A stretch of 64,000 nt of DNA from Oscillospiraceae bacterium. Lineage in GTDB: Bacteria; Bacillota; Clostridia; Oscillospirales; Ruminococcaceae. The notes beneath the pieces are model-generated. The model worked only from the letters and a program-made list of their open reading frames with translations. It did no database searches and was not told where the DNA came from. Positions within the stretch are counted from its first letter, which is position 1. Every line of letters begins with the position of its first letter. The translations under genes were made by a program, and so were the position numbers. Below, one piece after another: positions 1-64,000 of the stretch. The DNA is taken from the NCBI GenBank assembly GCA_017415165.1, contig JAFQIY010000035.1, forward strand, positions 79,152-143,151. Reading direction: 5' to 3'.

Positions 1-407
1 TTGAGTATGCAGTACATATCCTCTGCGATTATCCAGTCAACAATTTCCTGTACTCTGTCGAGCCATTCCTTGTCGATATTTCCGTTCTGGTCGGTGTGGT
101 CCGTCCAGGTTACAGGAAATCTTACTGCATTGAAGCCTGCTGCCTTAACGGATGAAATCAGTTTCTTGGTTGTAACAGGATTTCCCCAGGCTTTTTCATA
201 ATCTGCGGGTTTGTTGGACGTATAAAGGGCAATCCACTCACCGTAGCTGTCCAGACTGTTGCCTAAGTTCCAGCCTGCACCGATATTCTGTATAGCCTCA
301 GAAGCTTTTTCAAAGGGTACTTCCTTGGCGGAAGCCGGTACAGATAGCATAGAAACTGCCATTGCAGCAGAAATAACTGCGGCAGTAATTTTAGAAAATA
401 TACTCAC
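1..407 (-). CDS. secreted GH5-family endoglucanase, N-terminal part (cut by window edge)
   Basis: The reading frame opens with GTG at 407-405, 7 nt after a GGGAGG ribosome binding site, and runs off the left edge. About 135 residues are visible. Residues 1-27 form a signal peptide (hydrophobic AAVISAAMAVSMLSV, then ASAKE). The mature part contains GAGWNLGNSLD and VRFPVTW, typical of the first beta strands of GH5 cellulases and related beta-glucanases. Substrate cannot be fixed because the catalytic glutamates lie outside the window. It starts only 17 nt after the flgG stop codon, with no terminator between, so it is likely cotranscribed with the flagellar genes. Confidence 0.85.
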   Translation of the reverse strand, partial: MSIFSKITAAVISAAMAVSMLSVPASAKEVPFEKASEAIQNIGAGWNLGNSLDSYGEWIALYTSNKPADYEKAWGNPVTTKKLISSVKAAGFNAVRFPVTWTDHTDQNGNIDKEWLDRVQEIVDWIIAEDMYCIL

Positions 408-424
408 GGAGACCTCCCGTAAAA

Positions 425-1162
425 TTACTGTCTGAGATTATTTACGATATTTTCAAGCTGGTCGTGGGTCTTGACCATATTGATATTGAGCTGGAATGCA
501 CGCTGGAATTCGATGACCTTGGACATTTCATTCGCAACGTTTGTAGAGGACGCTTCAAGGTAGAACTGCTTCTTGCCTGCGTCTGTATCTGCCGCGGCAG
601 GCCCGCTGGAAGCGTTTGCACGGAAGTAGTTGTCCCCAATCTGGTCGAGCCCGTAAGGATTTTCAAAGGTATAGATACCGACCATATTAGCAAGCGCAGT
701 TGCATCAATATCATTTTCCGTGCCCTCAACAAAAGGCACCTGAATTCTGTTGCCCTCATAGTCGAGCACATAAGCGCCGTACTCATTTACAAGCTCCCAA
801 GGTGCAGTTTCGCTTTCTCTTGAAATGTAGAAAGCACCGTCCTTGGTGTAATTGACTTCGCCCTCAGGGGTAAGCACTGCAAAAAAGCCTTCATCGAGAG
901 CTGCAAAATCCAGTTCTCTGTTAGTGCTTCTCAGTGTGGACTGTTCAAACATCATATCTGTTTTAGGAACTCTTACGCCGTGACCGAACTGAGTTTCCTC
1001 GTTTTCGTTATTTCTTTCGGTATAAAGCAAATCGGCAAAGGAAGGTCTTGAAGCCTTGAAGCCGTTTGTGTTTACGTTAGCCATATTGTTGGCGGTGATA
1101 TCAAGTGCCATCTGATAAGCCATTACGCCTGATGCGGCGGTGTGGTAACCGATTTTACTCAT
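425..1162 (-). CDS. flgG: flagellar basal-body rod protein FlgG-type
   Basis: Protein of 245 residues of the flagellar rod/hook family, forming the distal rod. The N-terminal rod motif (NNMANVNTNGFKASR, about residues 25-39) and the C-terminal helix (about 210-245, with EFQRAFQLNINMV) are both present. It is the last flagellar gene of the operon, 19 nt after its paralogue at 1182-1937. The two correspond to the flgF/flgG (flhO/flhP) pair that follows the sigma factor in many Clostridia. Which of the two is FlgF and which FlgG rests on order and similarity and could be swapped. Confidence 0.85.
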   Translation of the reverse strand: MSKIGYHTAASGVMAYQMALDITANNMANVNTNGFKASRPSFADLLYTERNNENEETQFGHGVRVPKTDMMFEQSTLRSTNRELDFAALDEGFFAVLTPEGEVNYTKDGAFYISRESETAPWELVNEYGAYVLDYEGNRIQVPFVEGTENDIDATALANMVGIYTFENPYGLDQIGDNYFRANASSGPAAADTDAGKKQFYLEASSTNVANEMSKVIEFQRAFQLNINMVKTHDQLENIVNNLRQ

Positions 1163-1181
1163 AGCAATTCAATTCCTTTCC

Positions 1182-1937
1182 TTAGTTTACTTTTGACAGG
1201 TCATTTGCAGCAATCTGGTTTACGCTGTTGAGAATTTTAAGCGCTGTACTGCAAGCGGTGAAAACGTGCTGGGAGTCCATAGCCTTGATTGTTTCCTCTG
1301 CAACGTCAACGTTTGAACGCTCGTACCAGCCCTGCTTAATCTGATAATTTTCGTCAGCAGGAACAGCATTCAGTGCGGTATTATCGTAAGGACGCATAAG
1401 GTTATCGTCCACCTTTTCGATGTCCGTACCCGCTGCAATATATGTCAGACCCAAATCAAAGGTTCTGCCGTCGTCTGTTGTGATTGTACCGAATCGGTCA
1501 ACCTGAAAATCTGCTGTACCAAGCTGAATTCTCTGACCGTTGCCGTCGAGAACATAACCGCTTGAACCGAGGGTGAGGTAGCCCTCGCTGTTGATAGTGA
1601 ACTGACCGTTTCTTGTCAGGAGAGTTTCGCCGCTGCGGCGCTCCTCAATATTGAAATAGACATTGCCCACGATAGCCATATCAAGGCGTGAGCCTGTATT
1701 TTCGAAAGTGCCCTGTTCAAGGTCGGTAAATGTGTGATTGATAGTGCGGTAGCGGATTGTACCTGTATCGCTGTGGTCGCCGTTTATAAGAAGAAGCTCC
1801 TCCGCAAAGGTTGTAGGGATAGCCTCATCGGACTTATAGCCTGCGGTTTTTGCGTTAGCCATATTATTTGTAATAACGTTGAGTATTCTCTGCTCGTTAA
1901 TCATACCGTTTGCGGCAGTGTAGTAACCTCTGAGCAT
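1182..1937 (-). CDS. flgF: flagellar basal-body rod protein FlgF-type
   Basis: Protein of 251 residues with the rod-family N-terminus (LRGYYTAANGM, then NNMANAKTAGYKSDE) and a C-terminal DUF1078-like helix ending NQIAANDLSKVN. It is a structural part of the proximal rod, exported by the flagellar type III system, so no signal peptide is expected or seen. It lies 14 nt after the sigma factor gene and just before flgG. The central part is more divergent than in FlgG, which is why I call it the FlgF-like member. Confidence 0.82.
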   Translation of the reverse strand: MLRGYYTAANGMINEQRILNVITNNMANAKTAGYKSDEAIPTTFAEELLLINGDHSDTGTIRYRTINHTFTDLEQGTFENTGSRLDMAIVGNVYFNIEERRSGETLLTRNGQFTINSEGYLTLGSSGYVLDGNGQRIQLGTADFQVDRFGTITTDDGRTFDLGLTYIAAGTDIEKVDDNLMRPYDNTALNAVPADENYQIKQGWYERSNVDVAEETIKAMDSQHVFTACSTALKILNSVNQIAANDLSKVN

Positions 1938-1951
1938 AACCTTTCTCCTTT

Positions 1952-2716
1952 TTACATTTCAAAATTATCTTTCATATACTTTTTCATCTTTGAAACAGCC
2001 TGTGAATGTATCTGACACACACGGCTTTCGGAAACGTCCAGAACCTTTCCTATATCGGAAAATCTCAGCTTTTCGTAGTAATAAAGCGTAACAACAAGGC
2101 GCTCTCTTTCTTTAAGGGAGCGGATTGCGTCCGCAAGATATTTCATTTTTTCCTGCTTGTGGATACCTGCTTCAGCAGCCCACATACCGTCCTCGTCAGC
2201 CTTATCGGGGATATCAAATCCGCTGTCCATAACCATTTCCTCAAAAGAAAGAGTCTGTGCAGCAGCAGCCTGAGCTGTGCAGCTTTCCAGCTTTTCAACG
2301 GGCAGCTTCATATAGTCAGCGATTTCCTGAGCGGTAGGCTCACGGTCAAGCTCGCTGTAAAGAACGGTGTACGCCGAATCGTACTCCTTTGCAAAACGCC
2401 TTATATTACGGGGGACAAAGTCCTGCCGTCTGATGAAGTCGATGATTGCACCTCTTACCTTAATGGACGCATAGGTTTCAAACTTTACACCTTTTTTAGG
2501 GTCGAAGCTGTCGATTGCGCTCATAAGTGCAATTGTTGCCTCGTTGATTACGTCGTCAGTTTCGGCAAACTTGAGGTACATATTTCGTGTGGACATAGCG
2601 GCATACTTGACGATACTCATATACGCAAGAATAACGCCGTTTCGGAGAGCCTTGTCGCCTGTTTCCTTATATTTCAAAAGCAGAAGCGCTCTGGCTTCCT
2701 TATCTGTTTCAGCCAC
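1952..2716 (-). CDS. fliA: RNA polymerase sigma factor for flagellar genes (sigma-28/FliA)
   Basis: Sigma factor of 254 residues that directs transcription of late flagellar and chemotaxis genes. Region 2 carries GVKFETYASIKVRGAIIDF and region 4 carries a helix-turn-helix (RFSDIGKVLDVSESRVCQIH). I choose the GTG at 2716 because it lies 8 nt after GGAGG; a GTG nine bases upstream falls inside that ribosome binding site. In most Clostridia flhF and flhG lie between flhA and this gene, but here the gap to flhA is under 40 nt. FlgM, its anti-sigma factor, is not in the window. Confidence 0.92.
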   Translation of the reverse strand: MAETDKEARALLLLKYKETGDKALRNGVILAYMSIVKYAAMSTRNMYLKFAETDDVINEATIALMSAIDSFDPKKGVKFETYASIKVRGAIIDFIRRQDFVPRNIRRFAKEYDSAYTVLYSELDREPTAQEIADYMKLPVEKLESCTAQAAAAQTLSFEEMVMDSGFDIPDKADEDGMWAAEAGIHKQEKMKYLADAIRSLKERERLVVTLYYYEKLRFSDIGKVLDVSESRVCQIHSQAVSKMKKYMKDNFEM

Positions 2717-2752
2717 AAAACTCACCTCCGTTGAAGTGCTGTCCTATCAGTT

Positions 2753-4828
2753 TCAGACAAGCGCCTCCTCAATAGTAACATTGCCCACCGCCTGAATCTG
2801 CACGGAATTATCAATTTCGCTGAATGAAAGCACCGTAACATTCGGTATGAACTGGTCAATCAGCTTCTTGAAATAGATACGCACGATAGGTGAAGTAAGG
2901 ACAATCGGCATAGGGACAACGTCCTTGACCTTGTCAATCTGCTCATTGAGTGAAGCAATAAGCACCTGAATTGTCTGTGGGTCCATAGCAAGGTAAGAGC
3001 CCTGCTCGGATTTCTTTACCGAAGCAACAATCTTGTTTTCGGTTTCGGTATCGAGAGTAAGAACTCGTATCTGTCCGCCGTCGGAAAAACGGCGTGTGAT
3101 AGTTCTCTTGAGAGCCTGACGGACATACTCGGTTGTGATATCCACATCCTTCATATTATGCTGGTTATCAGCAATGGTTTCCAGAATGGTCTGAAGGTCA
3201 CGGATTGGCACGCCCTCTTTAAGCAGCAGGCAGAGAACCTTTTGGAGATAAGCGGGAGAAACAATATTCGGAACAATATCATCAACAATTGTCGGATTAG
3301 TTGCCTTCAGCTTATCAAGCATAGTTTTTACGTCCTGTCTTGAAAGCAGCTCGTGAGAATAATTCTTTATGATTTCCGACAAATGCGTGATAATGACAGA
3401 TGTCGGGTCAATAAGCGTATAGCCTGCGATTTCCGCGCGAAGCTTGTTCTGCTCGGAAATCCATTTAGCGGGGATGTTGAACGCAGGCTCAACGGTATCA
3501 ATACCGTCAACCTCCTTTGTAACACTTCCGCTGTCGAGAGCGAGGTAGTGGTCCATAAGGATTTCTGCGTGAGCAACGATTTCACCCTTGATTTTTATTA
3601 CATACTGGTTGGGGTTGATATGCTGGTTATCGGTCATTCGTACCGACGGGAAAACCATACCCATATCCATAGCAAACTGTTTTCTGAAAATTACGACACG
3701 CTCAATAAGCGTACCGCCTGAGTTTTCGTCAGCAAGAGGAATAAGGCTGTAGCCGAATTCCATTTCGATAGGCTCAACATTGAGCAGCTTGTACACGTTG
3801 TCGATGTCCTTGTAGTACTCCATTTCGGAGAGAGCCTCTTTATTTGCCTCCATTTCCTGCACGGCGGCATCTGTTCTGATGGCAGCCTCTTTCTGAGTAC
3901 GCATAAGCACAACGCCCAGAGCAATAAGGGCTGTACCGAGAACCAGAAGCTGAACCTTAGGGAAGCCCGGAATGAGCATCATAACAAGCATTACGCCGCC
4001 TGCAATAAGCATTACAAGAGGCTGGGCACTCATCTGATTCTTGATGTCGGAGTTGAGTGTATCCTCAGAAGCGGAACGTGTAACAATCATACCCATTGAT
4101 GTAGAAATCAGAAGGGCAGGAACCTGTGAACACAGACCGTCACCAACCGTTGACAGCGAGTAAACGCTGAGGACTTCCATGAATTCCATTCCGTCAAAAA
4201 CAAGACCCATAACTGCACCGCCGAGGAGGTTAACGATTGCGGCAACGATAGAGAAGGTTGCGTCACCCTTAACGAACTTGGAAGCACCGTCCATAGCACC
4301 GAAGAAGTCGGACTCACGCTGGATTTTCTGACGGCGGATTTTTGCCTCATCCTCGGTAATGATACCCGAATTCAGGTCGGCGTCAATAGCCATCTGCTTA
4401 CCGGGCATAGCGTCGAGTGTAAATCTTGCTGTTACTTCAGCAACACGTTCAGCACCCTTTGTAACAACGAGCATCTGAACTACAGTAATAAGTATGAACA
4501 CGATAAATCCGATAACAGCGTTGCCGCCCATTACGAATTGACCGAATGAAGCTACAATCTGACCCGCATTACCCTGATTCATCAGGATAAGACGTGTTGA
4601 CGAGATGTTCAGACCGAGTCTGAAAATTGTTGTAATAAGGAGAAGTGATGGAAAAATTGAGAACTCCAGCGGCTCCTTGATGTACATTGTAAAAAGGAGA
4701 ATAACCAGTGACAGCGCAATATTCACGACAAAAAGCATATCCAGCAGCCATGTGGGCAGCGGAATGATAATCAGGAATATTGCCAGGATAACGAATACCG
4801 TTACCGAGTTATTCAATATATTTTTCAC
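2753..4828 (-). CDS. flhA: flagellar type III export apparatus protein FlhA
   Basis: Protein of 691 residues, the usual length. About eight N-terminal membrane segments are followed by the conserved FHIPEP signature region (GAERVAEVTARFTLDAMPGK) and a large cytoplasmic domain. FlhA forms the export gate nonamer and docks chaperone-substrate complexes. It starts at GTG 4828 with a weak ribosome binding site. It follows flhB by 35 nt and precedes fliA directly, without flhF/flhG between. Confidence 0.97.
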   Translation of the reverse strand: MKNILNNSVTVFVILAIFLIIIPLPTWLLDMLFVVNIALSLVILLFTMYIKEPLEFSIFPSLLLITTIFRLGLNISSTRLILMNQGNAGQIVASFGQFVMGGNAVIGFIVFILITVVQMLVVTKGAERVAEVTARFTLDAMPGKQMAIDADLNSGIITEDEAKIRRQKIQRESDFFGAMDGASKFVKGDATFSIVAAIVNLLGGAVMGLVFDGMEFMEVLSVYSLSTVGDGLCSQVPALLISTSMGMIVTRSASEDTLNSDIKNQMSAQPLVMLIAGGVMLVMMLIPGFPKVQLLVLGTALIALGVVLMRTQKEAAIRTDAAVQEMEANKEALSEMEYYKDIDNVYKLLNVEPIEMEFGYSLIPLADENSGGTLIERVVIFRKQFAMDMGMVFPSVRMTDNQHINPNQYVIKIKGEIVAHAEILMDHYLALDSGSVTKEVDGIDTVEPAFNIPAKWISEQNKLRAEIAGYTLIDPTSVIITHLSEIIKNYSHELLSRQDVKTMLDKLKATNPTIVDDIVPNIVSPAYLQKVLCLLLKEGVPIRDLQTILETIADNQHNMKDVDITTEYVRQALKRTITRRFSDGGQIRVLTLDTETENKIVASVKKSEQGSYLAMDPQTIQVLIASLNEQIDKVKDVVPMPIVLTSPIVRIYFKKLIDQFIPNVTVLSFSEIDNSVQIQAVGNVTIEEALV

Positions 4829-4863
4829 GGTATAACGCAGCCTGCCTTTCTATCTGAACACCG

Positions 4864-5961
4864 TTACATTCCCTTCGGTTTCTTTCCGCTCATATCATAT
4901 ACGAACGCCAGAACCTCCGCAACGGCGTGGTAAAACTCATAAGGAATTTCTCTTCCTATATCAACGGACTTGTAAAGTCCTCTTGCCAGCGGAACATTTT
5001 CCACAACGTGGACCTTGTTTTCCTCCGCTATATCTATAATTCTGAAAGCAACCTTGTCTGCACCCTTTGCAACAACAACAGGTGCACGGTCCTTGTTTTC
5101 GTCGTATTTAATCGCAACCGCAAAGTGGGTAGGGTTTCTGATGACAACGTCCGCCTGAGGGACGTCCTGCATCATTCTTGCCATAGCCATCTGCTGCTGT
5201 TTCTGACGGCGCTTACCCTTAATCTGAGGGTCGCCCTCCATCATCTTATATTCTTCCTTGACCTCCTGCTTGGTCATCATCATATCTTTTTCCCATTTGT
5301 ATTTCTGATACAGGAAATCAACTGCGGCAATTGCCACAAAAACCGCCGCAAGCTTCATACAGATTGCAAAAACGGTATCAGCAATGTAAATCAGTCCTGT
5401 TGTTGCATCGTATTGCAGAAGCCTTGCCATTTCGACAGTTCTTCCCTGAATTTCGTCATAGACGATTGCACCGAGAATAATAAGCTTAGCAACCGACTTT
5501 GCCATTTCAAACATAGCGCTGAGAGAAAACATTCTCTTTATGCCGTTGAAAGGATTAAGCTTGTCAAGCTTGAACTGAAATGATTTCGTTGAGAAAATAA
5601 ATCTTGTCTGTATACCTGTTGCGATAATCGGAATAATCATCGAAACCAAAAGAAGCGGACCTGCTGACAGAAGAACAGTTTTGGTAATTTCAAGTATAAG
5701 CTTTGAAGCCGTCTCCATACCGTCAATTCTTGCGCCGTTTTTCTCCATACCGCCGCCTGAAAGGGCAATCCAGTAGGTCATATCATCGGTAACTGTTCTG
5801 TACATAAGCTGGGCAGTAAGCCTCAGCACAAAAAACAACAGAAGCACTGACGCTGCCGAAACAACGTCCTTGCTTTGCATAACGTTGCCTTCTTTACGCT
5901 GTTCCTGTCGTTTATGGGCGGTCGCCTTTTCGGTTTTTTCACCGCCGCTTCCTTCAGCCAT
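4864..5961 (-). CDS. flhB: flagellar export substrate-specificity switch protein FlhB
   Basis: Protein of 365 residues with four membrane segments, a charged linker rich in K, Q and E (about 222-265), and the autocleavage site NPTH at residues 276-279. Cleavage between Asn and Pro switches export from rod/hook subunits to filament subunits; the partner is FliK, encoded in the same operon. The long basic N-terminus (GGEKTEKATAHKRQ) is typical of the family. It lies 27 nt after fliR. Confidence 0.97.
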   Translation of the reverse strand: MAEGSGGEKTEKATAHKRQEQRKEGNVMQSKDVVSAASVLLLFFVLRLTAQLMYRTVTDDMTYWIALSGGGMEKNGARIDGMETASKLILEITKTVLLSAGPLLLVSMIIPIIATGIQTRFIFSTKSFQFKLDKLNPFNGIKRMFSLSAMFEMAKSVAKLIILGAIVYDEIQGRTVEMARLLQYDATTGLIYIADTVFAICMKLAAVFVAIAAVDFLYQKYKWEKDMMMTKQEVKEEYKMMEGDPQIKGKRRQKQQQMAMARMMQDVPQADVVIRNPTHFAVAIKYDENKDRAPVVVAKGADKVAFRIIDIAEENKVHVVENVPLARGLYKSVDIGREIPYEFYHAVAEVLAFVYDMSGKKPKGM

Positions 5962-5988
5962 AGAAATCTCCCTTTAAATCGTGTATAT

Positions 5989-6771
5989 TTATGCGGGTAT
6001 AATTGTTATAAACTGTGCTACAGCGTCCAGCCACGTATCAAGATAGCTGTCAATAAAATCGGAAAGAGGAACTGCAATCAGGAACAGCATCATAAAGCCC
6101 ACCGCAACCTTCAGCTGGATATTTACAACCATAATCTGAATTTGTGGAACGGATTTCATCAGCATACCCATACAGAATTCCAGTATGAACGCTGCTGCGA
6201 TAATCGGCATTGCAAGCTTTACAACAATTGCCAGAAGCACTGAGAAATACGACACAATGTTGTATCCCAAATCGGGGTTGAAGCCCTCGCCGCCGACAGG
6301 AAGTGTGTCAAAGCTTATAACAAAAAGCTGTATATATGACATATGCGAATTTGTCGCAAAAAAGTAAAGATACATCATAAAACTGATGACAGAACCCATA
6401 ATGGACATCTGGACATTGGTTTCGGGGTCGAACACCTTTGCCATACCAAGACCTGACTGCATATCCATAATTTCTCCCGCAACCTGAATGGTATTGAAGA
6501 ACATATTGGTTATAAAGCCGAGGGTAAGTCCGATAAAGATTTCTCTCAACAGCATCATAAGGTAAATTCCCGCCAGAGTGCCCGAGTCAACGGGTTCAGG
6601 CTGAGTAACCATTATCACAATCATTGTGATAAAAATGGAAATTGTAACCCGCACCATTACAGGCAGGTTACGTCTTGAAAGAATAGGTGTAAAAGCAAAT
6701 ATAGACAATATCCGCGCAAAGACCAGAATATTGGTTTCAAAGCTGCGGAAAAGCACGATAAAGTAATCCAA
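5989..6771 (-). CDS. fliR: flagellar export gate protein FliR
   Basis: Polytopic membrane protein of 260 residues, part of the FliP-FliQ-FliR export gate. It shows about six hydrophobic segments and the family pattern around RRNLPVMVRV and SGLGMAKVFDPETN. The start is TTG at 6771, six bases after GGAG; no in-frame ATG lies nearby upstream. It lies 20 nt downstream of fliQ and 27 nt upstream of flhB, the standard order fliP-fliQ-fliR-flhB. Confidence 0.95.
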   Translation of the reverse strand: MDYFIVLFRSFETNILVFARILSIFAFTPILSRRNLPVMVRVTISIFITMIVIMVTQPEPVDSGTLAGIYLMMLLREIFIGLTLGFITNMFFNTIQVAGEIMDMQSGLGMAKVFDPETNVQMSIMGSVISFMMYLYFFATNSHMSYIQLFVISFDTLPVGGEGFNPDLGYNIVSYFSVLLAIVVKLAMPIIAAAFILEFCMGMLMKSVPQIQIMVVNIQLKVAVGFMMLFLIAVPLSDFIDSYLDTWLDAVAQFITIIPA

Positions 6772-6791
6772 ATCCTGCTCCTTTCCGCCTG

Positions 6792-7076
6792 TTACATAGC
6801 ACCTGTCTGACTGCTTATCTGAGTTATCAGATCGAATATGCGGTACACAAATTCGCTGCAGCTTGCCGTCATCATCGGTGCAAACAACAGCAGCAGAACA
6901 ACAATTGTCAGCGCCTTAGGCACAAAGGTAAGGGTTTGCTCGTGCACCTGAGTTGCCGCCTGCAAAATCGCGATTACAAGACCTACCAGCATACTTATCA
7001 GCAGCATAGGACCTGCAATTTTGATTGAAAGCATCAGCGCCTCACGGAATATTTCGAGAACAAGCTCCTCTGTCAT
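6792..7076 (-). CDS. fliQ: flagellar export gate protein FliQ
   Basis: Small protein of 94 residues with two membrane helices, the expected form of FliQ (about 89 residues). The helices are separated by the conserved loop with QAATQVHEQTLTFVPK. Four copies assemble around FliP/FliR in the export gate. The ATG at 7076 has a strong GGAGGTGG ribosome binding site. The extra residues are at the C-terminus (DLITQISSQTGAM). Confidence 0.96.
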   Translation of the reverse strand: MTEELVLEIFREALMLSIKIAGPMLLISMLVGLVIAILQAATQVHEQTLTFVPKALTIVVLLLLFAPMMTASCSEFVYRIFDLITQISSQTGAM

Positions 7077-7090
7077 CTACGCCACCTCCG

Positions 7091-8026
7091 CTAAGTATTG
7101 AAGCCCGTAACAAGCGAGCCAACCAGTAGAGTCCAGCCGTCACAGAGAATGAACAGCAGCAGCTTGAACGGGATAGAAACCGTTGTCGGCGGCAGCATCA
7201 TCATACCCATTGACATAAGGATTGTTGAAACTATAATATCAATAACAAGGAAAGGAATATACAGCAGGAAGCCGATTTCAAATCCTATTTTGATTTCACT
7301 TAAAACAAACGCAGGAACAACCACAACAAAGCTTACTTCCTCCAGAAATTGCTCCTCTGTTTCAGCCTGAATTTCAGTACCTGTCAGACCGAGGAAAAAG
7401 TCCATAGAGTCGTTGCTGGTGTTCTTCAGCATCCATTCCTTGAGAGGTACGGAAGCTGCCTGAACCGCCTCAACGGAAGTATATTCTCCGTTCTTGTACG
7501 GCACATAAGCAACCTCGTTCATCTCATTAAGAACGGGAGTCATTATAAACAAAGTAAGGAAAAGCGCAAGACCTATCATAACCTGATTAGGCGGAGTCTG
7601 CTGAACACCCATTGCATTTCGCAGCAGCGAGAATGAAATGATAATTCTCGTAAAGCAGGTAAGCATTACAAGAATTGACGGTGCAAGCGACAGAATTGTA
7701 ATAAGGATAACCAGGTCAATTGTAGTAGAGCTTTCGTTGATATTCAGCTGGTCGAGAAGATTGCTTACTTCTTCGTCATCTGTAACAGGCTCTTCATAGG
7801 GCAGCGCCGTCGTTGTAACCGCTTCTTCGATACCCACAGCCTCAGGCTGAGTCTGTTCTGTCTGGGGGACGCTTGTTTCAAGATTTGGTATCGTTGTAAC
7901 AATCCCCGTGGTTTCAGGCTCCGAAACGGCAAAAGCAGTCACGGAGGAAAGAGAAGCCGCCATTGCTGCCGCGCAGATTATTCCTGCAGAAGCCTTGACC
8001 AACCTCTTAAAAATCATTTTTTTCAT
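7091..8026 (-). CDS. fliP: flagellar export gate protein FliP with long N-terminal extension
   Basis: Export gate subunit, 311 residues from the ATG at 8026 that follows AGAGGA. A longer frame starts at 8050 but lacks a ribosome binding site. Residues 1 to about 33 look like a cleavable signal peptide (ends SSVTAFAVSE), as expected for FliP. Before the first core membrane segment there is an unusual acidic, T/P/E-rich stretch of roughly 65 residues. The core shows the FliP pattern SLLRNAMGVQQTPPNQ and a conserved C-terminal pair of membrane helices. The gene overlaps the end of fliO by 20 nt. Confidence 0.95.
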   Translation of the reverse strand: MKKMIFKRLVKASAGIICAAAMAASLSSVTAFAVSEPETTGIVTTIPNLETSVPQTEQTQPEAVGIEEAVTTTALPYEEPVTDDEEVSNLLDQLNINESSTTIDLVILITILSLAPSILVMLTCFTRIIISFSLLRNAMGVQQTPPNQVMIGLALFLTLFIMTPVLNEMNEVAYVPYKNGEYTSVEAVQAASVPLKEWMLKNTSNDSMDFFLGLTGTEIQAETEEQFLEEVSFVVVVPAFVLSEIKIGFEIGFLLYIPFLVIDIIVSTILMSMGMMMLPPTTVSIPFKLLLFILCDGWTLLVGSLVTGFNT

Positions 8027-8414
8027 TCCGTCCGTCCTCTTTATTTTCAACGGTTTCAGCGCTTACCTTATTTTTTTCGGCAAACGCTTTTTTAAGACTT
8101 TTCATAAATCCGCTTTCCTCGTCCTCGGACTCGCTTTCATAAACAGCGATATCCTCATCGTCGAGGTCACAGACCTTTGTAACAGCGTTGGGAGTTACCC
8201 CGAGAAGCATTTTCTTGCTTCCCACAGTAACAATCATAAGCTGTTTATCCTGCGCAATGCTTACGTACTCAACAATTTTTATCGAACGGTTGTTGTAACC
8301 GAAACCGCCCGACATACGATGCTTGTTGAGCCACTTATAGGCATAAAAGGTCAGAAACATCAGACCTACTACACCCAGCAAGGCGCAGATTACAGTAAAA
8401 ACATCGCCAATCAT
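8007..8414 (-). CDS. fliO: flagellar biosynthesis protein FliO-like
   Basis: Protein of 135 residues with one N-terminal membrane helix (about 2-28), a short beta-rich domain (SIKIVEYVSIAQDKQLMIV and KMLLGVT, the FliO/FliZ pattern), and a charged tail rich in E, D and K. FliO helps assemble FliP in the membrane. I choose the ATG at 8414 rather than the TTG three bases earlier. It starts just after the cheY stop and overlaps fliP, so translation is probably coupled. The family is weakly conserved; position in the operon supports the call. Confidence 0.85.
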   Translation of the reverse strand: MIGDVFTVICALLGVVGLMFLTFYAYKWLNKHRMSGGFGYNNRSIKIVEYVSIAQDKQLMIVTVGSKKMLLGVTPNAVTKVCDLDDEDIAVYESESEDEESGFMKSLKKAFAEKNKVSAETVENKEDGRNEKNDF

Positions 8415-8417
8415 CAA

Positions 8418-8780
8418 TTAGCCGAGAACCTTCTGAACTGTCTGAAGAATTCTGTCAGCCTTGAAAGGCTTAACGATAAAGTCAAGAGCACCAAGCTTGA
8501 TAGCTTCAACTACCATAGATTCCTGACCCATAGCAGAGCACATAACAATCTTAGCGGATGGGTCTGCTGCCTTGATATCACGGAGAGCTTCGATACCTGT
8601 CTTGTTAGGCATTGTGATGTCCATAATTACGAGGTCAGGCTTTTCTGTTGCATATGTATTACAAGCGATTTCGCCGTCAGCAGCCTCGAGGATATTTGTA
8701 TAACCATTCTTTGTGAGAGCATCCTTAATCATCATTCTCATAAAAGCCGCATCGTCAACGAGCATAATCTTCTTATCCAT
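8418..8780 (-). CDS. cheY: chemotaxis response regulator CheY
   Basis: Single receiver domain of 120 residues with no output domain. The phosphorylation site is intact: acidic pair D9/D10, phospho-acceptor D54 (in VIMDITMPNKTG), S82 and K104 (IVKPF). Phospho-CheY binds FliM and FliY at the motor switch; fliM and fliY are the two genes immediately upstream. No CheA kinase or other chemotaxis gene lies in the window. A 126-nt spacer with two hairpins separates it from fliY. Confidence 0.94.
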   Translation of the reverse strand: MDKKIMLVDDAAFMRMMIKDALTKNGYTNILEAADGEIACNTYATEKPDLVIMDITMPNKTGIEALRDIKAADPSAKIVMCSAMGQESMVVEAIKLGALDFIVKPFKADRILQTVQKVLG

Positions 8781-8831
8781 AATAAAACTCCGTTTCTCCG
8801 CCGCAGGAATAATATTTTTTTGTTTTACTTC

Positions 8832-8895
8832 GGAAACGTCGGGCGGAGCCGTTTCCTGCTTGATATCCTTTCCGAAGCATTCACCGTGCTTCGGT
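8832..8895 (-). repeat. two hairpins in the fliY-cheY spacer
   Basis: Two inverted repeats lie side by side between fliY and cheY. One pairs GGAAACG (8832-8838) with 8850-8856. The other pairs CCGAAGCA (8872-8879) with 8888-8895. Neither has a U-tract, so they are not intrinsic terminators; they may affect mRNA processing or stability. Confidence 0.5.
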
Positions 8896-8906
8896 CATTT
8901 ACTTGC

Positions 8907-10184
8907 TTATTCCTTGCCGCTTAGGGAATCAAGGAACTTGGACTTGATAATTTCTGTAATTCTTACCGCGAAGTTATCATCAATTACAACAACGTCTCCC
9001 TTGGCAATAAGGTTGCCGTTAACGATGATATCAACGGGAGCACCTGCCTGACGTTCAAGCTCGATGATAGTACCCTGTGTAAATTCCAGAATATCCTTGA
9101 CCTTCTTTACAGCCGAACCGATTTCAACCGTAACATTCAGCGGAACATTCATCAGCAGCTTGAGGTTATCGTTCTGCTCCTGAGAAAGTGAGCTGTTCTG
9201 ATACGATGCAAAGTTCTGAAGCTGAACAGGCTGAACATTCACAGCAGGCTGTATCATCTGAGGCTGCATCATCGGCATACCCTGCGGCGGGTACATTCCC
9301 TGAGGATACATACCATACATTGCAGCCATATTCGGGTCTGCCATAGGCGGCTGACCGTAAGGCATCTGAGGCATACCCTGAGGGGGCATTCCCTGCGGCA
9401 TCGGCTGAGGTGCAGCCTGAGGGGCAGGAGCCGGTTCTGATGAACCGCCGCCGAGGAGCTTCTCAATTTCCTCCTGAGAAAGCGTTCCTCCGCCTGAAGA
9501 CGGTGCAGGCTCAGGTGCAGGCTCAGGTTCAACCTCATCAATGCTGTCCATAATATTGTTGTAGCCTGCCATCATCTTGTCTGCCATATCCTTGGCAAGT
9601 TCAATAGTAAGTACGGAAATAAATTCCGAATTGATTACACCATCGATTGTGAGGTCAAACTTTACAGTGCAGACGTGTTCCTGACCTGTAATGTCATACA
9701 TCTCATTCTTCATATTTGAAGCAGCATCGCCCTCCTGGACGATAGCCTCAGGTGTAGAGATATCAACAGTTGTTTCGATGATTTCCGAAAGTGCTGTAGC
9801 AGAAGCACCCATCATCTGGTTCATAACCTCGCAGACTGCCGAAATGTTCATTTCGTCGAACTGGAAATCATCTGTAACCTCCAGCGGCAGACCCATCAGC
9901 TGATTAAGAATAAGCTGAACGTCATTCTGCTTGAGAACCAGCACATTCTGACCCGAAACACCTTGCGTATATTTGATTCGTACCATAATCGAAGGCTCAA
10001 GTTCAGGGAATGAAAGCTCTTCGGATCTGACAATGCTGACCTGTGGGGTGGTAATCCATACCTTAGCAGAAAGCATATTTGAAACTGCTGTAGCTGCCGA
10101 ACCCATAGTGATGTTCATTATCTCACCGATGGCGTCCATCTCTATATCGCCGAAACCTTCGAGAACAAGCTTCTCATCGCTCAT
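8907..10184 (-). CDS. fliY: flagellar switch protein and CheY-P phosphatase FliY
   Basis: Protein of 425 residues with a CheC-like N-terminal half and a FliN-like (SpoA) C-terminal domain. Two phosphatase sites of the form D/S-x3-E-x2-N-x22-P are complete: D17, E21, N24, P47 and S115, E119, N122, P145. A linker rich in Pro, Gly, Met and Gln (about residues 215-325) joins them to the C-terminal domain (about 345-425). FliY builds the motor C-ring and dephosphorylates CheY. The linker is longer than the family normally needs. Confidence 0.95.
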   Translation of the reverse strand: MSDEKLVLEGFGDIEMDAIGEIMNITMGSAATAVSNMLSAKVWITTPQVSIVRSEELSFPELEPSIMVRIKYTQGVSGQNVLVLKQNDVQLILNQLMGLPLEVTDDFQFDEMNISAVCEVMNQMMGASATALSEIIETTVDISTPEAIVQEGDAASNMKNEMYDITGQEHVCTVKFDLTIDGVINSEFISVLTIELAKDMADKMMAGYNNIMDSIDEVEPEPAPEPAPSSGGGTLSQEEIEKLLGGGSSEPAPAPQAAPQPMPQGMPPQGMPQMPYGQPPMADPNMAAMYGMYPQGMYPPQGMPMMQPQMIQPAVNVQPVQLQNFASYQNSSLSQEQNDNLKLLMNVPLNVTVEIGSAVKKVKDILEFTQGTIIELERQAGAPVDIIVNGNLIAKGDVVVIDDNFAVRITEIIKSKFLDSLSGKE

Positions 10185-10234
10185 TAGAGTATCCTTCCTT
10201 TCCGTATGCGGAGTGTATCACCGTTTCCGCACGG

Positions 10235-11245
10235 TTATTTTCCCAAATCCTTATATATATTATCAATCTTGACAGCTTTTCTTTTGTTCTTTATACCCAG
10301 TTTACCATCAAACCAGAGATTGTTGCCGATTTTTACGGTTACATTGCTGTCAATTGGCATATTCAAAGGAATTATATCACCGACCTGCATTGTAAGAACA
10401 TCATACAGGTCAAGCTTTGTTTCACACAAAACTGTGTCAATTCTGAGCTCGGAGTCCTTGATAGCCTCAAGCAGAGAAACACGCCTTTCCTTCTCTCTTT
10501 TCGGGTCAAGCTTCTTGGTTGTTCTTGACCATCTGTCACCGAATTTTGTCATAATCGACTCAAGGTTCATAGCAGGGATACAGAACGTCATTGTGTTCTT
10601 TACATCCTTGATTTCCATTTCCAGAACAACGAGAATTACAACCTCGTCAGGGGAAATGGACTGCATAACTCTTGCATTTGTTTCAATTGTAGTAATTGAA
10701 GGATTAATGTCTATATATGTACCCCATGGGTCCTTCAGCAGACCTGCCATCTTGTTCAGAACGGTGGAGAAAAGACCGATTTCAATTTCGGAGAAATCTC
10801 TGTTCTGTTCAATATAGTTTCCGCTTCCGCCCATAAGACGGTCCATCATTGAAAAAGCAATCGGGTTTGATACCTGCATAATGCAGTTCGTTTCAAGTAC
10901 ATCGTCATCGGTTATACCCATATTAACCATTGACATCATAACATAGTCAGGCAGCGCATTGTTGAACTCGTAGTAAAGCTGTTCCTCTATCTGGAGCACC
11001 TCAACCTTGCAGTAAACTCTCATAAGTCCTGTCAGGTAAGAGGAAAGCACTCGGGAGTAGTTTTCGAAAATGCCGTCGATAACTTTAAGCTGTTCCTTAG
11101 TGAACTTCTTCGGCATCTTAAAGTCATAGGTCTTTACCTTTTGTTCCTTTGACTGTTCCTCTATTTCCTCAAAGGCCTTTGAGCCTTCGGCAGAAAAACT
11201 GTTCAGCAGTGCGTCAATCTGGCTTTGCGACAATACGTCAGCCAT
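10235..11245 (-). CDS. fliM: flagellar motor switch protein FliM
   Basis: Protein of 336 residues. The extreme N-terminus ADVLSQSQIDALLNSF is the conserved CheY-P-binding peptide. A CheC-like middle domain follows (with ENYSRVLSSYLTGLM near residue 60), then a C-terminal SpoA domain (about 265-330, VGDIIPLNMPIDSNV). FliM forms the C-ring wall with FliG and FliY. It follows motB by 41 nt; in many Clostridia fliL occupies this position. Confidence 0.96.
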   Translation of the reverse strand: MADVLSQSQIDALLNSFSAEGSKAFEEIEEQSKEQKVKTYDFKMPKKFTKEQLKVIDGIFENYSRVLSSYLTGLMRVYCKVEVLQIEEQLYYEFNNALPDYVMMSMVNMGITDDDVLETNCIMQVSNPIAFSMMDRLMGGSGNYIEQNRDFSEIEIGLFSTVLNKMAGLLKDPWGTYIDINPSITTIETNARVMQSISPDEVVILVVLEMEIKDVKNTMTFCIPAMNLESIMTKFGDRWSRTTKKLDPKREKERRVSLLEAIKDSELRIDTVLCETKLDLYDVLTMQVGDIIPLNMPIDSNVTVKIGNNLWFDGKLGIKNKRKAVKIDNIYKDLGK

Positions 11246-11286
11246 TTTTTAGCAACCATCCTTTCCGGAATACTTTTCCGGTTTTT

Positions 11287-12213
11287 TTATTCCGACCTCA
11301 TGCCGGAGAGCACGTCTTCCTTGGAAACGTAAACCTTGTCAGGGTCTGTTCTTCCTGCGTCAACCTCAGGAACAGCCTCCTCAGCGGTATTCGTTTCGGG
11401 AACCGTACCGTCAGCATCGGAATACTGAACAAAATTTGCACCGTATTCCATCTGGAACAGCTCCTGGATAACCTCGGGGTCTGTAAAGTCAACGTCGTTT
11501 CTGATAAATACTATTTCAACTCGTCTGTTCTGACGTCTGCCTTCCTCTGTCTCATTTGTATCAACAGGACGGTATTTACCGTAGCCTGCCGATGAGAACT
11601 TATTAGGCTCACACGCATCAAGACTGAGCATATAGTTGATAACGGAGTTTGCACGTCCTGCCGACAAGCTCCACTCATTCGCATCGGAATTCGCAGCACC
11701 TGCGGTATGACCGCTTACCTTGATTGCGTGAATTCTTTCGTTCACGCTTCTGATACCATCGGAAATGATATCAAGAATATATTTACCTTCGTCAAGTAGA
11801 ACATCGCTGTCGCCTGCGAAGAAAACATTGTCTCTGAATCGCATATAAACGCCCGTGTTGGACATTTCAACGCTTACACTTTCCTGAAGATTGTTTGTAA
11901 CAACAACCTCCTTGAGATAGAGATAGAAATCTTCGAAATCGACGATTTCTTCATATTCCTCAACTTCGGGCACCGTGTTGTCATAAATAGCGGTGGGGTC
12001 GTTTTCAGGATTAGGTTCGCGTGTAACCTGCACGGATTCATCTACCATCTCAACCTTTGAAAGTGCTGTAGCAATATACTGCCATTTACTTGAATCCATT
12101 GATGACATTGAATAAAGCAGAACGAAGAATGTAAGAACCAGTGTAATCATATCACCATACGTGTCCATCCAGCTGCCGCCTTCTTCTTCCTGAGCCGGTC
12201 TTCTTTTGGCCAA
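11287..12213 (-). CDS. motB: flagellar stator protein MotB
   Basis: Stator subunit with a single membrane helix (about residues 18-40) and a C-terminal OmpA-like peptidoglycan-binding domain (HTAGAANSDANEWSLSAGRA). The ion-binding aspartate is D21 in DTYGDMITLVLTFF, counted from the TTG start at 12213, nine bases after AAGGGGG. The family-typical sequence AKRRPAQEEE begins there. The tail after the OmpA fold is acidic. Stator ions (H+ or Na+) cannot be decided from this. A probable internal promoter lies upstream. Confidence 0.93.
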   Translation of the reverse strand: MAKRRPAQEEEGGSWMDTYGDMITLVLTFFVLLYSMSSMDSSKWQYIATALSKVEMVDESVQVTREPNPENDPTAIYDNTVPEVEEYEEIVDFEDFYLYLKEVVVTNNLQESVSVEMSNTGVYMRFRDNVFFAGDSDVLLDEGKYILDIISDGIRSVNERIHAIKVSGHTAGAANSDANEWSLSAGRANSVINYMLSLDACEPNKFSSAGYGKYRPVDTNETEEGRRQNRRVEIVFIRNDVDFTDPEVIQELFQMEYGANFVQYSDADGTVPETNTAEEAVPEVDAGRTDPDKVYVSKEDVLSGMRSE

Positions 12214-12250
12214 AGCCTGTTCCCCCTTTCGCAAAAACCATACAAATTGG

Positions 12251-12296
12251 AATTATACTTCACCTGAGTATAATTTTTGATTATATTATTATACCA
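12251..12296 (-). promoter_or_regulatory. internal promoter and leader hairpin before motB
   Basis: Within the 197-nt spacer between motA and motB, an extended -10 box TGG-TATAAT lies at 12296-12288 (minus strand); the -35 position is poor. Just downstream, AATTATACT (12251-12259) and its complement at 12267-12275 can form a 9-bp hairpin in the leader. This suggests motB and downstream genes can also be transcribed independently. Confidence 0.45.
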
Positions 12297-12410
12297 TACT
12301 TTTGAACAAATTTAAAGCGTATTTTCGAAAAAAATTCACTTTTTAGCCACGGAATTTTCCGTCATATTTTAGGCACTTTGCACATTTTCGCCCAAATTAT
12401 TCCGTAAGGT

Positions 12411-13205
12411 TTATTCACCCTCACTTGACTGCTGCTTCTTAGGCGTATGTGAACTTGGAAGCATCATACGAAGCTTTTCCTCAACGTAACGTGGGTTAGC
12501 ACCTGAAATGATAGCAAGTGTACCCTCCTCGATAATCTGGAGACAGAGGACTTCCTGATTGTGGTTATATTTACAAAGGTTACCGATTGGCGTAAAAATA
12601 AGGTGGGCAAGGATACAACCATAGAAAGTTGTTACAAGCGCCGTAGACATACCTTGACCAAGAGTTGCAGCAGAGTTAGGGTCACTCGGATCAAGACCTG
12701 CAAGCATATTGATAAGACCTACAAGTGTACCAATCATACCAAGAGCAGGAGCAACCGCAGAAGCCTTTGCCCAAAGAGCATAATTATTTTCGTGACGCTC
12801 ACAAATGAAGTTAATGGAGTCATCAAGCATACTCTGAACCTTATCAGAGTCGTTAGCGTCAACAATAAGCATAAGAGCAGCCTTCATAAACGGGTCAGGA
12901 CAAGCGTTTGCAGACTCTTCAAGAGCAAGGATACCCTTCATACGGGCTGTTTTACAGTAGTCTACCATATCATTTATGTACTTGTCAGGGTCATATTTCT
13001 TAGGTAAAAATGCAATTTTAAGCATTTTCGGAACCTTTGTGAGTACAGACAGCGGGAAGTTGAAAACAACCGCACCTATTGTACCGCCAAGTACGATAGC
13101 AACAGACGGAGGATCCCAGAAACCCATAATGTCACCGCCTGTCATAATGCCCCATACAATAAGTCCTATCGCAAGGACCAGTCCGATAATACCCGAAATA
13201 TTCAT
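12411..13205 (-). CDS. motA: flagellar stator protein MotA
   Basis: Protein of 264 residues with four membrane helices and the conserved cytoplasmic loop. The helix 3-4 region carries the family pattern KASAVAPALGMIGTLVGLINML. Five MotA surround two MotB to make the torque-generating ion channel. The start ATG at 13205 has GGAGG eight bases upstream. It follows flbD, as in other clostridial operons. The spacer to flbD (13206-13286) holds short imperfect direct repeats. Confidence 0.96.
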   Translation of the reverse strand: MNISGIIGLVLAIGLIVWGIMTGGDIMGFWDPPSVAIVLGGTIGAVVFNFPLSVLTKVPKMLKIAFLPKKYDPDKYINDMVDYCKTARMKGILALEESANACPDPFMKAALMLIVDANDSDKVQSMLDDSINFICERHENNYALWAKASAVAPALGMIGTLVGLINMLAGLDPSDPNSAATLGQGMSTALVTTFYGCILAHLIFTPIGNLCKYNHNQEVLCLQIIEEGTLAIISGANPRYVEEKLRMMLPSSHTPKKQQSSEGE

Positions 13206-13286
13206 AATAAAACGTCCTCCAAAAATTTATTTTAGGCAATGCCTAAATCTATTTAAAGCAATGCTTGAATTTATGCTGTAATTTTC

Positions 13287-13478
13287 TTATTTATTGTTAG
13301 GGAAGCTTTCGCGTCTGAACTCGGCAGACTTATCAATGATTTCCTGAATAGTTTCCTGTACAAGATATCTGTGACCGTTCTGCATAGTCACAACAGTGTC
13401 GGGAGTTTCCTCGGCAATTTCGATATAGTTTTCGTTTACGAGAAGAATAGTTCCGTTAATTCGTGTAAGCTGTATCAT
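13287..13478 (-). CDS. flbD: FlbD family flagellar protein
   Basis: Small cytosolic protein of 63 residues beginning MIQLTRINGT, the family hallmark, and ending in a polar tail (RRESFPNNK). I choose ATG 13478 because AAAGGAG lies 7 nt upstream; the TTG at 13484 lies too close to that site. FlbD proteins are found between flgE and motA in Clostridia and Bacilli; their precise role in flagellar assembly is unsettled. Confidence 0.9.
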   Translation of the reverse strand: MIQLTRINGTILLVNENYIEIAEETPDTVVTMQNGHRYLVQETIQEIIDKSAEFRRESFPNNK

Positions 13479-13540
13479 AAGCAAACTCCTTTGTGTAATA
13501 TTTGTTATAATTTATACAATTTGTAACATATCAACGGCTC

Positions 13541-13782
13541 TGCGGAACGGACTTGCCGCTCCGCAAACCGATGAAATTCTGAGGGTAATTCTTCCGCCCG
13601 CCAAAGCGGAGAATTTACAGGGATTATGCGATTTTATCGCTTTGATGTCATTCTGCACCTGCTTTCCACAGCGCCAACTGTTGCATAAAAGCAGATGTTT
13701 AAAATCATAGGGCTGTGTTTTGTTTTTATGAGGATAATCATAAAAATAAAACACTGAGCTGAAAAGCATTTATGCTTTTCAG
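13541..13782 (-). repeat. structured spacer with four hairpins between flgE and flbD
   Basis: The roughly 300-nt gap 13479-13784 has no convincing gene. It holds CTGAAAAGCAT at 13759-13769 pairing with 13772-13782 right after the flgE stop; a 17-bp stem with one mismatch, 13715-13731 with 13738-13754; GCGGAGAATT 13606-13615 pairing with 13587-13597; and TGCGGAACGG 13541-13550 pairing with 13556-13565. None ends in a clear U-tract on the minus strand, so readthrough into flbD is expected. Confidence 0.6.
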
Positions 13783-13784
13783 GT

Positions 13785-14819
13785 TTATCTCTTGAGGTTT
13801 ACAAGCTCCTCAAGCATAGAGTCGGAAGTTGTGATAATTCTTGCGTTAGCCTGATAACCTCTCTGAGTAACAATCATATCGGAGAATTCCTGAGCGAGGT
13901 TAACGTTGGACATTTCAAGCTTGTTGGACTGTGTGTAACCAGCACCGGGGTCGCCGGGCTTCTTGATTTTAGCTACGCCTGAAGCTGCGGACTCAGCAAA
14001 GGAAGTGTTGCCGTCCTCGATAAGACCTTCCTGGTTATCAAATGTAGCAAGCTCAATTCTTGCGATAGCTTTCATTTCGCTGTTGTATGTAACAGTGATT
14101 ACGCCGTCCTTACCAATCTGGAAGGAAGAAAGGTCAGCGTAGGAAAGGCGCTTGCCGTTCTGCTGAGGCCAAGCCTTGTTGATAAGAGTTTCGATGTTGA
14201 TGATATTCTTGGACTTGAGGTCAGCACTTGTCAATGTGGTTGTAGCCGCTGTACCGCCGCCGCTTGAAGTGATATCAAGCTTTGCAAGTTCAGCAGCACT
14301 TACGTCGCCGACAAATGTTGTATCCGCAAGCTTGGTCAAATCATTGCAGGTACCAAGTACAAATGTATTTGCGCCAGCAACGAGGTTACCGTTGCTGTCG
14401 ATAGAAAGGTTACCCATTCTTGTGTATGTTGTAGACTTTGGTCTTACTTCAAGAGAAGTAAGGTCACCATTAGTATCAGCTGTCATTTCTGAACCATCAA
14501 ATGTGGAAGTGATGAAGAAGCCGTCGCCGCTGATAGCAAGGTCAAGAACACGGTTTGTTGACTGGAAGGAGGACATTGACATATCCTTGTCGATAGAACC
14601 GAGCTGAACGCCGTAACCTACTGTAGATGGGTTGTTACCTGCGAAAGAAGCAGTACCTGCTGTTTCACCGATAGCTGTTTGATAGTAGATATCACGGAAA
14701 GTAACTCTTGAAGCCTTGAAGCCGTATGTATTAACGTTAGCGATATTGTTACCGATAACGTCCATTCTTGTCTGGTGGGTTGTAAGACCCGAAACGCCTG
14801 AGTAAAGTGATCTAACCAT
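13785..14819 (-). CDS. flgE: flagellar hook protein FlgE
   Basis: Hook subunit of 344 residues. The N-terminal signature (LYSGVSGLTTHQTRMDVIGN, then NIANVNTYGFKAS) and the C-terminal helix (SNKLEMSNVNLAQEFSDMI, then GYQANARIITTSDSM) are both intact; the middle domain (about 130-280) is variable. The short length is normal for Bacillota. It is preceded by a 208-nt structured spacer and followed by a perfect hairpin directly after its stop. Confidence 0.95.
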   Translation of the reverse strand: MVRSLYSGVSGLTTHQTRMDVIGNNIANVNTYGFKASRVTFRDIYYQTAIGETAGTASFAGNNPSTVGYGVQLGSIDKDMSMSSFQSTNRVLDLAISGDGFFITSTFDGSEMTADTNGDLTSLEVRPKSTTYTRMGNLSIDSNGNLVAGANTFVLGTCNDLTKLADTTFVGDVSAAELAKLDITSSGGGTAATTTLTSADLKSKNIINIETLINKAWPQQNGKRLSYADLSSFQIGKDGVITVTYNSEMKAIARIELATFDNQEGLIEDGNTSFAESAASGVAKIKKPGDPGAGYTQSNKLEMSNVNLAQEFSDMIVTQRGYQANARIITTSDSMLEELVNLKR

Positions 14820-14870
14820 TGTTTAGCACTCCTTTTAAATATTAAGTGAACTTAAAATTAAGTTTGCGCT

Positions 14871-15022
14871 GACCGAAAACGTCCTTCAATCGTTCGGGAC
14901 GAAACGGTTTCCTTTCGGTCCGACCGTATAATAAGTCAACGCTAAGTTCAAAAATCGAAACTTTTGAATTTGAAAAGTTTTCGAAGAAAACTTGTAGCTC
15001 AAAAAAACGCAGTTTTTTTGAG
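14871..15022 (-). repeat. hairpin-rich spacer upstream of flgE
   Basis: The 208-nt gap between the flagellar operon protein and flgE holds GACCGAAA (14871-14878) pairing with 14913-14920 around an inner CGTCC/GGGACG stem, several A/T-rich hairpins (14949-14992), and an 11-bp perfect stem, CTCAAAAAAAC (14998-15008) with 15012-15022. The last has a T-run only on the plus strand, so it would terminate antisense rather than operon transcription. Confidence 0.5.
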
Positions 15023-15027
15023 TTTTT

Positions 15028-15453
15028 TTACATTATAACTGTGGAGTCAATATTTGTAAAAATGTTACCCTGCATATCGTCTGCAGAAAGTGTGGTAATA
15101 ACCTTGTTGTTCTTTACGCTTACGAGAAATGCCGTCGTATCAATCATAACAAGTGCTTCTGCCGAACCTCTTTCGCCTGCAAGCTCAACCGCTTTGTTCA
15201 GTCTGTCCAGCTTATTATCCTCGGAAAGGTCAATGTTTCGTTCATTAATTCTTTCCATAGCGTGCTTGGAAAACTGCACACCGCTGCTCTGATTGAGCGC
15301 TTCGAGCTGACTTTTCAGCTCCTTGGCAAAATCGCTGTTCTGTGGGGTAACCGTCTGACCGCCTGTCGGCTGCATCTGCGGAAGTCCCTGCGCCTTGCCT
15401 GTTGTTACCGATACATTTCTCAGCTGAAGATATTCACTGATTAACATCGGCAT
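15028..15453 (-). CDS. flagellar operon protein (TIGR02530-like)
   Basis: Cytosolic protein of about 141 residues found between flgD and flgE in many Bacillota and known only as a flagellar operon protein. The conserved core is VQFSKHAMERINERNI (about residues 60-75) followed by AVELAGERGSAEALVMIDTTAFLVSVKNN. The start is either ATG 15453 or ATG 15447; the second has better spacing from AAAGGA. Its biochemical role is unknown. Confidence 0.88.
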   Translation of the reverse strand: MPMLISEYLQLRNVSVTTGKAQGLPQMQPTGGQTVTPQNSDFAKELKSQLEALNQSSGVQFSKHAMERINERNIDLSEDNKLDRLNKAVELAGERGSAEALVMIDTTAFLVSVKNNKVITTLSADDMQGNIFTNIDSTVIM

Positions 15454-15472
15454 CAATCCTTTTCGTTATTCA

Positions 15473-16969
15473 TTAATCTGCAACAGTAATTCCCTGTGAC
15501 CTGAAATAGTTCTTGAAGCTTGCAGCAGACGCTGAATTCTCAAATTCCTCTGTAGGGTTGGAATAGTGTCTGATAGCTGATTCCATCGGAGTAAGCTTGC
15601 CTGCGAGAGCACCCGGTTTACAGGTTCTTGAACAGATTTCATCAAGTGTAAGATTACCTGAGGTCATCATCCACGCAGATTTGCCGCTCTTGAGAAGAAT
15701 TTCAACTCTCTGTGTGCCGTCTGCAAAGGTTACAACCTCGCCAAGCTGACCAACGCCGCTGTAGCCGATTTCGGTAATAGCCTTGCCGCCGCTTGTGTGA
15801 CCGATAACTTCACCTGTCTTAATTCTGGAAGTAATTGCAGTGTTGTGGATATAACGGATATCATACATTCTTGTTCCGAGCTTATCTGCGAGAGCCGCTT
15901 CTTCAGGGAAAGCCTCAACGGAAATTCTGTGAGGTACGCATCCGCCTTCGGAAACACCGGGTTCTGTAGTAACGCCCTTGAGCTTGCCGTCCGCTGTTCT
16001 TTCAGCTGTTTCAGGGTTAAGGTCTGCCGCTGTAGCTGTTACTCTGCCGCTGCCATAGGTATTGTCAACATTATTAAGAGAAACTGTTCCTGTAAGGAAT
16101 GAACCGTCTGCAAAAATTCCTGCTGCATAGTCGGGAACTTTAAGCTCAGCTGTTTCAATAATATAATCGTCTGTAATTGCCTGTGTTTCAGCTATTTCGT
16201 TTACTTCGCTTACACCGTTGACTTCATCAATAGCGTCAAGCTCCTTAATAAAGCTGTCGATAAGTGACTGTGACTTTGCCTCATAGCTTGCAGCCTCAGC
16301 TGTATATACTGTAAGGTCTTCTTCTTCAAGCTCAGCAGCTGTGTTATCGCCGTTAACCTCATCGTTAACAAGTGTAACATTTTCTTCGGCTGCTTCAATA
16401 ATTTCAACAGCTGATGCAGGAACTGCTTCCTTGCCATTAAGAACAACATAGCTTTCACCGCTGAGGAAAATAACATCTGTAACCTTAGCTGTTTCGCCTG
16501 TAAGAGTAATCTTAATGTCCTTGCCTACCATTGAATAAAGCTCTTTGTAAACATCGTCTGCAACAATATCGGAAACTGTTTTGCAGTCGTAAGCCTTTCC
16601 GTCAATCATAAGCTTAGGTTCACCGTTTGTAACCGTAACGGACTCAACCTTGCCTGTGTAATAATCGTAGCCATCGGTTACTGTAACAACCTTGCCAACA
16701 AGAGACGTAGAATAGCTGATATTGTTCTGCTGGGTCATATTCTTGATACCCTCAAGCATAGAATACTGCGCCATCTGATTGAGAACCTCAGAGTCACTCA
16801 TAGGATTGTTGAAGTCCTGATTCTGCATCTGTGAAACAAGCAGTTTGAGGTAGCTGTCAAAGTTCATATAGCTGTTTGACTCATCATCGTCGCCTGTAGC
16901 AGTATTAACGTAGGTATTGGAATACTTGCTGTAGACACCGATATTGGATAAGCTTAAGCTGTCGTCCAT
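15473..16969 (-). CDS. flgD: hook assembly scaffold FlgD with large C-terminal extension
   Basis: The N-terminal FlgD domain is clear (NFDSYLKLLVSQMQNQDFNN, PMSDSEVLNQMAQYSMLEGI, about residues 36-80), followed by SLVGK and a beta domain to about residue 185. FlgD caps the growing hook. At 498 residues it is two to three times the usual length: an acidic low-complexity stretch (about 190-270) leads to an extra C-terminal domain I do not recognise. It overlaps fliK by 16 nt and has GGAGG before the ATG at 16969. Confidence 0.92.
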   Translation of the reverse strand: MDDSLSLSNIGVYSKYSNTYVNTATGDDDESNSYMNFDSYLKLLVSQMQNQDFNNPMSDSEVLNQMAQYSMLEGIKNMTQQNNISYSTSLVGKVVTVTDGYDYYTGKVESVTVTNGEPKLMIDGKAYDCKTVSDIVADDVYKELYSMVGKDIKITLTGETAKVTDVIFLSGESYVVLNGKEAVPASAVEIIEAAEENVTLVNDEVNGDNTAAELEEEDLTVYTAEAASYEAKSQSLIDSFIKELDAIDEVNGVSEVNEIAETQAITDDYIIETAELKVPDYAAGIFADGSFLTGTVSLNNVDNTYGSGRVTATAADLNPETAERTADGKLKGVTTEPGVSEGGCVPHRISVEAFPEEAALADKLGTRMYDIRYIHNTAITSRIKTGEVIGHTSGGKAITEIGYSGVGQLGEVVTFADGTQRVEILLKSGKSAWMMTSGNLTLDEICSRTCKPGALAGKLTPMESAIRHYSNPTEEFENSASAASFKNYFRSQGITVAD

Positions 16970-18441
16970 AATTTCGCCTCCTTGAGTTTAGTTGTGCCTG
17001 TAACGGCTTCTGTTTCTTCAATTCCGTCGACTGCGTCAATTCCGCGGTAGTTTGAATTGTTCTGCTGATTATTGCTTCTGTTCTGCATAAAGCCGAAGCC
17101 CTGATTTGTGAAGTCAAGACCCATCTGCTCAGCCGCATTGCCTGCCGCAACAATCTGAACTTCCTTTACGTTGTAGTTCTGATTCTGTAAGCTGTTTCCG
17201 AGAAGTGCCGCGCGGTCTGCCATAGCCTTGCCTACTTCCTCGTACTGAGCGGAAAGAAGCACTGTAACCGCACCGTTTTCCTTGATAATCTTAACCGCAA
17301 CCTCGCCGAGATTTTCGGGTTTGAGAATCATTGTCAGTTCTTCTGTACCGTTATCGCCCTCAAAGCTCATAAGCTTTTCGGTAATAACCTCGGTAACCTG
17401 AACCTGAATGGACTCTGCTGTTGTTTCGGTGATAACGGGTGCTTCGGAAACTGTGTTATCTGCGGTAATAACGGGCTGCTGAATGTCTGCCGCAATTTTT
17501 TCGATAATTGCTTCATCGGAAATCGCCGCATCGGGAATTGCTTCAACGGAAGCTTTCTCAGCAGAAGCTTTCTCAGCAGAAGCTGCTTCATCAGTAACCT
17601 CTCCGCTTATAGCTGCAACCTGTTCCGACGCATTGTTGATTTTAACCGCTGTGAAGCTTGTTCTGAGCATTTCAGGAATTTCATTGTTCATCTTCACGCT
17701 GAATTCCTTGATGTCAGCATAAAGCTGCTCCATTTTCGGTACATCCTCAGGATTAACCTCAGAAACAACCTGCTTCGGAGCTGTCAGAAGTTCAACTGCG
17801 CCCTTTATTGCCTCAAACTTTTCATCCTCATTGTAAGCATCGAACTGCTCCACAGGAATATTGAGCATAGAAGCCATAATTTCAGCCGCTGTTGTTTCGT
17901 CTGCGTCCTTGCCGAGAATTTCCACGATAACGTCCTCAAGTCCTGCAATGATTTCGTCAGCGTCCTTACCATCGGTAAGTTCTGCTTCAATCATCAGACC
18001 TGTCTGGCTGAGAAGTTCACAGCTGAGAAGCACATCTTCCTCGTCCTCTGCAATACCTGAGCCGCCGTCTGAGAAAAGTGCGAACAGGTCAGTTGCTCTT
18101 TCCTTGTCATCATCGGAACCTCTGAATGCCTTGAGAACAGTTTCGAGAAGCTTCATAAGAGCCTTCTTCACACCCTCATCGAGGTTTTCGATTGCACCGA
18201 GAATTTCGGAGAACTCCTGATTTGCCTCATCTTCAGGCATTTCAGTATCAACTACGCCGTTGTTCGCTGTGTCAGCGTTTGCCGCCTGATTAACCGCACC
18301 CTCAGTAACAAGCTCCTTCTGCGCTGCAAGAACATCGGAAAAGCTGCTGCCGTCCTCAGGGATTTCCGTCAGACTGCTGCTTCCGCTGCTTACAGAAGCC
18401 GCCATAACTGCCGCCTGTAAATCAAACATAACCGTATTCAA
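16954..18441 (-). CDS. fliK: hook-length control protein FliK
   Basis: Protein of 495 residues, acidic and repetitive, with the conserved FliK C-terminal domain near residues 370-450 (LTMILKPENLGEVAVKI, then LSAQYEEVGKAMADRA). FliK measures hook length and triggers the FlhB switch. The start is TTG 18441, eight bases after GGAGG. A short tandem repeat encodes SAEKA-SAEKA around 17549-17578, in a linker where length variation could matter. Confidence 0.92.
   Translation of the reverse strand: MNTVMFDLQAAVMAASVSSGSSSLTEIPEDGSSFSDVLAAQKELVTEGAVNQAANADTANNGVVDTEMPEDEANQEFSEILGAIENLDEGVKKALMKLLETVLKAFRGSDDDKERATDLFALFSDGGSGIAEDEEDVLLSCELLSQTGLMIEAELTDGKDADEIIAGLEDVIVEILGKDADETTAAEIMASMLNIPVEQFDAYNEDEKFEAIKGAVELLTAPKQVVSEVNPEDVPKMEQLYADIKEFSVKMNNEIPEMLRTSFTAVKINNASEQVAAISGEVTDEAASAEKASAEKASVEAIPDAAISDEAIIEKIAADIQQPVITADNTVSEAPVITETTAESIQVQVTEVITEKLMSFEGDNGTEELTMILKPENLGEVAVKIIKENGAVTVLLSAQYEEVGKAMADRAALLGNSLQNQNYNVKEVQIVAAGNAAEQMGLDFTNQGFGFMQNRSNNQQNNSNYRGIDAVDGIEETEAVTGTTKLKEAKLWTTA
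17549..17593 (-). repeat. 15-bp tandem repeat in fliK
   Basis: Two identical 15-bp units (17549-17563 and 17564-17578) and a degenerate third (to 17593) encode repeated SAEKA. The repeat keeps frame and lies in the FliK linker region. Confidence 0.8.
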
Positions 18442-18561
18442 TTGTTTTACCTCCCTTCATTAATAATAGTATATATTTAAAGTGCTCAGCGTTTTGCCTT
18501 GCCCTTTAAACCAAATTAAAGGATTAAAAGTTTTACGAAATAAAACTTGGAGATGATGGCG

Positions 18562-19008
18562 CTAGCCTTCATTTTTATAGGTGCTGTTCGTAACGTACTC
18601 CGAAATAAACAGCTCCTCAGCCTTTGCAGCCTTGAAGTTATATTCCTCAAGCTGTTTTTCCTCCAGCTTATCAAGGGACGAAACCTCTTTTGTTGCCTCA
18701 ATTACAACGCCAAGCTGCTTCTGCACCTTGACCTCCATTTTTTCAATGGAAGCTTCAAGCTCCTTGATTTGCTGAGAAAGTGAGTGGTGATACCCCTTGA
18801 ATGTGGTGACCTGCATAATTGTCATACCCTGTGAGGATTTTACGCAGAATTCCTCATTTGAGCGTCTCAGCTTTTCTTCGAGAGAATTTTTCTCATCTAT
18901 GTACTGCTGCTGCTGACGTCTTAAATGAGCGAGGTCATTCTTTTCTCTGTCAAGCACCTGCTGCTTGTAGCCCTTGAGCTTGTTCAAGGAAAATTCAAAC
19001 CGTTTCAA
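18562..19008 (-). CDS. fliJ: flagellar export chaperone/stalk protein FliJ
   Basis: Protein of 148 residues predicted to be almost entirely coiled coil, starting KRFEFSLNKLKGYKQQVLDREKND in the family pattern. FliJ is the central stalk of the FliI ATPase ring. The start is TTG 19008, seven bases after GGAGG. It lies about 100 nt after fliI, and that spacer contains small hairpins. Confidence 0.9.
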   Translation of the reverse strand: MKRFEFSLNKLKGYKQQVLDREKNDLAHLRRQQQQYIDEKNSLEEKLRRSNEEFCVKSSQGMTIMQVTTFKGYHHSLSQQIKELEASIEKMEVKVQKQLGVVIEATKEVSSLDKLEEKQLEEYNFKAAKAEELFISEYVTNSTYKNEG

Positions 19009-19110
19009 GGTTTAACCTCCATAACAAATACATTTGACTTGCAAACCACGACGTTTTGTGGTTTTACCTGTAAAATCACAAAACTCGTAAATGACGAAAA
19101 CTTGTTTTCA

Positions 19111-20430
19111 TCATTTTACCGCTGCTTTCATCATCTCAACAGTTTCCTCGAAGCTGAAAGCCTCGTCGGTAGCCTGCTGTAAGAAAGCGTTGATTTTGTC
19201 GATTTTTCTCAGCGCCTCATCAAGTGCGGGGTTAGTACCCTTTTTGTAAGCACCGATTGAAACAAGGTCGTAATTGGAATAATAAACCGACAGCAGATTA
19301 CGCATTTTTGAAGCTGCATCACGCTGCGGCTTTTCTGCAATTTCCGACATAAGACGGGAAACCGACTCCAGCACCTCGATTGCGGGGTAATGGTTTCTCG
19401 CCGCAACCTTTCTGGAAAGAATAATGTGTCCGTCGATGATACCACGAACCGTATCTGAGATAGGCTCATTCGTATCGTCACCCTCAACAAGCACCGTATA
19501 GATGCCCGTGATTGAGCCGCGCTCGAAGTTTCCTGCTCTTTCAAGCAGCTTCGGCATAGCCGTGTAGATGGACGGCGTATAACCTCTTGCGATAGGCGCC
19601 TCTCCCACCGCAAGACCGATTTCTCGCTGTGCCATTGCGTATCGTGTCAGTGAGTCCATCATCAGCAGGACATTCTTGCCCTGGTCCTTGAAGTACTCCG
19701 CAATAGCCGTTGCTGTCATAGGGCATTTGTTACGCATCATAGCAGGCTGGTCAGATGTAGCAACAACCAGCACCGAACGTGCCATACCCTTTTCGCCAAG
19801 GTCACGCTCAATGAACTCAAGAACCTCTCGTCCACGCTCGCCAACCAGAGCGATAACATTTATATCTGCCTGAACCTCTCTCGCAATCATACCCAGCAGC
19901 GTTGACTTACCAACACCTGAGCCTGCGAAGATACCCATACGCTGACCTCTGCCTATTGTCAGCAGACCGTCGATTGCCTTTACTCCGAAAGGAATAATAT
20001 CGTCAATTCTCGGTCTTGTCAGCGGGTTAACGGGTTCACCTGCAATGGAATATCTTGCTGTAGTATTTATCGGAGGACCGCCGTCAATCGGCTCGCCTAT
20101 AGCGTTGATGATACGTCCCACAAGCTCGTCACCCACGCCGACCTGAAGCTGTCTGCCCGTATTGTCAACAATTGACCCGGGACCGATACCCTCAATGTCG
20201 GTGTACGGCATAAGCATAACCTTGCCGTTATTGAAGCCTACAACCTCGCCGTAGATAAAGGAATCGTCCGCCTTGCCGTTTTCATTCTTACGGTAAATTC
20301 TGCAGACGTCGCCGATATTTGCGACAGGTCCCGACGCTTCAATGGTCATACCGATAATCTTTTCAATTTTACCCTTGTACCTGAACAAGTCCGCCTGCTT
20401 GACGGCATCCCGTACCGCTGTAAAATTCAT
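19111..20430 (-). CDS. fliI: flagellum-specific export ATPase FliI
   Basis: ATPase of 439 residues, related to the F1 beta subunit. Walker A is GSGVGKST at residues 170-177; Walker B (NVLLMMDSLTRYAMAQREIGL) is near 245-265. The usual catalytic and ring contacts follow. It hydrolyses ATP to prime export of flagellar substrates, working with FliH and FliJ, encoded on either side. Confidence 0.97.
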   Translation of the reverse strand: MNFTAVRDAVKQADLFRYKGKIEKIIGMTIEASGPVANIGDVCRIYRKNENGKADDSFIYGEVVGFNNGKVMLMPYTDIEGIGPGSIVDNTGRQLQVGVGDELVGRIINAIGEPIDGGPPINTTARYSIAGEPVNPLTRPRIDDIIPFGVKAIDGLLTIGRGQRMGIFAGSGVGKSTLLGMIAREVQADINVIALVGERGREVLEFIERDLGEKGMARSVLVVATSDQPAMMRNKCPMTATAIAEYFKDQGKNVLLMMDSLTRYAMAQREIGLAVGEAPIARGYTPSIYTAMPKLLERAGNFERGSITGIYTVLVEGDDTNEPISDTVRGIIDGHIILSRKVAARNHYPAIEVLESVSRLMSEIAEKPQRDAASKMRNLLSVYYSNYDLVSIGAYKKGTNPALDEALRKIDKINAFLQQATDEAFSFEETVEMMKAAVK

Positions 20431-20460
20431 ATCAACGCTCCGATAGTAGTTTCTCGGGAC

Positions 20461-21336
20461 TTAAAAATCGTCCTCGGTTTTGCCTCTTGTGTTATCGAGG
20501 ATTTCCTTCAGGAATTCCAGCTGTGTCGGAACACCTGCGTCCACGATTTCCGAATCATTGTCCAGAATAATCGTGCCCTCCTCCGCCTCGTCATCGAACT
20601 CAATTTCAATTTCGGGAATGAACGGGATAATATCCTTGATAAGCTTCTCGTCCGTCCTGAATTTTTCTGTAATCTCGTCCTCTGCGAGAGTAATCTTTAT
20701 ATAGTCTGAATTACGGAAATTCTTAGCCGCATCTGCAATAATGCCCTCGATAATCTCAGGGTCAGACACCAGCTCAGTTCTTGTAATTTTCTTAACCATC
20801 TCAAAAACCGTCGTCCGCAGTTCTTCCTCGTTTGAAATATAGTATGCTTCTTTTCTTGAATTTATCTCGGAAAGCAGCTTACCCGCAGCGTCAATATAAC
20901 GCTTGTATTTCTCCAGCGACTCATCCTTGCCCTGTGCAAAGCCCTCATTGTAGCCTTCCTGTTTGGCCTGCTCCTTGAGGACAACACATTCATTCTGAGC
21001 CTTTTCCATAACCGCCATAGTTGCCGACTTTGTATCAGCAGTAATTGCGGCTGCCTCTTTTTTAGCAAGTTCTATAATCTCAGCACGTTCTTTTTCAAAC
21101 TGCACACTTTTTTCCGCAAGAGCAACCCTTAACCGCTTTTCGACCTCTGTCTTTATGCGGTATTCCTCAGCCGCCTTCTGTTCGGCAAGCTTCTGTTCCT
21201 CACGTCTGCGCACTTCCTCAGCTGAAATGATTTCGCCTGTTTCCTCGTCCTCGGCAGGAATATAAACCGTGTTGTCGATTGTAACAGGCTTATCCATTTC
21301 GTAAGCCGTGCTGAAGCCTTTAACGATTTTAAGCAA
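20461..21336 (-). CDS. fliH: flagellar assembly protein FliH
   Basis: Protein of 291 residues: a long charged coiled coil (about 38-135, many E, K, R, A), then a globular C-terminal domain with the FliH pattern (EGFAQGKDESLEKYKRYIDA). FliH regulates FliI and tethers it to the C-ring. The TTG start at 21336 overlaps the end of fliG by 8 nt, so translation is likely coupled. Confidence 0.9.
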   Translation of the reverse strand: MLKIVKGFSTAYEMDKPVTIDNTVYIPAEDEETGEIISAEEVRRREEQKLAEQKAAEEYRIKTEVEKRLRVALAEKSVQFEKERAEIIELAKKEAAAITADTKSATMAVMEKAQNECVVLKEQAKQEGYNEGFAQGKDESLEKYKRYIDAAGKLLSEINSRKEAYYISNEEELRTTVFEMVKKITRTELVSDPEIIEGIIADAAKNFRNSDYIKITLAEDEITEKFRTDEKLIKDIIPFIPEIEIEFDDEAEEGTIILDNDSEIVDAGVPTQLEFLKEILDNTRGKTEDDF

Positions 21337-22339
21337 TTATCTCGTCCTCTCCGCCCTTGCCGATAACCAGCTCGCCTTCTTCTTCAAGATGACGAATGAT
21401 ACCAACAATTCTCTGCTGAGCCTCGTCAACGTCACGCATACGAACGTTGTGGAGGTACTCGATTTCCTGCTGAATGGATTCCTGCATTCTCTGCGGCATA
21501 TTTGCGTAAAGGGTAGCAGCAACTTCTGCGTTGGAGCCCTTGATAGCAATAGCCAGATCCTTTGTTTCCACGTCTCTGATGAAACGCTGGATAGACATAG
21601 AATCGAGAGAGAGGATATCCTCGAATACGAACATCTTCTTCTTGATTTCTTCCACGAGAGCAGGGTCTCTTGCGGAGAGTTCGTCGAAGATGTATTTTTC
21701 TGTACCGCGGTCAACCTTGTTGAGTACGTCAGCAACATAGTTGATACCGCCAACCTCTGTAAGGTCCATAGAAACAACCGCCGCAAACTTTCTTTCGAGG
21801 GTGGATTCGATTGCCTTGACAGTTTCAGGCGAAGCAGATTCCATCTTTGCAATTCTTTCAACAACCTCAACACGCTTTTCTCTCGGAAGTTCCTGAAGAA
21901 CAGCGGAAGCCTGCTCGGAGTTTACATATGAAAGCACCAGAGCAATCGTCTGCGGATGCTCGTTCTGAATGATAGCAAGCAGGTTCTTGTAGTCGGACTT
22001 TCTGACAAACTCGAAGGCCTTTGTCTGCATAGACTTGGAGACCTTCTCCATAAGCTTCTGAGCCATTTCTGCGCCGTAAGCCTTTTCAAGAACGGATCTT
22101 GCGTAGTCGATACCGCCTTCTGTAATAACCTTCTGAGTCAGACACAGCTCATAGAATTCATTAAGAACTGAGTCCACCTGATGTATGTCCATATACGGGA
22201 GGCTGGAAACCTCGAATGTAAGCTTTTCAACCTCTTCGTCAGTAAGACGTTTATAAACGTGAGCAGCGTTTTCAGCACCGATGGAGGTAATAACTACCGC
22301 CGCCTTCTGCGCCGCACTAAGCTCCTGAATATCCGGCAT
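21329..22339 (-). CDS. fliG: flagellar motor switch protein FliG
   Basis: Protein of 336 residues with the armadillo-like middle (AIIQNEHPQTIALVLSY) and C-terminal torque-generating domain (FVFEDILSLDSMSIQRFIRD) including the charged residues that face MotA. FliG links the FliF ring to FliM. It lies 3 nt after fliF. Confidence 0.97.
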   Translation of the reverse strand: MPDIQELSAAQKAAVVITSIGAENAAHVYKRLTDEEVEKLTFEVSSLPYMDIHQVDSVLNEFYELCLTQKVITEGGIDYARSVLEKAYGAEMAQKLMEKVSKSMQTKAFEFVRKSDYKNLLAIIQNEHPQTIALVLSYVNSEQASAVLQELPREKRVEVVERIAKMESASPETVKAIESTLERKFAAVVSMDLTEVGGINYVADVLNKVDRGTEKYIFDELSARDPALVEEIKKKMFVFEDILSLDSMSIQRFIRDVETKDLAIAIKGSNAEVAATLYANMPQRMQESIQQEIEYLHNVRMRDVDEAQQRIVGIIRHLEEEGELVIGKGGEDEIIA

Positions 22340-22342
22340 CAG

Positions 22343-23971
22343 TTAATCCTCCTCTTCCTTCATCCAGCTTCTAAGCAGCTGAGCAACAATTTCCGGACTG
22401 AACTTCGCAAATTCGCTGATTTCTCTTCTGATAGCAACTTCCTTTGTCTCGATTTGCTCGTCCGTAAGGCTCGGTACTTCGGCCAGCTCGCCTGCATCGC
22501 TGAATGTGAATGTATCCACAGGCTCTTCTCCTTCCGGAGCAATGAGTCCGCTCTTTTCGATAATCTGCTTCTCGAATTCCTTTCTCTTCTTCTTTGCGTT
22601 GCTCGAAAGGATTGCCATAACGATAAGGATAACGAGAATGAGAATGAGTACGATTGCACCCACAAGGATAAGCTGGTCAAATGTAAGACCGAACAGGTAT
22701 TTCGGAGCTGCTGCTGTAGGAAGGTCTTCAATATCATCATATTTTCTGAGATTTGTAACGCTTACAACCTCATCAATAAGTGCAGGGTTGATTGTGCCCG
22801 CATTGCCGACAATTCTTACCAAATCCTGCTTTTCAGCTTCGGAGAGGTAGTCCGTATAAACGATAACCGAAATTGAAAGATCTTCAATTTCGTAGCCTTT
22901 CTTTTCGACCTGCTCCTTATATGTATCAACAAGATAAGTGTTGGAATAAGCTTCCTCAGACCAGCTTCCGCCGCCGTTGGTATTTCCTGTAGGGTAGGTA
23001 TCGTCAGCGTTGCCTTCAACGCCCACAACACCGCCGTCAACAGTTGTTCCACCGCTTGCAGCTTCAACGTCGCCGTGCTGGAGAACACCTGCATTTGTGT
23101 TGCCCTCAGGGGAGTAGTCAGTAGTTTCGCTTACCTTTGTATCAAAGTCAAGAACCATATTTACCGCAACGGAAACGCCGTCGTCACCGTAAACAGGGAT
23201 AAGCAGCTCAAGGATTTTGTTCTTGATTGAATTTTCAAGAGTAGTCTTGAACGCCAGCTTCTTTGTTTCCTCAACAACAAGGTCATAGTCGCTGTCGCCG
23301 CCGATAACCTGCGGGATAAGATTCTGGTCAACGATTGAAATCTTTTCATCGGTAAGACCTGTCCAGGACATCTTGACCAGGTTTGTGATACCAATAACCT
23401 GCTTGCTTGAAAGCTTGTCAATGCCGTCAAGATGAACCACAACAGATGCAGAAGGATACTCCTTGTTTGAAGTAATAACCGTATTTTTCTGCTCAGGTGA
23501 TGTAAGAGTTACATAAGCCACGCTGATGTTTTCCATCGAGCCGATGAGTGCGCTGAGCTTATTTTCCATATCAATTCGGTCATAAGTCTTACGCTCATCA
23601 CCTGTTGTGAACATACCTGTTTTTTCTGTTGTAAGGGTATAGTTCATATTACTCTTAGGATAATTCTGCTGAGCAAGAGCAATTGCAATCTTATCCTCCG
23701 TGCCCTTCAGTACAGTAATCGAGCCGCCCGAAAGCTCTGCCTCATAACCCATTTCCTCAATGAGCGTAACCATTTCGGCAGCCTCCGAAGTTTCCAGCCC
23801 CTCATAGAGAACTATATAATCCTTTTTATTTAAAACAACCGTCACAATGACCGCCAGCAGAACAATTGCCGCAAGAATTGCTATGTAAATAATTCTGCGA
23901 GTCTTGCTCTGACCGTCCCAGAAGGTTGTGAAAGTCTTTTTGACTTTTGTTACCTGTTCTTTAACCGCCAT
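22343..23971 (-). CDS. fliF: flagellar MS-ring protein FliF
   Basis: Protein of 542 residues with membrane helices near 25-47 and 435-460. The family pattern appears in DYIVLYEGLETSEAAEMV and in the ring-building motif with ASVVVHLDG. The last residues (PEIVAQLLRSWMKEEED) form the FliG-binding helix. It makes the membrane ring on which the basal body and export gate are built. Confidence 0.97.
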   Translation of the reverse strand: MAVKEQVTKVKKTFTTFWDGQSKTRRIIYIAILAAIVLLAVIVTVVLNKKDYIVLYEGLETSEAAEMVTLIEEMGYEAELSGGSITVLKGTEDKIAIALAQQNYPKSNMNYTLTTEKTGMFTTGDERKTYDRIDMENKLSALIGSMENISVAYVTLTSPEQKNTVITSNKEYPSASVVVHLDGIDKLSSKQVIGITNLVKMSWTGLTDEKISIVDQNLIPQVIGGDSDYDLVVEETKKLAFKTTLENSIKNKILELLIPVYGDDGVSVAVNMVLDFDTKVSETTDYSPEGNTNAGVLQHGDVEAASGGTTVDGGVVGVEGNADDTYPTGNTNGGGSWSEEAYSNTYLVDTYKEQVEKKGYEIEDLSISVIVYTDYLSEAEKQDLVRIVGNAGTINPALIDEVVSVTNLRKYDDIEDLPTAAAPKYLFGLTFDQLILVGAIVLILILVILIVMAILSSNAKKKRKEFEKQIIEKSGLIAPEGEEPVDTFTFSDAGELAEVPSLTDEQIETKEVAIRREISEFAKFSPEIVAQLLRSWMKEEED

Positions 23972-24019
23972 TTTCCGAAAATTCCTTCCTTAGCGATACA
24001 GCGTGTACCGCAGACTTAA

Positions 24020-24331
24020 TTACATTGTAATCTGGAGCACCTTGTCATAAGCATTTACCGCCGCATCCTTTATAGCAACAAAGGTTTCAACAGCAACAGC
24101 CGCTTTTGTCATATTGTTGTAGATTGTGTGCAGGTCGTCAACGTCACCCATTGCAAGGCGGACGGAATCCTCCTGAACAACCCTCTGGGTTTCCTGAACG
24201 TCAGTAAAAATTTCCTTGAACACGTCAGAGAACTGAGGATTATCAACGCTGTCAGCAACAGCAGCAGTGTTCTTGCTGTCAAATATGGACTCAACAGGCT
24301 GAATAGCATTGCTGATTGGTACAATAAACAT
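24020..24331 (-). CDS. fliE: flagellar hook-basal body complex protein FliE
   Basis: Protein of 103 residues joining the MS ring to the rod. The C-terminal half follows the FliE pattern (VQEDSVRLAMGDVDDLH, then MTKAAVAVETFVAIKDAAVN). It sits between flgC and fliF, as in almost all Bacillota operons. Confidence 0.94.
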   Translation of the reverse strand: MFIVPISNAIQPVESIFDSKNTAAVADSVDNPQFSDVFKEIFTDVQETQRVVQEDSVRLAMGDVDDLHTIYNNMTKAAVAVETFVAIKDAAVNAYDKVLQITM

Positions 24332-24361
24332 AATTTATCTCCATTCTTTAAATCGGTTTAA

Positions 24362-24868
24362 TTATCTTCCTTTAAGGGTCATTGCCGTAGAAAGCATTGA
24401 CTTTACAGCCGCAAAAGCAGCAGCATTTGCTTCATATGAACGCTGTGCAGCAAGGAGGTCAATCTGCTCCTTGGTGTTGTCAACGTTGCTCTTGTAGATG
24501 TAGCCGTCCTCATCAGCAAGAGGGTTATCAGGGTCATACACAGGAACAAACGGAGCGTCGTCCTCAATTACTTCCGCAACGGTAACACCCGCCGACTTGT
24601 ATCTGTCCTGATGGTCGAGGTAGTAAACACCTCTGCTGTAATTTTTCACATCCTCGTCATCGTTGTATGCAAGGCGTGCATATTTGTCAAGGATATCGCC
24701 GAACTTTTTCTTTTCGGAAAAAATCACAAGCTGACGGCAGTATGGGTCGCCGCCGGGGGAAGTATTGTAGGTTTCCTGATTGGCGATATTCTGTGAGATA
24801 ATATCCATTCTGAGTCTCTGCGCCGAAAGCGCGGAAGCACTTATATCAAGTGAGTTTACAAAAGACAT
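24362..24868 (-). CDS. flgC: flagellar basal-body rod protein FlgC
   Basis: Proximal rod subunit of 168 residues. The N-terminus (LDISASALSAQRLRMDIISQ, then NIANQETYNTSPGG) and the C-terminal helix (NTKEQIDLLAAQRSYEANAA) are both conserved. A 14-bp hairpin lies in the spacer to flgB. Confidence 0.95.
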   Translation of the reverse strand: MSFVNSLDISASALSAQRLRMDIISQNIANQETYNTSPGGDPYCRQLVIFSEKKKFGDILDKYARLAYNDDEDVKNYSRGVYYLDHQDRYKSAGVTVAEVIEDDAPFVPVYDPDNPLADEDGYIYKSNVDNTKEQIDLLAAQRSYEANAAAFAAVKSMLSTAMTLKGR

Positions 24869-24917
24869 TCCGACCGTCCTTTCTTAAATATCGGATTTAT
24901 ATTCAGGCAAAACCCGT

Positions 24918-24948
24918 AAATAAAGCAAATCGAAGATTTGCTTTATTT
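24918..24948 (-). repeat. 14-bp perfect hairpin at the flgB stop codon
   Basis: Arms 24918-24931 and 24935-24948 are perfectly complementary with a 3-nt loop. One arm covers the stop codon of flgB. On the operon strand it is followed by ACGGG rather than a U-tract, so it is not a classic terminator. Confidence 0.65.
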
Positions 24949-25350
24949 TGATATTGCCGTTCTTATCATAGCGTAGTTGTTGTTGAGGTAGTCAGTCAGT
25001 GCGCTGTACTGATACTGAGCGTCAGCAAGAGCAGTCTGTTCCTTTTCCATATCAACATTGTTTCCGTCAAGAATCTGATTTGTATTGGTTTCGTATGTAG
25101 TAACAACCTCAAGCTCGATAGGGTCTGTACATTTTCTGTCGTCACGGCGGTGGAAGTTGTCGTCCTCAATGCCCTCGTGGTATTTGCATTTGCACTTTTC
25201 CTTGAGGAGGAGACTGAACTCCACGGTTTTAGCTTTATAATCGGGTGTATCGCTGTTTGCAATATTATTTGTAATAACTCTCTGCTTGTACCAGGTTGCG
25301 TCAAGCGCCTGTTCAGCGAGGTTGTGAGTTACGCTGTCGAAAAGACCCAT
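24943..25350 (-). CDS. flgB: flagellar basal-body rod protein FlgB
   Basis: First gene of the flagellar operon, 135 residues, a proximal rod subunit. The N-terminus (LFDSVTHNLAEQALDATWYKQ) and rod motif (NNIANSDTPDYKAKTVEF) are typical. I choose ATG 25350, seven bases after AAAGGAG; a GTG at 25371 lies upstream of that site. A strong promoter lies about 75 bp upstream. Confidence 0.94.
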   Translation of the reverse strand: MGLFDSVTHNLAEQALDATWYKQRVITNNIANSDTPDYKAKTVEFSLLLKEKCKCKYHEGIEDDNFHRRDDRKCTDPIELEVVTTYETNTNQILDGNNVDMEKEQTALADAQYQYSALTDYLNNNYAMIRTAISK

Positions 25351-25425
25351 AATACCACTCCTTTCCGGCACAAAAAGCCGCTGTCAGGGTCAAAAGGGCG
25401 CACTCGCCCATAATTACTCTATATT

Positions 25426-25454
25426 ATTATATAACATTTTAACCAAAATTACAA
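25426..25454 (-). promoter_or_regulatory. sigma-A promoter of the flagellar operon
   Basis: Minus strand TTGTAA at 25454-25449, 17-nt spacer, perfect TATAAT at 25431-25426, ahead of flgB. It is a vegetative rather than sigma-28 promoter, as expected for an early flagellar operon. Confidence 0.75.
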
Positions 25455-25520
25455 GCAAATAGAAGAATTTATTCCCGTTTTATCCGTAAAAATTTTAACG
25501 ATTTTTCTATGAATTTTTCC

Positions 25521-25638
25521 TAAAGTGCACAAAAAGCCATCCGCTAACACAAAAATTCCTGGATTTTGGAATTGTTTTTAGTCATTTTTAACAATTATTC
25601 TTTATATTATACACTCAGGAATACTCCTGTGCACTTTA
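25521..25638. promoter_or_regulatory. inverted pair of TAAAGTGCACA motifs upstream of flgB
   Basis: The 11-mer TAAAGTGCACA lies at 25521-25531 and its exact reverse complement at 25628-25638, about 70 and 175 bp upstream of the flgB -35 box. A third exact copy lies upstream of the EF-G2-like gene at 55242-55252. The core GTGCAC is a palindrome, as in many repressor or activator sites. The 373-bp gap 25351-25723 otherwise holds the promoter, an A/T-rich stretch and the terminator of the next gene. Confidence 0.45.
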
Positions 25639-25670
25639 TACAAAATGTTTTCAGACTACCTGAACCTCCG

Positions 25671-25711
25671 TAAAAAAAACAAACCGCTTCCATAATCGAT
25701 ACAGAAGCGGT
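25671..25711 (-). terminator. intrinsic terminator after the DUF975 gene
   Basis: Arms ACCGCTTC (25683-25690) and 25704-25711 form an 8-bp stem; on the minus strand it is followed by TTGTTTTTTTT. It separates the arginine region from the flagellar operon. Confidence 0.85.
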
Positions 25712-25723
25712 AAAAATATTTAC

Positions 25724-26488
25724 TCAGATATGTTTTTCCTGCGCATACTCAAATTCGGATGCATCAATAAGACCTTTTGCGATTGCGTCCGCCTTGACCT
25801 CGAGATAGGCAAAGGAAAGCGCCGAATAGAAGTACGGAAAAACATAGACAATTCCAAGGATATGCCCTGTAAAAACCGAAAGAATTCCCCAACCGATGAA
25901 ACTCAGGTGCAGATAGAAAAGGTCGCCCTTATGACCGTTCATCATTATTTCACTCAGTTCAATTGCACGTCTTGCAGGGATATTCGGATTTTCCGTCTTG
26001 ATGAAGCTTACCTGACTGTAGCTGTAGGACTTGATAATTCCAGGCACAATAAACAGCAGCGTCCAGAGAAAGGTAAAAATCTGCGTAAGAAGCATCGTGC
26101 CGATATTGCTCAGAATATGCTCTTTTTTGTACGGCGCAAACATTTCGCCCAGCGAAGTTTTTTGGAAGATTGATTTTCTGTACCAGCCGAAAAGTCCTAA
26201 TGTAAGCGGATAAAGTCCGATTGCGGCTGCCATTTCAATAATATAGACAAACACCATACCGATAACATATCCTGCAGATATCGCAGTTTTTTCTGTGCCT
26301 GTTGACAACTCACTCGCTGCACCCATTACACCTGTAAATATTGTCGGTACAGCCGTCACCATAGAAAGCGCCATACCTACACCAAATCCCACACCGAGAA
26401 CAATCAATACGGAAAGAATGGAATTACCCATATTATTTTTGTAAAAAAGCCGTGCATTGGCTTTTATTCTGTCGTGGTCGTAACCCAT
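25724..26488 (-). CDS. DUF975 family integral membrane protein
   Basis: Protein of 254 residues with about five membrane segments. The DUF975 pattern is clear: an N-terminal RIKANARLFYKNNMGNSIL and the motif MMNGHKGDLFYLHLSFIGWG near residue 190. Function of the family is unknown. The ATG at 26488 has AAGGAGG six bases upstream. It lies 69 nt after argF, probably the last gene of that transcript, and ends in a strong terminator. Confidence 0.85.
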   Translation of the reverse strand: MGYDHDRIKANARLFYKNNMGNSILSVLIVLGVGFGVGMALSMVTAVPTIFTGVMGAASELSTGTEKTAISAGYVIGMVFVYIIEMAAAIGLYPLTLGLFGWYRKSIFQKTSLGEMFAPYKKEHILSNIGTMLLTQIFTFLWTLLFIVPGIIKSYSYSQVSFIKTENPNIPARRAIELSEIMMNGHKGDLFYLHLSFIGWGILSVFTGHILGIVYVFPYFYSALSFAYLEVKADAIAKGLIDASEFEYAQEKHI

Positions 26489-26557
26489 AATAATCCTCCT
26501 TGTCATAATACTGAAAAGGGCGGAATGAGTCCGCCCTTTAATCTTATGTTTCAGCTT

Positions 26558-27460
26558 TTAAGCCATAAGCTTTACCATAACAGCCTTCTGTGCGTGGAGA
26601 CGGTTTTCAGCTTCTTCGAAAATTTCATCAGCGTGAGCCTCGAATACCTTTTCAGTGATTTCTTCCTCACGGTGAGCAGGCAGACAGTGAAGCACCATAG
26701 CGTCCTTCTTTGCAACGCCCATAATCTCGTCGTTAATCTGATAACCCTTGAATGCAAGCTTACGCTTTTCAGCTTCGCCCTCCTGACCCATAGAAGCCCA
26801 CACGTCAGTAATTACAACGTCTGCATTTTCAGCAGCCTTCATTGGTGAATCCGTAAGCTCGAAGCAGTCGAAATCCTTGGTAAATTCCATAACCTGAGGG
26901 TCAGGGTGATATCCTTCGGGACAAGCCACGGAAACAGCCATACCAACCTTGAGACAGCCAACGATAAGAGAGTTTGCCATATTGTTGCCGTCGCCGATGA
27001 AGCACATCTTCAGACCATTGAACTGACCCTTGAATTCACGGATTGTCATAAGGTCAGCAAGAATCTGACAAGGGTGACAGAAATCGGTAAGACCATTGAT
27101 TATAGGAATTGAGCCGTACTTTGCAAGGTCCTCAACTTCCTTCTGCTCAAAGGTACGAATCATAATACCGTCAAGGTAACGGGAAAGAACTCTTGCTGTA
27201 TCCTGTACAGGCTCACCTCTGCCAATCTGCAAATCGTTTGAAGAAAGGAACATAGGGTTGCCGCCCAGCTGGTACATACCTGTTTCAAAGGAAACTCGTG
27301 TACGGGTTGAAGCCTTCTGGAAAATCATACCGAGGGATTTTCCCTTGAGGTGCGGATGGGGAATGTTGTGCTTGAGCTCATACTTGAGCTGGTCAGCAAG
27401 GTTAAGAATATCAATAATTTCCTCACGGGAAAGGTCAAGCATTTTAAGTAAGTGTTTCAT
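26558..27460 (-). CDS. argF: ornithine carbamoyltransferase
   Basis: Enzyme of 300 residues that makes citrulline from ornithine and carbamoyl phosphate. The carbamoyl phosphate site STRTR lies in FQKASTRTRVSFETGM; HPCQ (in FCHPCQILADL) and HCLPAH near the C-terminus are the other signatures. The start ATG at 27460 follows AGGAGA; the frame stays open further upstream but without family similarity. Confidence 0.97.
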   Translation of the reverse strand: MKHLLKMLDLSREEIIDILNLADQLKYELKHNIPHPHLKGKSLGMIFQKASTRTRVSFETGMYQLGGNPMFLSSNDLQIGRGEPVQDTARVLSRYLDGIMIRTFEQKEVEDLAKYGSIPIINGLTDFCHPCQILADLMTIREFKGQFNGLKMCFIGDGNNMANSLIVGCLKVGMAVSVACPEGYHPDPQVMEFTKDFDCFELTDSPMKAAENADVVITDVWASMGQEGEAEKRKLAFKGYQINDEIMGVAKKDAMVLHCLPAHREEEITEKVFEAHADEIFEEAENRLHAQKAVMVKLMA

Positions 27461-27482
27461 TATTCTATCTCCTGTTCTGTAA

Positions 27483-28229
27483 TTATTTGCCGCCGTTCTT
27501 TTCCATAAATTCTTCAACAGCCTTGTTAAGACGTGAAGCGCTCTTGAACGGAATGTTATGTCCTGCACCGTCCCACATATCGTAAGCACAGCGAGGGTTC
27601 TGCATAGAAAGCGTACGCACGGTCTTTCTGACCTCAAGAGTTTCCTTGATGCCGCAAAGAGCAAGCATAGGAACTTCAATTGTACGGTAATCAGGGAAGT
27701 CCTCAAGCTTTATGCCGTTGTCAATGGAATTGAGGATTGTTGTCATAGTGACATTCTGTGCAAACTCTGCATTTTCCTCTCTTTCGCCCTTGTCAAGACC
27801 CATAGCAAGAGCGTTGAAGCCCACAAGAAGCTTGTTTTTGGAAATCTTTTCGTTGTCGGAAGCCTGCTTCATAGCCTTTTCAACTTCAGCAGGGTCTTTA
27901 AGCAGCCACGGGCTTATCATTATGCCGCCGTTGAAAAGCTGTGGAGCTTTACACAGCATAACATAAGCAAGCTGCGCACCGAGGGAAAAACCCATAATTG
28001 TAACCTTCTTGCCGAGGGACGGAATAAACTCCACAAGCTGTTTCAGTGCTTCAACAGTTGTAAAGGTCTTAACTTCATTGCGTCCGTAGCCCGGGAGGTG
28101 AGGAACGATTACACAGTAATTTCTGGCAAGGTAGTCGCACTGCTTTGAAAAGCAATGAACGTGGCTTGCACCGTGAAGACATACGATAATCGGTTTCTGT
28201 TCGTCGCCGTATTTTTCATAATACATCAT
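27483..28229 (-). CDS. alpha/beta hydrolase
   Basis: Cytosolic hydrolase of 248 residues. It has the oxyanion loop CLHGAS, nucleophile elbow GFSLG (about residue 82), and a C-terminal DGAGHNIPF with the catalytic histidine. Substrate is unknown. Its ATG overlaps the argD stop codon (ATGA), so the two are translationally coupled, although no role in arginine synthesis is known for such an enzyme. Confidence 0.85.
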   Translation of the reverse strand: MMYYEKYGDEQKPIIVCLHGASHVHCFSKQCDYLARNYCVIVPHLPGYGRNEVKTFTTVEALKQLVEFIPSLGKKVTIMGFSLGAQLAYVMLCKAPQLFNGGIMISPWLLKDPAEVEKAMKQASDNEKISKNKLLVGFNALAMGLDKGEREENAEFAQNVTMTTILNSIDNGIKLEDFPDYRTIEVPMLALCGIKETLEVRKTVRTLSMQNPRCAYDMWDGAGHNIPFKSASRLNKAVEEFMEKNGGK

Positions 28230-29395
28230 TCCAGTATCCTCCTCAGTATTTCAAATCCTTCGTCAATTTCATCATATGTAATATTAAGCGGCGGCAGGAA
28301 ACGAAGCTTTGTCTTTGCTGTCAGAATAAGCAGACCGTTTTCGCAGCACGCACGGCAGATATCAGCCGCATTCTTTGTTTTAAGACGTGCACCAATCATA
28401 AGACCGAGTCCGTCAACGCCCTCGATTTCGGGGATTTCCATAAGCTTCTTCTTGAAATAGTCAGCCTTTGCATTTATTTCAGCAAGGAACTTTTCGTCTG
28501 CGACCTTGTTCACAACCGCAAGTCCGCCTGCGCAAGCCAGCGGATTACCGCCGAAAGTTGAACCGTGAGTACCCGGAACAAGAACACCGCTGCACTTTTC
28601 GTCAGCGAGGCAGATTCCCACAGGCACGCCGCCTGCAACGCCCTTCGCCATTGTTGTGATATTAGGCTTTACGCCGTACTGAACGGAAGTAAGGAATGAA
28701 CCTGTACGTCCCGCACCTGTCTGAACCTCGTCAGCAATTGTGAGAATATCCTTTTCAGCGCAAAGTTTGAAAATTTCGTCGATGAACTCCTTATCGAGAG
28801 GAACAACTCCGCCCTCACCCTGAACAAATTCAAACATTACAGCACAAACGCTGTCGTCAAGCTTTGCACGGAGGTCGTCGATGTTGTTAGCCTCAACGTT
28901 GATGAAGCCTTCAACAAACGGGAAGAAGTAGTTGTGGAAAACGTCCTGTCCTGTTGCGGAAAGGGTAGCCATCGTTCTTCCGTGGAAGCTGTTCACCAAA
29001 GTAATGATGTTGTAACGCTTTGCGTCCTTGCCGTATTTGTCAAAGGAATATTTTCTTGCAAGCTTGATTGCACACTCGTTAGCCTCAGCGCCCGAGTTTC
29101 CGAAGAACATCTTATCATAGCCTGTAGCCTTTGAAAGAGCGTCGGCAAAATCAGCCTGCACCTTTGTATAGTAGTAGTTGGAGGTGTGCTGAATAGCTCT
29201 TGCCTGAGCACAAACCGCCTCAGCCCATTCCTCATCGCAGTAACCGAGAGAATTTGTTCCGATACCGCTTCCGAAATCTATGTATTTCTTACCGTTTTCG
29301 TCAGTGGCAGTACGTCCCTCACCCTTTTCCAGTACCAAAGGGTAACGTCCGTAAGTACCCATAACGTGTTCATTGAATTTTTCTATTGTACTCAT
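28226..29395 (-). CDS. argD: acetylornithine aminotransferase
   Basis: PLP enzyme of 389 residues that makes N-acetylornithine from N-acetylglutamate semialdehyde. Signatures are GSGIGTNSLGY, the cofactor aspartate region (LTIADEVQTGAGRTGSF) and the Schiff-base lysine in TTMAKGVAGGVP. I choose ATG 29395, six bases after GAGAGGTG; a GTG nine bases upstream is part of that site. Confidence 0.96.
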   Translation of the reverse strand: MSTIEKFNEHVMGTYGRYPLVLEKGEGRTATDENGKKYIDFGSGIGTNSLGYCDEEWAEAVCAQARAIQHTSNYYYTKVQADFADALSKATGYDKMFFGNSGAEANECAIKLARKYSFDKYGKDAKRYNIITLVNSFHGRTMATLSATGQDVFHNYFFPFVEGFINVEANNIDDLRAKLDDSVCAVMFEFVQGEGGVVPLDKEFIDEIFKLCAEKDILTIADEVQTGAGRTGSFLTSVQYGVKPNITTMAKGVAGGVPVGICLADEKCSGVLVPGTHGSTFGGNPLACAGGLAVVNKVADEKFLAEINAKADYFKKKLMEIPEIEGVDGLGLMIGARLKTKNAADICRACCENGLLILTAKTKLRFLPPLNITYDEIDEGFEILRRILE

Positions 29396-29420
29396 TGCAA
29401 GCACCTCTCTTTTGTTTAAA

Positions 29421-29849
29421 TCAAGTCATTATGAATATCATCGCCGCCGTACCTGCCGCAAACAATATACCCATAATCATTATGCACAGAGCATTTCCGT
29501 AGAAATCACTGTCGCCTATTATAATAAATTCTTCGGGGTTTGAAGGATTGTATTTCACCTGCACCTCAGTACCGACATCAAAACCTTGTCTGCCCTCGAG
29601 CACCTCTCCCTTGTATGCCGCCTTTACGGTCATTCCGTTTGCAGTTTCAAACTCAACAACGGGAGCAATTTTCTGTCCTGCACCGCCGAGGCTCATAAGA
29701 AAATCGTTTCTGTTTTCTCTGCCTGTAATTCTGCCCTGAGCAAAATCTCCGATTTTATTTATTCTATGGTAATAAATCAGCTTCCGGGCATTTATAACAG
29801 CTACTGCTGCAAAAATAGCAATTACCGCAATAAATATCAAATCTATCAT
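29421..29849 (-). CDS. small membrane protein, DUF3592-like
   Basis: Protein of 142 residues with one membrane helix at each end and a small beta domain between (VVEFETANGMTVKAAYKGE, then VQVKYNPSNPEEFII). This is the layout of DUF3592-type proteins of unknown function. ATG 29849 is preferred over the TTG at 29858 because it is spaced 9 nt from AGGGG. It lies 25 nt before argD. Confidence 0.7.
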   Translation of the reverse strand: MIDLIFIAVIAIFAAVAVINARKLIYYHRINKIGDFAQGRITGRENRNDFLMSLGGAGQKIAPVVEFETANGMTVKAAYKGEVLEGRQGFDVGTEVQVKYNPSNPEEFIIIGDSDFYGNALCIMIMGILFAAGTAAMIFIMT

Positions 29850-29989
29850 TATGCTCAACCCCTGTATGCCTGATGTATCCTTTTAATATAGCAAAATAAT
29901 ATGAATATTTCAAGTATTTTCATATATCATTTTACATTTTATGCAAATTATTGTTTGGTATAACCAATCGAGCGACAGCGAGATTGGTT

Positions 29990-31441
29990 TTAATAACCCA
30001 TTTCTTTAAGCTCGGACACGATTTCCACGTAAGCCTCTCTCGGGTCATAGCCCTTGTAGTCCTCACGCTTCAGGTCGATTGTGTCACCGTGGGAAATTCC
30101 ACGTATACGCTTGCTTTCGTACACGCCCCTGAAGTTGCCCCACTTGGCAGACTCCTCAGTAACAAGCCCGTCATTTCTGCCGTATTTGCTCAGCAGAAGC
30201 CACGTAAATCCGAGAATATCAAAGCTGAAAGCGTTCTTCATCACCGATGTGTAGCTCTGATAATAGACCTTTTCCGAGTCCTTGATTTCCTCGTTGAACT
30301 GTTCGGCATACTCCGTATTAAGCTGGTGACAAGCCGTGTAAAAATCAGGATTTCCGTCCCCTAGCTTCTTGAATCTTCCGTCGGCAAAATCAGCAACCTT
30401 ACGATAAAAGCTGTCGGGAAGCTTATTCGCTAAATCGGTAACCTGCGAGCCGTGGTGAGGAGTACCAACAGTAGTAAGTGTCGCAACGTAATCCTCAATG
30501 CCAAGCTTAGCGATTGCATAACGTGAGTCAAGACCGCCCTTTGAATGAGCAATGATGTTCACCTTTTCACAGCCTGTTTCCTCAACAATTTCCAGCACCT
30601 TTTTCCTGATATGTTCAGCGTTTGTGACAACCGTTGCGCAGGCCTCCTGATGCCCGTAGTAAATCGTAGCGCCGTTTCTTATAAGCTCTGCAGGGATACG
30701 TCCCCAGTAGTTGAAATATTTCCAGTCACGGAAACCAAGACCGTGCACAAGAAGTATGGGGTATTTTGTCTTACACACCTGCGACTCAATACGCTGACTT
30801 TCGCAGATTTTTCTCGTTGTTTCGTAGTCATATTCCGCCTTTGCCGTGCGGTACATACTGATAAGCACGAAAATTCCCGCAATCGGCACAAGAAGCAGAA
30901 AAAAGTACACTACCCTCTTTACAATTCCCAGTCGTCTGCAAAGCAGAACAATTCTGAGAATACCATTCCAGCCGTAGCCGAGAATAATTACCGAAGAAAT
31001 AACCGTATCCGTAACCCAAAGCGGCTTCGGCATATCCCAGAAATTATTCTTGATTGCAAATATGTAGTAAACCGTGTTGCACAAAAGCGAAATCGCCGTA
31101 AATTTCAGCAGGATTTTCCCGCCGTACATTGCACGTACTCTTGTGTTTACAGTTGTCTTGTCAAATTTTACTCTGTACGGCTTCACCGCAAGCCTTGCCA
31201 TAAAATACAATGCAAACAGACAAACAGGAATAATTGCCGTCAGTCTGACTCCTACTCCTAACCAGTCGGTTGTGCCGTTTTTTTGAACATCGTACTCAAC
31301 GCAAAGCCCGACAATCATCGCCCCATGAGGAAGAATTGTCATGCCGATAAATCGTCCCACCGCATTTTCAAGGGGAAGCTTGTCGAAAACATCAAGCACA
31401 ATTGCCGCACCTACTGCAAGCCACAAAAGAACAAACAACAA
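29990..31441 (-). CDS. membrane-anchored lipase/esterase-like alpha/beta hydrolase
   Basis: Protein of 483 residues. The N-terminal 220 residues hold five or six membrane segments; the C-terminal half is an alpha/beta hydrolase resembling bacterial triacylglycerol lipases: oxyanion loop LLVHGLGFRDW, nucleophile AHSKGG, and TVGTPHHGSQV. The fusion of a polytopic domain to a lipase domain is uncommon. The start is TTG 31441, 31 nt after argB. Substrate is unknown. Confidence 0.8.
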   Translation of the reverse strand: MLFVLLWLAVGAAIVLDVFDKLPLENAVGRFIGMTILPHGAMIVGLCVEYDVQKNGTTDWLGVGVRLTAIIPVCLFALYFMARLAVKPYRVKFDKTTVNTRVRAMYGGKILLKFTAISLLCNTVYYIFAIKNNFWDMPKPLWVTDTVISSVIILGYGWNGILRIVLLCRRLGIVKRVVYFFLLLVPIAGIFVLISMYRTAKAEYDYETTRKICESQRIESQVCKTKYPILLVHGLGFRDWKYFNYWGRIPAELIRNGATIYYGHQEACATVVTNAEHIRKKVLEIVEETGCEKVNIIAHSKGGLDSRYAIAKLGIEDYVATLTTVGTPHHGSQVTDLANKLPDSFYRKVADFADGRFKKLGDGNPDFYTACHQLNTEYAEQFNEEIKDSEKVYYQSYTSVMKNAFSFDILGFTWLLLSKYGRNDGLVTEESAKWGNFRGVYESKRIRGISHGDTIDLKREDYKGYDPREAYVEIVSELKEMGY

Positions 31442-31472
31442 GACAACACCCCCACAAATGAATTACCAAAAA

Positions 31473-32357
31473 TCAGATAAACTGTGTACCGATACCCTCA
31501 TTGGTAAGAAGCTCGATAAGGATAGAGTGAGGAACACGTCCGTCAATGATACAGGTCTTGTGTACGCCGCGTCTGACAGCTTCAACACAGCAGTCAATCT
31601 TAGGTATCATACCGCCGCTGATAATGCCCTGCTTCTTCATAAACGGAACTTCACTTACCTGAACAGTAGGGATAAGTGTGCTGTCGTCGTCCTTGTCCTC
31701 GAGAAGTCCCACGATATCTGTCATAAGCACAAGATTTTCAGCGCCGAGTTCAGCCGCAATTCTTGCAGCAGCTGTGTCAGCGTTGATGTTGTAGGTCTGT
31801 GCTTCCTCGTCGCAGGCAACAGTTGCAATAACAGGGACATAACCCTTGTCAAGAGCGTCAAGGATAGGAGTTGTGTTCACGTCAACAATTTCACCCACGA
31901 AGCCGAGGTCAACCTCGCCTTCCATTTTGTGTGCAGTAATCATACCGCCGTCAATGCCGCAAAGACCGAGAGCCTTGCCGCCGTGCTCGATAAGGTGAGA
32001 AACAAGCTCCTTGTTTACCTTGCCCGAAAGCACCATCTTTACAATGTCAACAGTAGCCTCGTCTGTGTAGCGAAGTCCGTTGATGAACTTGCTTTCAATG
32101 CCCACTCTTTTCAGCATATCATTGATTTCAGGGCCGCCGCCGTGCACAAGAACAACCTTTACGCCAACAAGTGAAAGAAGCACAATGTCGCTCATAACAG
32201 CGTCTTTCAGAGCCTCATTTGTCATAGCGTTGCCGCCGTACTTTACAACAACAATCTTGCCGCTGTAGCGCTGAATATATGGCAGTGCGTCAATAAGAAT
32301 TTTTGAACGCACCTCGTTTTCGATTTTAATATCGCTTGTAAGATTTGTGATATCCAT
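31473..32357 (-). CDS. argB: acetylglutamate kinase
   Basis: Enzyme of 294 residues that phosphorylates N-acetylglutamate. It shows VVKYGGNAM, VLVHGGGPEIN and NINADTAAARIAAELGAENL in the expected order. The N-terminal helix is of the type seen in arginine-sensitive hexameric enzymes, so feedback inhibition by arginine is likely. Confidence 0.97.
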   Translation of the reverse strand: MDITNLTSDIKIENEVRSKILIDALPYIQRYSGKIVVVKYGGNAMTNEALKDAVMSDIVLLSLVGVKVVLVHGGGPEINDMLKRVGIESKFINGLRYTDEATVDIVKMVLSGKVNKELVSHLIEHGGKALGLCGIDGGMITAHKMEGEVDLGFVGEIVDVNTTPILDALDKGYVPVIATVACDEEAQTYNINADTAAARIAAELGAENLVLMTDIVGLLEDKDDDSTLIPTVQVSEVPFMKKQGIISGGMIPKIDCCVEAVRRGVHKTCIIDGRVPHSILIELLTNEGIGTQFI

Positions 32358-32431
32358 TTTCTTTTCTCCTTTTCAAGACGGATATAAACTGCTCCGTCCT
32401 TTGCTATCTCTTTTTATTTAATCGTAAAATC

Positions 32432-32463
32432 AATTACGAATTACGCATTACGAATTGCGAATT
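32432..32463 (-). repeat. 32-bp heptad repeat, copy a
   Basis: Four consecutive 7-nt words of the form (A/C)ATT(A/G)CG followed by AATT. Words: AATTACG, AATTACG, CATTACG, AATTGCG. The closing AATT runs into the stop codon of the gene at 32463-33017. Confidence 0.9.
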
Positions 32464-33017
32464 TATAAATACATATGCACCTTTGAACTTTCGCTTTCAA
32501 TTATGTAACGCACATTTTCCGCTTCCTCAGGGGTAAGTCCGCCGATTGTGCCGTTTCCTGAAATTACATTATTCTCTCCCTGATATTCAATGGAATAGAC
32601 CACATCAGCCTTACTTCCCTTTTCTTTCACCTGCACGGAAGTGATGTTTGTCAGATACTCCATTTCAAAACCCCGTCCCGCATCTGTAAGAATACGCATA
32701 TTCGTTACCGCAAAAAACGCCTTTGTTCTGCCTGCCGAAAACGCCTTGACATAAATGACAATGCCGACAACTATAAACAGCACGCCAAAATAGCTCATCA
32801 TACCTCCGCCTGCTCTGAACATACCTACCGTCCAGAACAACGCAAAAGCCGTCCATAATGTTGCAAAGAAAATCATATACAGCTTTGCAGCAAGATTTGC
32901 CTTGACGCCTGCGACAGCAACACCTTTTCCGCACCACACGATATGCTCGCCGATTTCAAGGTGACGATTGAATTTTACCGTAATCTGACGGTCGAAAGTG
33001 CTGTTTTGCTCAGTCAT
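32463..33017 (-). CDS. membrane protein with PH-like domain
   Basis: Protein of 184 residues with two membrane helices (about 45-90) and a C-terminal beta-rich domain beginning AFFAVTNMRILTDAGRGFEME, the pattern of bacterial PH (bPH) domains. Function unknown. It is inserted between argB and argJ and flanked on both sides by copies of the 32-bp heptad repeat in the same orientation. Confidence 0.7.
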   Translation of the reverse strand: MTEQNSTFDRQITVKFNRHLEIGEHIVWCGKGVAVAGVKANLAAKLYMIFFATLWTAFALFWTVGMFRAGGGMMSYFGVLFIVVGIVIYVKAFSAGRTKAFFAVTNMRILTDAGRGFEMEYLTNITSVQVKEKGSKADVVYSIEYQGENNVISGNGTIGGLTPEEAENVRYIIESESSKVHMYL

Positions 33018-33042
33018 TTCTACTCTCTCCCTTGCGTAAAAT

Positions 33043-33074
33043 AATTACTAATTACGCATTGCGAATTACGAATT
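33043..33074 (-). repeat. 32-bp heptad repeat, copy b
   Basis: Words AATTACT, AATTACG, CATTGCG, AATTACG, then AATT. It ends 1 nt before the argJ stop codon (TGA). Same orientation as copy a, with which it brackets the PH-like membrane protein gene. Confidence 0.9.
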
Positions 33075-33075
33075 A

Positions 33076-34299
33076 TCAAGACCTGTAATCCCCGTTAATC
33101 TTAACATAATCATAAGTCAGGTCACAGCCCCACGCTGTAGCCTTTGCGTCACCCGAATTAAGTTCGATGTAAATTTCAATTTCGTCCTCGGTAAGAACAA
33201 CCTTTGCCTCGTCCTCGGAGAATTCTACGCCTGCACCGTTGCGGCAAACTGCAATGCGTCCTGCCTTTGAAGCAAGGTCAACGTCAACCTTTGTAATGTC
33301 GAAATCAGCCTCAGCGTAGCCGATTGCACAGAGAACACGTCCCCAGTTTGCATCAGCGCCGAACATTGCACACTTGAACAGCGGAGAACGGATTACACTC
33401 TTTGCAACGATGATTGCCGTGTCAAGGTCAGGTGCAGAGGAACAAACGCAGGTAAGAAGCTTTGTTGCACCCTCGCCGTCCTTTGCAAGCATTCTTGTAA
33501 GGTTAGCCATAACCTGATAAAGAGCGTCCTTGAATGTAGCAAAATCAGCATTTTCCTCAGTAATTTCCGCATTTTCAGCAAGTCCCGAGGACATCAGCAT
33601 ACAGGTGTCGTTTGTGGACTGGTCGCCGTCAACGGAAAGGCAGTTATATGTAATCTTCACGATTTCGGAAAGTGCCTTCTGCAAAAGTTCAGCAGAAATT
33701 GCACAGTCTGTTGTGATGAAGTTGAGTGTTGTAGCCATATTAGGGTGAATCATACCGCTGCCCTTAGCCATACCGCCCATCTTGCAGAGCTTGCCGCCGA
33801 TTTCAAATTCAACAGCGTATTCCTTCTTCACGGTGTCGGTTGTCATAATAGCAGTTGCAGCCTCAAGATTGCCCTCGTAGGAAAGCTTCTTCACAAGTTC
33901 AGGAACAGCCTCACGGATTGGCTCGATAGGCAAAATCTGACCGATTACACCTGTTGAAGCAACGATAACCTGTTCAGGTGCAATGCCAAGAGCGTCAGCG
34001 GTAAGCTTACACATTTCCAGTGCCTTTTCCTCACCGTCAGCGTTGCAGGTGTTAGCATTCTTTGAGTTTGCAATAACAGCCATAGCCTTGCCGCCGCTTT
34101 TTGCAAGGTTGTTCTTTGTAACAACAACAGGCGCACCCTTAACCTTGTTGGAGGTGTACACACCAGCCGCGTTGCACATAACGTCCGAAACAATCAGACA
34201 GATGTCATTCTTCTTTGTAGGGTTCTCCTTGATGCCGCAGTAAAGACCGCTTGCCTTGAAGCCCTTTGCGGCACACACGCCGCCGTCGATAATTTTCAT
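33076..34299 (-). CDS. argJ: bifunctional ornithine acetyltransferase / N-acetylglutamate synthase
   Basis: Enzyme of 407 residues that recycles the acetyl group from N-acetylornithine to glutamate. The self-cleavage site is in KGSGMIHPNMATTL, where the first Thr after Ala becomes the nucleophile of the beta subunit. The ATG at 34299 follows AGGAGA. No separate argA or argE is visible, consistent with the cyclic pathway. Confidence 0.96.
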   Translation of the reverse strand: MKIIDGGVCAAKGFKASGLYCGIKENPTKKNDICLIVSDVMCNAAGVYTSNKVKGAPVVVTKNNLAKSGGKAMAVIANSKNANTCNADGEEKALEMCKLTADALGIAPEQVIVASTGVIGQILPIEPIREAVPELVKKLSYEGNLEAATAIMTTDTVKKEYAVEFEIGGKLCKMGGMAKGSGMIHPNMATTLNFITTDCAISAELLQKALSEIVKITYNCLSVDGDQSTNDTCMLMSSGLAENAEITEENADFATFKDALYQVMANLTRMLAKDGEGATKLLTCVCSSAPDLDTAIIVAKSVIRSPLFKCAMFGADANWGRVLCAIGYAEADFDITKVDVDLASKAGRIAVCRNGAGVEFSEDEAKVVLTEDEIEIYIELNSGDAKATAWGCDLTYDYVKINGDYRS

Positions 34300-34323
34300 A
34301 TTGCAAAAATCTCCTTTTCTTTG

Positions 34324-34355
34324 AATTCGCAATTCGCAATGCGTAATGCGTAATT
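34324..34355 (+). repeat. 32-bp heptad repeat, copy c (inverted)
   Basis: Opposite orientation to copies a and b. On the minus strand the words read AATTACG, CATTACG, CATTGCG, AATTGCG, then AATT. It overlaps the stop codon of the gene at 34354-34767. Confidence 0.9.
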
Positions 34356-34767
34356 ATTCTTCATACCACATTGCGGAAATATCTTCGCTTTCAAAATATT
34401 TATAGTAATAGGGATTGACTGAGTAGCCTTCAAAAAATGCACAACCGCCGCCAATGTATTCCCTGTCAGCATTATAAACACCAACACTGTTGCACCCGTC
34501 AAGAGCAATCGCATAACGTTTTCCGTCAATGTCAAAGCCAACTTCATAATCACGAGGACACTTGCCGCTTATTGCTGTATCATACTTCATACGCAGAATA
34601 TAGACAACCTGTTCAGCATCCTCATCAGAAAGCCTGATACTCTCATCACCGCAAACGGCATAAACCTCAGCGTTTGGTCTTATGAAAAAACCTACTCTTA
34701 TTCCGACAGCAAGCGAAACGGCAAAAATCAAAATCCAGAAAAAAGTGATTATGGCGAATTTTTTCAT
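34354..34767 (-). CDS. small membrane-anchored protein, paralogue 1 of a tandem pair
   Basis: Protein of 137 residues: an N-terminal hydrophobic segment (KKFAIITFFWILIFAVSLAV) that is a membrane anchor or signal, then a small domain with EVYAVCGDESIRLSDEDAE and GKRYAIALDGC, ending DISAMWYEE. The ATG at 34767 has GGGAGAAG upstream; the longer frame reads through the repeat and is not credible. The neighbour at 34817-35245 is clearly homologous along its whole length. I do not recognise the family. Confidence 0.75.
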   Translation of the reverse strand: MKKFAIITFFWILIFAVSLAVGIRVGFFIRPNAEVYAVCGDESIRLSDEDAEQVVYILRMKYDTAISGKCPRDYEVGFDIDGKRYAIALDGCNSVGVYNADREYIGGGCAFFEGYSVNPYYYKYFESEDISAMWYEE

Positions 34768-34786
34768 TTTGACTTCTCCCTTTGAT

Positions 34787-34818
34787 AATTCGCAATTCGC
34801 AATGCGTAATGCGTAATT
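34787..34818 (+). repeat. 32-bp heptad repeat, copy d (inverted)
   Basis: Identical in sequence to copy c. It lies between the two tandem paralogues and overlaps the stop codon of the second, so the duplication unit was probably gene plus repeat. Confidence 0.9.
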
Positions 34819-35245
34819 ATTCTTCATACCACATTGCAGAAATATCCTCGTTATCAAAATATTTAAAGTAATAAGGATCGATTGAACCCTCATCTAAATA
34901 AAGGTAACCGTCACCAATGTGTTCCCCGCCGGCATTGTAAACCTGAACGGTGCTGCAGCCGTCAAGAGCAATTGCATAACGTTTTCCTTCAATATCAAAG
35001 CCTATTCTGTCATCATATGGGCACTTGAAGCCGCCACGAGCGTCGTATTTGTGACAAAGCAGATAAACAACCTTTTCCGCATCCTCATCCGAAAGCTTAA
35101 CACGCTCATCGCCGCAAACTGCATAGACCTCTGCTTTTTCTCCTATAACAAAGCTTTCAATGAAAAAACCTGCTCTGTTGAAATCAGCAAAAAATGCGGC
35201 GGCAATGATTAAAAACCAAAGTAAAGTAATTACTGGTGTTTTCAT
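34817..35245 (-). CDS. small membrane-anchored protein, paralogue 2 of a tandem pair
   Basis: Protein of 142 residues with an N-terminal hydrophobic segment (TPVITLLWFLIIAAAFF), then EVYAVCGDERVKLSDEDAEK and GKRYAIALDGC, ending DISAMWYEE. It shares ribosome binding site, spacing and most of its domain with paralogue 1; the loops differ. The conserved cysteines in VCGDE and LDGC may form a disulfide outside the cell. Function unknown. Confidence 0.75.
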   Translation of the reverse strand: MKTPVITLLWFLIIAAAFFADFNRAGFFIESFVIGEKAEVYAVCGDERVKLSDEDAEKVVYLLCHKYDARGGFKCPYDDRIGFDIEGKRYAIALDGCSTVQVYNAGGEHIGDGYLYLDEGSIDPYYFKYFDNEDISAMWYEE

Positions 35246-35264
35246 TTTGACTTCTCCCTTTGAT

Positions 35265-35296
35265 AATTCGCAATTCGCAATGCGTAATGCGTAATT
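35265..35296 (+). repeat. 32-bp heptad repeat, copy e (inverted)
   Basis: Identical to copies c and d. It overlaps the stop codon of the four-helix bundle gene. Confidence 0.9.
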
Positions 35297-35663
35297 ATTT
35301 ATTTGACAATTCAATTGCTTTTTGAGATTTTGTTATTGACATCAGTATTTTTAATAATTCCTTGCAATCAGAATATATGCTGTCAAAATGAACATTTTCA
35401 ATATACCCACTCTCTCCGAGTAGTTCAAGCCAATATTCGGTTTCACTCGCTTCCTTCAATGCAATATTCATTTTTGCATAAAAATCAGCTTTGCTTTGAC
35501 CTCTTATCGCCTCTTTTACATTTGCACCGATACTCGTGCCGCTTCGTAATACCTGCTTTGAAAGAACATATTCTTTCTTTTCTGAAATAAGATACTTATA
35601 CAGCTTTATAATTCTTAACGCAAAAGCCTTACTCTTGTCAACAATTACATTTTGCTCTTTCAT
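35295..35663 (-). CDS. four helix bundle protein (23S rRNA intervening-sequence family)
   Basis: Protein of 122 residues, all alpha helical, with the family pattern SKAFALRIIKLYKYL, LRSGTSIGANVKEAIRGQSK and EASETEYWLELL. Members were first found inside 23S rRNA intervening sequences and share their fold with the Avd accessory protein of diversity-generating retroelements. No reverse transcriptase or rRNA is nearby. It lies between argC and the tandem paralogues, bracketed by repeats e and f. Confidence 0.9.
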   Translation of the reverse strand: MKEQNVIVDKSKAFALRIIKLYKYLISEKKEYVLSKQVLRSGTSIGANVKEAIRGQSKADFYAKMNIALKEASETEYWLELLGESGYIENVHFDSIYSDCKELLKILMSITKSQKAIELSNK

Positions 35664-35682
35664 AATGTTTTCTCACCCATTT

Positions 35683-35714
35683 AATTGCGAATTGCGCATT
35701 GCGCATTACGAATT
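35683..35714 (-). repeat. 32-bp heptad repeat, copy f
   Basis: Words AATTGCG, AATTGCG, CATTGCG, CATTACG, then AATT, overlapping the argC stop codon. Confidence 0.9.
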
Positions 35715-36660
35715 AAACCAGCCCTGTTGTTTCGTCAATCCCCATCATAATATTCATACACTGTACAGCCGCACCGCTTGCACCCTTACCGAGGTTGTCA
35801 AGACGTGAGCAAAGCAGGACGTGGTCGTCGTTGCCGAAAACGAAAATCTGCATAAGGTTTGTATTCTTCAAAGTATTAGCCGCAAGGAAACCGTCCTCTA
35901 AAACGCCCTCGCCCATAAACGGCATTACCTTTACGAAATTCTGTCCCTCGTAGTGCTGTGCCATAACCTCCCATACGTGCTGTGCGGAGGTTTTCTTTGC
36001 CATTGCACGGAGGTGAAGCGGAATGGAAACAACCATACCGTTGTAATAGTTGTCAACAATAGGATTGAAAATCGGCGGATAGGAAAGTCCCGAAATCGCC
36101 ATCATTTCCTTGATGTGCTTATGTGTTTTGCCCATAGAATACTGTCTTGGTGAGTTGTACTCGTCAGGCTTGTTGTCGCCCTCATAAACAGCGATAGCCT
36201 TCTTGCCTGCGCCGCTGTAGCCTGAAACTGCGTGGCAGATAATCGGGTGATAAGGTGCAATAAGCCCCTCCTGCACGATTGGATAAAGTGCCGCATTGAA
36301 GCCGCTTGCATAGCAACCAGGTACAGCCACTCTGTTGGAGTTTGCAATCTTGTTTCTGTGAGCCTTTGAAAGCTCAGGCAGACCGTATGCCCACGCAGGA
36401 TTTGTTCTGTGAGCTGTGGAAGCGTCGATAATTCTTGTATTCTTGTTTTCTACCAGTGAAACGGACTCAATAGCCGCCGCATCAGGCAGACAGAGGAAAG
36501 TGAAATCCGACTCATTTATAAGACGCTTTCTTTCCAGTGCACTCTTTCTTAAATCCTCGTCAATTTTAAGAATTTCAACATCTGTTCTGTCCTTGAATCG
36601 CTCAATAATTTTAAGTCCCGTAGTGCCTTCCTGACCGTCTATAAAAATCTTGTATGCCAT
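35713..36660 (-). CDS. argC: N-acetyl-gamma-glutamyl-phosphate reductase (type 2)
   Basis: Enzyme of 315 residues that reduces N-acetylglutamyl phosphate with NADPH. The cofactor loop is FIDGQEGTTGLKI and the catalytic cysteine lies in VAVPGCYASGF. It is the short, type 2 form (about 310 residues rather than 345). It is the first gene of the argC-J-B-D-F series and has a palindromic operator candidate upstream. Confidence 0.96.
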   Translation of the reverse strand: MAYKIFIDGQEGTTGLKIIERFKDRTDVEILKIDEDLRKSALERKRLINESDFTFLCLPDAAAIESVSLVENKNTRIIDASTAHRTNPAWAYGLPELSKAHRNKIANSNRVAVPGCYASGFNAALYPIVQEGLIAPYHPIICHAVSGYSGAGKKAIAVYEGDNKPDEYNSPRQYSMGKTHKHIKEMMAISGLSYPPIFNPIVDNYYNGMVVSIPLHLRAMAKKTSAQHVWEVMAQHYEGQNFVKVMPFMGEGVLEDGFLAANTLKNTNLMQIFVFGNDDHVLLCSRLDNLGKGASGAAVQCMNIMMGIDETTGLV

Positions 36661-36786
36661 TTCAATTCTTTCCTTTCGTTATTGTCGTCTATATAAAATG
36701 TAGTTTTATTATATAGTCCGCTTGTTAAATTTTATTGTATATTCTGTATATTGTTTATTAATTTATGCAATTATTCACCGATATTC

Positions 36787-36808
36787 TGCATATTCTGAAT
36801 TTTATGCA
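36787..36808. promoter_or_regulatory. candidate ArgR operator upstream of argC
   Basis: A 22-bp palindrome TGCATA-N10-TATGCA between argH and argC; it overlaps the argH stop codon. It matches the palindrome upstream of argG at 19 of 22 positions. TGAAT/ATTCA-like half sites nearby (36765-36785) resemble arginine boxes. The regulator itself is not in the window. Confidence 0.55.
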
Positions 36809-38178
36809 ATTGTACGGCGAATATATTCAATCTGAGTCTTTACAGACTCAGGTGCAGGACCGCCTGGTACTTTTCTCATATTCACGCAGGTTTCAAGGCT
36901 GATTGCCTCGTAAACGTCCTCCTCGAAGGTGTCGCAGAGTGCCTTGTATTCAGCGAGAGGAAGCTCCTCAAGAGTTGTACCCTTTTCGATACAGGTTGCA
37001 ACAAGTGTACCTGTAATCTTGTATGCGTCACGGAAAGGAAGTCCCTTCTTAACAAGGTAGTCAGCGCAGTCTGTAGCGTTGATGAAGCCCTTTGCCGCAG
37101 CCGCACGCATATTTTCACGGTTTACACGCATTGTCGCAAGCATAGGAATGAATGTTGTGATACAAAGCTTTACTGTGTCAATTGCGTCGAAAATTGCCTC
37201 CTTGTCCTCCTGCATATCCTTATTATACGCAAGAGAGAGCCCTTTCATCATAACAAGAAGTGTATTTAAATCTCCGTACACACGTCCTGTCTTGCCGCGG
37301 ATAAGTTCAGTAATATCAGGATTTTTCTTCTGCGGCATAATTGACGAGCCTGTTGAATAAGCGTCATCAAGCTCAATGAACTTGAATTCCCACGAGCACC
37401 ACATAACGATTTCCTCGGAGAAGCGGGAAAGGTGCATCATAAGGATAGAAAGTGCCGAGCAAAGCTCAATGCAGAAATCTCTGTCGGAAACGCCGTCAAG
37501 GCTGTTCTGTGTGATATCGTCAAAGCCGAGAAGTGCGGAAACCTGACGTCTGTCAATCGGATAGGTTGTAGAAGCAAGTGCACCGCTTCCGAGCGGCATA
37601 TAATTCATTCTCTTGTATGTGTCGGAAATTCTGCCCAAATCACGGACAAGCATATTTGCGTACGCCATAAGGTGGTGTGCAAAAGTGATTGGCTGTGCTC
37701 TCTGCAAGTGTGTGTAGCCGGGCATTACAGTGTTGAGATTATCCTCAGCAAGTGTGCAGATTGTTTCGATAAGCTCTCTTACCATCGGCACGATTTCCAT
37801 AATCTCGTCCTTGAGGTACATTCTGATATCAAGCGCAACCTGGTCGTTGCGGCTTCTTGCAGTGTGAAGTCTCTTGCCTGTGCCGCCGAGTCTTTCGGTG
37901 AGGACCTGCTCAACAAACATATGGATATCCTCAGCGTTAGGGTCAAACATAAGCTTGCCGCTGTCAATATCGTTGAGAATACCTGTAAGACCCTCAACAA
38001 TCTTCTCACTTTCGCTCTTGTCAATGATACCTGTATCGCCAAGCATTGTAGCGTGTGCAATCGAGCCGCGGATATCCTGCTTATACATTCTTGCGTCAAA
38101 GGAAATTGAAGAGTTGAAGTCATTTACACGCTTGTCAAGCTCCTTGGAAAAGCGTCCAGCCCACATTTTATCTGCCAT
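36802..38178 (-). CDS. argH: argininosuccinate lyase
   Basis: Enzyme of 458 residues of the fumarase/aspartase superfamily, releasing fumarate and arginine. The superfamily signature GSSIMPQKKNPD lies near residue 275; the active-site region GYTHLQRAQPITFAHH is also intact. It follows two lipoprotein genes that separate it from argG. Confidence 0.97.
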   Translation of the reverse strand: MADKMWAGRFSKELDKRVNDFNSSISFDARMYKQDIRGSIAHATMLGDTGIIDKSESEKIVEGLTGILNDIDSGKLMFDPNAEDIHMFVEQVLTERLGGTGKRLHTARSRNDQVALDIRMYLKDEIMEIVPMVRELIETICTLAEDNLNTVMPGYTHLQRAQPITFAHHLMAYANMLVRDLGRISDTYKRMNYMPLGSGALASTTYPIDRRQVSALLGFDDITQNSLDGVSDRDFCIELCSALSILMMHLSRFSEEIVMWCSWEFKFIELDDAYSTGSSIMPQKKNPDITELIRGKTGRVYGDLNTLLVMMKGLSLAYNKDMQEDKEAIFDAIDTVKLCITTFIPMLATMRVNRENMRAAAAKGFINATDCADYLVKKGLPFRDAYKITGTLVATCIEKGTTLEELPLAEYKALCDTFEEDVYEAISLETCVNMRKVPGGPAPESVKTQIEYIRRTIA

Positions 38179-38190
38179 AATAATTCTCCT

Positions 38191-39384
38191 TTATTCGTTT
38201 TCTTCAAAATCTATATTTTCCAAATCAAATTCTTCGCCGTCAAAGGTTACGTCAGCCGTAATTTTCGGCATACACTCATACATCATCCACGACGTACTCG
38301 GTGAAGCACTCAATTTAACCCTGTTGCCGTCAAACTCAAAGCCAATCATATTACCGAAGCTGATTTCATCAATACCGTCAGGGTAAGCCTTAGCCGTGCT
38401 TGTGGAATAAATCTCATCCGTGCCGTAAGCCGCAAAATCAAGCCAGTCGTTTTCACTGTCTATGTAGTAATTTACATACTCATCAATCAGCGACTCAGCG
38501 TCAAGCCTGTGTGCCGTGAAGTGTCCGTCGCCGCCTTTTTCGTACACAACCAACTCGGAAATACTGAAACCCGTACCCGAACCGATGTAGTAGTCCACCA
38601 CAAGTTCGTCATCACCGTCATTGTCGATATCCATCCACTCTGCATTCGGGAGCATACTTCTCGGAGTCAGCCAGTTCTGCTCAAACTCGTCGATTACATT
38701 GCCCTGCTCAATAATAATCAGCGGCTCGGTTTCGTCGGGGTAAACCCCGTAAATTCTTGTGTTGTCAGCCTCGGCAATCAGAACAGCGTGCTTTGTGAAT
38801 TCCATCTCCGTATCCGACTCATCGAACCTGTAATTCGGGTCAAGCACATATCCGCTGGGCGAGGTGCTCCCGTTCAGCTGAATTTCCGTTTCAGTTTCGT
38901 CAGCATTCTGAACTGGCTTTTGGGTCTTCTGTTTAGGCACGCCGATTTTCTTCATCACGTCCTCGGAAACCCTTGTGTAATCGTATGTATGTTCATCGGT
39001 AATCCAGTAAAGCGTTTCGCCGTCGCTGCTCAGCTCAAGCTTTGCAAACGCATCCTCACCGTTATTGTCAATTTTAATCATCAGTTCCTCAAAGGAATAT
39101 TCCGTCGGTTCATAGGTTTTTATCTGCCACTCGGCAAAATCACATTCGTGCCAAAGATAATTATAATTATCTGTAAATTCAAGCACCGAAACCGCCGCAT
39201 TTTCCTCAGCAACCGTCTTTTCAAACAGCTCAATATCGTCCGTCCAGTAGCCCACCAGCGAAGCCTGCAATGCGTTCTCCGCCTCGGTGTAGTCCACCTG
39301 CTCCTCCTTTGAGCAAGCCGTGAGCATAAGTGCTGCCATTATCACAGACAGCACCAGTGCCGCTGTTTTTTTATCATTAATCAA
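38191..39384 (-). CDS. secreted lipoprotein of unknown function
   Basis: Protein of about 397 residues with a lipoprotein signal peptide (INDKKTAALVLSVIMAALM, lipobox LTAC). The rest is acidic with an FG-GAP-like stretch (MDIDNDGDDELVVDYYIG, near residue 250), suggesting a beta-propeller or calcium-binding blade. I prefer the TTG at 39384, only 7 nt after the stop of the previous gene, which implies translational coupling. It lies between argG and argH. Function unknown. Confidence 0.75.
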   Translation of the reverse strand: MINDKKTAALVLSVIMAALMLTACSKEEQVDYTEAENALQASLVGYWTDDIELFEKTVAEENAAVSVLEFTDNYNYLWHECDFAEWQIKTYEPTEYSFEELMIKIDNNGEDAFAKLELSSDGETLYWITDEHTYDYTRVSEDVMKKIGVPKQKTQKPVQNADETETEIQLNGSTSPSGYVLDPNYRFDESDTEMEFTKHAVLIAEADNTRIYGVYPDETEPLIIIEQGNVIDEFEQNWLTPRSMLPNAEWMDIDNDGDDELVVDYYIGSGTGFSISELVVYEKGGDGHFTAHRLDAESLIDEYVNYYIDSENDWLDFAAYGTDEIYSTSTAKAYPDGIDEISFGNMIGFEFDGNRVKLSASPSTSWMMYECMPKITADVTFDGEEFDLENIDFEENE

Positions 39385-39391
39385 TTCCTGT

Positions 39392-40879
39392 TCACTCTCT
39401 TTCAGGCACAATTTTTCCGCCCTGTGCAGCAAACTCGTCTGCCTGTTCCTTCGGGATAATCTGTCCGTAATCGCTTATATAAGTAATTGCCGAACCATAA
39501 AGCGGAGAGATATCGCTGATTTCACAGCAATCCACACCAAGCCGTGTTATATTACCCAATGAAGCAAGCTTTGCAAAATCAATGTTGCTGTAATCATAAA
39601 GGGATAAGTAGCTTGCCATCGGAAAAAGGGAGATAAACTCATAGTCGCCGTCAGTAAGCTCCTTCTTTGTGAGAGCATCAGTGGGAATTGAATCCATAAT
39701 GCTCAGATATTCCTCACCCCTATAGCTGATAATATCAATCGATGTATATTCCGAAGAAGCAATCCCCTCAAAAAGAGCCTTGCCCTCGTCATTCAGATGC
39801 GGAAGAAGCTCATCAATCGGAACCTCCATAAGTCTTATACCGTCAGCATAGCTGCCATATTCATACGGTGCAATATAAAAACCGACACTGCCGTCTTTCA
39901 GGTTAAACCTTTTATCAGCCACGCAGTAGCCGATTATATAATCGCCATTTTCATCAATTCCGCATTCAATCGTATCCATATAGCTGTTATCCGCATTCTT
40001 CATTGTTTCAACAAACGATGCGTACTCACTCAGCTCTGTGTCATTGTACAGTACCCGTGTTATAAACATCGAATCATAGATTCTCGCCATATATTTCTCG
40101 GCAACGGCATCCTTGTCAGCAATCATTTCCGAAAGCCTGATAAGCTCACCTGTCCTGAGGTCAAACATCATAGGAACAGGCAGTGTGTAGCCGTGCGCCG
40201 CACCTGCACTATATGAAAAATCATACACCGTAAGCGAAAGGATATTGCCGCTCACCGAATCAATCTCAAAGCTGATTTCACGCATATTCTTTGTTACAGT
40301 ATGCTCGTAGAATTCCGCGGTTTCCTCATCATATTCACCATCGGAATTGTAGCACATTCTTTCTGCCTCAGCCTTTTCATATTCATACGCCTCATCAGCG
40401 TAATCCTTCAGATACCGGTTGATTTTTTCGCATACGACTTCATCTCCGCCGGTAAATACGGGATACTCCGCATTATATGCCGTAATATCCAGACCGCTTT
40501 CATCAGTGAACACTTCTTCTGTATATTCCTCTATCCACTTAATGTCTGAATTCAGAGAAACCCTGCCGACTGTACACAGCGGATAACTGTCATAACGCTC
40601 GCTTATCGGGAAAACCGTCGGTCGTTCACTTCCGTCATGCGGTTCTTCTTCAATCGGCTCCTCCTCGGTAACTGTCACCGTTGTTTTTTCTTCAAACGCT
40701 GTTGTATCTGCCGTTGTAATCTCTGTCTCATAAGCCGTTGTTGTAACCTCTGTCTCAGAAACCGTTGTAACCTGCTCAGTTTCGCTAACCGCTTCATTGC
40801 CGCCATTGCCGCAGGCAGTAAGCATTATCGCCGTCAATATAGCCAAAAACAAGGCTGTTTTCCTGCCCAAAACCGTCAC
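39392..40879 (-). CDS. lipoprotein with DUF3298-like domain
   Basis: Protein of about 495 residues with a lipoprotein signal (RKTALFLAILTAIM, lipobox LTAC) then a Thr/Glu-rich linker. The middle resembles DUF3298/RsiV-type extracellular domains (FSYSAGAAHGYTLPVPMMFD, then LRTGELIRLSEM). The last 70 residues look like one or two leucine-rich-type repeats (ITRLGVDCCEISDISPLYG). The GTG at 40879 follows AAGGA. It begins about 100 nt after argG; a hairpin lies between. Confidence 0.75.
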   Translation of the reverse strand: MTVLGRKTALFLAILTAIMLTACGNGGNEAVSETEQVTTVSETEVTTTAYETEITTADTTAFEEKTTVTVTEEEPIEEEPHDGSERPTVFPISERYDSYPLCTVGRVSLNSDIKWIEEYTEEVFTDESGLDITAYNAEYPVFTGGDEVVCEKINRYLKDYADEAYEYEKAEAERMCYNSDGEYDEETAEFYEHTVTKNMREISFEIDSVSGNILSLTVYDFSYSAGAAHGYTLPVPMMFDLRTGELIRLSEMIADKDAVAEKYMARIYDSMFITRVLYNDTELSEYASFVETMKNADNSYMDTIECGIDENGDYIIGYCVADKRFNLKDGSVGFYIAPYEYGSYADGIRLMEVPIDELLPHLNDEGKALFEGIASSEYTSIDIISYRGEEYLSIMDSIPTDALTKKELTDGDYEFISLFPMASYLSLYDYSNIDFAKLASLGNITRLGVDCCEISDISPLYGSAITYISDYGQIIPKEQADEFAAQGGKIVPERE

Positions 40880-40911
40880 CCTTTCCTTACCCGAAAAACG
40901 AACAAAGGGGC

Positions 40912-40958
40912 GGGGCATAATTGCACTGAAAAAACCGTGCAACCATACCTTTCGCCCC
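40912..40958 (-). repeat. two-layer inverted repeat after argG
   Basis: Outer arms GGGGC (40912-40916) and GCCCC (40954-40958) enclose inner arms TTGCAC (40921-40926) and GTGCAA (40937-40942). It may weaken readthrough from argG into the lipoprotein genes. It lacks a clear U-tract, so I do not call it a terminator. Confidence 0.4.
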
Positions 40959-40976
40959 GAATATTATTCAAGAAAC

Positions 40977-42206
40977 TTACTTGTTGTTTCTCTTAGCGTC
41001 AAGCTTAGCCTTAACCTTGATTGGAAGACCAAAGAGGTTGATGAAGCCTGCGGAATCCTTCTGGTCGTAAACTTCGTCCTCGTCAAATGTAGCAACTTCC
41101 TCATCATAGAGTGTGTATGGAGAAGTTACGCCTGCGTTGATGATGTTGCCCTTGTAAAGCTTGAGCTTAACATCACCAGTAACTGTTTCCTGAGTCTTGT
41201 CAACGAAAGCGGAAAGAGCTTCACGGACAGGTGTGTACCACTGACCGTTGTAAACAATATCAGCAAAGTCGATAGCGAGCTTCTGCTTCATTCTCTGTGT
41301 AGCCTTGTCGAGAGTGATTGTTTCGAGAACATCGTGAGCGTGGTAAAGAATTGTTCCGCCGGGTGTTTCGTAAACGCCTCTTGACTTCATACCAACGAGA
41401 CGGTTTTCAACGATGTCAGCAAGACCGATACCGTTTGCACCGCCAAGCTCGTTGAGCTTCTTGATAACGGAAACGCCGTCCATTTCAACGCCGTCAACAG
41501 CTGTTGGAATACCCTTTTCAAAGTGGATTGTTACATATGTAGGCTTGTCAGGAGCCTGAAGTGGGGAAACGCCCAGTTCAAGGAAGCCTTCCTTCTCGTA
41601 CATTGGTTCATTTGCAGGGTCTTCAAGGTCAAGACCTTCGTGGGAAAGGTGCCAAAGGTTCTTATCCTTTGAGTAGTTTGTTTCTCTGTTAATCTTGAGA
41701 GGAATGTTGTGAGCCTCTGCGTAGTCGATTTCTTCATCTCTGGACTTGAGGTCCCAGATTCTCCAAGGAGCGATGATTTCCATATCAGGAGCAAAAGCCT
41801 TGATTGTAAGTTCAAATCTTACCTGGTCGTTACCCTTACCTGTGCAGCCGTGGCAGATAGCGTCAGCGCCTTCAGCGAGAGCGATTTCAACAATTCTCTT
41901 AGCAATGATAGGACGTGCAAAGGAAGTACCGAGGAGATACTTGCCCTCGTAAACAGCCTGAGCCTTGAGTGTTGGGAATACGAATTCTTCAACGAATTCC
42001 TTGTTGAGGTCTTCGATGTAGAGCTTGGAAGCACCTGTCTTGATAGCCTTTTCTTCGAGACCGTCAAGCTCTGTGCCCTGTCCAACGTCACCTGAAACAG
42101 CGATTACTTCACAGTTGTTGTAGTTTTCCTTGAGCCACGGAATGATGATAGAAGTATCAAGTCCGCCAGAGTAAGCAAGGACAACCTTTTTGATTTCTTT
42201 AGCCAT
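40977..42206 (-). CDS. argG: argininosuccinate synthase
   Basis: Enzyme of 409 residues that ligates citrulline and aspartate using ATP. The PP-loop SGGLDTS is at the N-terminus ([16 protein letters not shown]) and [14 protein letters not shown] follows near residue 115. ATG 42206 has GGAGG eight bases upstream. It has its own strong sigma-A promoter. Confidence 0.97.
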
Positions 42207-42265
42207 AGTTAATTCCTCCATTATTTATACAGCTTTGAACTGTTTATTTTACAATTACAATCCTA

Positions 42266-42293
42266 ATTATACACCATTAATATGCTTTGTCAA
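42266..42293 (-). promoter_or_regulatory. sigma-A promoter of argG
   Basis: Minus strand consensus TTGACA at 42293-42288, 16-nt spacer, consensus TATAAT at 42271-42266. Start of transcription is expected near 42259, about 50 nt before the start codon. Confidence 0.85.
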
Positions 42294-42343
42294 GTGGTTT
42301 TTGCATATTTTTATAATTTTATTTGCCAATATTCATTATTCGG

Positions 42344-42365
42344 TGCATAATTTTAATTTTATGCA
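42344..42365. promoter_or_regulatory. candidate ArgR operator upstream of argG
   Basis: A 22-bp palindrome TGCATA-N10-TATGCA, matching 19 of 22 bases of the one before argC. It lies about 50 bp upstream of the argG -35 box. More TGCATA half-sites lie at 42302-42307 and 42373-42390, and an ATTCATTATTC stretch (42331-42341) resembles classical arginine-box halves. Confidence 0.55.
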
Positions 42366-42400
42366 ACTTTTATCTGCATATTTTGCATATATACACATTG

Positions 42401-43216
42401 TTATTCATTTTCAGCAGCAACATCAATCACCACAACCTCAGGCTGATTGAACACACGGGGCAGAATATTCTTGCACAGTCCACGGCTTACAACCATTTCA
42501 GTTGTGCCGTCAGCAAGGGTGTAGTGTCCCCCTGCGTGCTTCGGAAACACACCCTGATTAGGCGCATACAAACCATTCAGCAGAAACGGAATACGCACCT
42601 GACCGCCGTGAGCGTGACCGCACACAACAAGGTCAAAATTGTTGCCGCTGTACAAATCAACGTGGTCGGGACGGTGGGACATAAGCACCGTATATTTCTC
42701 CCCTGCCGCCTTTGCACAATCAGCAAACTGCGCACCATACATCTCATTATCAACGCCGCAGATACGGATTTCGCCGAAGTCAACGTATTCGCCCTCTAAA
42801 ATTTCCACACCGCACTCGTCAACAATTTTCTTGATATTGTCAACCTCACCCGACCATTCCTCGTGGTTGCCCGTGGTGTAATAACAAGGATACTTTTCTG
42901 CAAGCTGAGAAAGCAGCTCAATGCTGTTTTCGTGAGGACGGACGTCCTCGAAAATATCCCCCGCAAGCAGGATAACGTCAGGCTGCTGCCTGTCAACAAC
43001 GTCAAGCAAGACCTGCTGATTTGCACCGTAGCTGCTGCTGTGGAAATCGGTCAGCAGAACAATTCTCGTGTCCTCGGTAACCTTGTCCGTGACGAATTCG
43101 TAACGGGGCACGGTTATCCCCACATCGCAGGCAATCACCGCCAGTATCAGCAGCCAGCCGAGAATTATGTAGGTGACACGCTTCTCCCAGATTGATTTTT
43201 TTGCTTCTTTTGTCAT
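42401..43216 (-). CDS. membrane-anchored calcineurin-like phosphoesterase
   Basis: Protein of 271 residues: one N-terminal membrane helix, then a metallophosphoesterase domain with all metal-binding motifs: LLTDFHSS, LLAGDIFED, TTGNHEEWSG, MSHRPDHV and CGHAHGGQVRIP. It is close to the YkuE/YaeI type, whose substrates include phospholipid-like or cell-wall phosphates; the actual substrate here is unknown. The domain faces outside the membrane if the N-terminus is inside. Confidence 0.88.
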   Translation of the reverse strand: MTKEAKKSIWEKRVTYIILGWLLILAVIACDVGITVPRYEFVTDKVTEDTRIVLLTDFHSSSYGANQQVLLDVVDRQQPDVILLAGDIFEDVRPHENSIELLSQLAEKYPCYYTTGNHEEWSGEVDNIKKIVDECGVEILEGEYVDFGEIRICGVDNEMYGAQFADCAKAAGEKYTVLMSHRPDHVDLYSGNNFDLVVCGHAHGGQVRIPFLLNGLYAPNQGVFPKHAGGHYTLADGTTEMVVSRGLCKNILPRVFNQPEVVVIDVAAENE

Positions 43217-43249
43217 AGTTTTGTTTTCACCTTCAAAGTCACAGATTTA

Positions 43250-43957
43250 TTAATACATAAAATGTGCAATAATCATCGCTGCGATATTTGCTAAAAAAGT
43301 ACAGATAATCAACTTGATGACGATTGAATAACTGGAATTGGTTTCAATTTTTAATGTAGCAAGATAAAATCGGTGTTTTGCAATACGTCTTGCGTTATAA
43401 TGAAAATCCTGCATAACAGCAAACGCACGGTATTCACTGCCGAACATAAACCTTTCAGCAAACCTGTAAAACTTCAGCCGTTCTGCATAATACGCCCTTC
43501 TGATAACTCTGTTCTCCTCGAAATAATAATATTTGTCCTTGAGATAATCAAAAAATATATCAGACGTCATTTTCAGTTTAAGCCTGTCAAACCAATTGAT
43601 TTTGATATTCTGACTTTTAGTTAAAAAATCCTTGTATCGTTCTGACGGTTCAACATTGCCGTTTATAATTTCGTTTTTGAATTTAAGCATAAACACAGCG
43701 AGAAAATAATGTTCAAAATAATATTTCTGTTCCTCATAATTTGAGAAATCAGTGTTATCATATATTTCTTTCAAATATTCTGAAATCTGACTTTTTTCAA
43801 TTTTGTCAGAAATATTTTTGCATATTTTCTCCGTGTCAATTTCCAACATTCCTTCAAAAAATTCAAAAACAGGAGCCCAATTTTTATCTGTCATCAAATT
43901 ATAATTCCAAGATAGTTCATCTAATATTTTTATGTCTTTTGTTTTGGGTTTCAACAT
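43250..43957 (-). CDS. unknown protein with C-terminal membrane helix
   Basis: Protein of 235 residues rich in K, E, F, Y and I with one C-terminal hydrophobic segment (IVIKLIICTFLANIAAMII). The base composition is much more A/T rich than its neighbours, suggesting acquisition. It looks tail-anchored, with a helical cytosolic part. I do not recognise a family. ATG 43957 has GAGGTG upstream. Confidence 0.65.
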   Translation of the reverse strand: MLKPKTKDIKILDELSWNYNLMTDKNWAPVFEFFEGMLEIDTEKICKNISDKIEKSQISEYLKEIYDNTDFSNYEEQKYYFEHYFLAVFMLKFKNEIINGNVEPSERYKDFLTKSQNIKINWFDRLKLKMTSDIFFDYLKDKYYYFEENRVIRRAYYAERLKFYRFAERFMFGSEYRAFAVMQDFHYNARRIAKHRFYLATLKIETNSSYSIVIKLIICTFLANIAAMIIAHFMY

Positions 43958-44010
43958 TGCAAGCTATCACCTCAATTGTTGCAAACTTTATCTTTACCGC
44001 TATACATAGG

Positions 44011-44236
44011 CAGTGACTTCGTCACTGTTAGGAAATTTCTCTCTTGCAGAAATTTCCTCTTTTGAGGCGCCGCCTCAAAATTCACCTTTTAGATGCGCTT
44101 AAAGCACGCTCTGCGAAAACCAAACGTAAGCGTTTGGTTGCGAAGAAAGGATTTCGCTCTCCTGCTCAAAACAAACAAGTTTGTTTGCGACCAAAGGGCT
44201 TTGCCCTTTGGAAACCCACCACCTTTGAAAAGGTGG
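44011..44236 (+). repeat. hairpin-array element, half copy
   Basis: The 351-bp gap 43958-44308 is filled by seven near-perfect hairpins: 44011-44027 (7 bp), 44030-44058 (11 bp, loop CTCTTGC), 44060-44080 (9 bp, arm TTTTGAGGC), 44120-44137 (7 bp), 44172-44187 (7 bp), 44191-44211 (9 bp, arm CCAAAGGGC) and 44219-44236 (8 bp). Order, loops and linkers match one half of the element at 63543-64000, but several stems differ completely while remaining complementary. Confidence 0.75.
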
Positions 44237-44278
44237 ACGAAACTTTTCATCTGCCAACTTTATGAGTTTACTCAAACT

Positions 44279-44310
44279 AATTACGAATTACGCATTGCGC
44301 ATTACGAATT
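44279..44310 (-). repeat. 32-bp heptad repeat, copy g
   Basis: Words AATTACG, AATTACG, CATTGCG, CATTACG, then AATT, overlapping the stop codon of the purine nucleoside phosphorylase gene. Confidence 0.9.
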
Positions 44311-45139
44311 AAACTTCTTTCCCAAGTCTGATAACTGACTCTGTAACCAGCTTCTTGAAAAGCGGTGCAACTCTGTCAGCTGTTTCCTGCACCTCAGCGT
44401 GTGTAAGCGGATTTTCGGTAATTCCGCAAGCCATATTGGAAATGCAGGAAATTCCCACAACCCTCATACCTGCGTGGTTTGCGGCAATTGCTTCACAAGC
44501 TGTTGACATACCTACAGCGTCAGCACCGAGAGTTCTTACCATTCTGATTTCGGCAGGTGACTCATAGTTAGGACCTGTCAGCTGAATGTAAACGCCCTCC
44601 TGCAATGGGATATCCAAATCCTTTGCAGCGTCCCTCACAATCGCTCTCAGGTCACGGTTGTAGATGTTGCTCATATCAGGGAAACGCACGCCCAATTCGT
44701 CAGCATTCGCACCAATCAGCGGTGAAGGAGCCATACAAATCTGGTCGGAAATAAGCATAAAATCTCCTGCGTGGTAATCGAAATTCACGCCGCCTGCCGC
44801 ATTTGTCAGGAACAGGATTTTCGCACCCATCATCTTCATAAGACGAACAGGGAGAACGACATCCTCCATCGGATAGCCCTCATAGTAGTGGACTCTGCCC
44901 TGCATAATAACAACCTTGACGTCGCCCACATAGCCGAACACAAAGCGACCCTTGTGACCTGCAACGGTAGACTTAGGGAAGCCCTCAATCTCGCCGTAAT
45001 CGAGAGTTGCTTCAATCTTTATTCCGTCGGCATAGTCACCCAGACCTGAACCGAGAATAAGCGCCACATCAGGCACAAAATCAATCTTCTCCCTGAAACA
45101 CTTATAGCATTTTTCCAAACGTTCATAAATTCTGCTCAT
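44309..45139 (-). CDS. punA: purine nucleoside phosphorylase (inosine/guanosine type)
   Basis: Enzyme of 276 residues that splits inosine or guanosine with phosphate. Family signatures are LILGSGLGDYAD, the phosphate/sugar site MQGRVHYYEGYPM and the base-binding region GVYIQLTGPNYESPAEIRM. ATG 45139 lies 8 nt after GGGGAG. The gene is bracketed by two heptad repeats in the same orientation and has no nucleoside transporter or deoxyribose genes beside it. Confidence 0.93.
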   Translation of the reverse strand: MSRIYERLEKCYKCFREKIDFVPDVALILGSGLGDYADGIKIEATLDYGEIEGFPKSTVAGHKGRFVFGYVGDVKVVIMQGRVHYYEGYPMEDVVLPVRLMKMMGAKILFLTNAAGGVNFDYHAGDFMLISDQICMAPSPLIGANADELGVRFPDMSNIYNRDLRAIVRDAAKDLDIPLQEGVYIQLTGPNYESPAEIRMVRTLGADAVGMSTACEAIAANHAGMRVVGISCISNMACGITENPLTHAEVQETADRVAPLFKKLVTESVIRLGKEV

Positions 45140-45176
45140 TTTCATTGCTCCCCTCAAATTTAATGTACAATTATAT

Positions 45177-45208
45177 AATTACGAATTACGCATTGCGAAT
45201 TGCGAATT
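45177..45208 (-). repeat. 32-bp heptad repeat, copy h
   Basis: Words AATTACG, AATTACG, CATTGCG, AATTGCG, then AATT, overlapping the pullulanase stop codon. Confidence 0.9.
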
Positions 45209-47171
45209 AGTCTGTAGCCAGTCCCTCATAAACCGCAGGTTCAGGCTGTGGATATTTTCTTGCAAGAACAATCGTATCCAGTCCCTCAACCACATAGTCG
45301 TCCTCAACATAGCGGATAGGTTCAGTTCCTGCCTTGCCGTCACCGACATACACACCGTACTTGCCGAAAGCGTGAAGCGTAACAGGATAATCATTCGGAT
45401 TGAAGAAAACAACAATCTCCTCAAACTCGTTGTCCCCACGGAGAATAAAGCCTGTCACACGCTGAGGAAGCTTGTCGAGGAACTGCATATTCTTGCCCAC
45501 TTCCATACCGTCGTACATTCTGAAAGCCTTGTGCGCCTTTCTGAATGCAATCAAACCCTTGTAATAGTCAACAACGTCCTTGTATTCGGACTTTCTGTCC
45601 CATTTCAGGCTGTTGATAGCGTCAGGGGAATTGTAGCTGTTATGGTCAAAGGACGTGCCGCCGGGGAAAGGCTTTGAACGGAGAAATTCCTGTCCCGCCT
45701 GAATGAACGGTATACCCTGTGCAAGGAACACCATAGCCGCCGCCATTTTGTCCATTTTAATTCTTGTTTCAATGCTCTGAGTACCGTTTGTGTAGTAAAG
45801 CTTGTCCCAGAGAGTGAGGTTGTCGTGTGCTTCAACGTAATTTACAGCCTGTACGGGGTGGTCTGCCCACGCAAACTTTGTAAGGTTAGGAATCTGCGGA
45901 TGAGGAATTCTTCCGCACATTACTTCCTTGACATATTCCTCGTTGCCGCTTGCACCGTTTACATAGCCCCTGTCACGGTTTTCAAAGTTGTTGCCCTTAA
46001 CTGTGTCACGGAAATCATCGCTGAAAAATCCGTAGTCAGGAGTATGTCTCGCATTAAGCTTCATAGCACGCTTTTCCCAGCTTACAGGGGAGTCGCCGCC
46101 TGTCCAGCCCTCGCCGTAAAGAATTACGTTAGGGTTGATTTCCTTGAGACGTGCGGAAATCTCGTTCAGCGTCTCGATATCGTAAAGTCCCATAAGGTCA
46201 AAGCGGAAGCCGTCAATTTTGTATTCCTTTGCCCAGTAGCAGATGCTGTCCACGATGAACTTTCTCGCCATTTTTCTTTCGGTGGCAAACTCGTTTCCGC
46301 AGCCGCTTCCGTTGCTGAAATACTCGCCGTTTTCGCCCCAGAGTCTGTAGTAATACTTCGGATAAGTCTTGTTGAAGCAGGAGTCGGCAGTAGCAAATGT
46401 GTGGTTGTAAACAACGTCCATTATCACGCCGATGCCCTGTCTGTGAAGTGCGTAAACAAGCCTTTTCAGCTCAGCAACTCTTGTTCTTCCGTCAAACGGA
46501 TTTGTAGAGTAAGAGCCTTCAGGGGAATTGAAATTTCTCGGGTCATATCCCCAGTTGAACTGCGGCTTGTGGAGATTTGTTTCGTCAATTCTTTCATAGT
46601 CGAAAATCGGCATAAGCTGAACGTGTGTCACGCCCATTTCCTTGATGTGGTCAATACCGATTTTGTCACCTGCCGCATTTATAACACCGTTTTCGATAAA
46701 CGCAAGGAAACGTCCCTTGTAGCAGAAATTACCGCTCTTGTCAATGGAAAAATCACGAACGTGAAGCTCATAAACACAAGCGTCAGTAGGGTGTTCAAGC
46801 TTTACATAGCCCTGATTGTCCCAACCCGCAGGATTACAGCTTTCAAGGTCAAGCACCATACCCATAGCGCCGTTTACGCCTGCGCTTCGGGAATATATGT
46901 CAACGGTTTCCTGTTCGATACCGTCATAATCCATCAAGTAAGTATAATAAACCCCGTCAAGGTCACCGTGCGCAACCTTTGTCCATACGCCGTTTTTGCC
47001 CTTAGTCATAGGCATATTGCGGTAAGGCTTCTCGTCACGGCAGTCGTGATAAAGATGCACCGTAACCTTGTCCGCCTCAGGCGCCCAGACACGGAATTCC
47101 GTCTGATTTTTACTGTACAGCGCACCAAGCTCACCGTCAAAAGCGTATTTTTCATCTATCTTGCTAAACAA
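45207..47171 (-). CDS. pulA: type I pullulanase (GH13)
   Basis: Debranching enzyme of 654 residues hydrolysing alpha-1,6 bonds. An N-terminal CBM48-like domain (EFRVWAPEADKVTVHLYHDC) precedes the GH13 barrel with the pullulanase motif FNWGYDP, catalytic regions DVVYNHTF, GFRFDLMGL (nucleophile Asp), LYGEGWTGG (acid/base Glu) and YVEAHDN. No signal peptide, so intracellular glycogen or imported maltodextrins are the likely substrates. The start is TTG 47171, seven bases after AAGGGG. Confidence 0.94.
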   Translation of the reverse strand: MFSKIDEKYAFDGELGALYSKNQTEFRVWAPEADKVTVHLYHDCRDEKPYRNMPMTKGKNGVWTKVAHGDLDGVYYTYLMDYDGIEQETVDIYSRSAGVNGAMGMVLDLESCNPAGWDNQGYVKLEHPTDACVYELHVRDFSIDKSGNFCYKGRFLAFIENGVINAAGDKIGIDHIKEMGVTHVQLMPIFDYERIDETNLHKPQFNWGYDPRNFNSPEGSYSTNPFDGRTRVAELKRLVYALHRQGIGVIMDVVYNHTFATADSCFNKTYPKYYYRLWGENGEYFSNGSGCGNEFATERKMARKFIVDSICYWAKEYKIDGFRFDLMGLYDIETLNEISARLKEINPNVILYGEGWTGGDSPVSWEKRAMKLNARHTPDYGFFSDDFRDTVKGNNFENRDRGYVNGASGNEEYVKEVMCGRIPHPQIPNLTKFAWADHPVQAVNYVEAHDNLTLWDKLYYTNGTQSIETRIKMDKMAAAMVFLAQGIPFIQAGQEFLRSKPFPGGTSFDHNSYNSPDAINSLKWDRKSEYKDVVDYYKGLIAFRKAHKAFRMYDGMEVGKNMQFLDKLPQRVTGFILRGDNEFEEIVVFFNPNDYPVTLHAFGKYGVYVGDGKAGTEPIRYVEDDYVVEGLDTIVLARKYPQPEPAVYEGLATD

Positions 47172-47207
47172 ACTAACAGCCCCTTAAAAAGTCATATACA
47201 TATGTTA

Positions 47208-47236
47208 ATTATACACTAAAACGTTTTCAGTGTAAA
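47208..47236 (-). promoter_or_regulatory. pulA promoter with LacI-type operator in the spacer
   Basis: TTTACA at 47236-47231, 17-nt spacer, TATAAT at 47213-47208 on the minus strand. The spacer contains the palindrome AAAACGTTTT (47218-47227), the CG-centred form bound by LacI/CcpA-family regulators. Repression by such a protein, relieved by maltodextrin, is a plausible model. Confidence 0.65.
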
Positions 47237-47301
47237 TGATGTAAATTTACAAATATGTTAATGTTTTTTTGTAATCATAATAAATTGTAATTTATGAGTT
47301 T

Positions 47302-47383
47302 GGAGTTAGGAGAGTGGAGTGTGGAGTTAAAGATAACCATAGTTTACACAACAACTCCACTCTCCTAACTCCACACTCCACTC
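47302..47383. repeat. inverted pair of GGAG heptad arrays
   Basis: Left array 47302-47329 is four 7-nt words GGAGTTA, GGAGAGT, GGAGTGT, GGAGTTA. Right array 47353-47383 carries the same kinds of word on the other strand. A perfect 19-bp pairing joins 47302-47320 to 47354-47372. It is separate from the (A/C)ATT(A/G)CG heptads but has the same 7-nt period. Confidence 0.8.
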
Positions 47384-47405
47384 TGAATTTATCCCTATAC
47401 ACCAA

Positions 47406-47435
47406 AATCACCCTTGACAATGTCAAAGGTGATTT
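47406..47435 (-). terminator. intrinsic terminator after metG (possibly bidirectional)
   Basis: A stem of about 13 bp (AATCACC with GGTGATT outside, TTGACA with TGTCAA inside). T-rich tracts follow on both strands (minus TTTTGG; plus TTTCTTTTTT). Confidence 0.75.
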
Positions 47436-47443
47436 CTTTTTTC

Positions 47444-49384
47444 TTAGCTTAATTTTGAACCGTTAGGTATATCCTTGTCAACAAAGATAACCTTTGCGTC
47501 CTCGCCGACAGAAGCCGCAACAATCATACCGTTGGACTCAACTCCGCAGAGCTTTGCAGGAGAGAGATTTGCCACAACGATAACCTTCTTGCCGATAAGG
47601 TCAGCAGGCTCGTACCACTTTGCGATACCCGAAACGACCTGACGCAAACCGAAGCCGTCGTCAAGCTGGAGCTTCAGAAGCTTCTTTGCCTTAGGAATTT
47701 TCTCGCACTCCTTGACCTCTGCAACTCTCATATCAACCTTGCAGAAATCGTCAATTCCGATAGTCTCGGAAATCGGCACAAGGTTAGCCTTGTCAGCGTC
47801 CTCGTCCTTAGGTGCAGCAGCCATTATCAGAGCGTTAAGCTCGTCAATTTCCTTGTCAACGTCGATACGCGGGAAGATAACGTCGCCCTTCTTTACTGTT
47901 ACGTCAGCAGGAAGTACGCCGTACTCAGCAGCCTTTTCGTAGGTAACGTGCTCAGCGCCTGCACCAATCTGCTCCCATATCTTAGGCATATCTGTAGGCA
48001 TAAATGCGGAAAGAAGTGTTGTTGTAACACGGATTGCTTCAAGCAGGTTGTAAAGAACAGCAGCAAGTCTCGGCTTGTTTGCTTCGTCCTTTGCAAGCAC
48101 CCAAGGAGTTGTTTCGTCGATGTACTTGTTAGCGGCGGAAACTACCTTGAAGATTTCAGCGAGAGCAACGTTGAGCTGTGTGTTTTCAACAGCTTCGTCA
48201 ACGGCAGGGCGGAGTGCCTTTACAGCTTCAATGAGAGCGTCATCAAATTCGCCTGCCTGCTTTTCGGCAGGAAGAGTGCCGTCAAAGTATTTGATAACCA
48301 TTGCAACTGTTCTTGAAACAAGGTTGCCAAGACCGTTTGCAAGGTCGGAATTGATACGGTTAATCATAATTTCATTAGAGAAGGAGCTGTCTGCACCGAT
48401 AGCCATTTCACGGAGAATGTGGTAACGGATTGCATCTGCGCCGTAACGCTGACCCAGTACAAACGGGTCAACAACGTTACCCATAGACTTTGACATCTTC
48501 TGTCCGTTGAAAGTAATCCAGCCGTGAACAGCAAGGTGTTCAGGGAGAGGAAGCTCAAGAGCCATAAGCATTGCAGGCCATATAATAGCGTGGAAACGCA
48601 TAATGTCCTTAGCAACCATATGCACGTCAGCAGGCCAGAACTTGCTGTAGTCATCGTGTGCGCTGTTCTCATAGCCGAGAGCAGTGATGTAGTTGGAAAG
48701 CGCGTCAATCCAAACGTATACAACGTGCTTATCGTCAAAGGAAACAGGCACGCCCCACTTGAAGGTTGTACGGGAAACGCAGAGGTCCTCAAGACCCGGC
48801 TTGATGAAGTTGTTTACAAGCTCGGTTGCACGTGTCTTAGGTCTGAGGTAGTCTGTTTCAGTGAGAAGCTTTTCAATTCTCTCAGCGAATGGGGACATCT
48901 TGAAGAAGTAAGCTTCTTCCTTAGCTTCAACGACTTCACGTCCGCAGTCGGGGCACTTGCCGTCAACAAGCTGTGAGTCTGTCCAGAAGCTTTCGCAAGG
49001 TGTGCAGTATTTGCCTGTATATTCGCCCTTGTAGATGTAGCCCTTGTCATAGAGTGCCTTGAAGATTTTCTGCACGGCTTCAACGTGGTAGTCGTCAGTT
49101 GTACGGATATATCTGTCGTAGCTGATATTCATATAAGACCAGAGATTTTTGAAGATTTCAACAATCTCGTCAACGTACTGCTTTGGTGTAACGCCCTTTT
49201 CAGCAGCCTTCTGCTCAATCTTCTGACCGTGCTCGTCAGTACCTGTGAGGAACATTACATCATAGCCCTGCATTCGCTTGTAGCGAGCGATAGAGTCACA
49301 TGCAACGGTTGTGTAGCAGTGACCGATGTGCGGATTGCCCGATGGATAATAAATCGGGGTTGTGATGTAGAATTTCTTTGACAT
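47444..49384 (-). CDS. metG: methionyl-tRNA synthetase
   Basis: Enzyme of 646 residues. HIGH is at 19-22 and KMSKS at 296-300. Zinc-knuckle cysteines are C127, C130, C144 and C147. A C-terminal tRNA-binding (Trbp111-like) domain covers about 540-646 (DDFCKVDMRVAEVKECEKIP). It has its own consensus promoter and no T-box leader. Confidence 0.97.
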   Translation of the reverse strand: MSKKFYITTPIYYPSGNPHIGHCYTTVACDSIARYKRMQGYDVMFLTGTDEHGQKIEQKAAEKGVTPKQYVDEIVEIFKNLWSYMNISYDRYIRTTDDYHVEAVQKIFKALYDKGYIYKGEYTGKYCTPCESFWTDSQLVDGKCPDCGREVVEAKEEAYFFKMSPFAERIEKLLTETDYLRPKTRATELVNNFIKPGLEDLCVSRTTFKWGVPVSFDDKHVVYVWIDALSNYITALGYENSAHDDYSKFWPADVHMVAKDIMRFHAIIWPAMLMALELPLPEHLAVHGWITFNGQKMSKSMGNVVDPFVLGQRYGADAIRYHILREMAIGADSSFSNEIMINRINSDLANGLGNLVSRTVAMVIKYFDGTLPAEKQAGEFDDALIEAVKALRPAVDEAVENTQLNVALAEIFKVVSAANKYIDETTPWVLAKDEANKPRLAAVLYNLLEAIRVTTTLLSAFMPTDMPKIWEQIGAGAEHVTYEKAAEYGVLPADVTVKKGDVIFPRIDVDKEIDELNALIMAAAPKDEDADKANLVPISETIGIDDFCKVDMRVAEVKECEKIPKAKKLLKLQLDDGFGLRQVVSGIAKWYEPADLIGKKVIVVANLSPAKLCGVESNGMIVAASVGEDAKVIFVDKDIPNGSKLS

Positions 49385-49427
49385 TTTATATTCCTCCTAA
49401 AAGGTTATTTTACATAAATACTATATT

Positions 49428-49456
49428 ATTATACCCCAACAATTGCCGTTTGTCAA
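49428..49456 (-). promoter_or_regulatory. sigma-A promoter of metG
   Basis: Minus strand TTGACA at 49456-49451, 17-nt spacer, TATAAT at 49433-49428; both boxes match consensus. The transcript leader would be about 35 nt. Confidence 0.88.
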
Positions 49457-49476
49457 TTTACGGAGTAAAAAAGGGC

Positions 49477-49610
49477 AAAAAAATAGCAGGACAAACGGTG
49501 TCCTGCAAATCAAATAAAATGAAATAAGTAAAATATGTGTAGAACAAAAGAAAGGAGACAACAAAACGGATGTTAAACTTAATTAAAGAAATTAGATGAT
49601 TTCTAACATC
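49477..49610 (-). ncRNA. candidate small RNA with anti-Shine-Dalgarno stretch
   Basis: A promoter (TTGACG 49645-49640, 17-nt spacer, TATAAT 49622-49617) is followed about 130 nt later by an intrinsic terminator (arms GCAGGACA 49486-49493 and 49499-49506, then TATTTTTTT). No start codon with a ribosome binding site lies between on this strand. The 5' end folds GATGTTA against TAACATC (49569-49575 with 49604-49610). The following unpaired stretch includes UCUCCUUUCU, complementary to Shine-Dalgarno sequences. On the plus strand that stretch could instead be a ribosome binding site before a 9-codon frame, which I consider less likely. Confidence 0.5.
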
Positions 49611-49616
49611 GATATT

Positions 49617-49645
49617 ATTATAACCTATTTTGCCAGTAACGTCAA
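49617..49645 (-). promoter_or_regulatory. sigma-A promoter of the candidate small RNA
   Basis: TTGACG, 17-nt spacer, TATAAT on the minus strand. It drives no recognisable protein gene before the terminator at 49486-49506. Confidence 0.75.
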
Positions 49646-49699
49646 CAGGTTTTGGTAAGATTTTTGCTTTTTGTATACTTGCACAAAAAAGCCGTTTGC

Positions 49700-49820
49700 C
49701 AATTGTCATTTTTGCGTTTTTACAATTAAAAAACCAAAATGGAAATATAAATTACAACGAATTTGAGGTGAACAAAACGCAGTAATTTTCCGTTCACCAC
49801 ACTTATTCAAAAACAAGTCA
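49700..49820 (-). ncRNA. possible second small RNA
   Basis: Promoter TTGACA (49855-49850), 17-nt spacer, TATTAT (49832-49827). Downstream a 7-bp hairpin GGTGAAC/GTTCACC (49767-49773 with 49792-49798) and the sequence CGTTTTGTTCACCTC, recalling CGTTTTGTTGTCTCC in the first candidate. The 3' end is unclear: only weak hairpins precede T-runs near 49730 and 49690. The remainder of the 692-bp gap 49385-50076 holds the metG promoter and terminator hairpins of the next gene. Confidence 0.3.
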
Positions 49821-49956
49821 TCTTTTATAATAACATATTAATTAGCATTTGTCAAGGGTTTTCTTCAAATACAAAAAATAAATTTTCGGCTGAATTTTAC
49901 AGAATGTATTTTTCGACAGGCTAATGAAAAAAGAATAATTAAGGAATTGCCTTAGA

Positions 49957-49987
49957 CAAAAATATAAAAATGTCCGCAAAGCGGACA
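49957..49987 (-). terminator. intrinsic terminator after the SprA-like gene
   Basis: Arms TGTCCGC (49971-49977) and GCGGACA (49981-49987), followed on the minus strand by TTTTTATATTTTTG. Two further hairpins, including an 11-bp stem TTGTCGAAAAA near 50009-50033, lie between it and the stop codon. Confidence 0.85.
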
Positions 49988-50076
49988 CCTTAACTATTCA
50001 CTATTCGTTGTCGAAAAGGCTTTTTCGACAAAATACAGCACCACACTTCCGTATGGTGCTTTTGGTGCTGTAAAAA

Positions 50077-50625
50077 TTATACTGCCATATCAAACATTCC
50101 GCCCTTACCCTGTGTAGGGTCGTTCATTCCGACGTTGAAGCGGCTGTCGGCTGCTCCTCTTGTGACAGTACGGGTCAAGCCGCCTGAAATGTAAACTCTG
50201 CCGCATTCGGGACAGATAGCCGTGCTGAGTGTAACGCTCTGAGAAACAATTTCCTTGCCCTCACGTTCAGCCTTTGCCTGATTTCTGCCGACGTGCTCCA
50301 TTTCGTGACTTTTTACCTTTGCCGCAGCAGCCTTAGGGTCGATTTTTGTAGGGGTCTGGAAAGAAACACCCATATCGTCCGAGCCGTCCTGATAACGTCT
50401 GTTTTCGCAGGTCTTGCACTCGAAGGAGTCAAAACGGCGCTTCTTGTCGTTATCCTCGGAAATTTTACTATGAGCGTGCTCAGGACTGCCGCTGTATTTA
50501 CCATACTTTTCGTCAGCCTTTTCAGCCTTGTTCTTTCCGTAAGCGGATGCAGCATAGTTGAAGGATTTACCTGCAAAGCCTGTGTTTGCACCTGAAATTC
50601 CGACACCGATTGAACCTATTGTCAT
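50077..50625 (-). CDS. SprA-like protein with HExxH and CxxC motifs
   Basis: Protein of 182 residues resembling the SprA-related family: RRYQDGSDDMGVSFQTPTKI followed by HEMEH (residues 107-111), which has the HExxH form of zinc metallopeptidases. CxxC pairs occur at C70/C73 and C138/C141. The N-terminus is glycine-rich, without a signal peptide. Whether it is an active peptidase is unknown. The gene stands alone with its own promoter and terminator. Confidence 0.7.
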   Translation of the reverse strand: MTIGSIGVGISGANTGFAGKSFNYAASAYGKNKAEKADEKYGKYSGSPEHAHSKISEDNDKKRRFDSFECKTCENRRYQDGSDDMGVSFQTPTKIDPKAAAAKVKSHEMEHVGRNQAKAEREGKEIVSQSVTLSTAICPECGRVYISGGLTRTVTRGAADSRFNVGMNDPTQGKGGMFDMAV

Positions 50626-50670
50626 AATAAAACCTCCTCTCGGAACACTTCCTCACAATACTGTAATTAT

Positions 50671-50700
50671 ATTATAAAACAAACAACCGCTGTATGTCAA
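50671..50700 (-). promoter_or_regulatory. promoter of the SprA-like gene
   Basis: TTGACA (50700-50695), 18-nt spacer, TATAAT (50676-50671). The -35 box touches the terminator stem of the operon upstream (50686-50727). Confidence 0.65.
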
Positions 50701-50727
50701 TGTGCTAATTGCAACAAATACAGCGGT
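50686..50727 (-). terminator. terminator of the condensation-ligase operon
   Basis: A 10-bp stem ACCGCTGTAT/ATACAGCGGT (50686-50695 with 50718-50727), followed on the minus strand by TGTTTGTTTT. Confidence 0.7.
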
Positions 50728-50741
50728 CAATTTGAACATTT

Positions 50742-52283
50742 TTATTTAATTTCGCCCTGATAAGTCTGTGTACGCTTGATTTTCTTCGAAGTTGTCTTGT
50801 CGAACTCCCTGTCACGGACACGGAGTCTGCGGATTGTCTTGGAGGACGGCAGAGTCGTGTTGACTTCCTTGATGATTTCGTTCAGCTTTGCAGCAGCCTC
50901 GTCAATGTCGGGGCACATATCAAGGTTAGGGAAAATTTCAGCTGTAATGTAGCCTTCCTCTGCGTAAACGAGAATTTCAGCCGCAAGGTCAATAAGAGCG
51001 AACTTGTTTTCAAGCTCCTCAGGAGAAACGTTCTCGCCGTTGCTGAGAATGATAAGGTTTTTCTTTCTGCCTGTGATGTAACGACGTCCGTCCTCGGCGT
51101 AGCCCAGGTCGCCTGTGTGGAGCCAGCCGTCAGCGTCAAGCGCCTCAGCTGTAGCCTCAGGGAACTTGTAGTAGCCCTGCATTACAGACGGGCTTTTAAC
51201 AACGATTTCGCCGTCAACAATCTTTACCTCACAGCCGTTTACGATTGTACCAACATCACCCAACAGGCTTACGTTGTTGAAGTCAGCAGTTGCAATTCTC
51301 GGTGAGCACTCAGTCATACCGTAGCCCTGTGCCATAGGAATACCGAACTCACCGTAAGCCTTGATAATCTCAGGAGCAAGATAAGCACCGCCGCTGTAGA
51401 TACCCTTTAATCTGCCGCCGAAAAAAGCCTGTGCAACAGCCTTTGCAGGGAGACCCTTTGCCTTTGCGGCAGCGTTAATCTGCTTGAGGATAGTTTCCGC
51501 AATCATCGGAACAAGAAGAATGATTGTCGGCTGGAAAAGCTTGAGGTTCTGAGCAATTCTCATCATAGCGTCGTTTACGCAGATAGTTGCGCCGTAACGG
51601 AGAGAAAGGAGAATATCACAAGCGAAGCAGAAAACGTGGTGGATAGGAAGCACGCTGAGAAGTGTGTCCTCAGGGGAGCTTTCGTTATCCTGACACATAG
51701 CGTTGTCGATGAGGTTGCCGTGTGTAAGCATTACACCCTTAGCCTTGCCTGTTGTACCTGATGTGTACACGATTGAAGCAAGTGACTCGGACGGAATATC
51801 ATAAATCTGTGCCTCGTCATATTTTTCAAGAATTTCTGTCAGCACGTTTTCAGCGCCCTCGTGCGCCTGAAGTGCAACATAAGTCTTGATTGCAGGACAG
51901 TTGATTTTTATTGCAGGAAGCATAGGAGCGTAACGTGCATCATAGAAGAACACGTTCACGTCTGCTCTGTTCATAAGGTCGCAGATGTCATCGCAGGCAA
52001 GCTGTGCATCGAGAGGAACAGTAACGTTTCCACCCATAATTGTGCCGAAGTAGCCCACAAGATAAGCGTAGCTTGTAGGTCCGATTGTTGCCGCGTGAAC
52101 CTTCTCGCCCTTCATTGCTTCAAGCAGGAAGGAAGCAACCTTCTTTGTATCGGAAAAGAACTGCTTGAAGGACTTTTCAACAATTTCCTTGCCAGCCTTT
52201 TCCTTGATATATGCCTTGTCGCCGTATTCCTCAGCGGCAAGTCTTACCAAATCCTGTAAGCTTTTTACTTTTGTTTTATCCAT
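50742..52283 (-). CDS. AMP-forming acyl-CoA/acyl-carrier-protein ligase
   Basis: Adenylating enzyme of 513 residues. The phosphate loop TSGTTGKAKG is at 174-183; TGDLGYAEDG and the hinge with ITGRKKNLIILSNGENVSPEE follow near 390-415, and a catalytic-lysine motif TTSKKIKR lies at the C-terminus. It activates a carboxylic acid as acyl-AMP; with a carrier protein encoded next door (9 nt away), loading of that carrier is the likely role. Substrate (fatty, aromatic or amino acid) cannot be read from the sequence. Confidence 0.88.
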   Translation of the reverse strand: MDKTKVKSLQDLVRLAAEEYGDKAYIKEKAGKEIVEKSFKQFFSDTKKVASFLLEAMKGEKVHAATIGPTSYAYLVGYFGTIMGGNVTVPLDAQLACDDICDLMNRADVNVFFYDARYAPMLPAIKINCPAIKTYVALQAHEGAENVLTEILEKYDEAQIYDIPSESLASIVYTSGTTGKAKGVMLTHGNLIDNAMCQDNESSPEDTLLSVLPIHHVFCFACDILLSLRYGATICVNDAMMRIAQNLKLFQPTIILLVPMIAETILKQINAAAKAKGLPAKAVAQAFFGGRLKGIYSGGAYLAPEIIKAYGEFGIPMAQGYGMTECSPRIATADFNNVSLLGDVGTIVNGCEVKIVDGEIVVKSPSVMQGYYKFPEATAEALDADGWLHTGDLGYAEDGRRYITGRKKNLIILSNGENVSPEELENKFALIDLAAEILVYAEEGYITAEIFPNLDMCPDIDEAAAKLNEIIKEVNTTLPSSKTIRRLRVRDREFDKTTSKKIKRTQTYQGEIK

Positions 52284-52292
52284 AATTCCACC

Positions 52293-52520
52293 TTACGCTT
52301 TCAGTGACTCGATGTACTTGACAGCATCGCCTACAGTGCTGAGCTTGATAACCTCCTGCTCATCAACCTGAACGTCGAGAGTTTCCTCAATTTCGCCCAG
52401 CATACTCATAAAGTCGTAGGAATTGAAGCCTAAATCCTCGATAAATCTTGCATCCTCAGTAATAGCGCTTTCGTCAACCTCAACATAGTTGCAGATAAGC
52501 TCTTTAAGCTGTTCAAACAT
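52293..52520 (-). CDS. acyl/peptidyl carrier protein
   Basis: Carrier protein of 75 residues with four-helix pattern and phosphopantetheine site S34 in EDLGFNSYDFMSM (the usual motif is D/N-S-L; here N-S-Y). It is separate from the fatty-acid synthase genes and lies between the ligase and the condensation protein, so it is probably dedicated to this pathway. Confidence 0.92.
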   Translation of the reverse strand: MFEQLKELICNYVEVDESAITEDARFIEDLGFNSYDFMSMLGEIEETLDVQVDEQEVIKLSTVGDAVKYIESLKA

Positions 52521-52590
52521 AATAATTTCTCCTTTATAAATTATAGTTTAGATTACAAGCAAACCACGGTTTTTCGCTTGCGTGCGTTTT

Positions 52591-52622
52591 AATTACGCAT
52601 TGCGCATTGCGAATTACGAATT
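52591..52622 (-). repeat. 32-bp heptad repeat, copy i
   Basis: Words AATTACG, CATTGCG, CATTGCG, AATTACG, then AATT. It ends 3 nt before the stop codon of the condensation-domain gene. Confidence 0.9.
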
Positions 52623-52625
52623 AAA

Positions 52626-54044
52626 TCAAATCATTTCGAGAATTTCACCCACAGTTCTGTCCTTGTCCTCAATACCTCTGAACAGTACACGGCAAAGGTA
52701 GTAATAGAGGTATTCCATTTCGTATTCGGTAACAGCGTCCTTTCTGTACTCGAAGCTGAAATTCAGACCGTTGTCCTCGGCACGGTGCATAACCGTCAGA
52801 TAAAGCGGCTGACCTGCAACGCCGTTTGTGTACCACATTGTCTTGTAGTTGATGTCAGGCATATCATACTTGCCGCGCTGAATTGTCATCGGCTGATATG
52901 TAAGGCTGAGGCTTTCGTAGCTTGAACCGGGAGTAAGTCCCCAGTGCTTGCTGCGGCGCATTGTAAGGTCGATAGGGTCAAAGTTTGCGTGACGGAACAG
53001 CTTGTTCTGTTCGCCCTGAATGATGTGGAGCGCCTCATAGAAAGTAGTTTCTGGCTCAATAATTGTACGGAGAGGGAAGAAGTGAATTCTTGTGCCGCCG
53101 CAGCGCTTTTCGAGAAGTGTGCCGCGTCGTGCAATACAGCTCTTTACGGAAACGTCCTTCTCGTCGTTGTTGAACTTGGAAAGAACAGTTCTCAGACCCA
53201 TAAGAAGAAGTGTAGCCATAGGCACCTGATTGTCAAGACAGAACTGCATAAGTCTGTCGGAAGGCTCCTTTTCAAGCTGGAACACGGAAATTGCAGCTTC
53301 GGGATTGCGTGAGATAACCATTGCACTTCTCTGGTTTGGGTTGTTGTTTTCACGGCGCTGAGTGATGAGTCTGCCCATACCGTTGAAATCGGTGTACATA
53401 GGCTCGTCAGCTTCAATCTGACTCATCCAGTATTCCTCGTCACGCTTCTGAGCAGGTGAGCCAGCCTCGTACTCCAAATCCTTTTCAAGTGCCTTTATGT
53501 AGGACATCATAGGCTTCGGCATTTCTGTATCGTAGCAGAGGTGACAGTAGATTTCAAGTATATCCTTGTCGAAAGCAATAAGGGAGCTTGAGTCCATAGT
53601 CATATGGTCAACCTTTAAATATGTACCGTTATAACCGTTAGGAAGCTTAATCATTGCGATATAGTTCATCGGAGAGTTGTAACGCTCAAAGGGGACTTTA
53701 GTCCAGTTTTCCATTTCCTTGTGAGCGTCCTCCTCTTTCCATCCGGAGAAGTCAAAGAACGGGATTTCTCTGTCATCCTTAGGAACAAGGTACTGATAAA
53801 CCTTGCCGTCCTCGTCCTCAGCAAAACGCAGACGCATACTGTCAAAACGCTCATAAGCCATCTTGATAGCCTTGCGGAGAATGTCAAAGTTGATGTCAGT
53901 CTGAATGTAGAAGCCCGTACCGATGTTGATTACCTGATGCGGTGCAAATTTAATAGTATAGTTGTGAATACGCTGTGCAGCGTTGAGCGGATACCCCTGA
54001 ACAACTGCGCCGTTGATGTTGAGTTCTTTCATAAACTGGCTCAT
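52626..54044 (-). CDS. stand-alone condensation-domain protein
   Basis: Protein of 472 residues with the two-lobed fold of NRPS condensation domains and related acyltransferases. The active-site motif is DHMTMDS (H147, D151), against the usual HHxxxDG: the catalytic second histidine and the aspartate are kept, the first histidine is Asp and the glycine Ser. It would join a carrier-bound acyl group to an amine or alcohol. No adenylation or thiolation domain is fused; these are the neighbouring genes. Confidence 0.85.
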   Translation of the reverse strand: MSQFMKELNINGAVVQGYPLNAAQRIHNYTIKFAPHQVINIGTGFYIQTDINFDILRKAIKMAYERFDSMRLRFAEDEDGKVYQYLVPKDDREIPFFDFSGWKEEDAHKEMENWTKVPFERYNSPMNYIAMIKLPNGYNGTYLKVDHMTMDSSSLIAFDKDILEIYCHLCYDTEMPKPMMSYIKALEKDLEYEAGSPAQKRDEEYWMSQIEADEPMYTDFNGMGRLITQRRENNNPNQRSAMVISRNPEAAISVFQLEKEPSDRLMQFCLDNQVPMATLLLMGLRTVLSKFNNDEKDVSVKSCIARRGTLLEKRCGGTRIHFFPLRTIIEPETTFYEALHIIQGEQNKLFRHANFDPIDLTMRRSKHWGLTPGSSYESLSLTYQPMTIQRGKYDMPDINYKTMWYTNGVAGQPLYLTVMHRAEDNGLNFSFEYRKDAVTEYEMEYLYYYLCRVLFRGIEDKDRTVGEILEMI

Positions 54045-54055
54045 AATGTAACCCC

Positions 54056-55015
54056 TTATTTAAAGTATTTATCAAGGAATTCGCTTACCTTGCTTTCGTA
54101 AAGCTCTGAATTTTCGTAGTAGCTTGCGCCGTGTCCCGCATTTTCAACAAAGAGGATATCCTTGTCGGAGGAGCAGATTTCATAATTCTTTTCGCTCATC
54201 CATACAGGCACGAAATTGTCGTCCTTGCCGTGGATAAAGAGCACGGGGCACTTTGCCTTTTTAAGTGTGTCAAGAGTGGAGCAGTCCTTGAAGCCGTAGC
54301 CTGCCTTCTTGCGGCAGATTACATCATTGATGTTCATAATCGGGAATTCGGACATCTTGTAATCCTTTTTCAGCACGTGCGCAAACACGTCATAAGGTGA
54401 AGTAAATCCGCAGTCCGCAACAACAAGCTCAACATTGTCGGGACACTCGTCCATACCGATTGTCATAAGTGCCGTGGAAGCACCCATTGAAACGCCGTAA
54501 AGCATAAATCTTGCCTTGCCCTCAAGCTGCTTGTTCATATACTCAATCCAGCTGAGACAGTCATATCTGTCAAGTACGCCGAAGCCGATGTACTGACCCT
54601 CGCTGTCACCGTGAGCACGGTTGTCAACAAGCAGGCAGTTTATACCCTGCTTGTGCAGGAAAGAAGCGAAGCTTGCGTTGGACATTCTGCTGCTTGTGTA
54701 GCCGTGGAAGCAGATTGCAACTCTGTCCGTAGGCTCATTTGCCGCAAAATAATCACCGTGGAGAGTGAGTCCGTCGCGGGATTTTATAGTTATATGCTGA
54801 CAGCTCTGAGCGAGAAGGTACTCTTTCTTAGGTCCAATTGTTTTCTTGTATTCTTCCCACTTCTGCGCATCAGCCATTTCGTCCATATTGACCTTTACGC
54901 CGTCCTGACGGGGAATAACCTTGTTGAAAAGCTTGAATGCGCCCGCAGTTGAGCCTGCCGCAGCAAGAGCAACAACACCCGCAGCAATTCCTGTGCCTAA
55001 AAGCAATCCATTCAT
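54056..55015 (-). CDS. membrane-anchored alpha/beta hydrolase
   Basis: Protein of 319 residues. An N-terminal hydrophobic segment (about 3-28, GLLLGTGIAAGVVALAAAG) anchors or exports it. The hydrolase domain has CFHGYTSSRM, nucleophile elbow GVSMGAS, and catalytic DDNFVP and NAGHGASYY. It is the first gene of the four-gene operon with the condensation protein, 11 nt before it. It could release, trim or cyclise the product, or hydrolyse it outside the cell. Confidence 0.85.
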   Translation of the reverse strand: MNGLLLGTGIAAGVVALAAAGSTAGAFKLFNKVIPRQDGVKVNMDEMADAQKWEEYKKTIGPKKEYLLAQSCQHITIKSRDGLTLHGDYFAANEPTDRVAICFHGYTSSRMSNASFASFLHKQGINCLLVDNRAHGDSEGQYIGFGVLDRYDCLSWIEYMNKQLEGKARFMLYGVSMGASTALMTIGMDECPDNVELVVADCGFTSPYDVFAHVLKKDYKMSEFPIMNINDVICRKKAGYGFKDCSTLDTLKKAKCPVLFIHGKDDNFVPVWMSEKNYEICSSDKDILFVENAGHGASYYENSELYESKVSEFLDKYFK

Positions 55016-55077
55016 AATAACGCCTCTTTCTTATCAAATCCGACACTTTTGAATAATCGTCGGTTTACTTTACTGAA

Positions 55078-55106
55078 AGTTTAACACATTTTTCCTCCGC
55101 GGTCAA
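55078..55106 (-). promoter_or_regulatory. promoter of the hydrolase-condensation-carrier-ligase operon
   Basis: TTGACC (55106-55101), 17-nt spacer, TAAACT (55083-55078) on the minus strand, about 63 bp before the hydrolase start codon. Confidence 0.6.
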
Positions 55107-55301
55107 GCAATTTCCGCAAATAAAGTACGCTTTAGATAAAGTATGCAAAACAGGCTTCAAAAGCCGTGGAATTCTGCATATTTTTCCCTTTGGGGCAATA
55201 TATTTTATGGTGTAGCTGTGTACCACGCCTGTTTAGTTGTGTAAAGTGCACATAAATTTCAACATTATATAATGTAATTTATTGAAATTGTTGTTTTGTT
55301 G

Positions 55302-55330
55302 TTGCAATCTGTAAACAAAGATGCTATAAT
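55302..55330 (+). promoter_or_regulatory. sigma-A promoter of the EF-G2-like gene
   Basis: TTGCAA (55302-55307), 17-nt spacer, TATAAT (55325-55330). The leader of about 95 nt contains no obvious terminator. Confidence 0.8.
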
Positions 55331-55429
55331 GTTAATTGTTGCAAAACATTTTTTTGTGGATTTGTTACAAATTATTTATGAGATATATTGCGGAACAGCT
55401 TCCGCACTCAAGGAAAGGATGAAATCACT

Positions 55430-57517
55430 ATGAAACACTACGGAGCTGAAACAATCAAGAATATTGCAATTACAGGTCACTCAGGCTCAGGCAAGACATC
55501 TCTCGCTGAAGCGCTCCTGTTCAGAGCAGGCGCTGCCGATAGACTCGGAAAGACCGCAGACGGCAATACCATCTGTGACTACGACCCTGAGGAAATCAAG
55601 CGTAAGGCTTCCCTGAGCACTGCTCTTGCATCCTTTGAATATAATGATATCAAAATCAACCTCCTCGACACACCTGGTCTGTTTGACTTTGCCGCAGGTA
55701 TGCACGAAGGTGCTGCAGCTGCCGCAACCGTTATGATTACAGTTTCCGCTAAGTCAGGCGTTAAGGTTGGTACAGAAAAGGCTTACGACCTCGCTTGCGA
55801 GCTTGGCAAGCCGAAGATGTTTGTTGTTACAAAAATCGACGATGAGGACGCTAACTTCTACAACGTACTCACCGACCTCAAGACAAAGTTCGGTCCTACA
55901 GTCTGCCCTGTTGTAGTCCCTGTTATTCAGGACAGAAAGGTTGTATCCTTCGTTAACCTTATCGAAATGAAGGCTTACAAATACGACGACAAGGGCAACG
56001 CTGTTGAAACAGATATGCCTACAGCTGAAATCTCCGAGAAGATGGAATACCGTATGGACGGTCTTGTTGCAGCGTTTACAGAAGCTGTTGCTGAAACAGA
56101 TGACGAGCTTATGGAAAAATTCTTCGAGGGCGAGCCTTTCACACAGAAAGAGCTTGTTCACGGTATCCATAAGGGTATGAACGAGGGCGTTATCACTCCT
56201 GTTGTATGCTGTTCCTCCACTACTACAGCAGGTGTTGATATGCTCCTTAAAGAAATCGAACTCCTTCTCCCTGCACCTGTTGACAACAAGCCTGTTATTG
56301 CTGCAGACGCAGCAGGTGAGCTTGTTGAAATCCCTTACGAGGACAACGCTCCTCTCTCCGCATTCGTGTTCAAGACTGTTGCTGACCCGTTCGTTGGCAA
56401 GATGTCCTACATAAAGATTGTAAGCGGTACTCTCAAGGCTAACACAGAGTACATCAACACAACAGCTGACGCTCCTGAAAAAATCGGTAAGCTCTATACC
56501 CTCCTCGGCAAGAAGCAGACCGAAGTTACAGAAGCACACGCAGGCGATATCGTTGTTGCTGTAAAGATTAACGCAGGTACTTCCGATACACTCTGCGAGG
56601 CTGCAAGAAAGGTTACATTCCCTGAAATCGAGTTCCCGAAGCCTTGCTTCAGAATGGCTGTTACAGCCAAGGCTCAGGGCGACGAAAGCAAAATCAGCGC
56701 AGGTATCCAGCGTCTTACCGAAGAAGACAAGACTCTCAGCTATGGTCTTGATGAGTTTACCAAGGAACAGGTTATCGCAGGTCTCGGCGAACAGCACATT
56801 GAAGTTGCTGCTGCTAAGCTGAAGGCTAAGTTCGGCGCTGACGTAAATCTCAAGGAACCTAAGATTGCATACCGTGAAACTATCCGCAAGAAGGTAAAGG
56901 TTGAAGGTAAGCACAAGAAGCAGAGCGGCGGTCACGGTCAGTACGGTCACGTATGGATTGAATTCGAGCCTTGTCTCTCCGATGAACTCGTATTCGAAGA
57001 AAAGGTATTCGGCGGCGCTGTTCCTAAGAACTTCTTCCCTGCTGTTGAAAAGGGACTTCAGGACTCTATGAAGAAGGGCGTTCTCGCCGGCTGTCCCGTA
57101 ACAGGTCTCAAGGCTATCCTCGTGGACGGCTCCTACCACCCTGTTGACAGCTCCGAAATGGCGTTCAAGACAGCTGCTTCAATCGCCTTCAAGGAAGGTC
57201 TGAAACAGGCTGAACCTACAATTCTCGAACCAATCGGAAAGCTTCTCGTTACTGCTCCCGACGATAACACAGGCGATATTATGGGCGACCTCAACAAGCG
57301 CCGCGGACGTGTTATCGGTATGAACCCTGCCGCTAAGAAGGGCACAACTACTATTGAAGCAGAAGTGCCTATGAGAGAAATGCAGAGCTTTACTACTCAG
57401 CTCCGCCAGATTACAAGAGGCAGAGGAAGCTTCTCCCTCGAACATCTCCGCTATGAACAGCTCCCGGGCAACCTCGTAAGTGAAGTTATCCTGAGCGTTG
57501 ACAATAACAACGAATAA
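55430..57517 (+). CDS. elongation factor G-like GTPase (EF-G2 type)
   Basis: Translation-factor GTPase of 695 residues with the five EF-G domains. The P-loop is GHSGSGKT (16-23) instead of the AHIDAGKTT form of canonical EF-G, which identifies the EF-G2 subfamily; DTPGLFDF and TKIDD follow. The domain IV region is present (HKKQSGGHGQYGHVWIEFEP). Canonical EF-G is normally in the str operon, so this is an extra copy whose role (ribosome rescue, recycling or stress) is not established. The start ATG at 55430 follows AAGGAAAGGA. Confidence 0.92.
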   Translation: MKHYGAETIKNIAITGHSGSGKTSLAEALLFRAGAADRLGKTADGNTICDYDPEEIKRKASLSTALASFEYNDIKINLLDTPGLFDFAAGMHEGAAAAATVMITVSAKSGVKVGTEKAYDLACELGKPKMFVVTKIDDEDANFYNVLTDLKTKFGPTVCPVVVPVIQDRKVVSFVNLIEMKAYKYDDKGNAVETDMPTAEISEKMEYRMDGLVAAFTEAVAETDDELMEKFFEGEPFTQKELVHGIHKGMNEGVITPVVCCSSTTTAGVDMLLKEIELLLPAPVDNKPVIAADAAGELVEIPYEDNAPLSAFVFKTVADPFVGKMSYIKIVSGTLKANTEYINTTADAPEKIGKLYTLLGKKQTEVTEAHAGDIVVAVKINAGTSDTLCEAARKVTFPEIEFPKPCFRMAVTAKAQGDESKISAGIQRLTEEDKTLSYGLDEFTKEQVIAGLGEQHIEVAAAKLKAKFGADVNLKEPKIAYRETIRKKVKVEGKHKKQSGGHGQYGHVWIEFEPCLSDELVFEEKVFGGAVPKNFFPAVEKGLQDSMKKGVLAGCPVTGLKAILVDGSYHPVDSSEMAFKTAASIAFKEGLKQAEPTILEPIGKLLVTAPDDNTGDIMGDLNKRRGRVIGMNPAAKKGTTTIEAEVPMREMQSFTTQLRQITRGRGSFSLEHLRYEQLPGNLVSEVILSVDNNNE

Positions 57518-57525
57518 TTGCAATA

Positions 57526-57572
57526 AAATTTGTCAATATGTTTCACAGCAAACATATTGACAAATTTTTCGT
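57526..57572 (+). terminator. intrinsic terminator after the EF-G2-like gene
   Basis: An 18-bp perfect stem (57526-57543 with 57550-57567), 6-nt loop, followed by TTTTCGTTTT. Confidence 0.9.
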
Positions 57573-57585
57573 TTTATAATACAAT
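57557..57585 (+). promoter_or_regulatory. promoter of the secreted protein at 57643, inside the preceding terminator
   Basis: TTGACA (57557-57562) is part of the right arm of the terminator stem; a 17-nt spacer leads to TACAAT (57580-57585). Confidence 0.7.
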
Positions 57586-57642
57586 TATTGTATGACTTGA
57601 AATATAGCCTTTTGTTGATACTATCGAAAGGATCTGATAATA

Positions 57643-58374
57643 ATGAAAATTAAGAAGATTATTTCCGCTGTGCTTGCTTCCATTGCTGCGGCAGGCTTGT
57701 GCGCGGCAAACGCTTTCGCTGTAGAGGACGGTCAGGCTACCTACTGCTTCGATACAACTGCAAAAATCAGCGACTTTGCTTATTACGGCTCTGTTGAAAA
57801 TACAAATATGGAGCTTACACATACTACTTTCACATCCAAAAACGGCAGCGGATGTCTGATTATCTCCGAAAATTCCAAGGGCGACGACAAGAACCTCTAC
57901 GGCGGTTACTACGTTGAAGCTTCAAAATTCGGTCTTGAAAAATTCGACGGCTGTACAGTGGAAATGAGCGTTAAGCTCTGCCCTGGTGCAACTATGTATT
58001 ATGACTCGTTCGCACTTTACAGCGACGGCTCAATCTGGCTTTCACAGCCTGTTACAGCTCTCAGCGACAGTGAATGGAGCACGTTCACAATGCCTGTTGC
58101 TACAGGCTCAGACAGCACAAGAGTAGGCTTTACAATTCCTACATATCAGGAATATAAGGGCGATATCGTTTATATTGACGATTTCACAATTACTGACGCA
58201 AACGGAAATGTAATTGCCAATCAGGGTGACTATGAAGCTAAAGCAGTTGCTGTTGAGGACGCTCCGTCAAAGGGGCAGAACATCGGTCTGACAATTCTGC
58301 TGGTTATACTTATCTTCGCAATTGTAGGCGGCATAGGACTTATCGTTTCATCGGCACTCAGACGTTTCTCTTAA
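57643..58374 (+). CDS. cell-surface protein with signal peptide, beta-sandwich domain and C-terminal membrane helix
   Basis: Protein of 243 residues. A signal peptide (1-26, ending ANAFAVE) precedes a domain with the alternating pattern of carbohydrate-binding-module-like jelly rolls (CTVEMSVKLCPGATMYYDSF, then GDIVYIDDFTITDANGN). A membrane helix at about 210-235 is followed by RRFS. It is probably displayed on the cell surface. Ligand unknown. Confidence 0.75.
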   Translation: MKIKKIISAVLASIAAAGLCAANAFAVEDGQATYCFDTTAKISDFAYYGSVENTNMELTHTTFTSKNGSGCLIISENSKGDDKNLYGGYYVEASKFGLEKFDGCTVEMSVKLCPGATMYYDSFALYSDGSIWLSQPVTALSDSEWSTFTMPVATGSDSTRVGFTIPTYQEYKGDIVYIDDFTITDANGNVIANQGDYEAKAVAVEDAPSKGQNIGLTILLVILIFAIVGGIGLIVSSALRRFS

Positions 58375-58380
58375 AATCAG

Positions 58381-58410
58381 AATTCCCCCGAAAACCTCGG
58401 GGGAATTTTT
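58381..58410 (+). terminator. intrinsic terminator after 57643-58374
   Basis: Arms AATTCCCCCGA and TCGGGGGAATT flank an AAAACC-type loop, followed by TTTTT. Confidence 0.9.
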
Positions 58411-58517
58411 ATGATTATTCAAATTGTAACCGATGTGAAATCAAATTGTTCTTGATTTTATTGCAATAACTTGGTATCATATATACATATTACATCACGG
58501 CTCTGAGGAGTGTTAAA

Positions 58518-59435
58518 ATGGAAAAAGTTAAAAAAGTTCTCACCAACAAGTGGTTCATACTTGTTGTAAGTGTTCTGTGTGCGGCATATACCCTCGTTCT
58601 CGGATATTTCGCATACGCTGTGTTCTTCTATGATATTGTCTATACCGACAAAATGACCTTTGCTATCGCGTACTCCGCTTTCTCAATTATTTCGGCACTT
58701 TTCTTCTTCTACACACGAAAATCCTTTATCACCTGCATAATCGGTATGGTGAATATGGTAGCGTTTTTTCCTACGCTTCTGCTTGACTGGGGTAACTGGC
58801 CTCTGCTTATTCCTGCGGCAATGGTTACGGTTTTCGGCTTCTTCTGCTGCAAGATGAACGATACTATTAAAACAGTGTTCGGTACGATTTTCCTGCTGCT
58901 GTATATTCTGGGAGGAATTGCGTTCTTCCTGATTATGAATGTATTCAGGGTAACAACCGTTGATACACTGCTTACCCCCAACGGCGGTCTCGTTTCTCCG
59001 TCAGGTTATTTCAGATGCTATGTGCTTGACGTGCAGAACAAGTCCTCGGGTAAGGTTGCGATTTACGTTGAGCCAAATCAGCTTGACAAGAATATAAAGG
59101 ACGTAATCGAGCTGAGAACAACAATTAAGCGGCTTATCAAGCAGGCAATCAAGGAAAACAAGGACGACGCACTGCATTACGATGTGCACTGGGACGGCGA
59201 CCTGCTGATGATTAACGGCGAAGAATATTTTGACGAGAAGGACTTCCTTGCGGAAACAGACGCAGGCGTAACCTATGATTTCAGTGAAGGCGTATGGACG
59301 CACACCTACTTTGAATTTGAGTATCCGATTATTGAACTTATCGACCGCTTCAAGCAGGTAATTACCGATAAGCTTTCCGAAGTAAGTGCGGAGTCAGAAG
59401 AAACCTCCGTTACAACAACCGCAGTAACAGAATAA
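58518..59435 (+). CDS. multi-pass membrane protein of unknown function
   Basis: Protein of 305 residues. Five membrane helices fill the first 150 residues; the rest (150-305) is a soluble domain with DVQNKSSGKVAIYVEPNQ and an acidic, Thr/Ser-rich tail. It resembles no family I can name. ATG 58518 has GAGGAG seven bases upstream. It has its own terminator at 59443-59464. Confidence 0.75.
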   Translation: MEKVKKVLTNKWFILVVSVLCAAYTLVLGYFAYAVFFYDIVYTDKMTFAIAYSAFSIISALFFFYTRKSFITCIIGMVNMVAFFPTLLLDWGNWPLLIPAAMVTVFGFFCCKMNDTIKTVFGTIFLLLYILGGIAFFLIMNVFRVTTVDTLLTPNGGLVSPSGYFRCYVLDVQNKSSGKVAIYVEPNQLDKNIKDVIELRTTIKRLIKQAIKENKDDALHYDVHWDGDLLMINGEEYFDEKDFLAETDAGVTYDFSEGVWTHTYFEFEYPIIELIDRFKQVITDKLSEVSAESEETSVTTTAVTE

Positions 59436-59442
59436 TGTATTT

Positions 59443-59469
59443 CACCCCGATTTTTGTCGGGGTGATTTT
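59443..59469 (+). terminator. intrinsic terminator after 58518-59435
   Basis: Arms CACCCCGA (59443-59450) and TCGGGGTG (59457-59464), then ATTTTCG. Confidence 0.8.
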
Positions 59470-59504
59470 CGTATAAACTCTAAATTATAATTTTCCTCAC
59501 CCCA

Positions 59505-59536
59505 TAAAAAATCCCCGTGAAGCGGACTTCACGGGG
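59505..59536 (-). terminator. intrinsic terminator after 59543-60616
   Basis: Arms CCCCGTGAAG (59513-59522) and CTTCACGGGG (59527-59536); on the minus strand followed by ATTTTTTATG. It faces the plus-strand terminator at 59443. Confidence 0.85.
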
Positions 59537-59542
59537 TATGTT

Positions 59543-60616
59543 TTATCTTCTTCTTGATTTTGCGCCCTTTTCAGGCTTGTAGTTGTAATAATTCTTTATA
59601 TCCTTGTTTGAAACAAGTCTGAACGCTGTTACTGCACTGAAAGCTATTGCTGCAACAGTGAGGGCGATGCCCATAATATAATTTTTCGACTCCTGATTTT
59701 CTGGCTTCATTGCGTAAAATACAAGGCACGGTCCGATAAGTGCAATGGTATTGAGCACGAAGAAAAGCACTGATGTAATCTTGAAAAAGCTTGTTTTCAC
59801 AAACATTCCCAGTGAAAACAGTGCCGCTGCTATTGCGAGAGGATAAAGTGACGGAATTATTCCTCTTGCCTCAGGAACTTTATCATTCAGCACATAGATA
59901 AGCGCTGCTGTAACAAATCCAAGAACAGCTGTAACTACCAGCATAAGCAAGCCCTTTTTCGCCTCTCTTGCGTGCTGTTCAGCCATAAGCGCCTTGTACA
60001 TTTCCGCACTCTTACGCTTGTCGTAGTCCTTGGATTTCGACTCAAGCTGACTTTTCAGCTGGCTTTTAAGCAGGTCCTTTTCGTTGCGGTCCAGCTTATT
60101 TTTCAGCATTATATTTTCCTGCTTTGTCTTGCTTGGACCGTACTCATCTGACATTTCATCAAGCTGCGGACGTTCCTCAACGGACATTGCAAGGTCGTCC
60201 TGCATCATCTGATTTTTCAGCGAGCTGATAATTGAGCTTTTATCGGTACGCATTTCCTCCAGCTTGACGTCCATATCCTCAAGGGCAATGCTCTCAACGG
60301 AGATATCCTCCAGCGCACCCGAATAGCTGTAATTCTCGTCCTCGTCGTAAACGTAATCCAGCTCAGCCTCGTCATACTCAACCTGCGGTTCTTCGAAAAC
60401 ATTCTGCTGCACAGGTTCTTCATATTCGTATTCAGGTTCAGGCTGGATATTTTCAGCAGCTGAAGCGTTCTGCTCAGCTTCCTTCTGCTGTGCAAGCGCA
60501 GACAGACTGCCGCCTGCTTTCTGCAAATCCTGCTCAAATCTCGGAACATACGGCTTTGCGGGAGCGTCACCGCCTATAAGCTCATCATTTATGAAATCGT
60601 TATCGTTGAATGACAT
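59543..60616 (-). CDS. membrane protein with long acidic cytosolic N-terminus
   Basis: Protein of 357 residues. Residues 1 to about 215 are acidic and disordered or coiled (many E, Q, Y, D), and include NKLDRNEKDLLKSQLKSQLE. Four membrane helices (about 220-345) close with a basic tail KPEKGAKSRRR. Its downstream position after a bactofilin gene suggests a role in envelope organisation, but this is inference. No family recognised. Confidence 0.7.
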   Translation of the reverse strand: MSFNDNDFINDELIGGDAPAKPYVPRFEQDLQKAGGSLSALAQQKEAEQNASAAENIQPEPEYEYEEPVQQNVFEEPQVEYDEAELDYVYDEDENYSYSGALEDISVESIALEDMDVKLEEMRTDKSSIISSLKNQMMQDDLAMSVEERPQLDEMSDEYGPSKTKQENIMLKNKLDRNEKDLLKSQLKSQLESKSKDYDKRKSAEMYKALMAEQHAREAKKGLLMLVVTAVLGFVTAALIYVLNDKVPEARGIIPSLYPLAIAAALFSLGMFVKTSFFKITSVLFFVLNTIALIGPCLVFYAMKPENQESKNYIMGIALTVAAIAFSAVTAFRLVSNKDIKNYYNYKPEKGAKSRRR

Positions 60617-60702
60617 TAATCCTCGTTCCTTTCGGTAATATGTAAAGCCGCTGCGCTTTTTGTCGGTGCAGCGGCATAACAGCTTATGCGGTTCTGTCTG
60701 TT

Positions 60703-61698
60703 TTACTCTGTTACAGCGATTGCGTCAGGGAAAATGCTTGACGAGCTTTCCTGAAGGAACGTTGTGTTAACGTAACCCTGAATTGTTGCACCGTCAAGAA
60801 CAGTAATTGTAGAAGCGGTAATGTTGCCCAGCACGATTGCGTCTGTCTTGAATTCAGCCTTGCCGCCGACTTCGATATTACCCTTGATTTTGCCGTTCAG
60901 GTCGAGATACTGAGCAGTAATATCGCCAAGAAGAATACTGTCACGGTCAAGCTGAACCTGACCCTTGGAATTGACATTACCCTGCATTGAAGCACCTGTC
61001 ATAACGGAATTGTTGCACTCGATATCGCCTACAACCTTACCTGTTACGCTGATGTTCTTGGTAATCTTGACGTCACCCTTTACGCTGCCGTCGATGTTGA
61101 TATTCGCAAAGGAACGGATATTACCGTCAATGATTGTGTTACGGGAAATAACCGTTGTTTCCTCGGTTTCGTAATAAGGAGTATCATTTCCGCCGCCTCT
61201 GTACGGAGGAGGATTATTCGGGGTTCTCGGAGGTGTTGGAGGAACAGCTCCGCCGTAGCCGCTGTAATTTGTACCGAACGGGTCAGCATTGGCTCTGCTT
61301 GAAGCAAACGGGTCATTCTGCTGTGGTGCAGCACCGTAGCCTGATGCAAACGGGTCGTTCTGCTGAGGCTTCGCGCCGTAATTCGCAGCAAACGGGTCGC
61401 TCTGCTGTGGTCTTGTACCAAATCCTGCGGCAGACTGTGCAGTCTGAACATAAGGATTCTGATTATAGCTTGGTGCAGGTGCAGGCTCAGGCTCAGCAAC
61501 CTGTTCAGGCTCAGGCACTACGATATCTTCCTCAGGTTCTTCCATTATCGGAGCAGTCTGCTCCGCAGGTCTTGGAGGGTCAAGATATCTGTCGAGCTCA
61601 GATTTCTTTTTTGATTCCTTGGAAAGCTCCTCACCAACGAGACCGTCCTTTTTAAGGATTTCCTTTACCGCCTGGTTAAAATTGTCCTTCAGACTCAT
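60703..61698 (-). CDS. bactofilin (polymer-forming cytoskeletal protein) with repeat-rich N-terminus
   Basis: Protein of 331 residues. The bactofilin beta-helix covers about 182-315 (ETTVISRNTIIDGNIRSFAN, then GSVKGDVKITKNISVTGKVV). The N-terminal 180 residues are acidic and Pro/Gln/Tyr-rich, with three 14-residue repeats of the form PQQNDPFASGYGAA at 97-138. Bactofilins form filaments that localise cell-wall enzymes. The neighbours, a polysaccharide deacetylase and a membrane protein, fit that role. Confidence 0.9.
   Translation of the reverse strand: MSLKDNFNQAVKEILKKDGLVGEELSKESKKKSELDRYLDPPRPAEQTAPIMEEPEEDIVVPEPEQVAEPEPAPAPSYNQNPYVQTAQSAAGFGTRPQQSDPFAANYGAKPQQNDPFASGYGAAPQQNDPFASSRANADPFGTNYSGYGGAVPPTPPRTPNNPPPYRGGGNDTPYYETEETTVISRNTIIDGNIRSFANINIDGSVKGDVKITKNISVTGKVVGDIECNNSVMTGASMQGNVNSKGQVQLDRDSILLGDITAQYLDLNGKIKGNIEVGGKAEFKTDAIVLGNITASTITVLDGATIQGYVNTTFLQESSSSIFPDAIAVTE
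61285..61410 (-). repeat. 42-bp tandem repeat in the bactofilin gene
   Basis: Three 42-bp units encode 14-residue repeats (PQQ-S/N-DPFA core); a fourth partial unit (DPFGTNYSGYG) follows. Repeat number is likely variable between strains. Confidence 0.8.
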
Positions 61699-61750
61699 TT
61701 TCTATACTCCTATCCGTATATTTTAATCGCACGTATACTTTTTGTATTAA

Positions 61751-62854
61751 TTAATCCTTATAACCAAATGTAGTTGGTTTAACGCTGTTATCAAGCTTAT
61801 CGAACTTGTATCCCATAGCAGTAAGCTCCTCGATAACGTCGGAAAGGACGTTTACAGTATGAGACTTGTCCCTGCTGTCGTGAAGGAGGACAACTGCCCT
61901 GCCTGTACCGTCAGAGGGGATATAGTTCATAATATTGTTGTAGATGCTTGTCCAGTCAGCGCCCTTGACAGCGTCCTCACCGCTGACATTCCAGTCATAG
62001 TAAACAAAGCCGCGTCTTGTCATTTCGGCAATAATCTGCATATATGTAAAGCGGTTGTAGTTGTTGATAGAGCCGCCTGGGAAGCGGAAAATTTCAGGCT
62101 TCACACCTGTTGCTTCGTAAACGCACATATATGTTTCGTAGAAATCAGCGAGATAGCTTTCAACGCTCTCATAGATTTTCTTATAGTCGTGTGAAATGGA
62201 ATGGATAGCGATTGTGTGACCCTCGTCAACAACACGCTTCATATATTCCTGTGACTGCTCATCAGTACCGCCGCAAACGAAGAAGGTTGCCTTGATGCCG
62301 TAGGTTTTAAGGATATCCAGCACCTCAGGAGTTCTTTCGGACGGACCGTCATCAAAGGTAAGGTAAATCGTGCCCTCATCCTCTCTGAATTCGGCAGGCT
62401 TGTTTTCAACATAAAGGTCAGGGTAGAGCTTTGTGTACTCAGCAGACGAGTCAATTCCTGCTTCGCCGCCTACGGTTTCGGTATCGGCAGGAACGAGGTC
62501 AGGGTTTGCTGAAATATATCCCTCAACGTAAGTTCTGAACACGTCCTCATCGCCTGTCTCAATAACCGCGAGCATTTCCTCAGGGGTGTAGCCCTTTGCG
62601 AGCAATACAAGGAAAAGCTGTTCAAAGCTTGTATCGTCAGGGATAGTAACCTGTCCGACTGTTTCGGTTTCGCTCTCAGGGGCAATAACGGTAATTCCGT
62701 CAGCAGCAGCCTCGCCCGTATTTTCGGCATTGTCATTTTTCAGCATAAAGAACTTTATTCCGAAAAACACAGCAAGGAAGGTTGCAATTGCAAGCCACGC
62801 AAAAACCACAGTATATATAAGGTGCTTAAAAAACTTAACACTTCCAAAATACAT
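61751..62854 (-). CDS. membrane-anchored polysaccharide deacetylase
   Basis: Protein of 367 residues: N-terminal membrane helix (about 10-35), a linker, then a NodB-type domain. Motif 1 LTFDDGPSERTPEV, motif 2 HSISH, motif 3 RFPGGSIN and the late VVLLHDS are all present, so metal binding and catalysis look intact. The likely substrate is peptidoglycan or another N-acetylated surface glycan. Confidence 0.93.
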   Translation of the reverse strand: MYFGSVKFFKHLIYTVVFAWLAIATFLAVFFGIKFFMLKNDNAENTGEAAADGITVIAPESETETVGQVTIPDDTSFEQLFLVLLAKGYTPEEMLAVIETGDEDVFRTYVEGYISANPDLVPADTETVGGEAGIDSSAEYTKLYPDLYVENKPAEFREDEGTIYLTFDDGPSERTPEVLDILKTYGIKATFFVCGGTDEQSQEYMKRVVDEGHTIAIHSISHDYKKIYESVESYLADFYETYMCVYEATGVKPEIFRFPGGSINNYNRFTYMQIIAEMTRRGFVYYDWNVSGEDAVKGADWTSIYNNIMNYIPSDGTGRAVVLLHDSRDKSHTVNVLSDVIEELTAMGYKFDKLDNSVKPTTFGYKD

Positions 62855-63063
62855 TTTCTTTTTCCAATCTCCGCAGAATATTATGTTAACCCCGTCCTCC
62901 GCGGCGGACTTTCATCGGGGCATACTTATACTCTTTAATAATACACCTTTTTCGCAGATATGTCAACAACCCAACGCTAATTTTTTTGTCATTTCCAAAC
63001 AGTTGCCACGGGTGCATATTTGTGGTAAAATATATACATAATTATTTTTTCGGGAGCAGTGCT

Positions 63064-63501
63064 ATGATAAGAAAAATGACGGCGGAGGACAGAGCGTTTT
63101 TTCTCCGTGCCGCAGATGAATTTTACCATACCGACGCAGTTGAGAAGCCGCTGCCAATGGAGCGCCTTAACGCAAATTTTGACGAAGTAATGCGCTCAGA
63201 CATCTACCTTGAGGGACTTATTCTTGAGTACAGCGGCGAAAGAGCAGGGTACTGCCTGCTGACAAAAACTTTCCACACCGAAGCAGGAATGACCCTGTGG
63301 ATTGAGGACGTCTATATTCTGGAGCAGTTCCGTGGCAAAGGACTTGGCAAGGAGTTTTTTGCGTACCTTGATGAGAATTATTCGGCAAAATTCGGGCGTT
63401 TCCGACTGGAAGTCGAGGACGATAACGAAATTGCCGTTGCACTTTATAAGAAGAACGGATTTCGGTTTCTTGAATATAAGCAGATGGTCAAGGATAATTA
63501 A
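63064..63501 (+). CDS. GNAT family N-acetyltransferase
   Basis: Enzyme of 145 residues. Acetyl-CoA motif A is EDVYILEQFRGKGLGKEFF, motif B NEIAVALYKKNGFRFLEY. The ATG at 63064 follows GGGAG by 9 nt; the longer frame lacks a ribosome binding site. Substrate unknown. It is a single gene ahead of the hairpin element. Confidence 0.9.
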   Translation: MIRKMTAEDRAFFLRAADEFYHTDAVEKPLPMERLNANFDEVMRSDIYLEGLILEYSGERAGYCLLTKTFHTEAGMTLWIEDVYILEQFRGKGLGKEFFAYLDENYSAKFGRFRLEVEDDNEIAVALYKKNGFRFLEYKQMVKDN

Positions 63502-63542
63502 TTGTAATTTAGCGCAATAAATAGTTTTAGTGTTGCGAAGCG

Positions 63543-64000
63543 ATAATGGGTTTCCAAAGGGAGCTTGCTCCCTTTGGCAGGGTTCTTAGGGGCAGCGCCC
63601 CTGAGTCGCCGCTCGCAAGCGGCGAAAACCTTTCTTGCGCCCGCAGGCGCTGCCTGAGAAGCGCTCTGGAGTGTGAATTTTGAGGCGGCAAGCCTCAAAA
63701 GGGAGAGGTTCTGCAAGAGAGAACCTCTCCAACAACGGCGCAAGCCGTTGCTTTCGTATAGTGATAAAAGTAAAGTACGTCTAAAACGTGCCACTGGCAC
63801 GTTTTAGAGATGAATTTACTGTGTAACTGCGACAAGGGGAAGCGGTCTTGTCCGCTTCCCCTCGAAATGCTATCGCATTTCTCACCCCTTTCTCCGTTTT
63901 TGACGGCAAGGGGAATTTCGCCGCTTGCGAGCGGCGACAAAGGGGCGCTGCCCCCTTGACCCCTGCCAAAGGGTGCGCACACCCTTTGGAAACCCATTAT
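63543..64000. mobile_element. MITE-like element made of hairpins, with ~85-bp terminal inverted repeats
   Basis: The sequence starts ATAATGGG at 63543 and ends with its complement at 64000. The outer 85 nt (63543-63627 and 63916-64000) match as inverted repeats at about 74 of 85 positions, and each contains the same three hairpins (arms beginning CCAAAGGG, AGGGGC and TCGCCGCT). Between them lie 63637-63650, 63678-63700, 63702-63730, 63733-63750, 63781-63807 (12 bp), 63836-63861 (10 bp) and 63864-63881. There is no credible gene. The ends reach the window edge, so the right boundary and any target duplication cannot be confirmed. Confidence 0.6.

Follow-up and report, generated by a model that had tools for sequence, protein, structure and literature searches.

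The window, the whole 64,000-nucleotide stretch of Oscillospiraceae DNA analysed here, contains nine heptamer arrays, all at the positions given by the initial annotation. The arrays and the genes that accompany them are as follows:

32432..32463, plus strand: solo array at the stop of the ORF 32463-33017; the array at this place in genome G005 has CCG/CCT words
33043..33075, plus strand: solo array with first word AATTACT, abutting the argJ TGA (33076-33078)
34324..34355, minus strand: array whose orthologues in G003, G005 and G010 carry other fifth letters
34354..34893, minus strand: ORF between the arrays at 34324 and 34786; no Pfam match
34786..34818, minus strand: array made up of the same words as those at 35264 and 34324, as direct repeats that flank two small ORFs
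34817..35314, minus strand: second small ORF with no Pfam match, between the arrays at 34786 and 35264
35264..35296, minus strand: 33-nt right arm of the complete unit, on the 3' side of the S23 gene; RCG words
35295..35663, minus strand: gene for an S23 / four-helix-bundle protein of 122 aa (PF05635, E 4e-29; TIGR02436, E 5e-32)
35683..35715, plus strand: left arm of the same complete unit, its outer end overlapping the stop codon of argC
44279..44311, plus strand: solo array overlapping the stop of a purine-nucleoside phosphorylase gene
45177..45209, plus strand: solo array overlapping the stop of a type I pullulanase gene; the G005 array there has CCG words
52591..52623, plus strand: solo array that stops 2 nt short of the end of a gene with a condensation domain (52626-54044)

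By eye, the ORF at 34354..34893 looks like that at 34817..35314; it is absent from the corresponding place in G005. A GCTTGCG...TTTT stretch precedes the array at 52591 and is likewise found before other copies. Rfam returned no match for window positions 31000-54000, PHROGs returned none either, and we found no occurrence of the array letters in the literature.

The arrays had been described as four (A/C)ATT(A/G)CG words with a closing AATT, 32 bp in all. The word set stands for eight of the nine copies, the exception being the AATTACT at 33043, and inclusion of the next base turns the unit into MATTR(CGMATTR)x4, which is 33 nt long and consists of five MATT words at a 7-nt step. Four exact in-phase words gave 49 pattern matches in the organism's own genome, about a dozen of which represent one long array on contig C36, matched in overlapping registers; the array pattern read backwards gave none in this genome. 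A more tolerant scan covered the window and 16 further stretches picked for holding arrays (~0.38 Mb), and there the proposed fixed length largely held: 42 of 47 arrays measure 31-33 nt (one of 25 nt, two of 26, one of 31, six of 32, 35 of 33, one of 47 and one of 219). Among the 42 arrays there are 36 distinct sequences. This near-constant length holds for the genus, whereas cyanobacterial flank arrays can run far longer.

Two of the nine copies, those at 35264 and 35683, form the inverted termini of a 452-bp unit with a single gene, 35295-35663, and the right arm overlaps the stop codon of that gene (35295-35297) by 2 nt. The initial annotation had not noticed this enclosed gene. PF05635/TIGR02436 describes the four-helix-bundle S23 protein of intervening sequences (IVSs) in 23S rRNA. 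The window unit (35264-35715) lies between argC and argJ, outside 23S rRNA, and is therefore an IVS relative rather than an IVS in the strict sense. The PDB relatives of its protein, 2rld (E 1e-38) and 2gsc (E 0.03), have five chains each, which alone is insufficient to prove a pentamer; the S23p of Xanthomonas (X. campestris) is described as a homopentameric toroid (PMC4990558). A search for relatives of the window protein in viral contigs gave five stretches that matched the pattern, none of them confirmed.

With a simple ORF caller, a predicted stop faces 38 of the 42 arrays of 31-33 nt within 400 bp, and four of the 42 lie inside a predicted ORF. The outer array end faces the stop in 25 of the 38, with 24 of these 25 at −10 to +3 nt, and the inner end does so in 13 (five at −2, the remaining eight at 12-370 nt). 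Part of the overlap arises because the array ends themselves supply the AA of TAA. By eye, outer ends also lie just upstream of ribosome-binding sites, and S23 units with heptad arms also sit in 23S rRNA and RNase P RNA; the stop codon is therefore probably not the recognised object.

The connection between S23 genes and 7-nt repeats is seen in several bacterial phyla. We sampled PF05635 genes by family, blind to repeats, and analysed 40 genus and phylum loci (three of 43 were omitted for length; L257, L280 and L287 were kept though the gene is not central). A lag-7 stretch lies on one or both sides of the PF05635 gene in 32 of the 40 loci, and on both in 24, against a background of 17 of 240 segments in the same loci. 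As a further control, one 50-kb stretch of E. coli gave lag 7 in one of 383 segments at 1e-4 and in none at 1e-5; these periodicity p-values, being maxima taken over positions and lags, are to be read as scores. The 1e-4 level was passed at some lag by 33 of the 383 E. coli segments and by 52 of the 240 same-locus control segments. A lag-7 score of at least 13 was reached by 67 of 108 flanks and by none of the E. coli segments (maximum 7.6), where the flank count omits six of 60 loci: the three excluded for length and L257, L280 and L287. The 67 high-scoring arrays include 28 of 30-34 nt and 23 of at least 53 nt; loci from one genus cannot be counted as independent, and the window's genus contributes many of the 30-34-nt arrays. 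Named plasmid and phage loci, which came from a similarity search with the window protein (17 of its 39 hits were fetched) and so lean towards its closer relatives, have a 7-nt-periodic stretch on at least one side in 15 of 17 cases and on both sides in 11. Heptad arms flank S23 genes on plasmids of Nostoc, Dolichospermum, Planktothrix and Pseudanabaena.

The arms fit an inverted arrangement better than a direct one in 29 of 35 loci, and resemble each other more within a locus (0.70) than between loci (0.47; 0 of 2000 shuffles). An A/C-A-Y-T core is common to the flank words (3.31 bits, compared with at most 2.57 in 20 shuffled sets). Word similarity follows protein identity weakly (Spearman 0.12), the trend becoming clear only among the 29 pairs that share more than 55% identity. 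No 7-nt array was found at PF05635 loci L268 and L288-L290 or at both phage loci, where L288-L290 fall below the Pfam cut-off and one check of such loci used a looser score than the 40-locus sample. Other steps also occur: 11 nt at L275 and L277, and 8 nt at L265 and L282. In the reverse direction, only four of 143 loci fetched for holding arrays have an S23 ORF, as judged by a profile built from window-protein relatives that misses distant members. PF05635 is present in nine of 21 genus genomes, eight of which hold RCG, ACG or CCG arrays while the ninth, G008, has ATT-type arms; G001 (78% complete) has many ATT-type arrays and no PF05635 hit. The exact RCG array is absent from 15 of the 21 genomes, at least four of which hold arrays of other words.

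Between close relatives, the fifth letter of the word is replaced almost throughout while the core persists, as seen in an orthologue table of six author-chosen sites alignable without gaps, which omits sites with a swapped word family or a shorter array (L008 9853/10157, L012 19501 and the L013 sites). Paired arms differ at the A/C letter beyond chance, in 81 of 108 comparisons (59.8 when shuffled) in a set that includes three near-duplicate L029 pairs; without the out-of-register pair L012 6749, 79 of 104 disagree (58.4 when shuffled), a value reached by one of 10000 shuffles. Arm phase was set by the ATT words in both the pair and orthologue tables, which favours agreement there. We considered and rejected the idea that paired arms are maintained as complementary, since they disagree at this letter above chance. 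An excess of AAG is due mostly to G015, with 12 of 32 among paired arms and 0 of 13 among solo arms; the corresponding counts for G000 are 0 of 16 and 0 of 27. For the five CCA-type multicopy pairs inspected, an origin as S23-driven copies was also rejected: these five share the outer repeat AAATTATAATTT and look like a separate multicopy MITE.

Rfam analysis of six loci, picked because their flanks resembled structured RNA, placed five in 23S rRNA (L272, L276, L279, L283 and L287) and one in RNase P RNA (L278), with the units sitting where the arms extend a stem. At one site the junction is empty in G019, G000 and G005 carry whole units, and G010 and G003 retain internal-deletion remnants. 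By eye, no clear target-site duplication is seen at the Nostoc methyltransferase locus or at L249, and the one interrupted gene examined is missing 309-328 bp.

We consider it likely that small mobile units built around an S23 (PF05635) gene have these arrays as their terminal inverted repeats, and that gene-less pairs and solo arrays are reduced derivatives of them. The earlier preference for a dedicated system over plain slippage agrees with our results, as the arrays are tied to one gene family with mostly inverted arms, and step, core and (in the genus) length are kept while the words differ. A pentameric S23 ring could hold an arm with one word on each protomer, five in all, and would bind the arm as single-stranded RNA or DNA. 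The number and spacing of the words would then be fixed, although the 23 flank arrays of at least 53 nt oppose a strict five-word rule. Where a unit interrupts an RNA, the arms may pair and RNase III may cut the unit out. No catalytic activity is known for the only gene of the unit, which means that enzymes from outside the unit must be involved. A wider and distinctly more tentative reading, possible but on balance not the one we expect to hold, is that bacterial heptanucleotide arrays are one system: S23 unit ends read single-stranded by a pentameric ring, with a lineage-specific three-letter code after the MAYT core that is rewritten genome-wide when ring specificity shifts.

Much of this evidence can also be set against other readings. 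The arms could be an RNA stem for RNase III and nothing else, their words not read by the S23 protein: RNase III excises the Coxiella IVS (PMC4990558), and the 23S and RNase P units are located where their arms extend a stem. The disagreement at the A/C letter is the opposite of what selection for pairing would give, however, and a common word core persists, making this unlikely. Host regulatory sites selectively kept at gene ends would account for outer array ends abutting stop codons and for a fifth letter that changes while the core stays, as expected from a co-evolving reader; we think such sites improbable given the patchy presence of the exact RCG array among the genus genomes and the heptad-armed S23 units within 23S and RNase P RNA.

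Ordinary miniature transposons, with arms recognised by a transposase encoded elsewhere and the S23 gene as a passenger, are an unlikely source too: close inverted pairs do resemble MITEs, and one multicopy MITE, that with outer repeat AAATTATAATTT, bears CCA-type arms, but target duplication was not seen at the few sites examined, most arrays in this genome are distinct, and the S23 gene recurs between arms with very different words. Slippage of the polymerase, favouring a 7-nt step with no tie to a protein, would leave S23 genes as mere occupants of repeat-rich places. Slippage has been proposed for heptamers (PMC4679880, PMC4692102) and would suit the long cyanobacterial arrays and the single 219-nt array of this genome. 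It appears very improbable in view of inverted arms around one gene family, near-constant array length in the genus and an E. coli stretch almost without lag 7.

The proposed assignment of the arrays to S23 units joins two old puzzles. The function and origin of S23 IVSs were still described as unclear when over 25 years had passed since these were discovered (PMC4990558), and bacterial genomes have an excess of heptamer repeats (PMC4692102, PMC4679880). If the arrays are S23 unit ends, a single purified protein and one 33-nt oligonucleotide would be enough to put both to the test, and annotators would gain a rule, namely that heptamer arrays may point to an S23 unit, present or past. The S23 link across several phyla may also be part of the reason that bacterial genomes are so rich in seven-letter repeats. 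Should the one-system reading be true, it would describe a nuclease-free, ring-based mobile element and give a reason for seven as the favoured repeat length.

Several known systems share parts of this picture. REPIN/RAYT systems consist of short inverted pairs that spread in the genome beside a rarer gene-bearing form; they differ in that S23 is not a known transposase and that the array words vary per copy. Avd of diversity-generating retroelements, a candidate S23 relative, is a pentameric four-helix bundle that handles nucleic acid and is encoded next to a reverse transcriptase and a template repeat. Cyanobacterial STRRs are intergenic tandem heptanucleotide arrays of variable copy number: the window arrays share the tandem heptanucleotides and intergenic position but not the variable number. 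The suggestion that STRRs are the nearest analogue was too modest, as 7-nt arrays on Nostoc and Dolichospermum plasmids flank the same gene family. Published heptamer repeats (GGGGAYT in Nostoc, GGGAATC in Xanthomonas, TAACTGA in Beggiatoaceae) likewise have a 7-nt step and lie in intergenic regions close to gene ends; in the parts available to us, the papers describing them invoke slippage, quadruplexes or regulators and name no S23 gene (PMC4692102, PMC4679880). The Coxiella IVS has tandem GACAGAT heptamers ahead of the S23p start, and the available part of the same source does not describe a general 7-nt arm for IVSs (PMC4990558). 23S IVSs with S23p and the window unit are alike in protein family and inverted ends, and the five loci identified here as 23S insertions have heptad arms in the flanks inspected. 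The window unit differs in lying at an operon junction, in a genome where gene-less and solo arrays number in the tens of copies.

All nine arrays of tandem 7-nt words that the initial annotation had marked at gene ends in the window are present where it placed them: the observation is real, and it points to a broader finding. The words were said to be exclusively (A/C)ATT(A/G)CG, which holds for eight of the nine, the copy at 33043 beginning AATTACT. With the next base counted the array is MATTR(CGMATTR)x4, 33 nt long with five MATT words spaced every 7 nt. Fixed length was borne out for 42 of the 47 arrays (31-33 nt) in the window and sixteen further array-bearing stretches of the same genome (G000), but one, at locus L011 10131-10349, runs to about 31 words, most others in this genome having five MATT words. 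The proposed relation to stop codons stood as well: 25 arrays turn their outer end towards a predicted stop no more than 400 bp away, and 24 of these ends lie -10 to +3 nt from it. The reversed four-word pattern has no match in this genome. Three of the window's arrays are identical and direct, with two similar ORFs in between; the relative G005 has a single array there.

Arrays and S23 gene in the window
34324, 34786, 35264: identical direct arrays
35264 (-) and 35683 (+): array pair enclosing a single gene
35295-35663 (-): the enclosed gene, a clear member of PF05635 (23S_rRNA_IVP) and TIGR02436 (four helix bundle), here called S23

The S23 gene's stop overlaps the right array, or arm, by two bases, and the unit lies at the argC-argJ junction. 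PF05635 genes were also chosen by family, ignoring arrays: 14 from the genus and others from a phylum sample, in which 29 of 149 genomes have the family. A 7-nt-periodic stretch (score p <1e-4) lies on at least one side in 32 of these 40 loci and on both sides in 24. For 17 named plasmid or phage loci, with Bacillota, Cyanobacteriota, Spirochaetota, Bacteroidota and Chloroflexota represented, the counts are 15 and 11, both misses being phage loci. The same 7-nt score was reached in 1 of 383 segments of a 50-kb E. coli K-12 control. Background elsewhere in the 40 loci (17/240 segments) and in the window (23/490) is as expected if derivatives lie nearby. Some S23 genes are flanked at another step, 11 nt at L275 and L277 (genomes G035 and G115) and 8 nt at L265 and L282; the flank scan found no array step at L268 or the weak homologues L288-L290. 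The link between array and S23 gene is strong.

Most arrays evidently have no S23 gene beside them. Among 143 loci fetched for arrays, a profile built from relatives of the window protein, which misses distant members, found an S23 ORF in four (L067 of Dolichospermum, L102 of Sphaerospermopsis, L139 and L174), each with inverted arrays on either side. The genus member G001 (genome 78% complete) has inverted pairs and ATT/GTT-type array matches by the dozen, and no PF05635 match. At locus L249, both anchors were located in 7 of 16 relatives' loci: the junction is short and empty in G019; a whole unit is present in G005 as in G000, its words differing; in G010 and G003 most of the gene is lost and remnants of the arms are left; and G007, G014 and G017 have other sequence. 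These empty, whole and remnant states outline a route by which gene-less pairs can arise. At L008, 9852-10189 of G000, a small ORF, which may resemble DUF3781, lies between two inverted arrays and is absent there in G005 and G004.

Other heptads occur in the same genome. A near-identical MITE of about 100 bp with outer repeat AAATTATAATTT encloses a CCA-type inverted heptad pair (about ten copies by blast matches, five examined). A second family has CATTATT words in inverted pairs with starts 91-98 bp apart and GC-rich hairpins between.

Other heptad features in G000
AAATTATAATTT MITE: L007 485-582
AAATTATAATTT MITE: L008 2728-2825
AAATTATAATTT MITE: L009 16028 and 17305
AAATTATAATTT MITE: L014 8762
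CATTATT pairs: L007 8711/8805 and 17694/17785
CATTATT pair: L011 2307/2398
CATTATT pair: L014 17036/17127
CATTATT pair: L015 16226/16324

A core of A/C, A, T/C, T, followed by three freer letters, is common to 77 arm arrays when they are read outward; the information is 3.31 bits, and 20 shuffled sets reach 2.57 at most. Arms resemble each other more within a locus (0.70) than between loci (0.47; 0/2000 shuffles) and fit better as inverted than as direct in 29 of 35 loci; word and protein identity are weakly coupled. The lengths of 67 high-scoring flank arrays were 30-34 nt in 28, shorter in 4, 35-44 nt in 12 and at least 53 nt in 23.

Between relatives, arrays at orthologous sites are retained while the word's fifth letter (x of A/C-ATT-xyz) is changed nearly everywhere. 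At hand-chosen sites it is replaced in 15 of 16 words against G005 (four sites; ATT differs in 2/60 letters, the first letter in 2/20, y in 0/16 and z in 2/16), in 14 of 16 against G003 (four sites; first letters 6/20) and in 5 of 8 against G010 (two sites), within flanking DNA of 76-97% identity. At this position G000 uses A or G, G010 and G015 almost only A, G003 and G005 C for the most part, and G004 A or C; the words of G001 are of the ATT/GTT type, and at some other orthologous sites the word family itself is exchanged. The arms of a pair also disagree: in 27 pairs, words 2-5 differ in their A/C first letter at 81 of 108 positions, against 59.8 when partners are shuffled within genomes (0/10000; 79/104 minus one out-of-register pair). 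Of 132 mismatches in 26 pairs, 82 fall at this letter; ATT has none. Paired arms carry AAG words in 14 of 54 cases, chiefly in G015; for solo arrays the count is 0/48. A simple S23-unit account predicts neither the fifth-letter replacement nor the arm disagreement. One reading of the latter is that long perfect hairpins are avoided; another is that a mismatch every 7 nt is itself the pattern recognised.

Six loci were picked for flanks resembling structured RNA, and Rfam identified 23S rRNA genes at five (L272, L276, L279, L283 and L287) and an RNase P RNA gene at the sixth.

S23 unit in an RNase P RNA gene (Rfam)
L278 1229-2003, genome G068: unit placed after model position 136, where a stem has its tip; the heptad arms of the unit lengthen that stem

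We know of no other S23 unit interrupting an RNase P RNA gene; by eye, L280 (G142) resembles this case. On plasmids, S23 genes lie between hsdS and hsdR, cas2 and cas1, cas6 and cas4, and helicase and methylase genes, co-directional with both neighbours in 11 of 15 loci by annotation. Units inside defence-type operons were seen at L312 and L319-L326, L320 alone opposing its cas neighbours. A Nostoc plasmid unit sits within a methyltransferase gene, with boundaries close to the arms' outer ends; the interrupted gene is missing 309-328 bp that three relatives have.

Spread of the unit would have to depend on enzymes from elsewhere. Five chains are present in each of the nearest solved S23 relatives, 2rld and 2gsc, and Xanthomonas S23p is described as a homopentameric toroid (PMC4990558). 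Because there are five words and five protomers, we infer that the S23 ring may read the array, one word held per protomer. TRAP reads its repeats on RNA in such a manner. Among the open-access papers listed, none links heptamer arrays with S23 in general in its title or the opening of its abstract. Tandem heptamers are described upstream of the S23p start in Coxiella (PMC4990558), as a feature of that IVS and, in the portion available, not generalised to S23 arms at large. Heptamer arrays close to gene ends are described in Xanthomonas, Nostoc and Beggiatoaceae (PMC4692102, PMC4679880), where slippage, quadruplexes or regulators are discussed. A figure legend of a CRISPR survey names 23S rRNA IVP among its proteins (PMC10910872), which would be in keeping with cas operons that contain passenger units.
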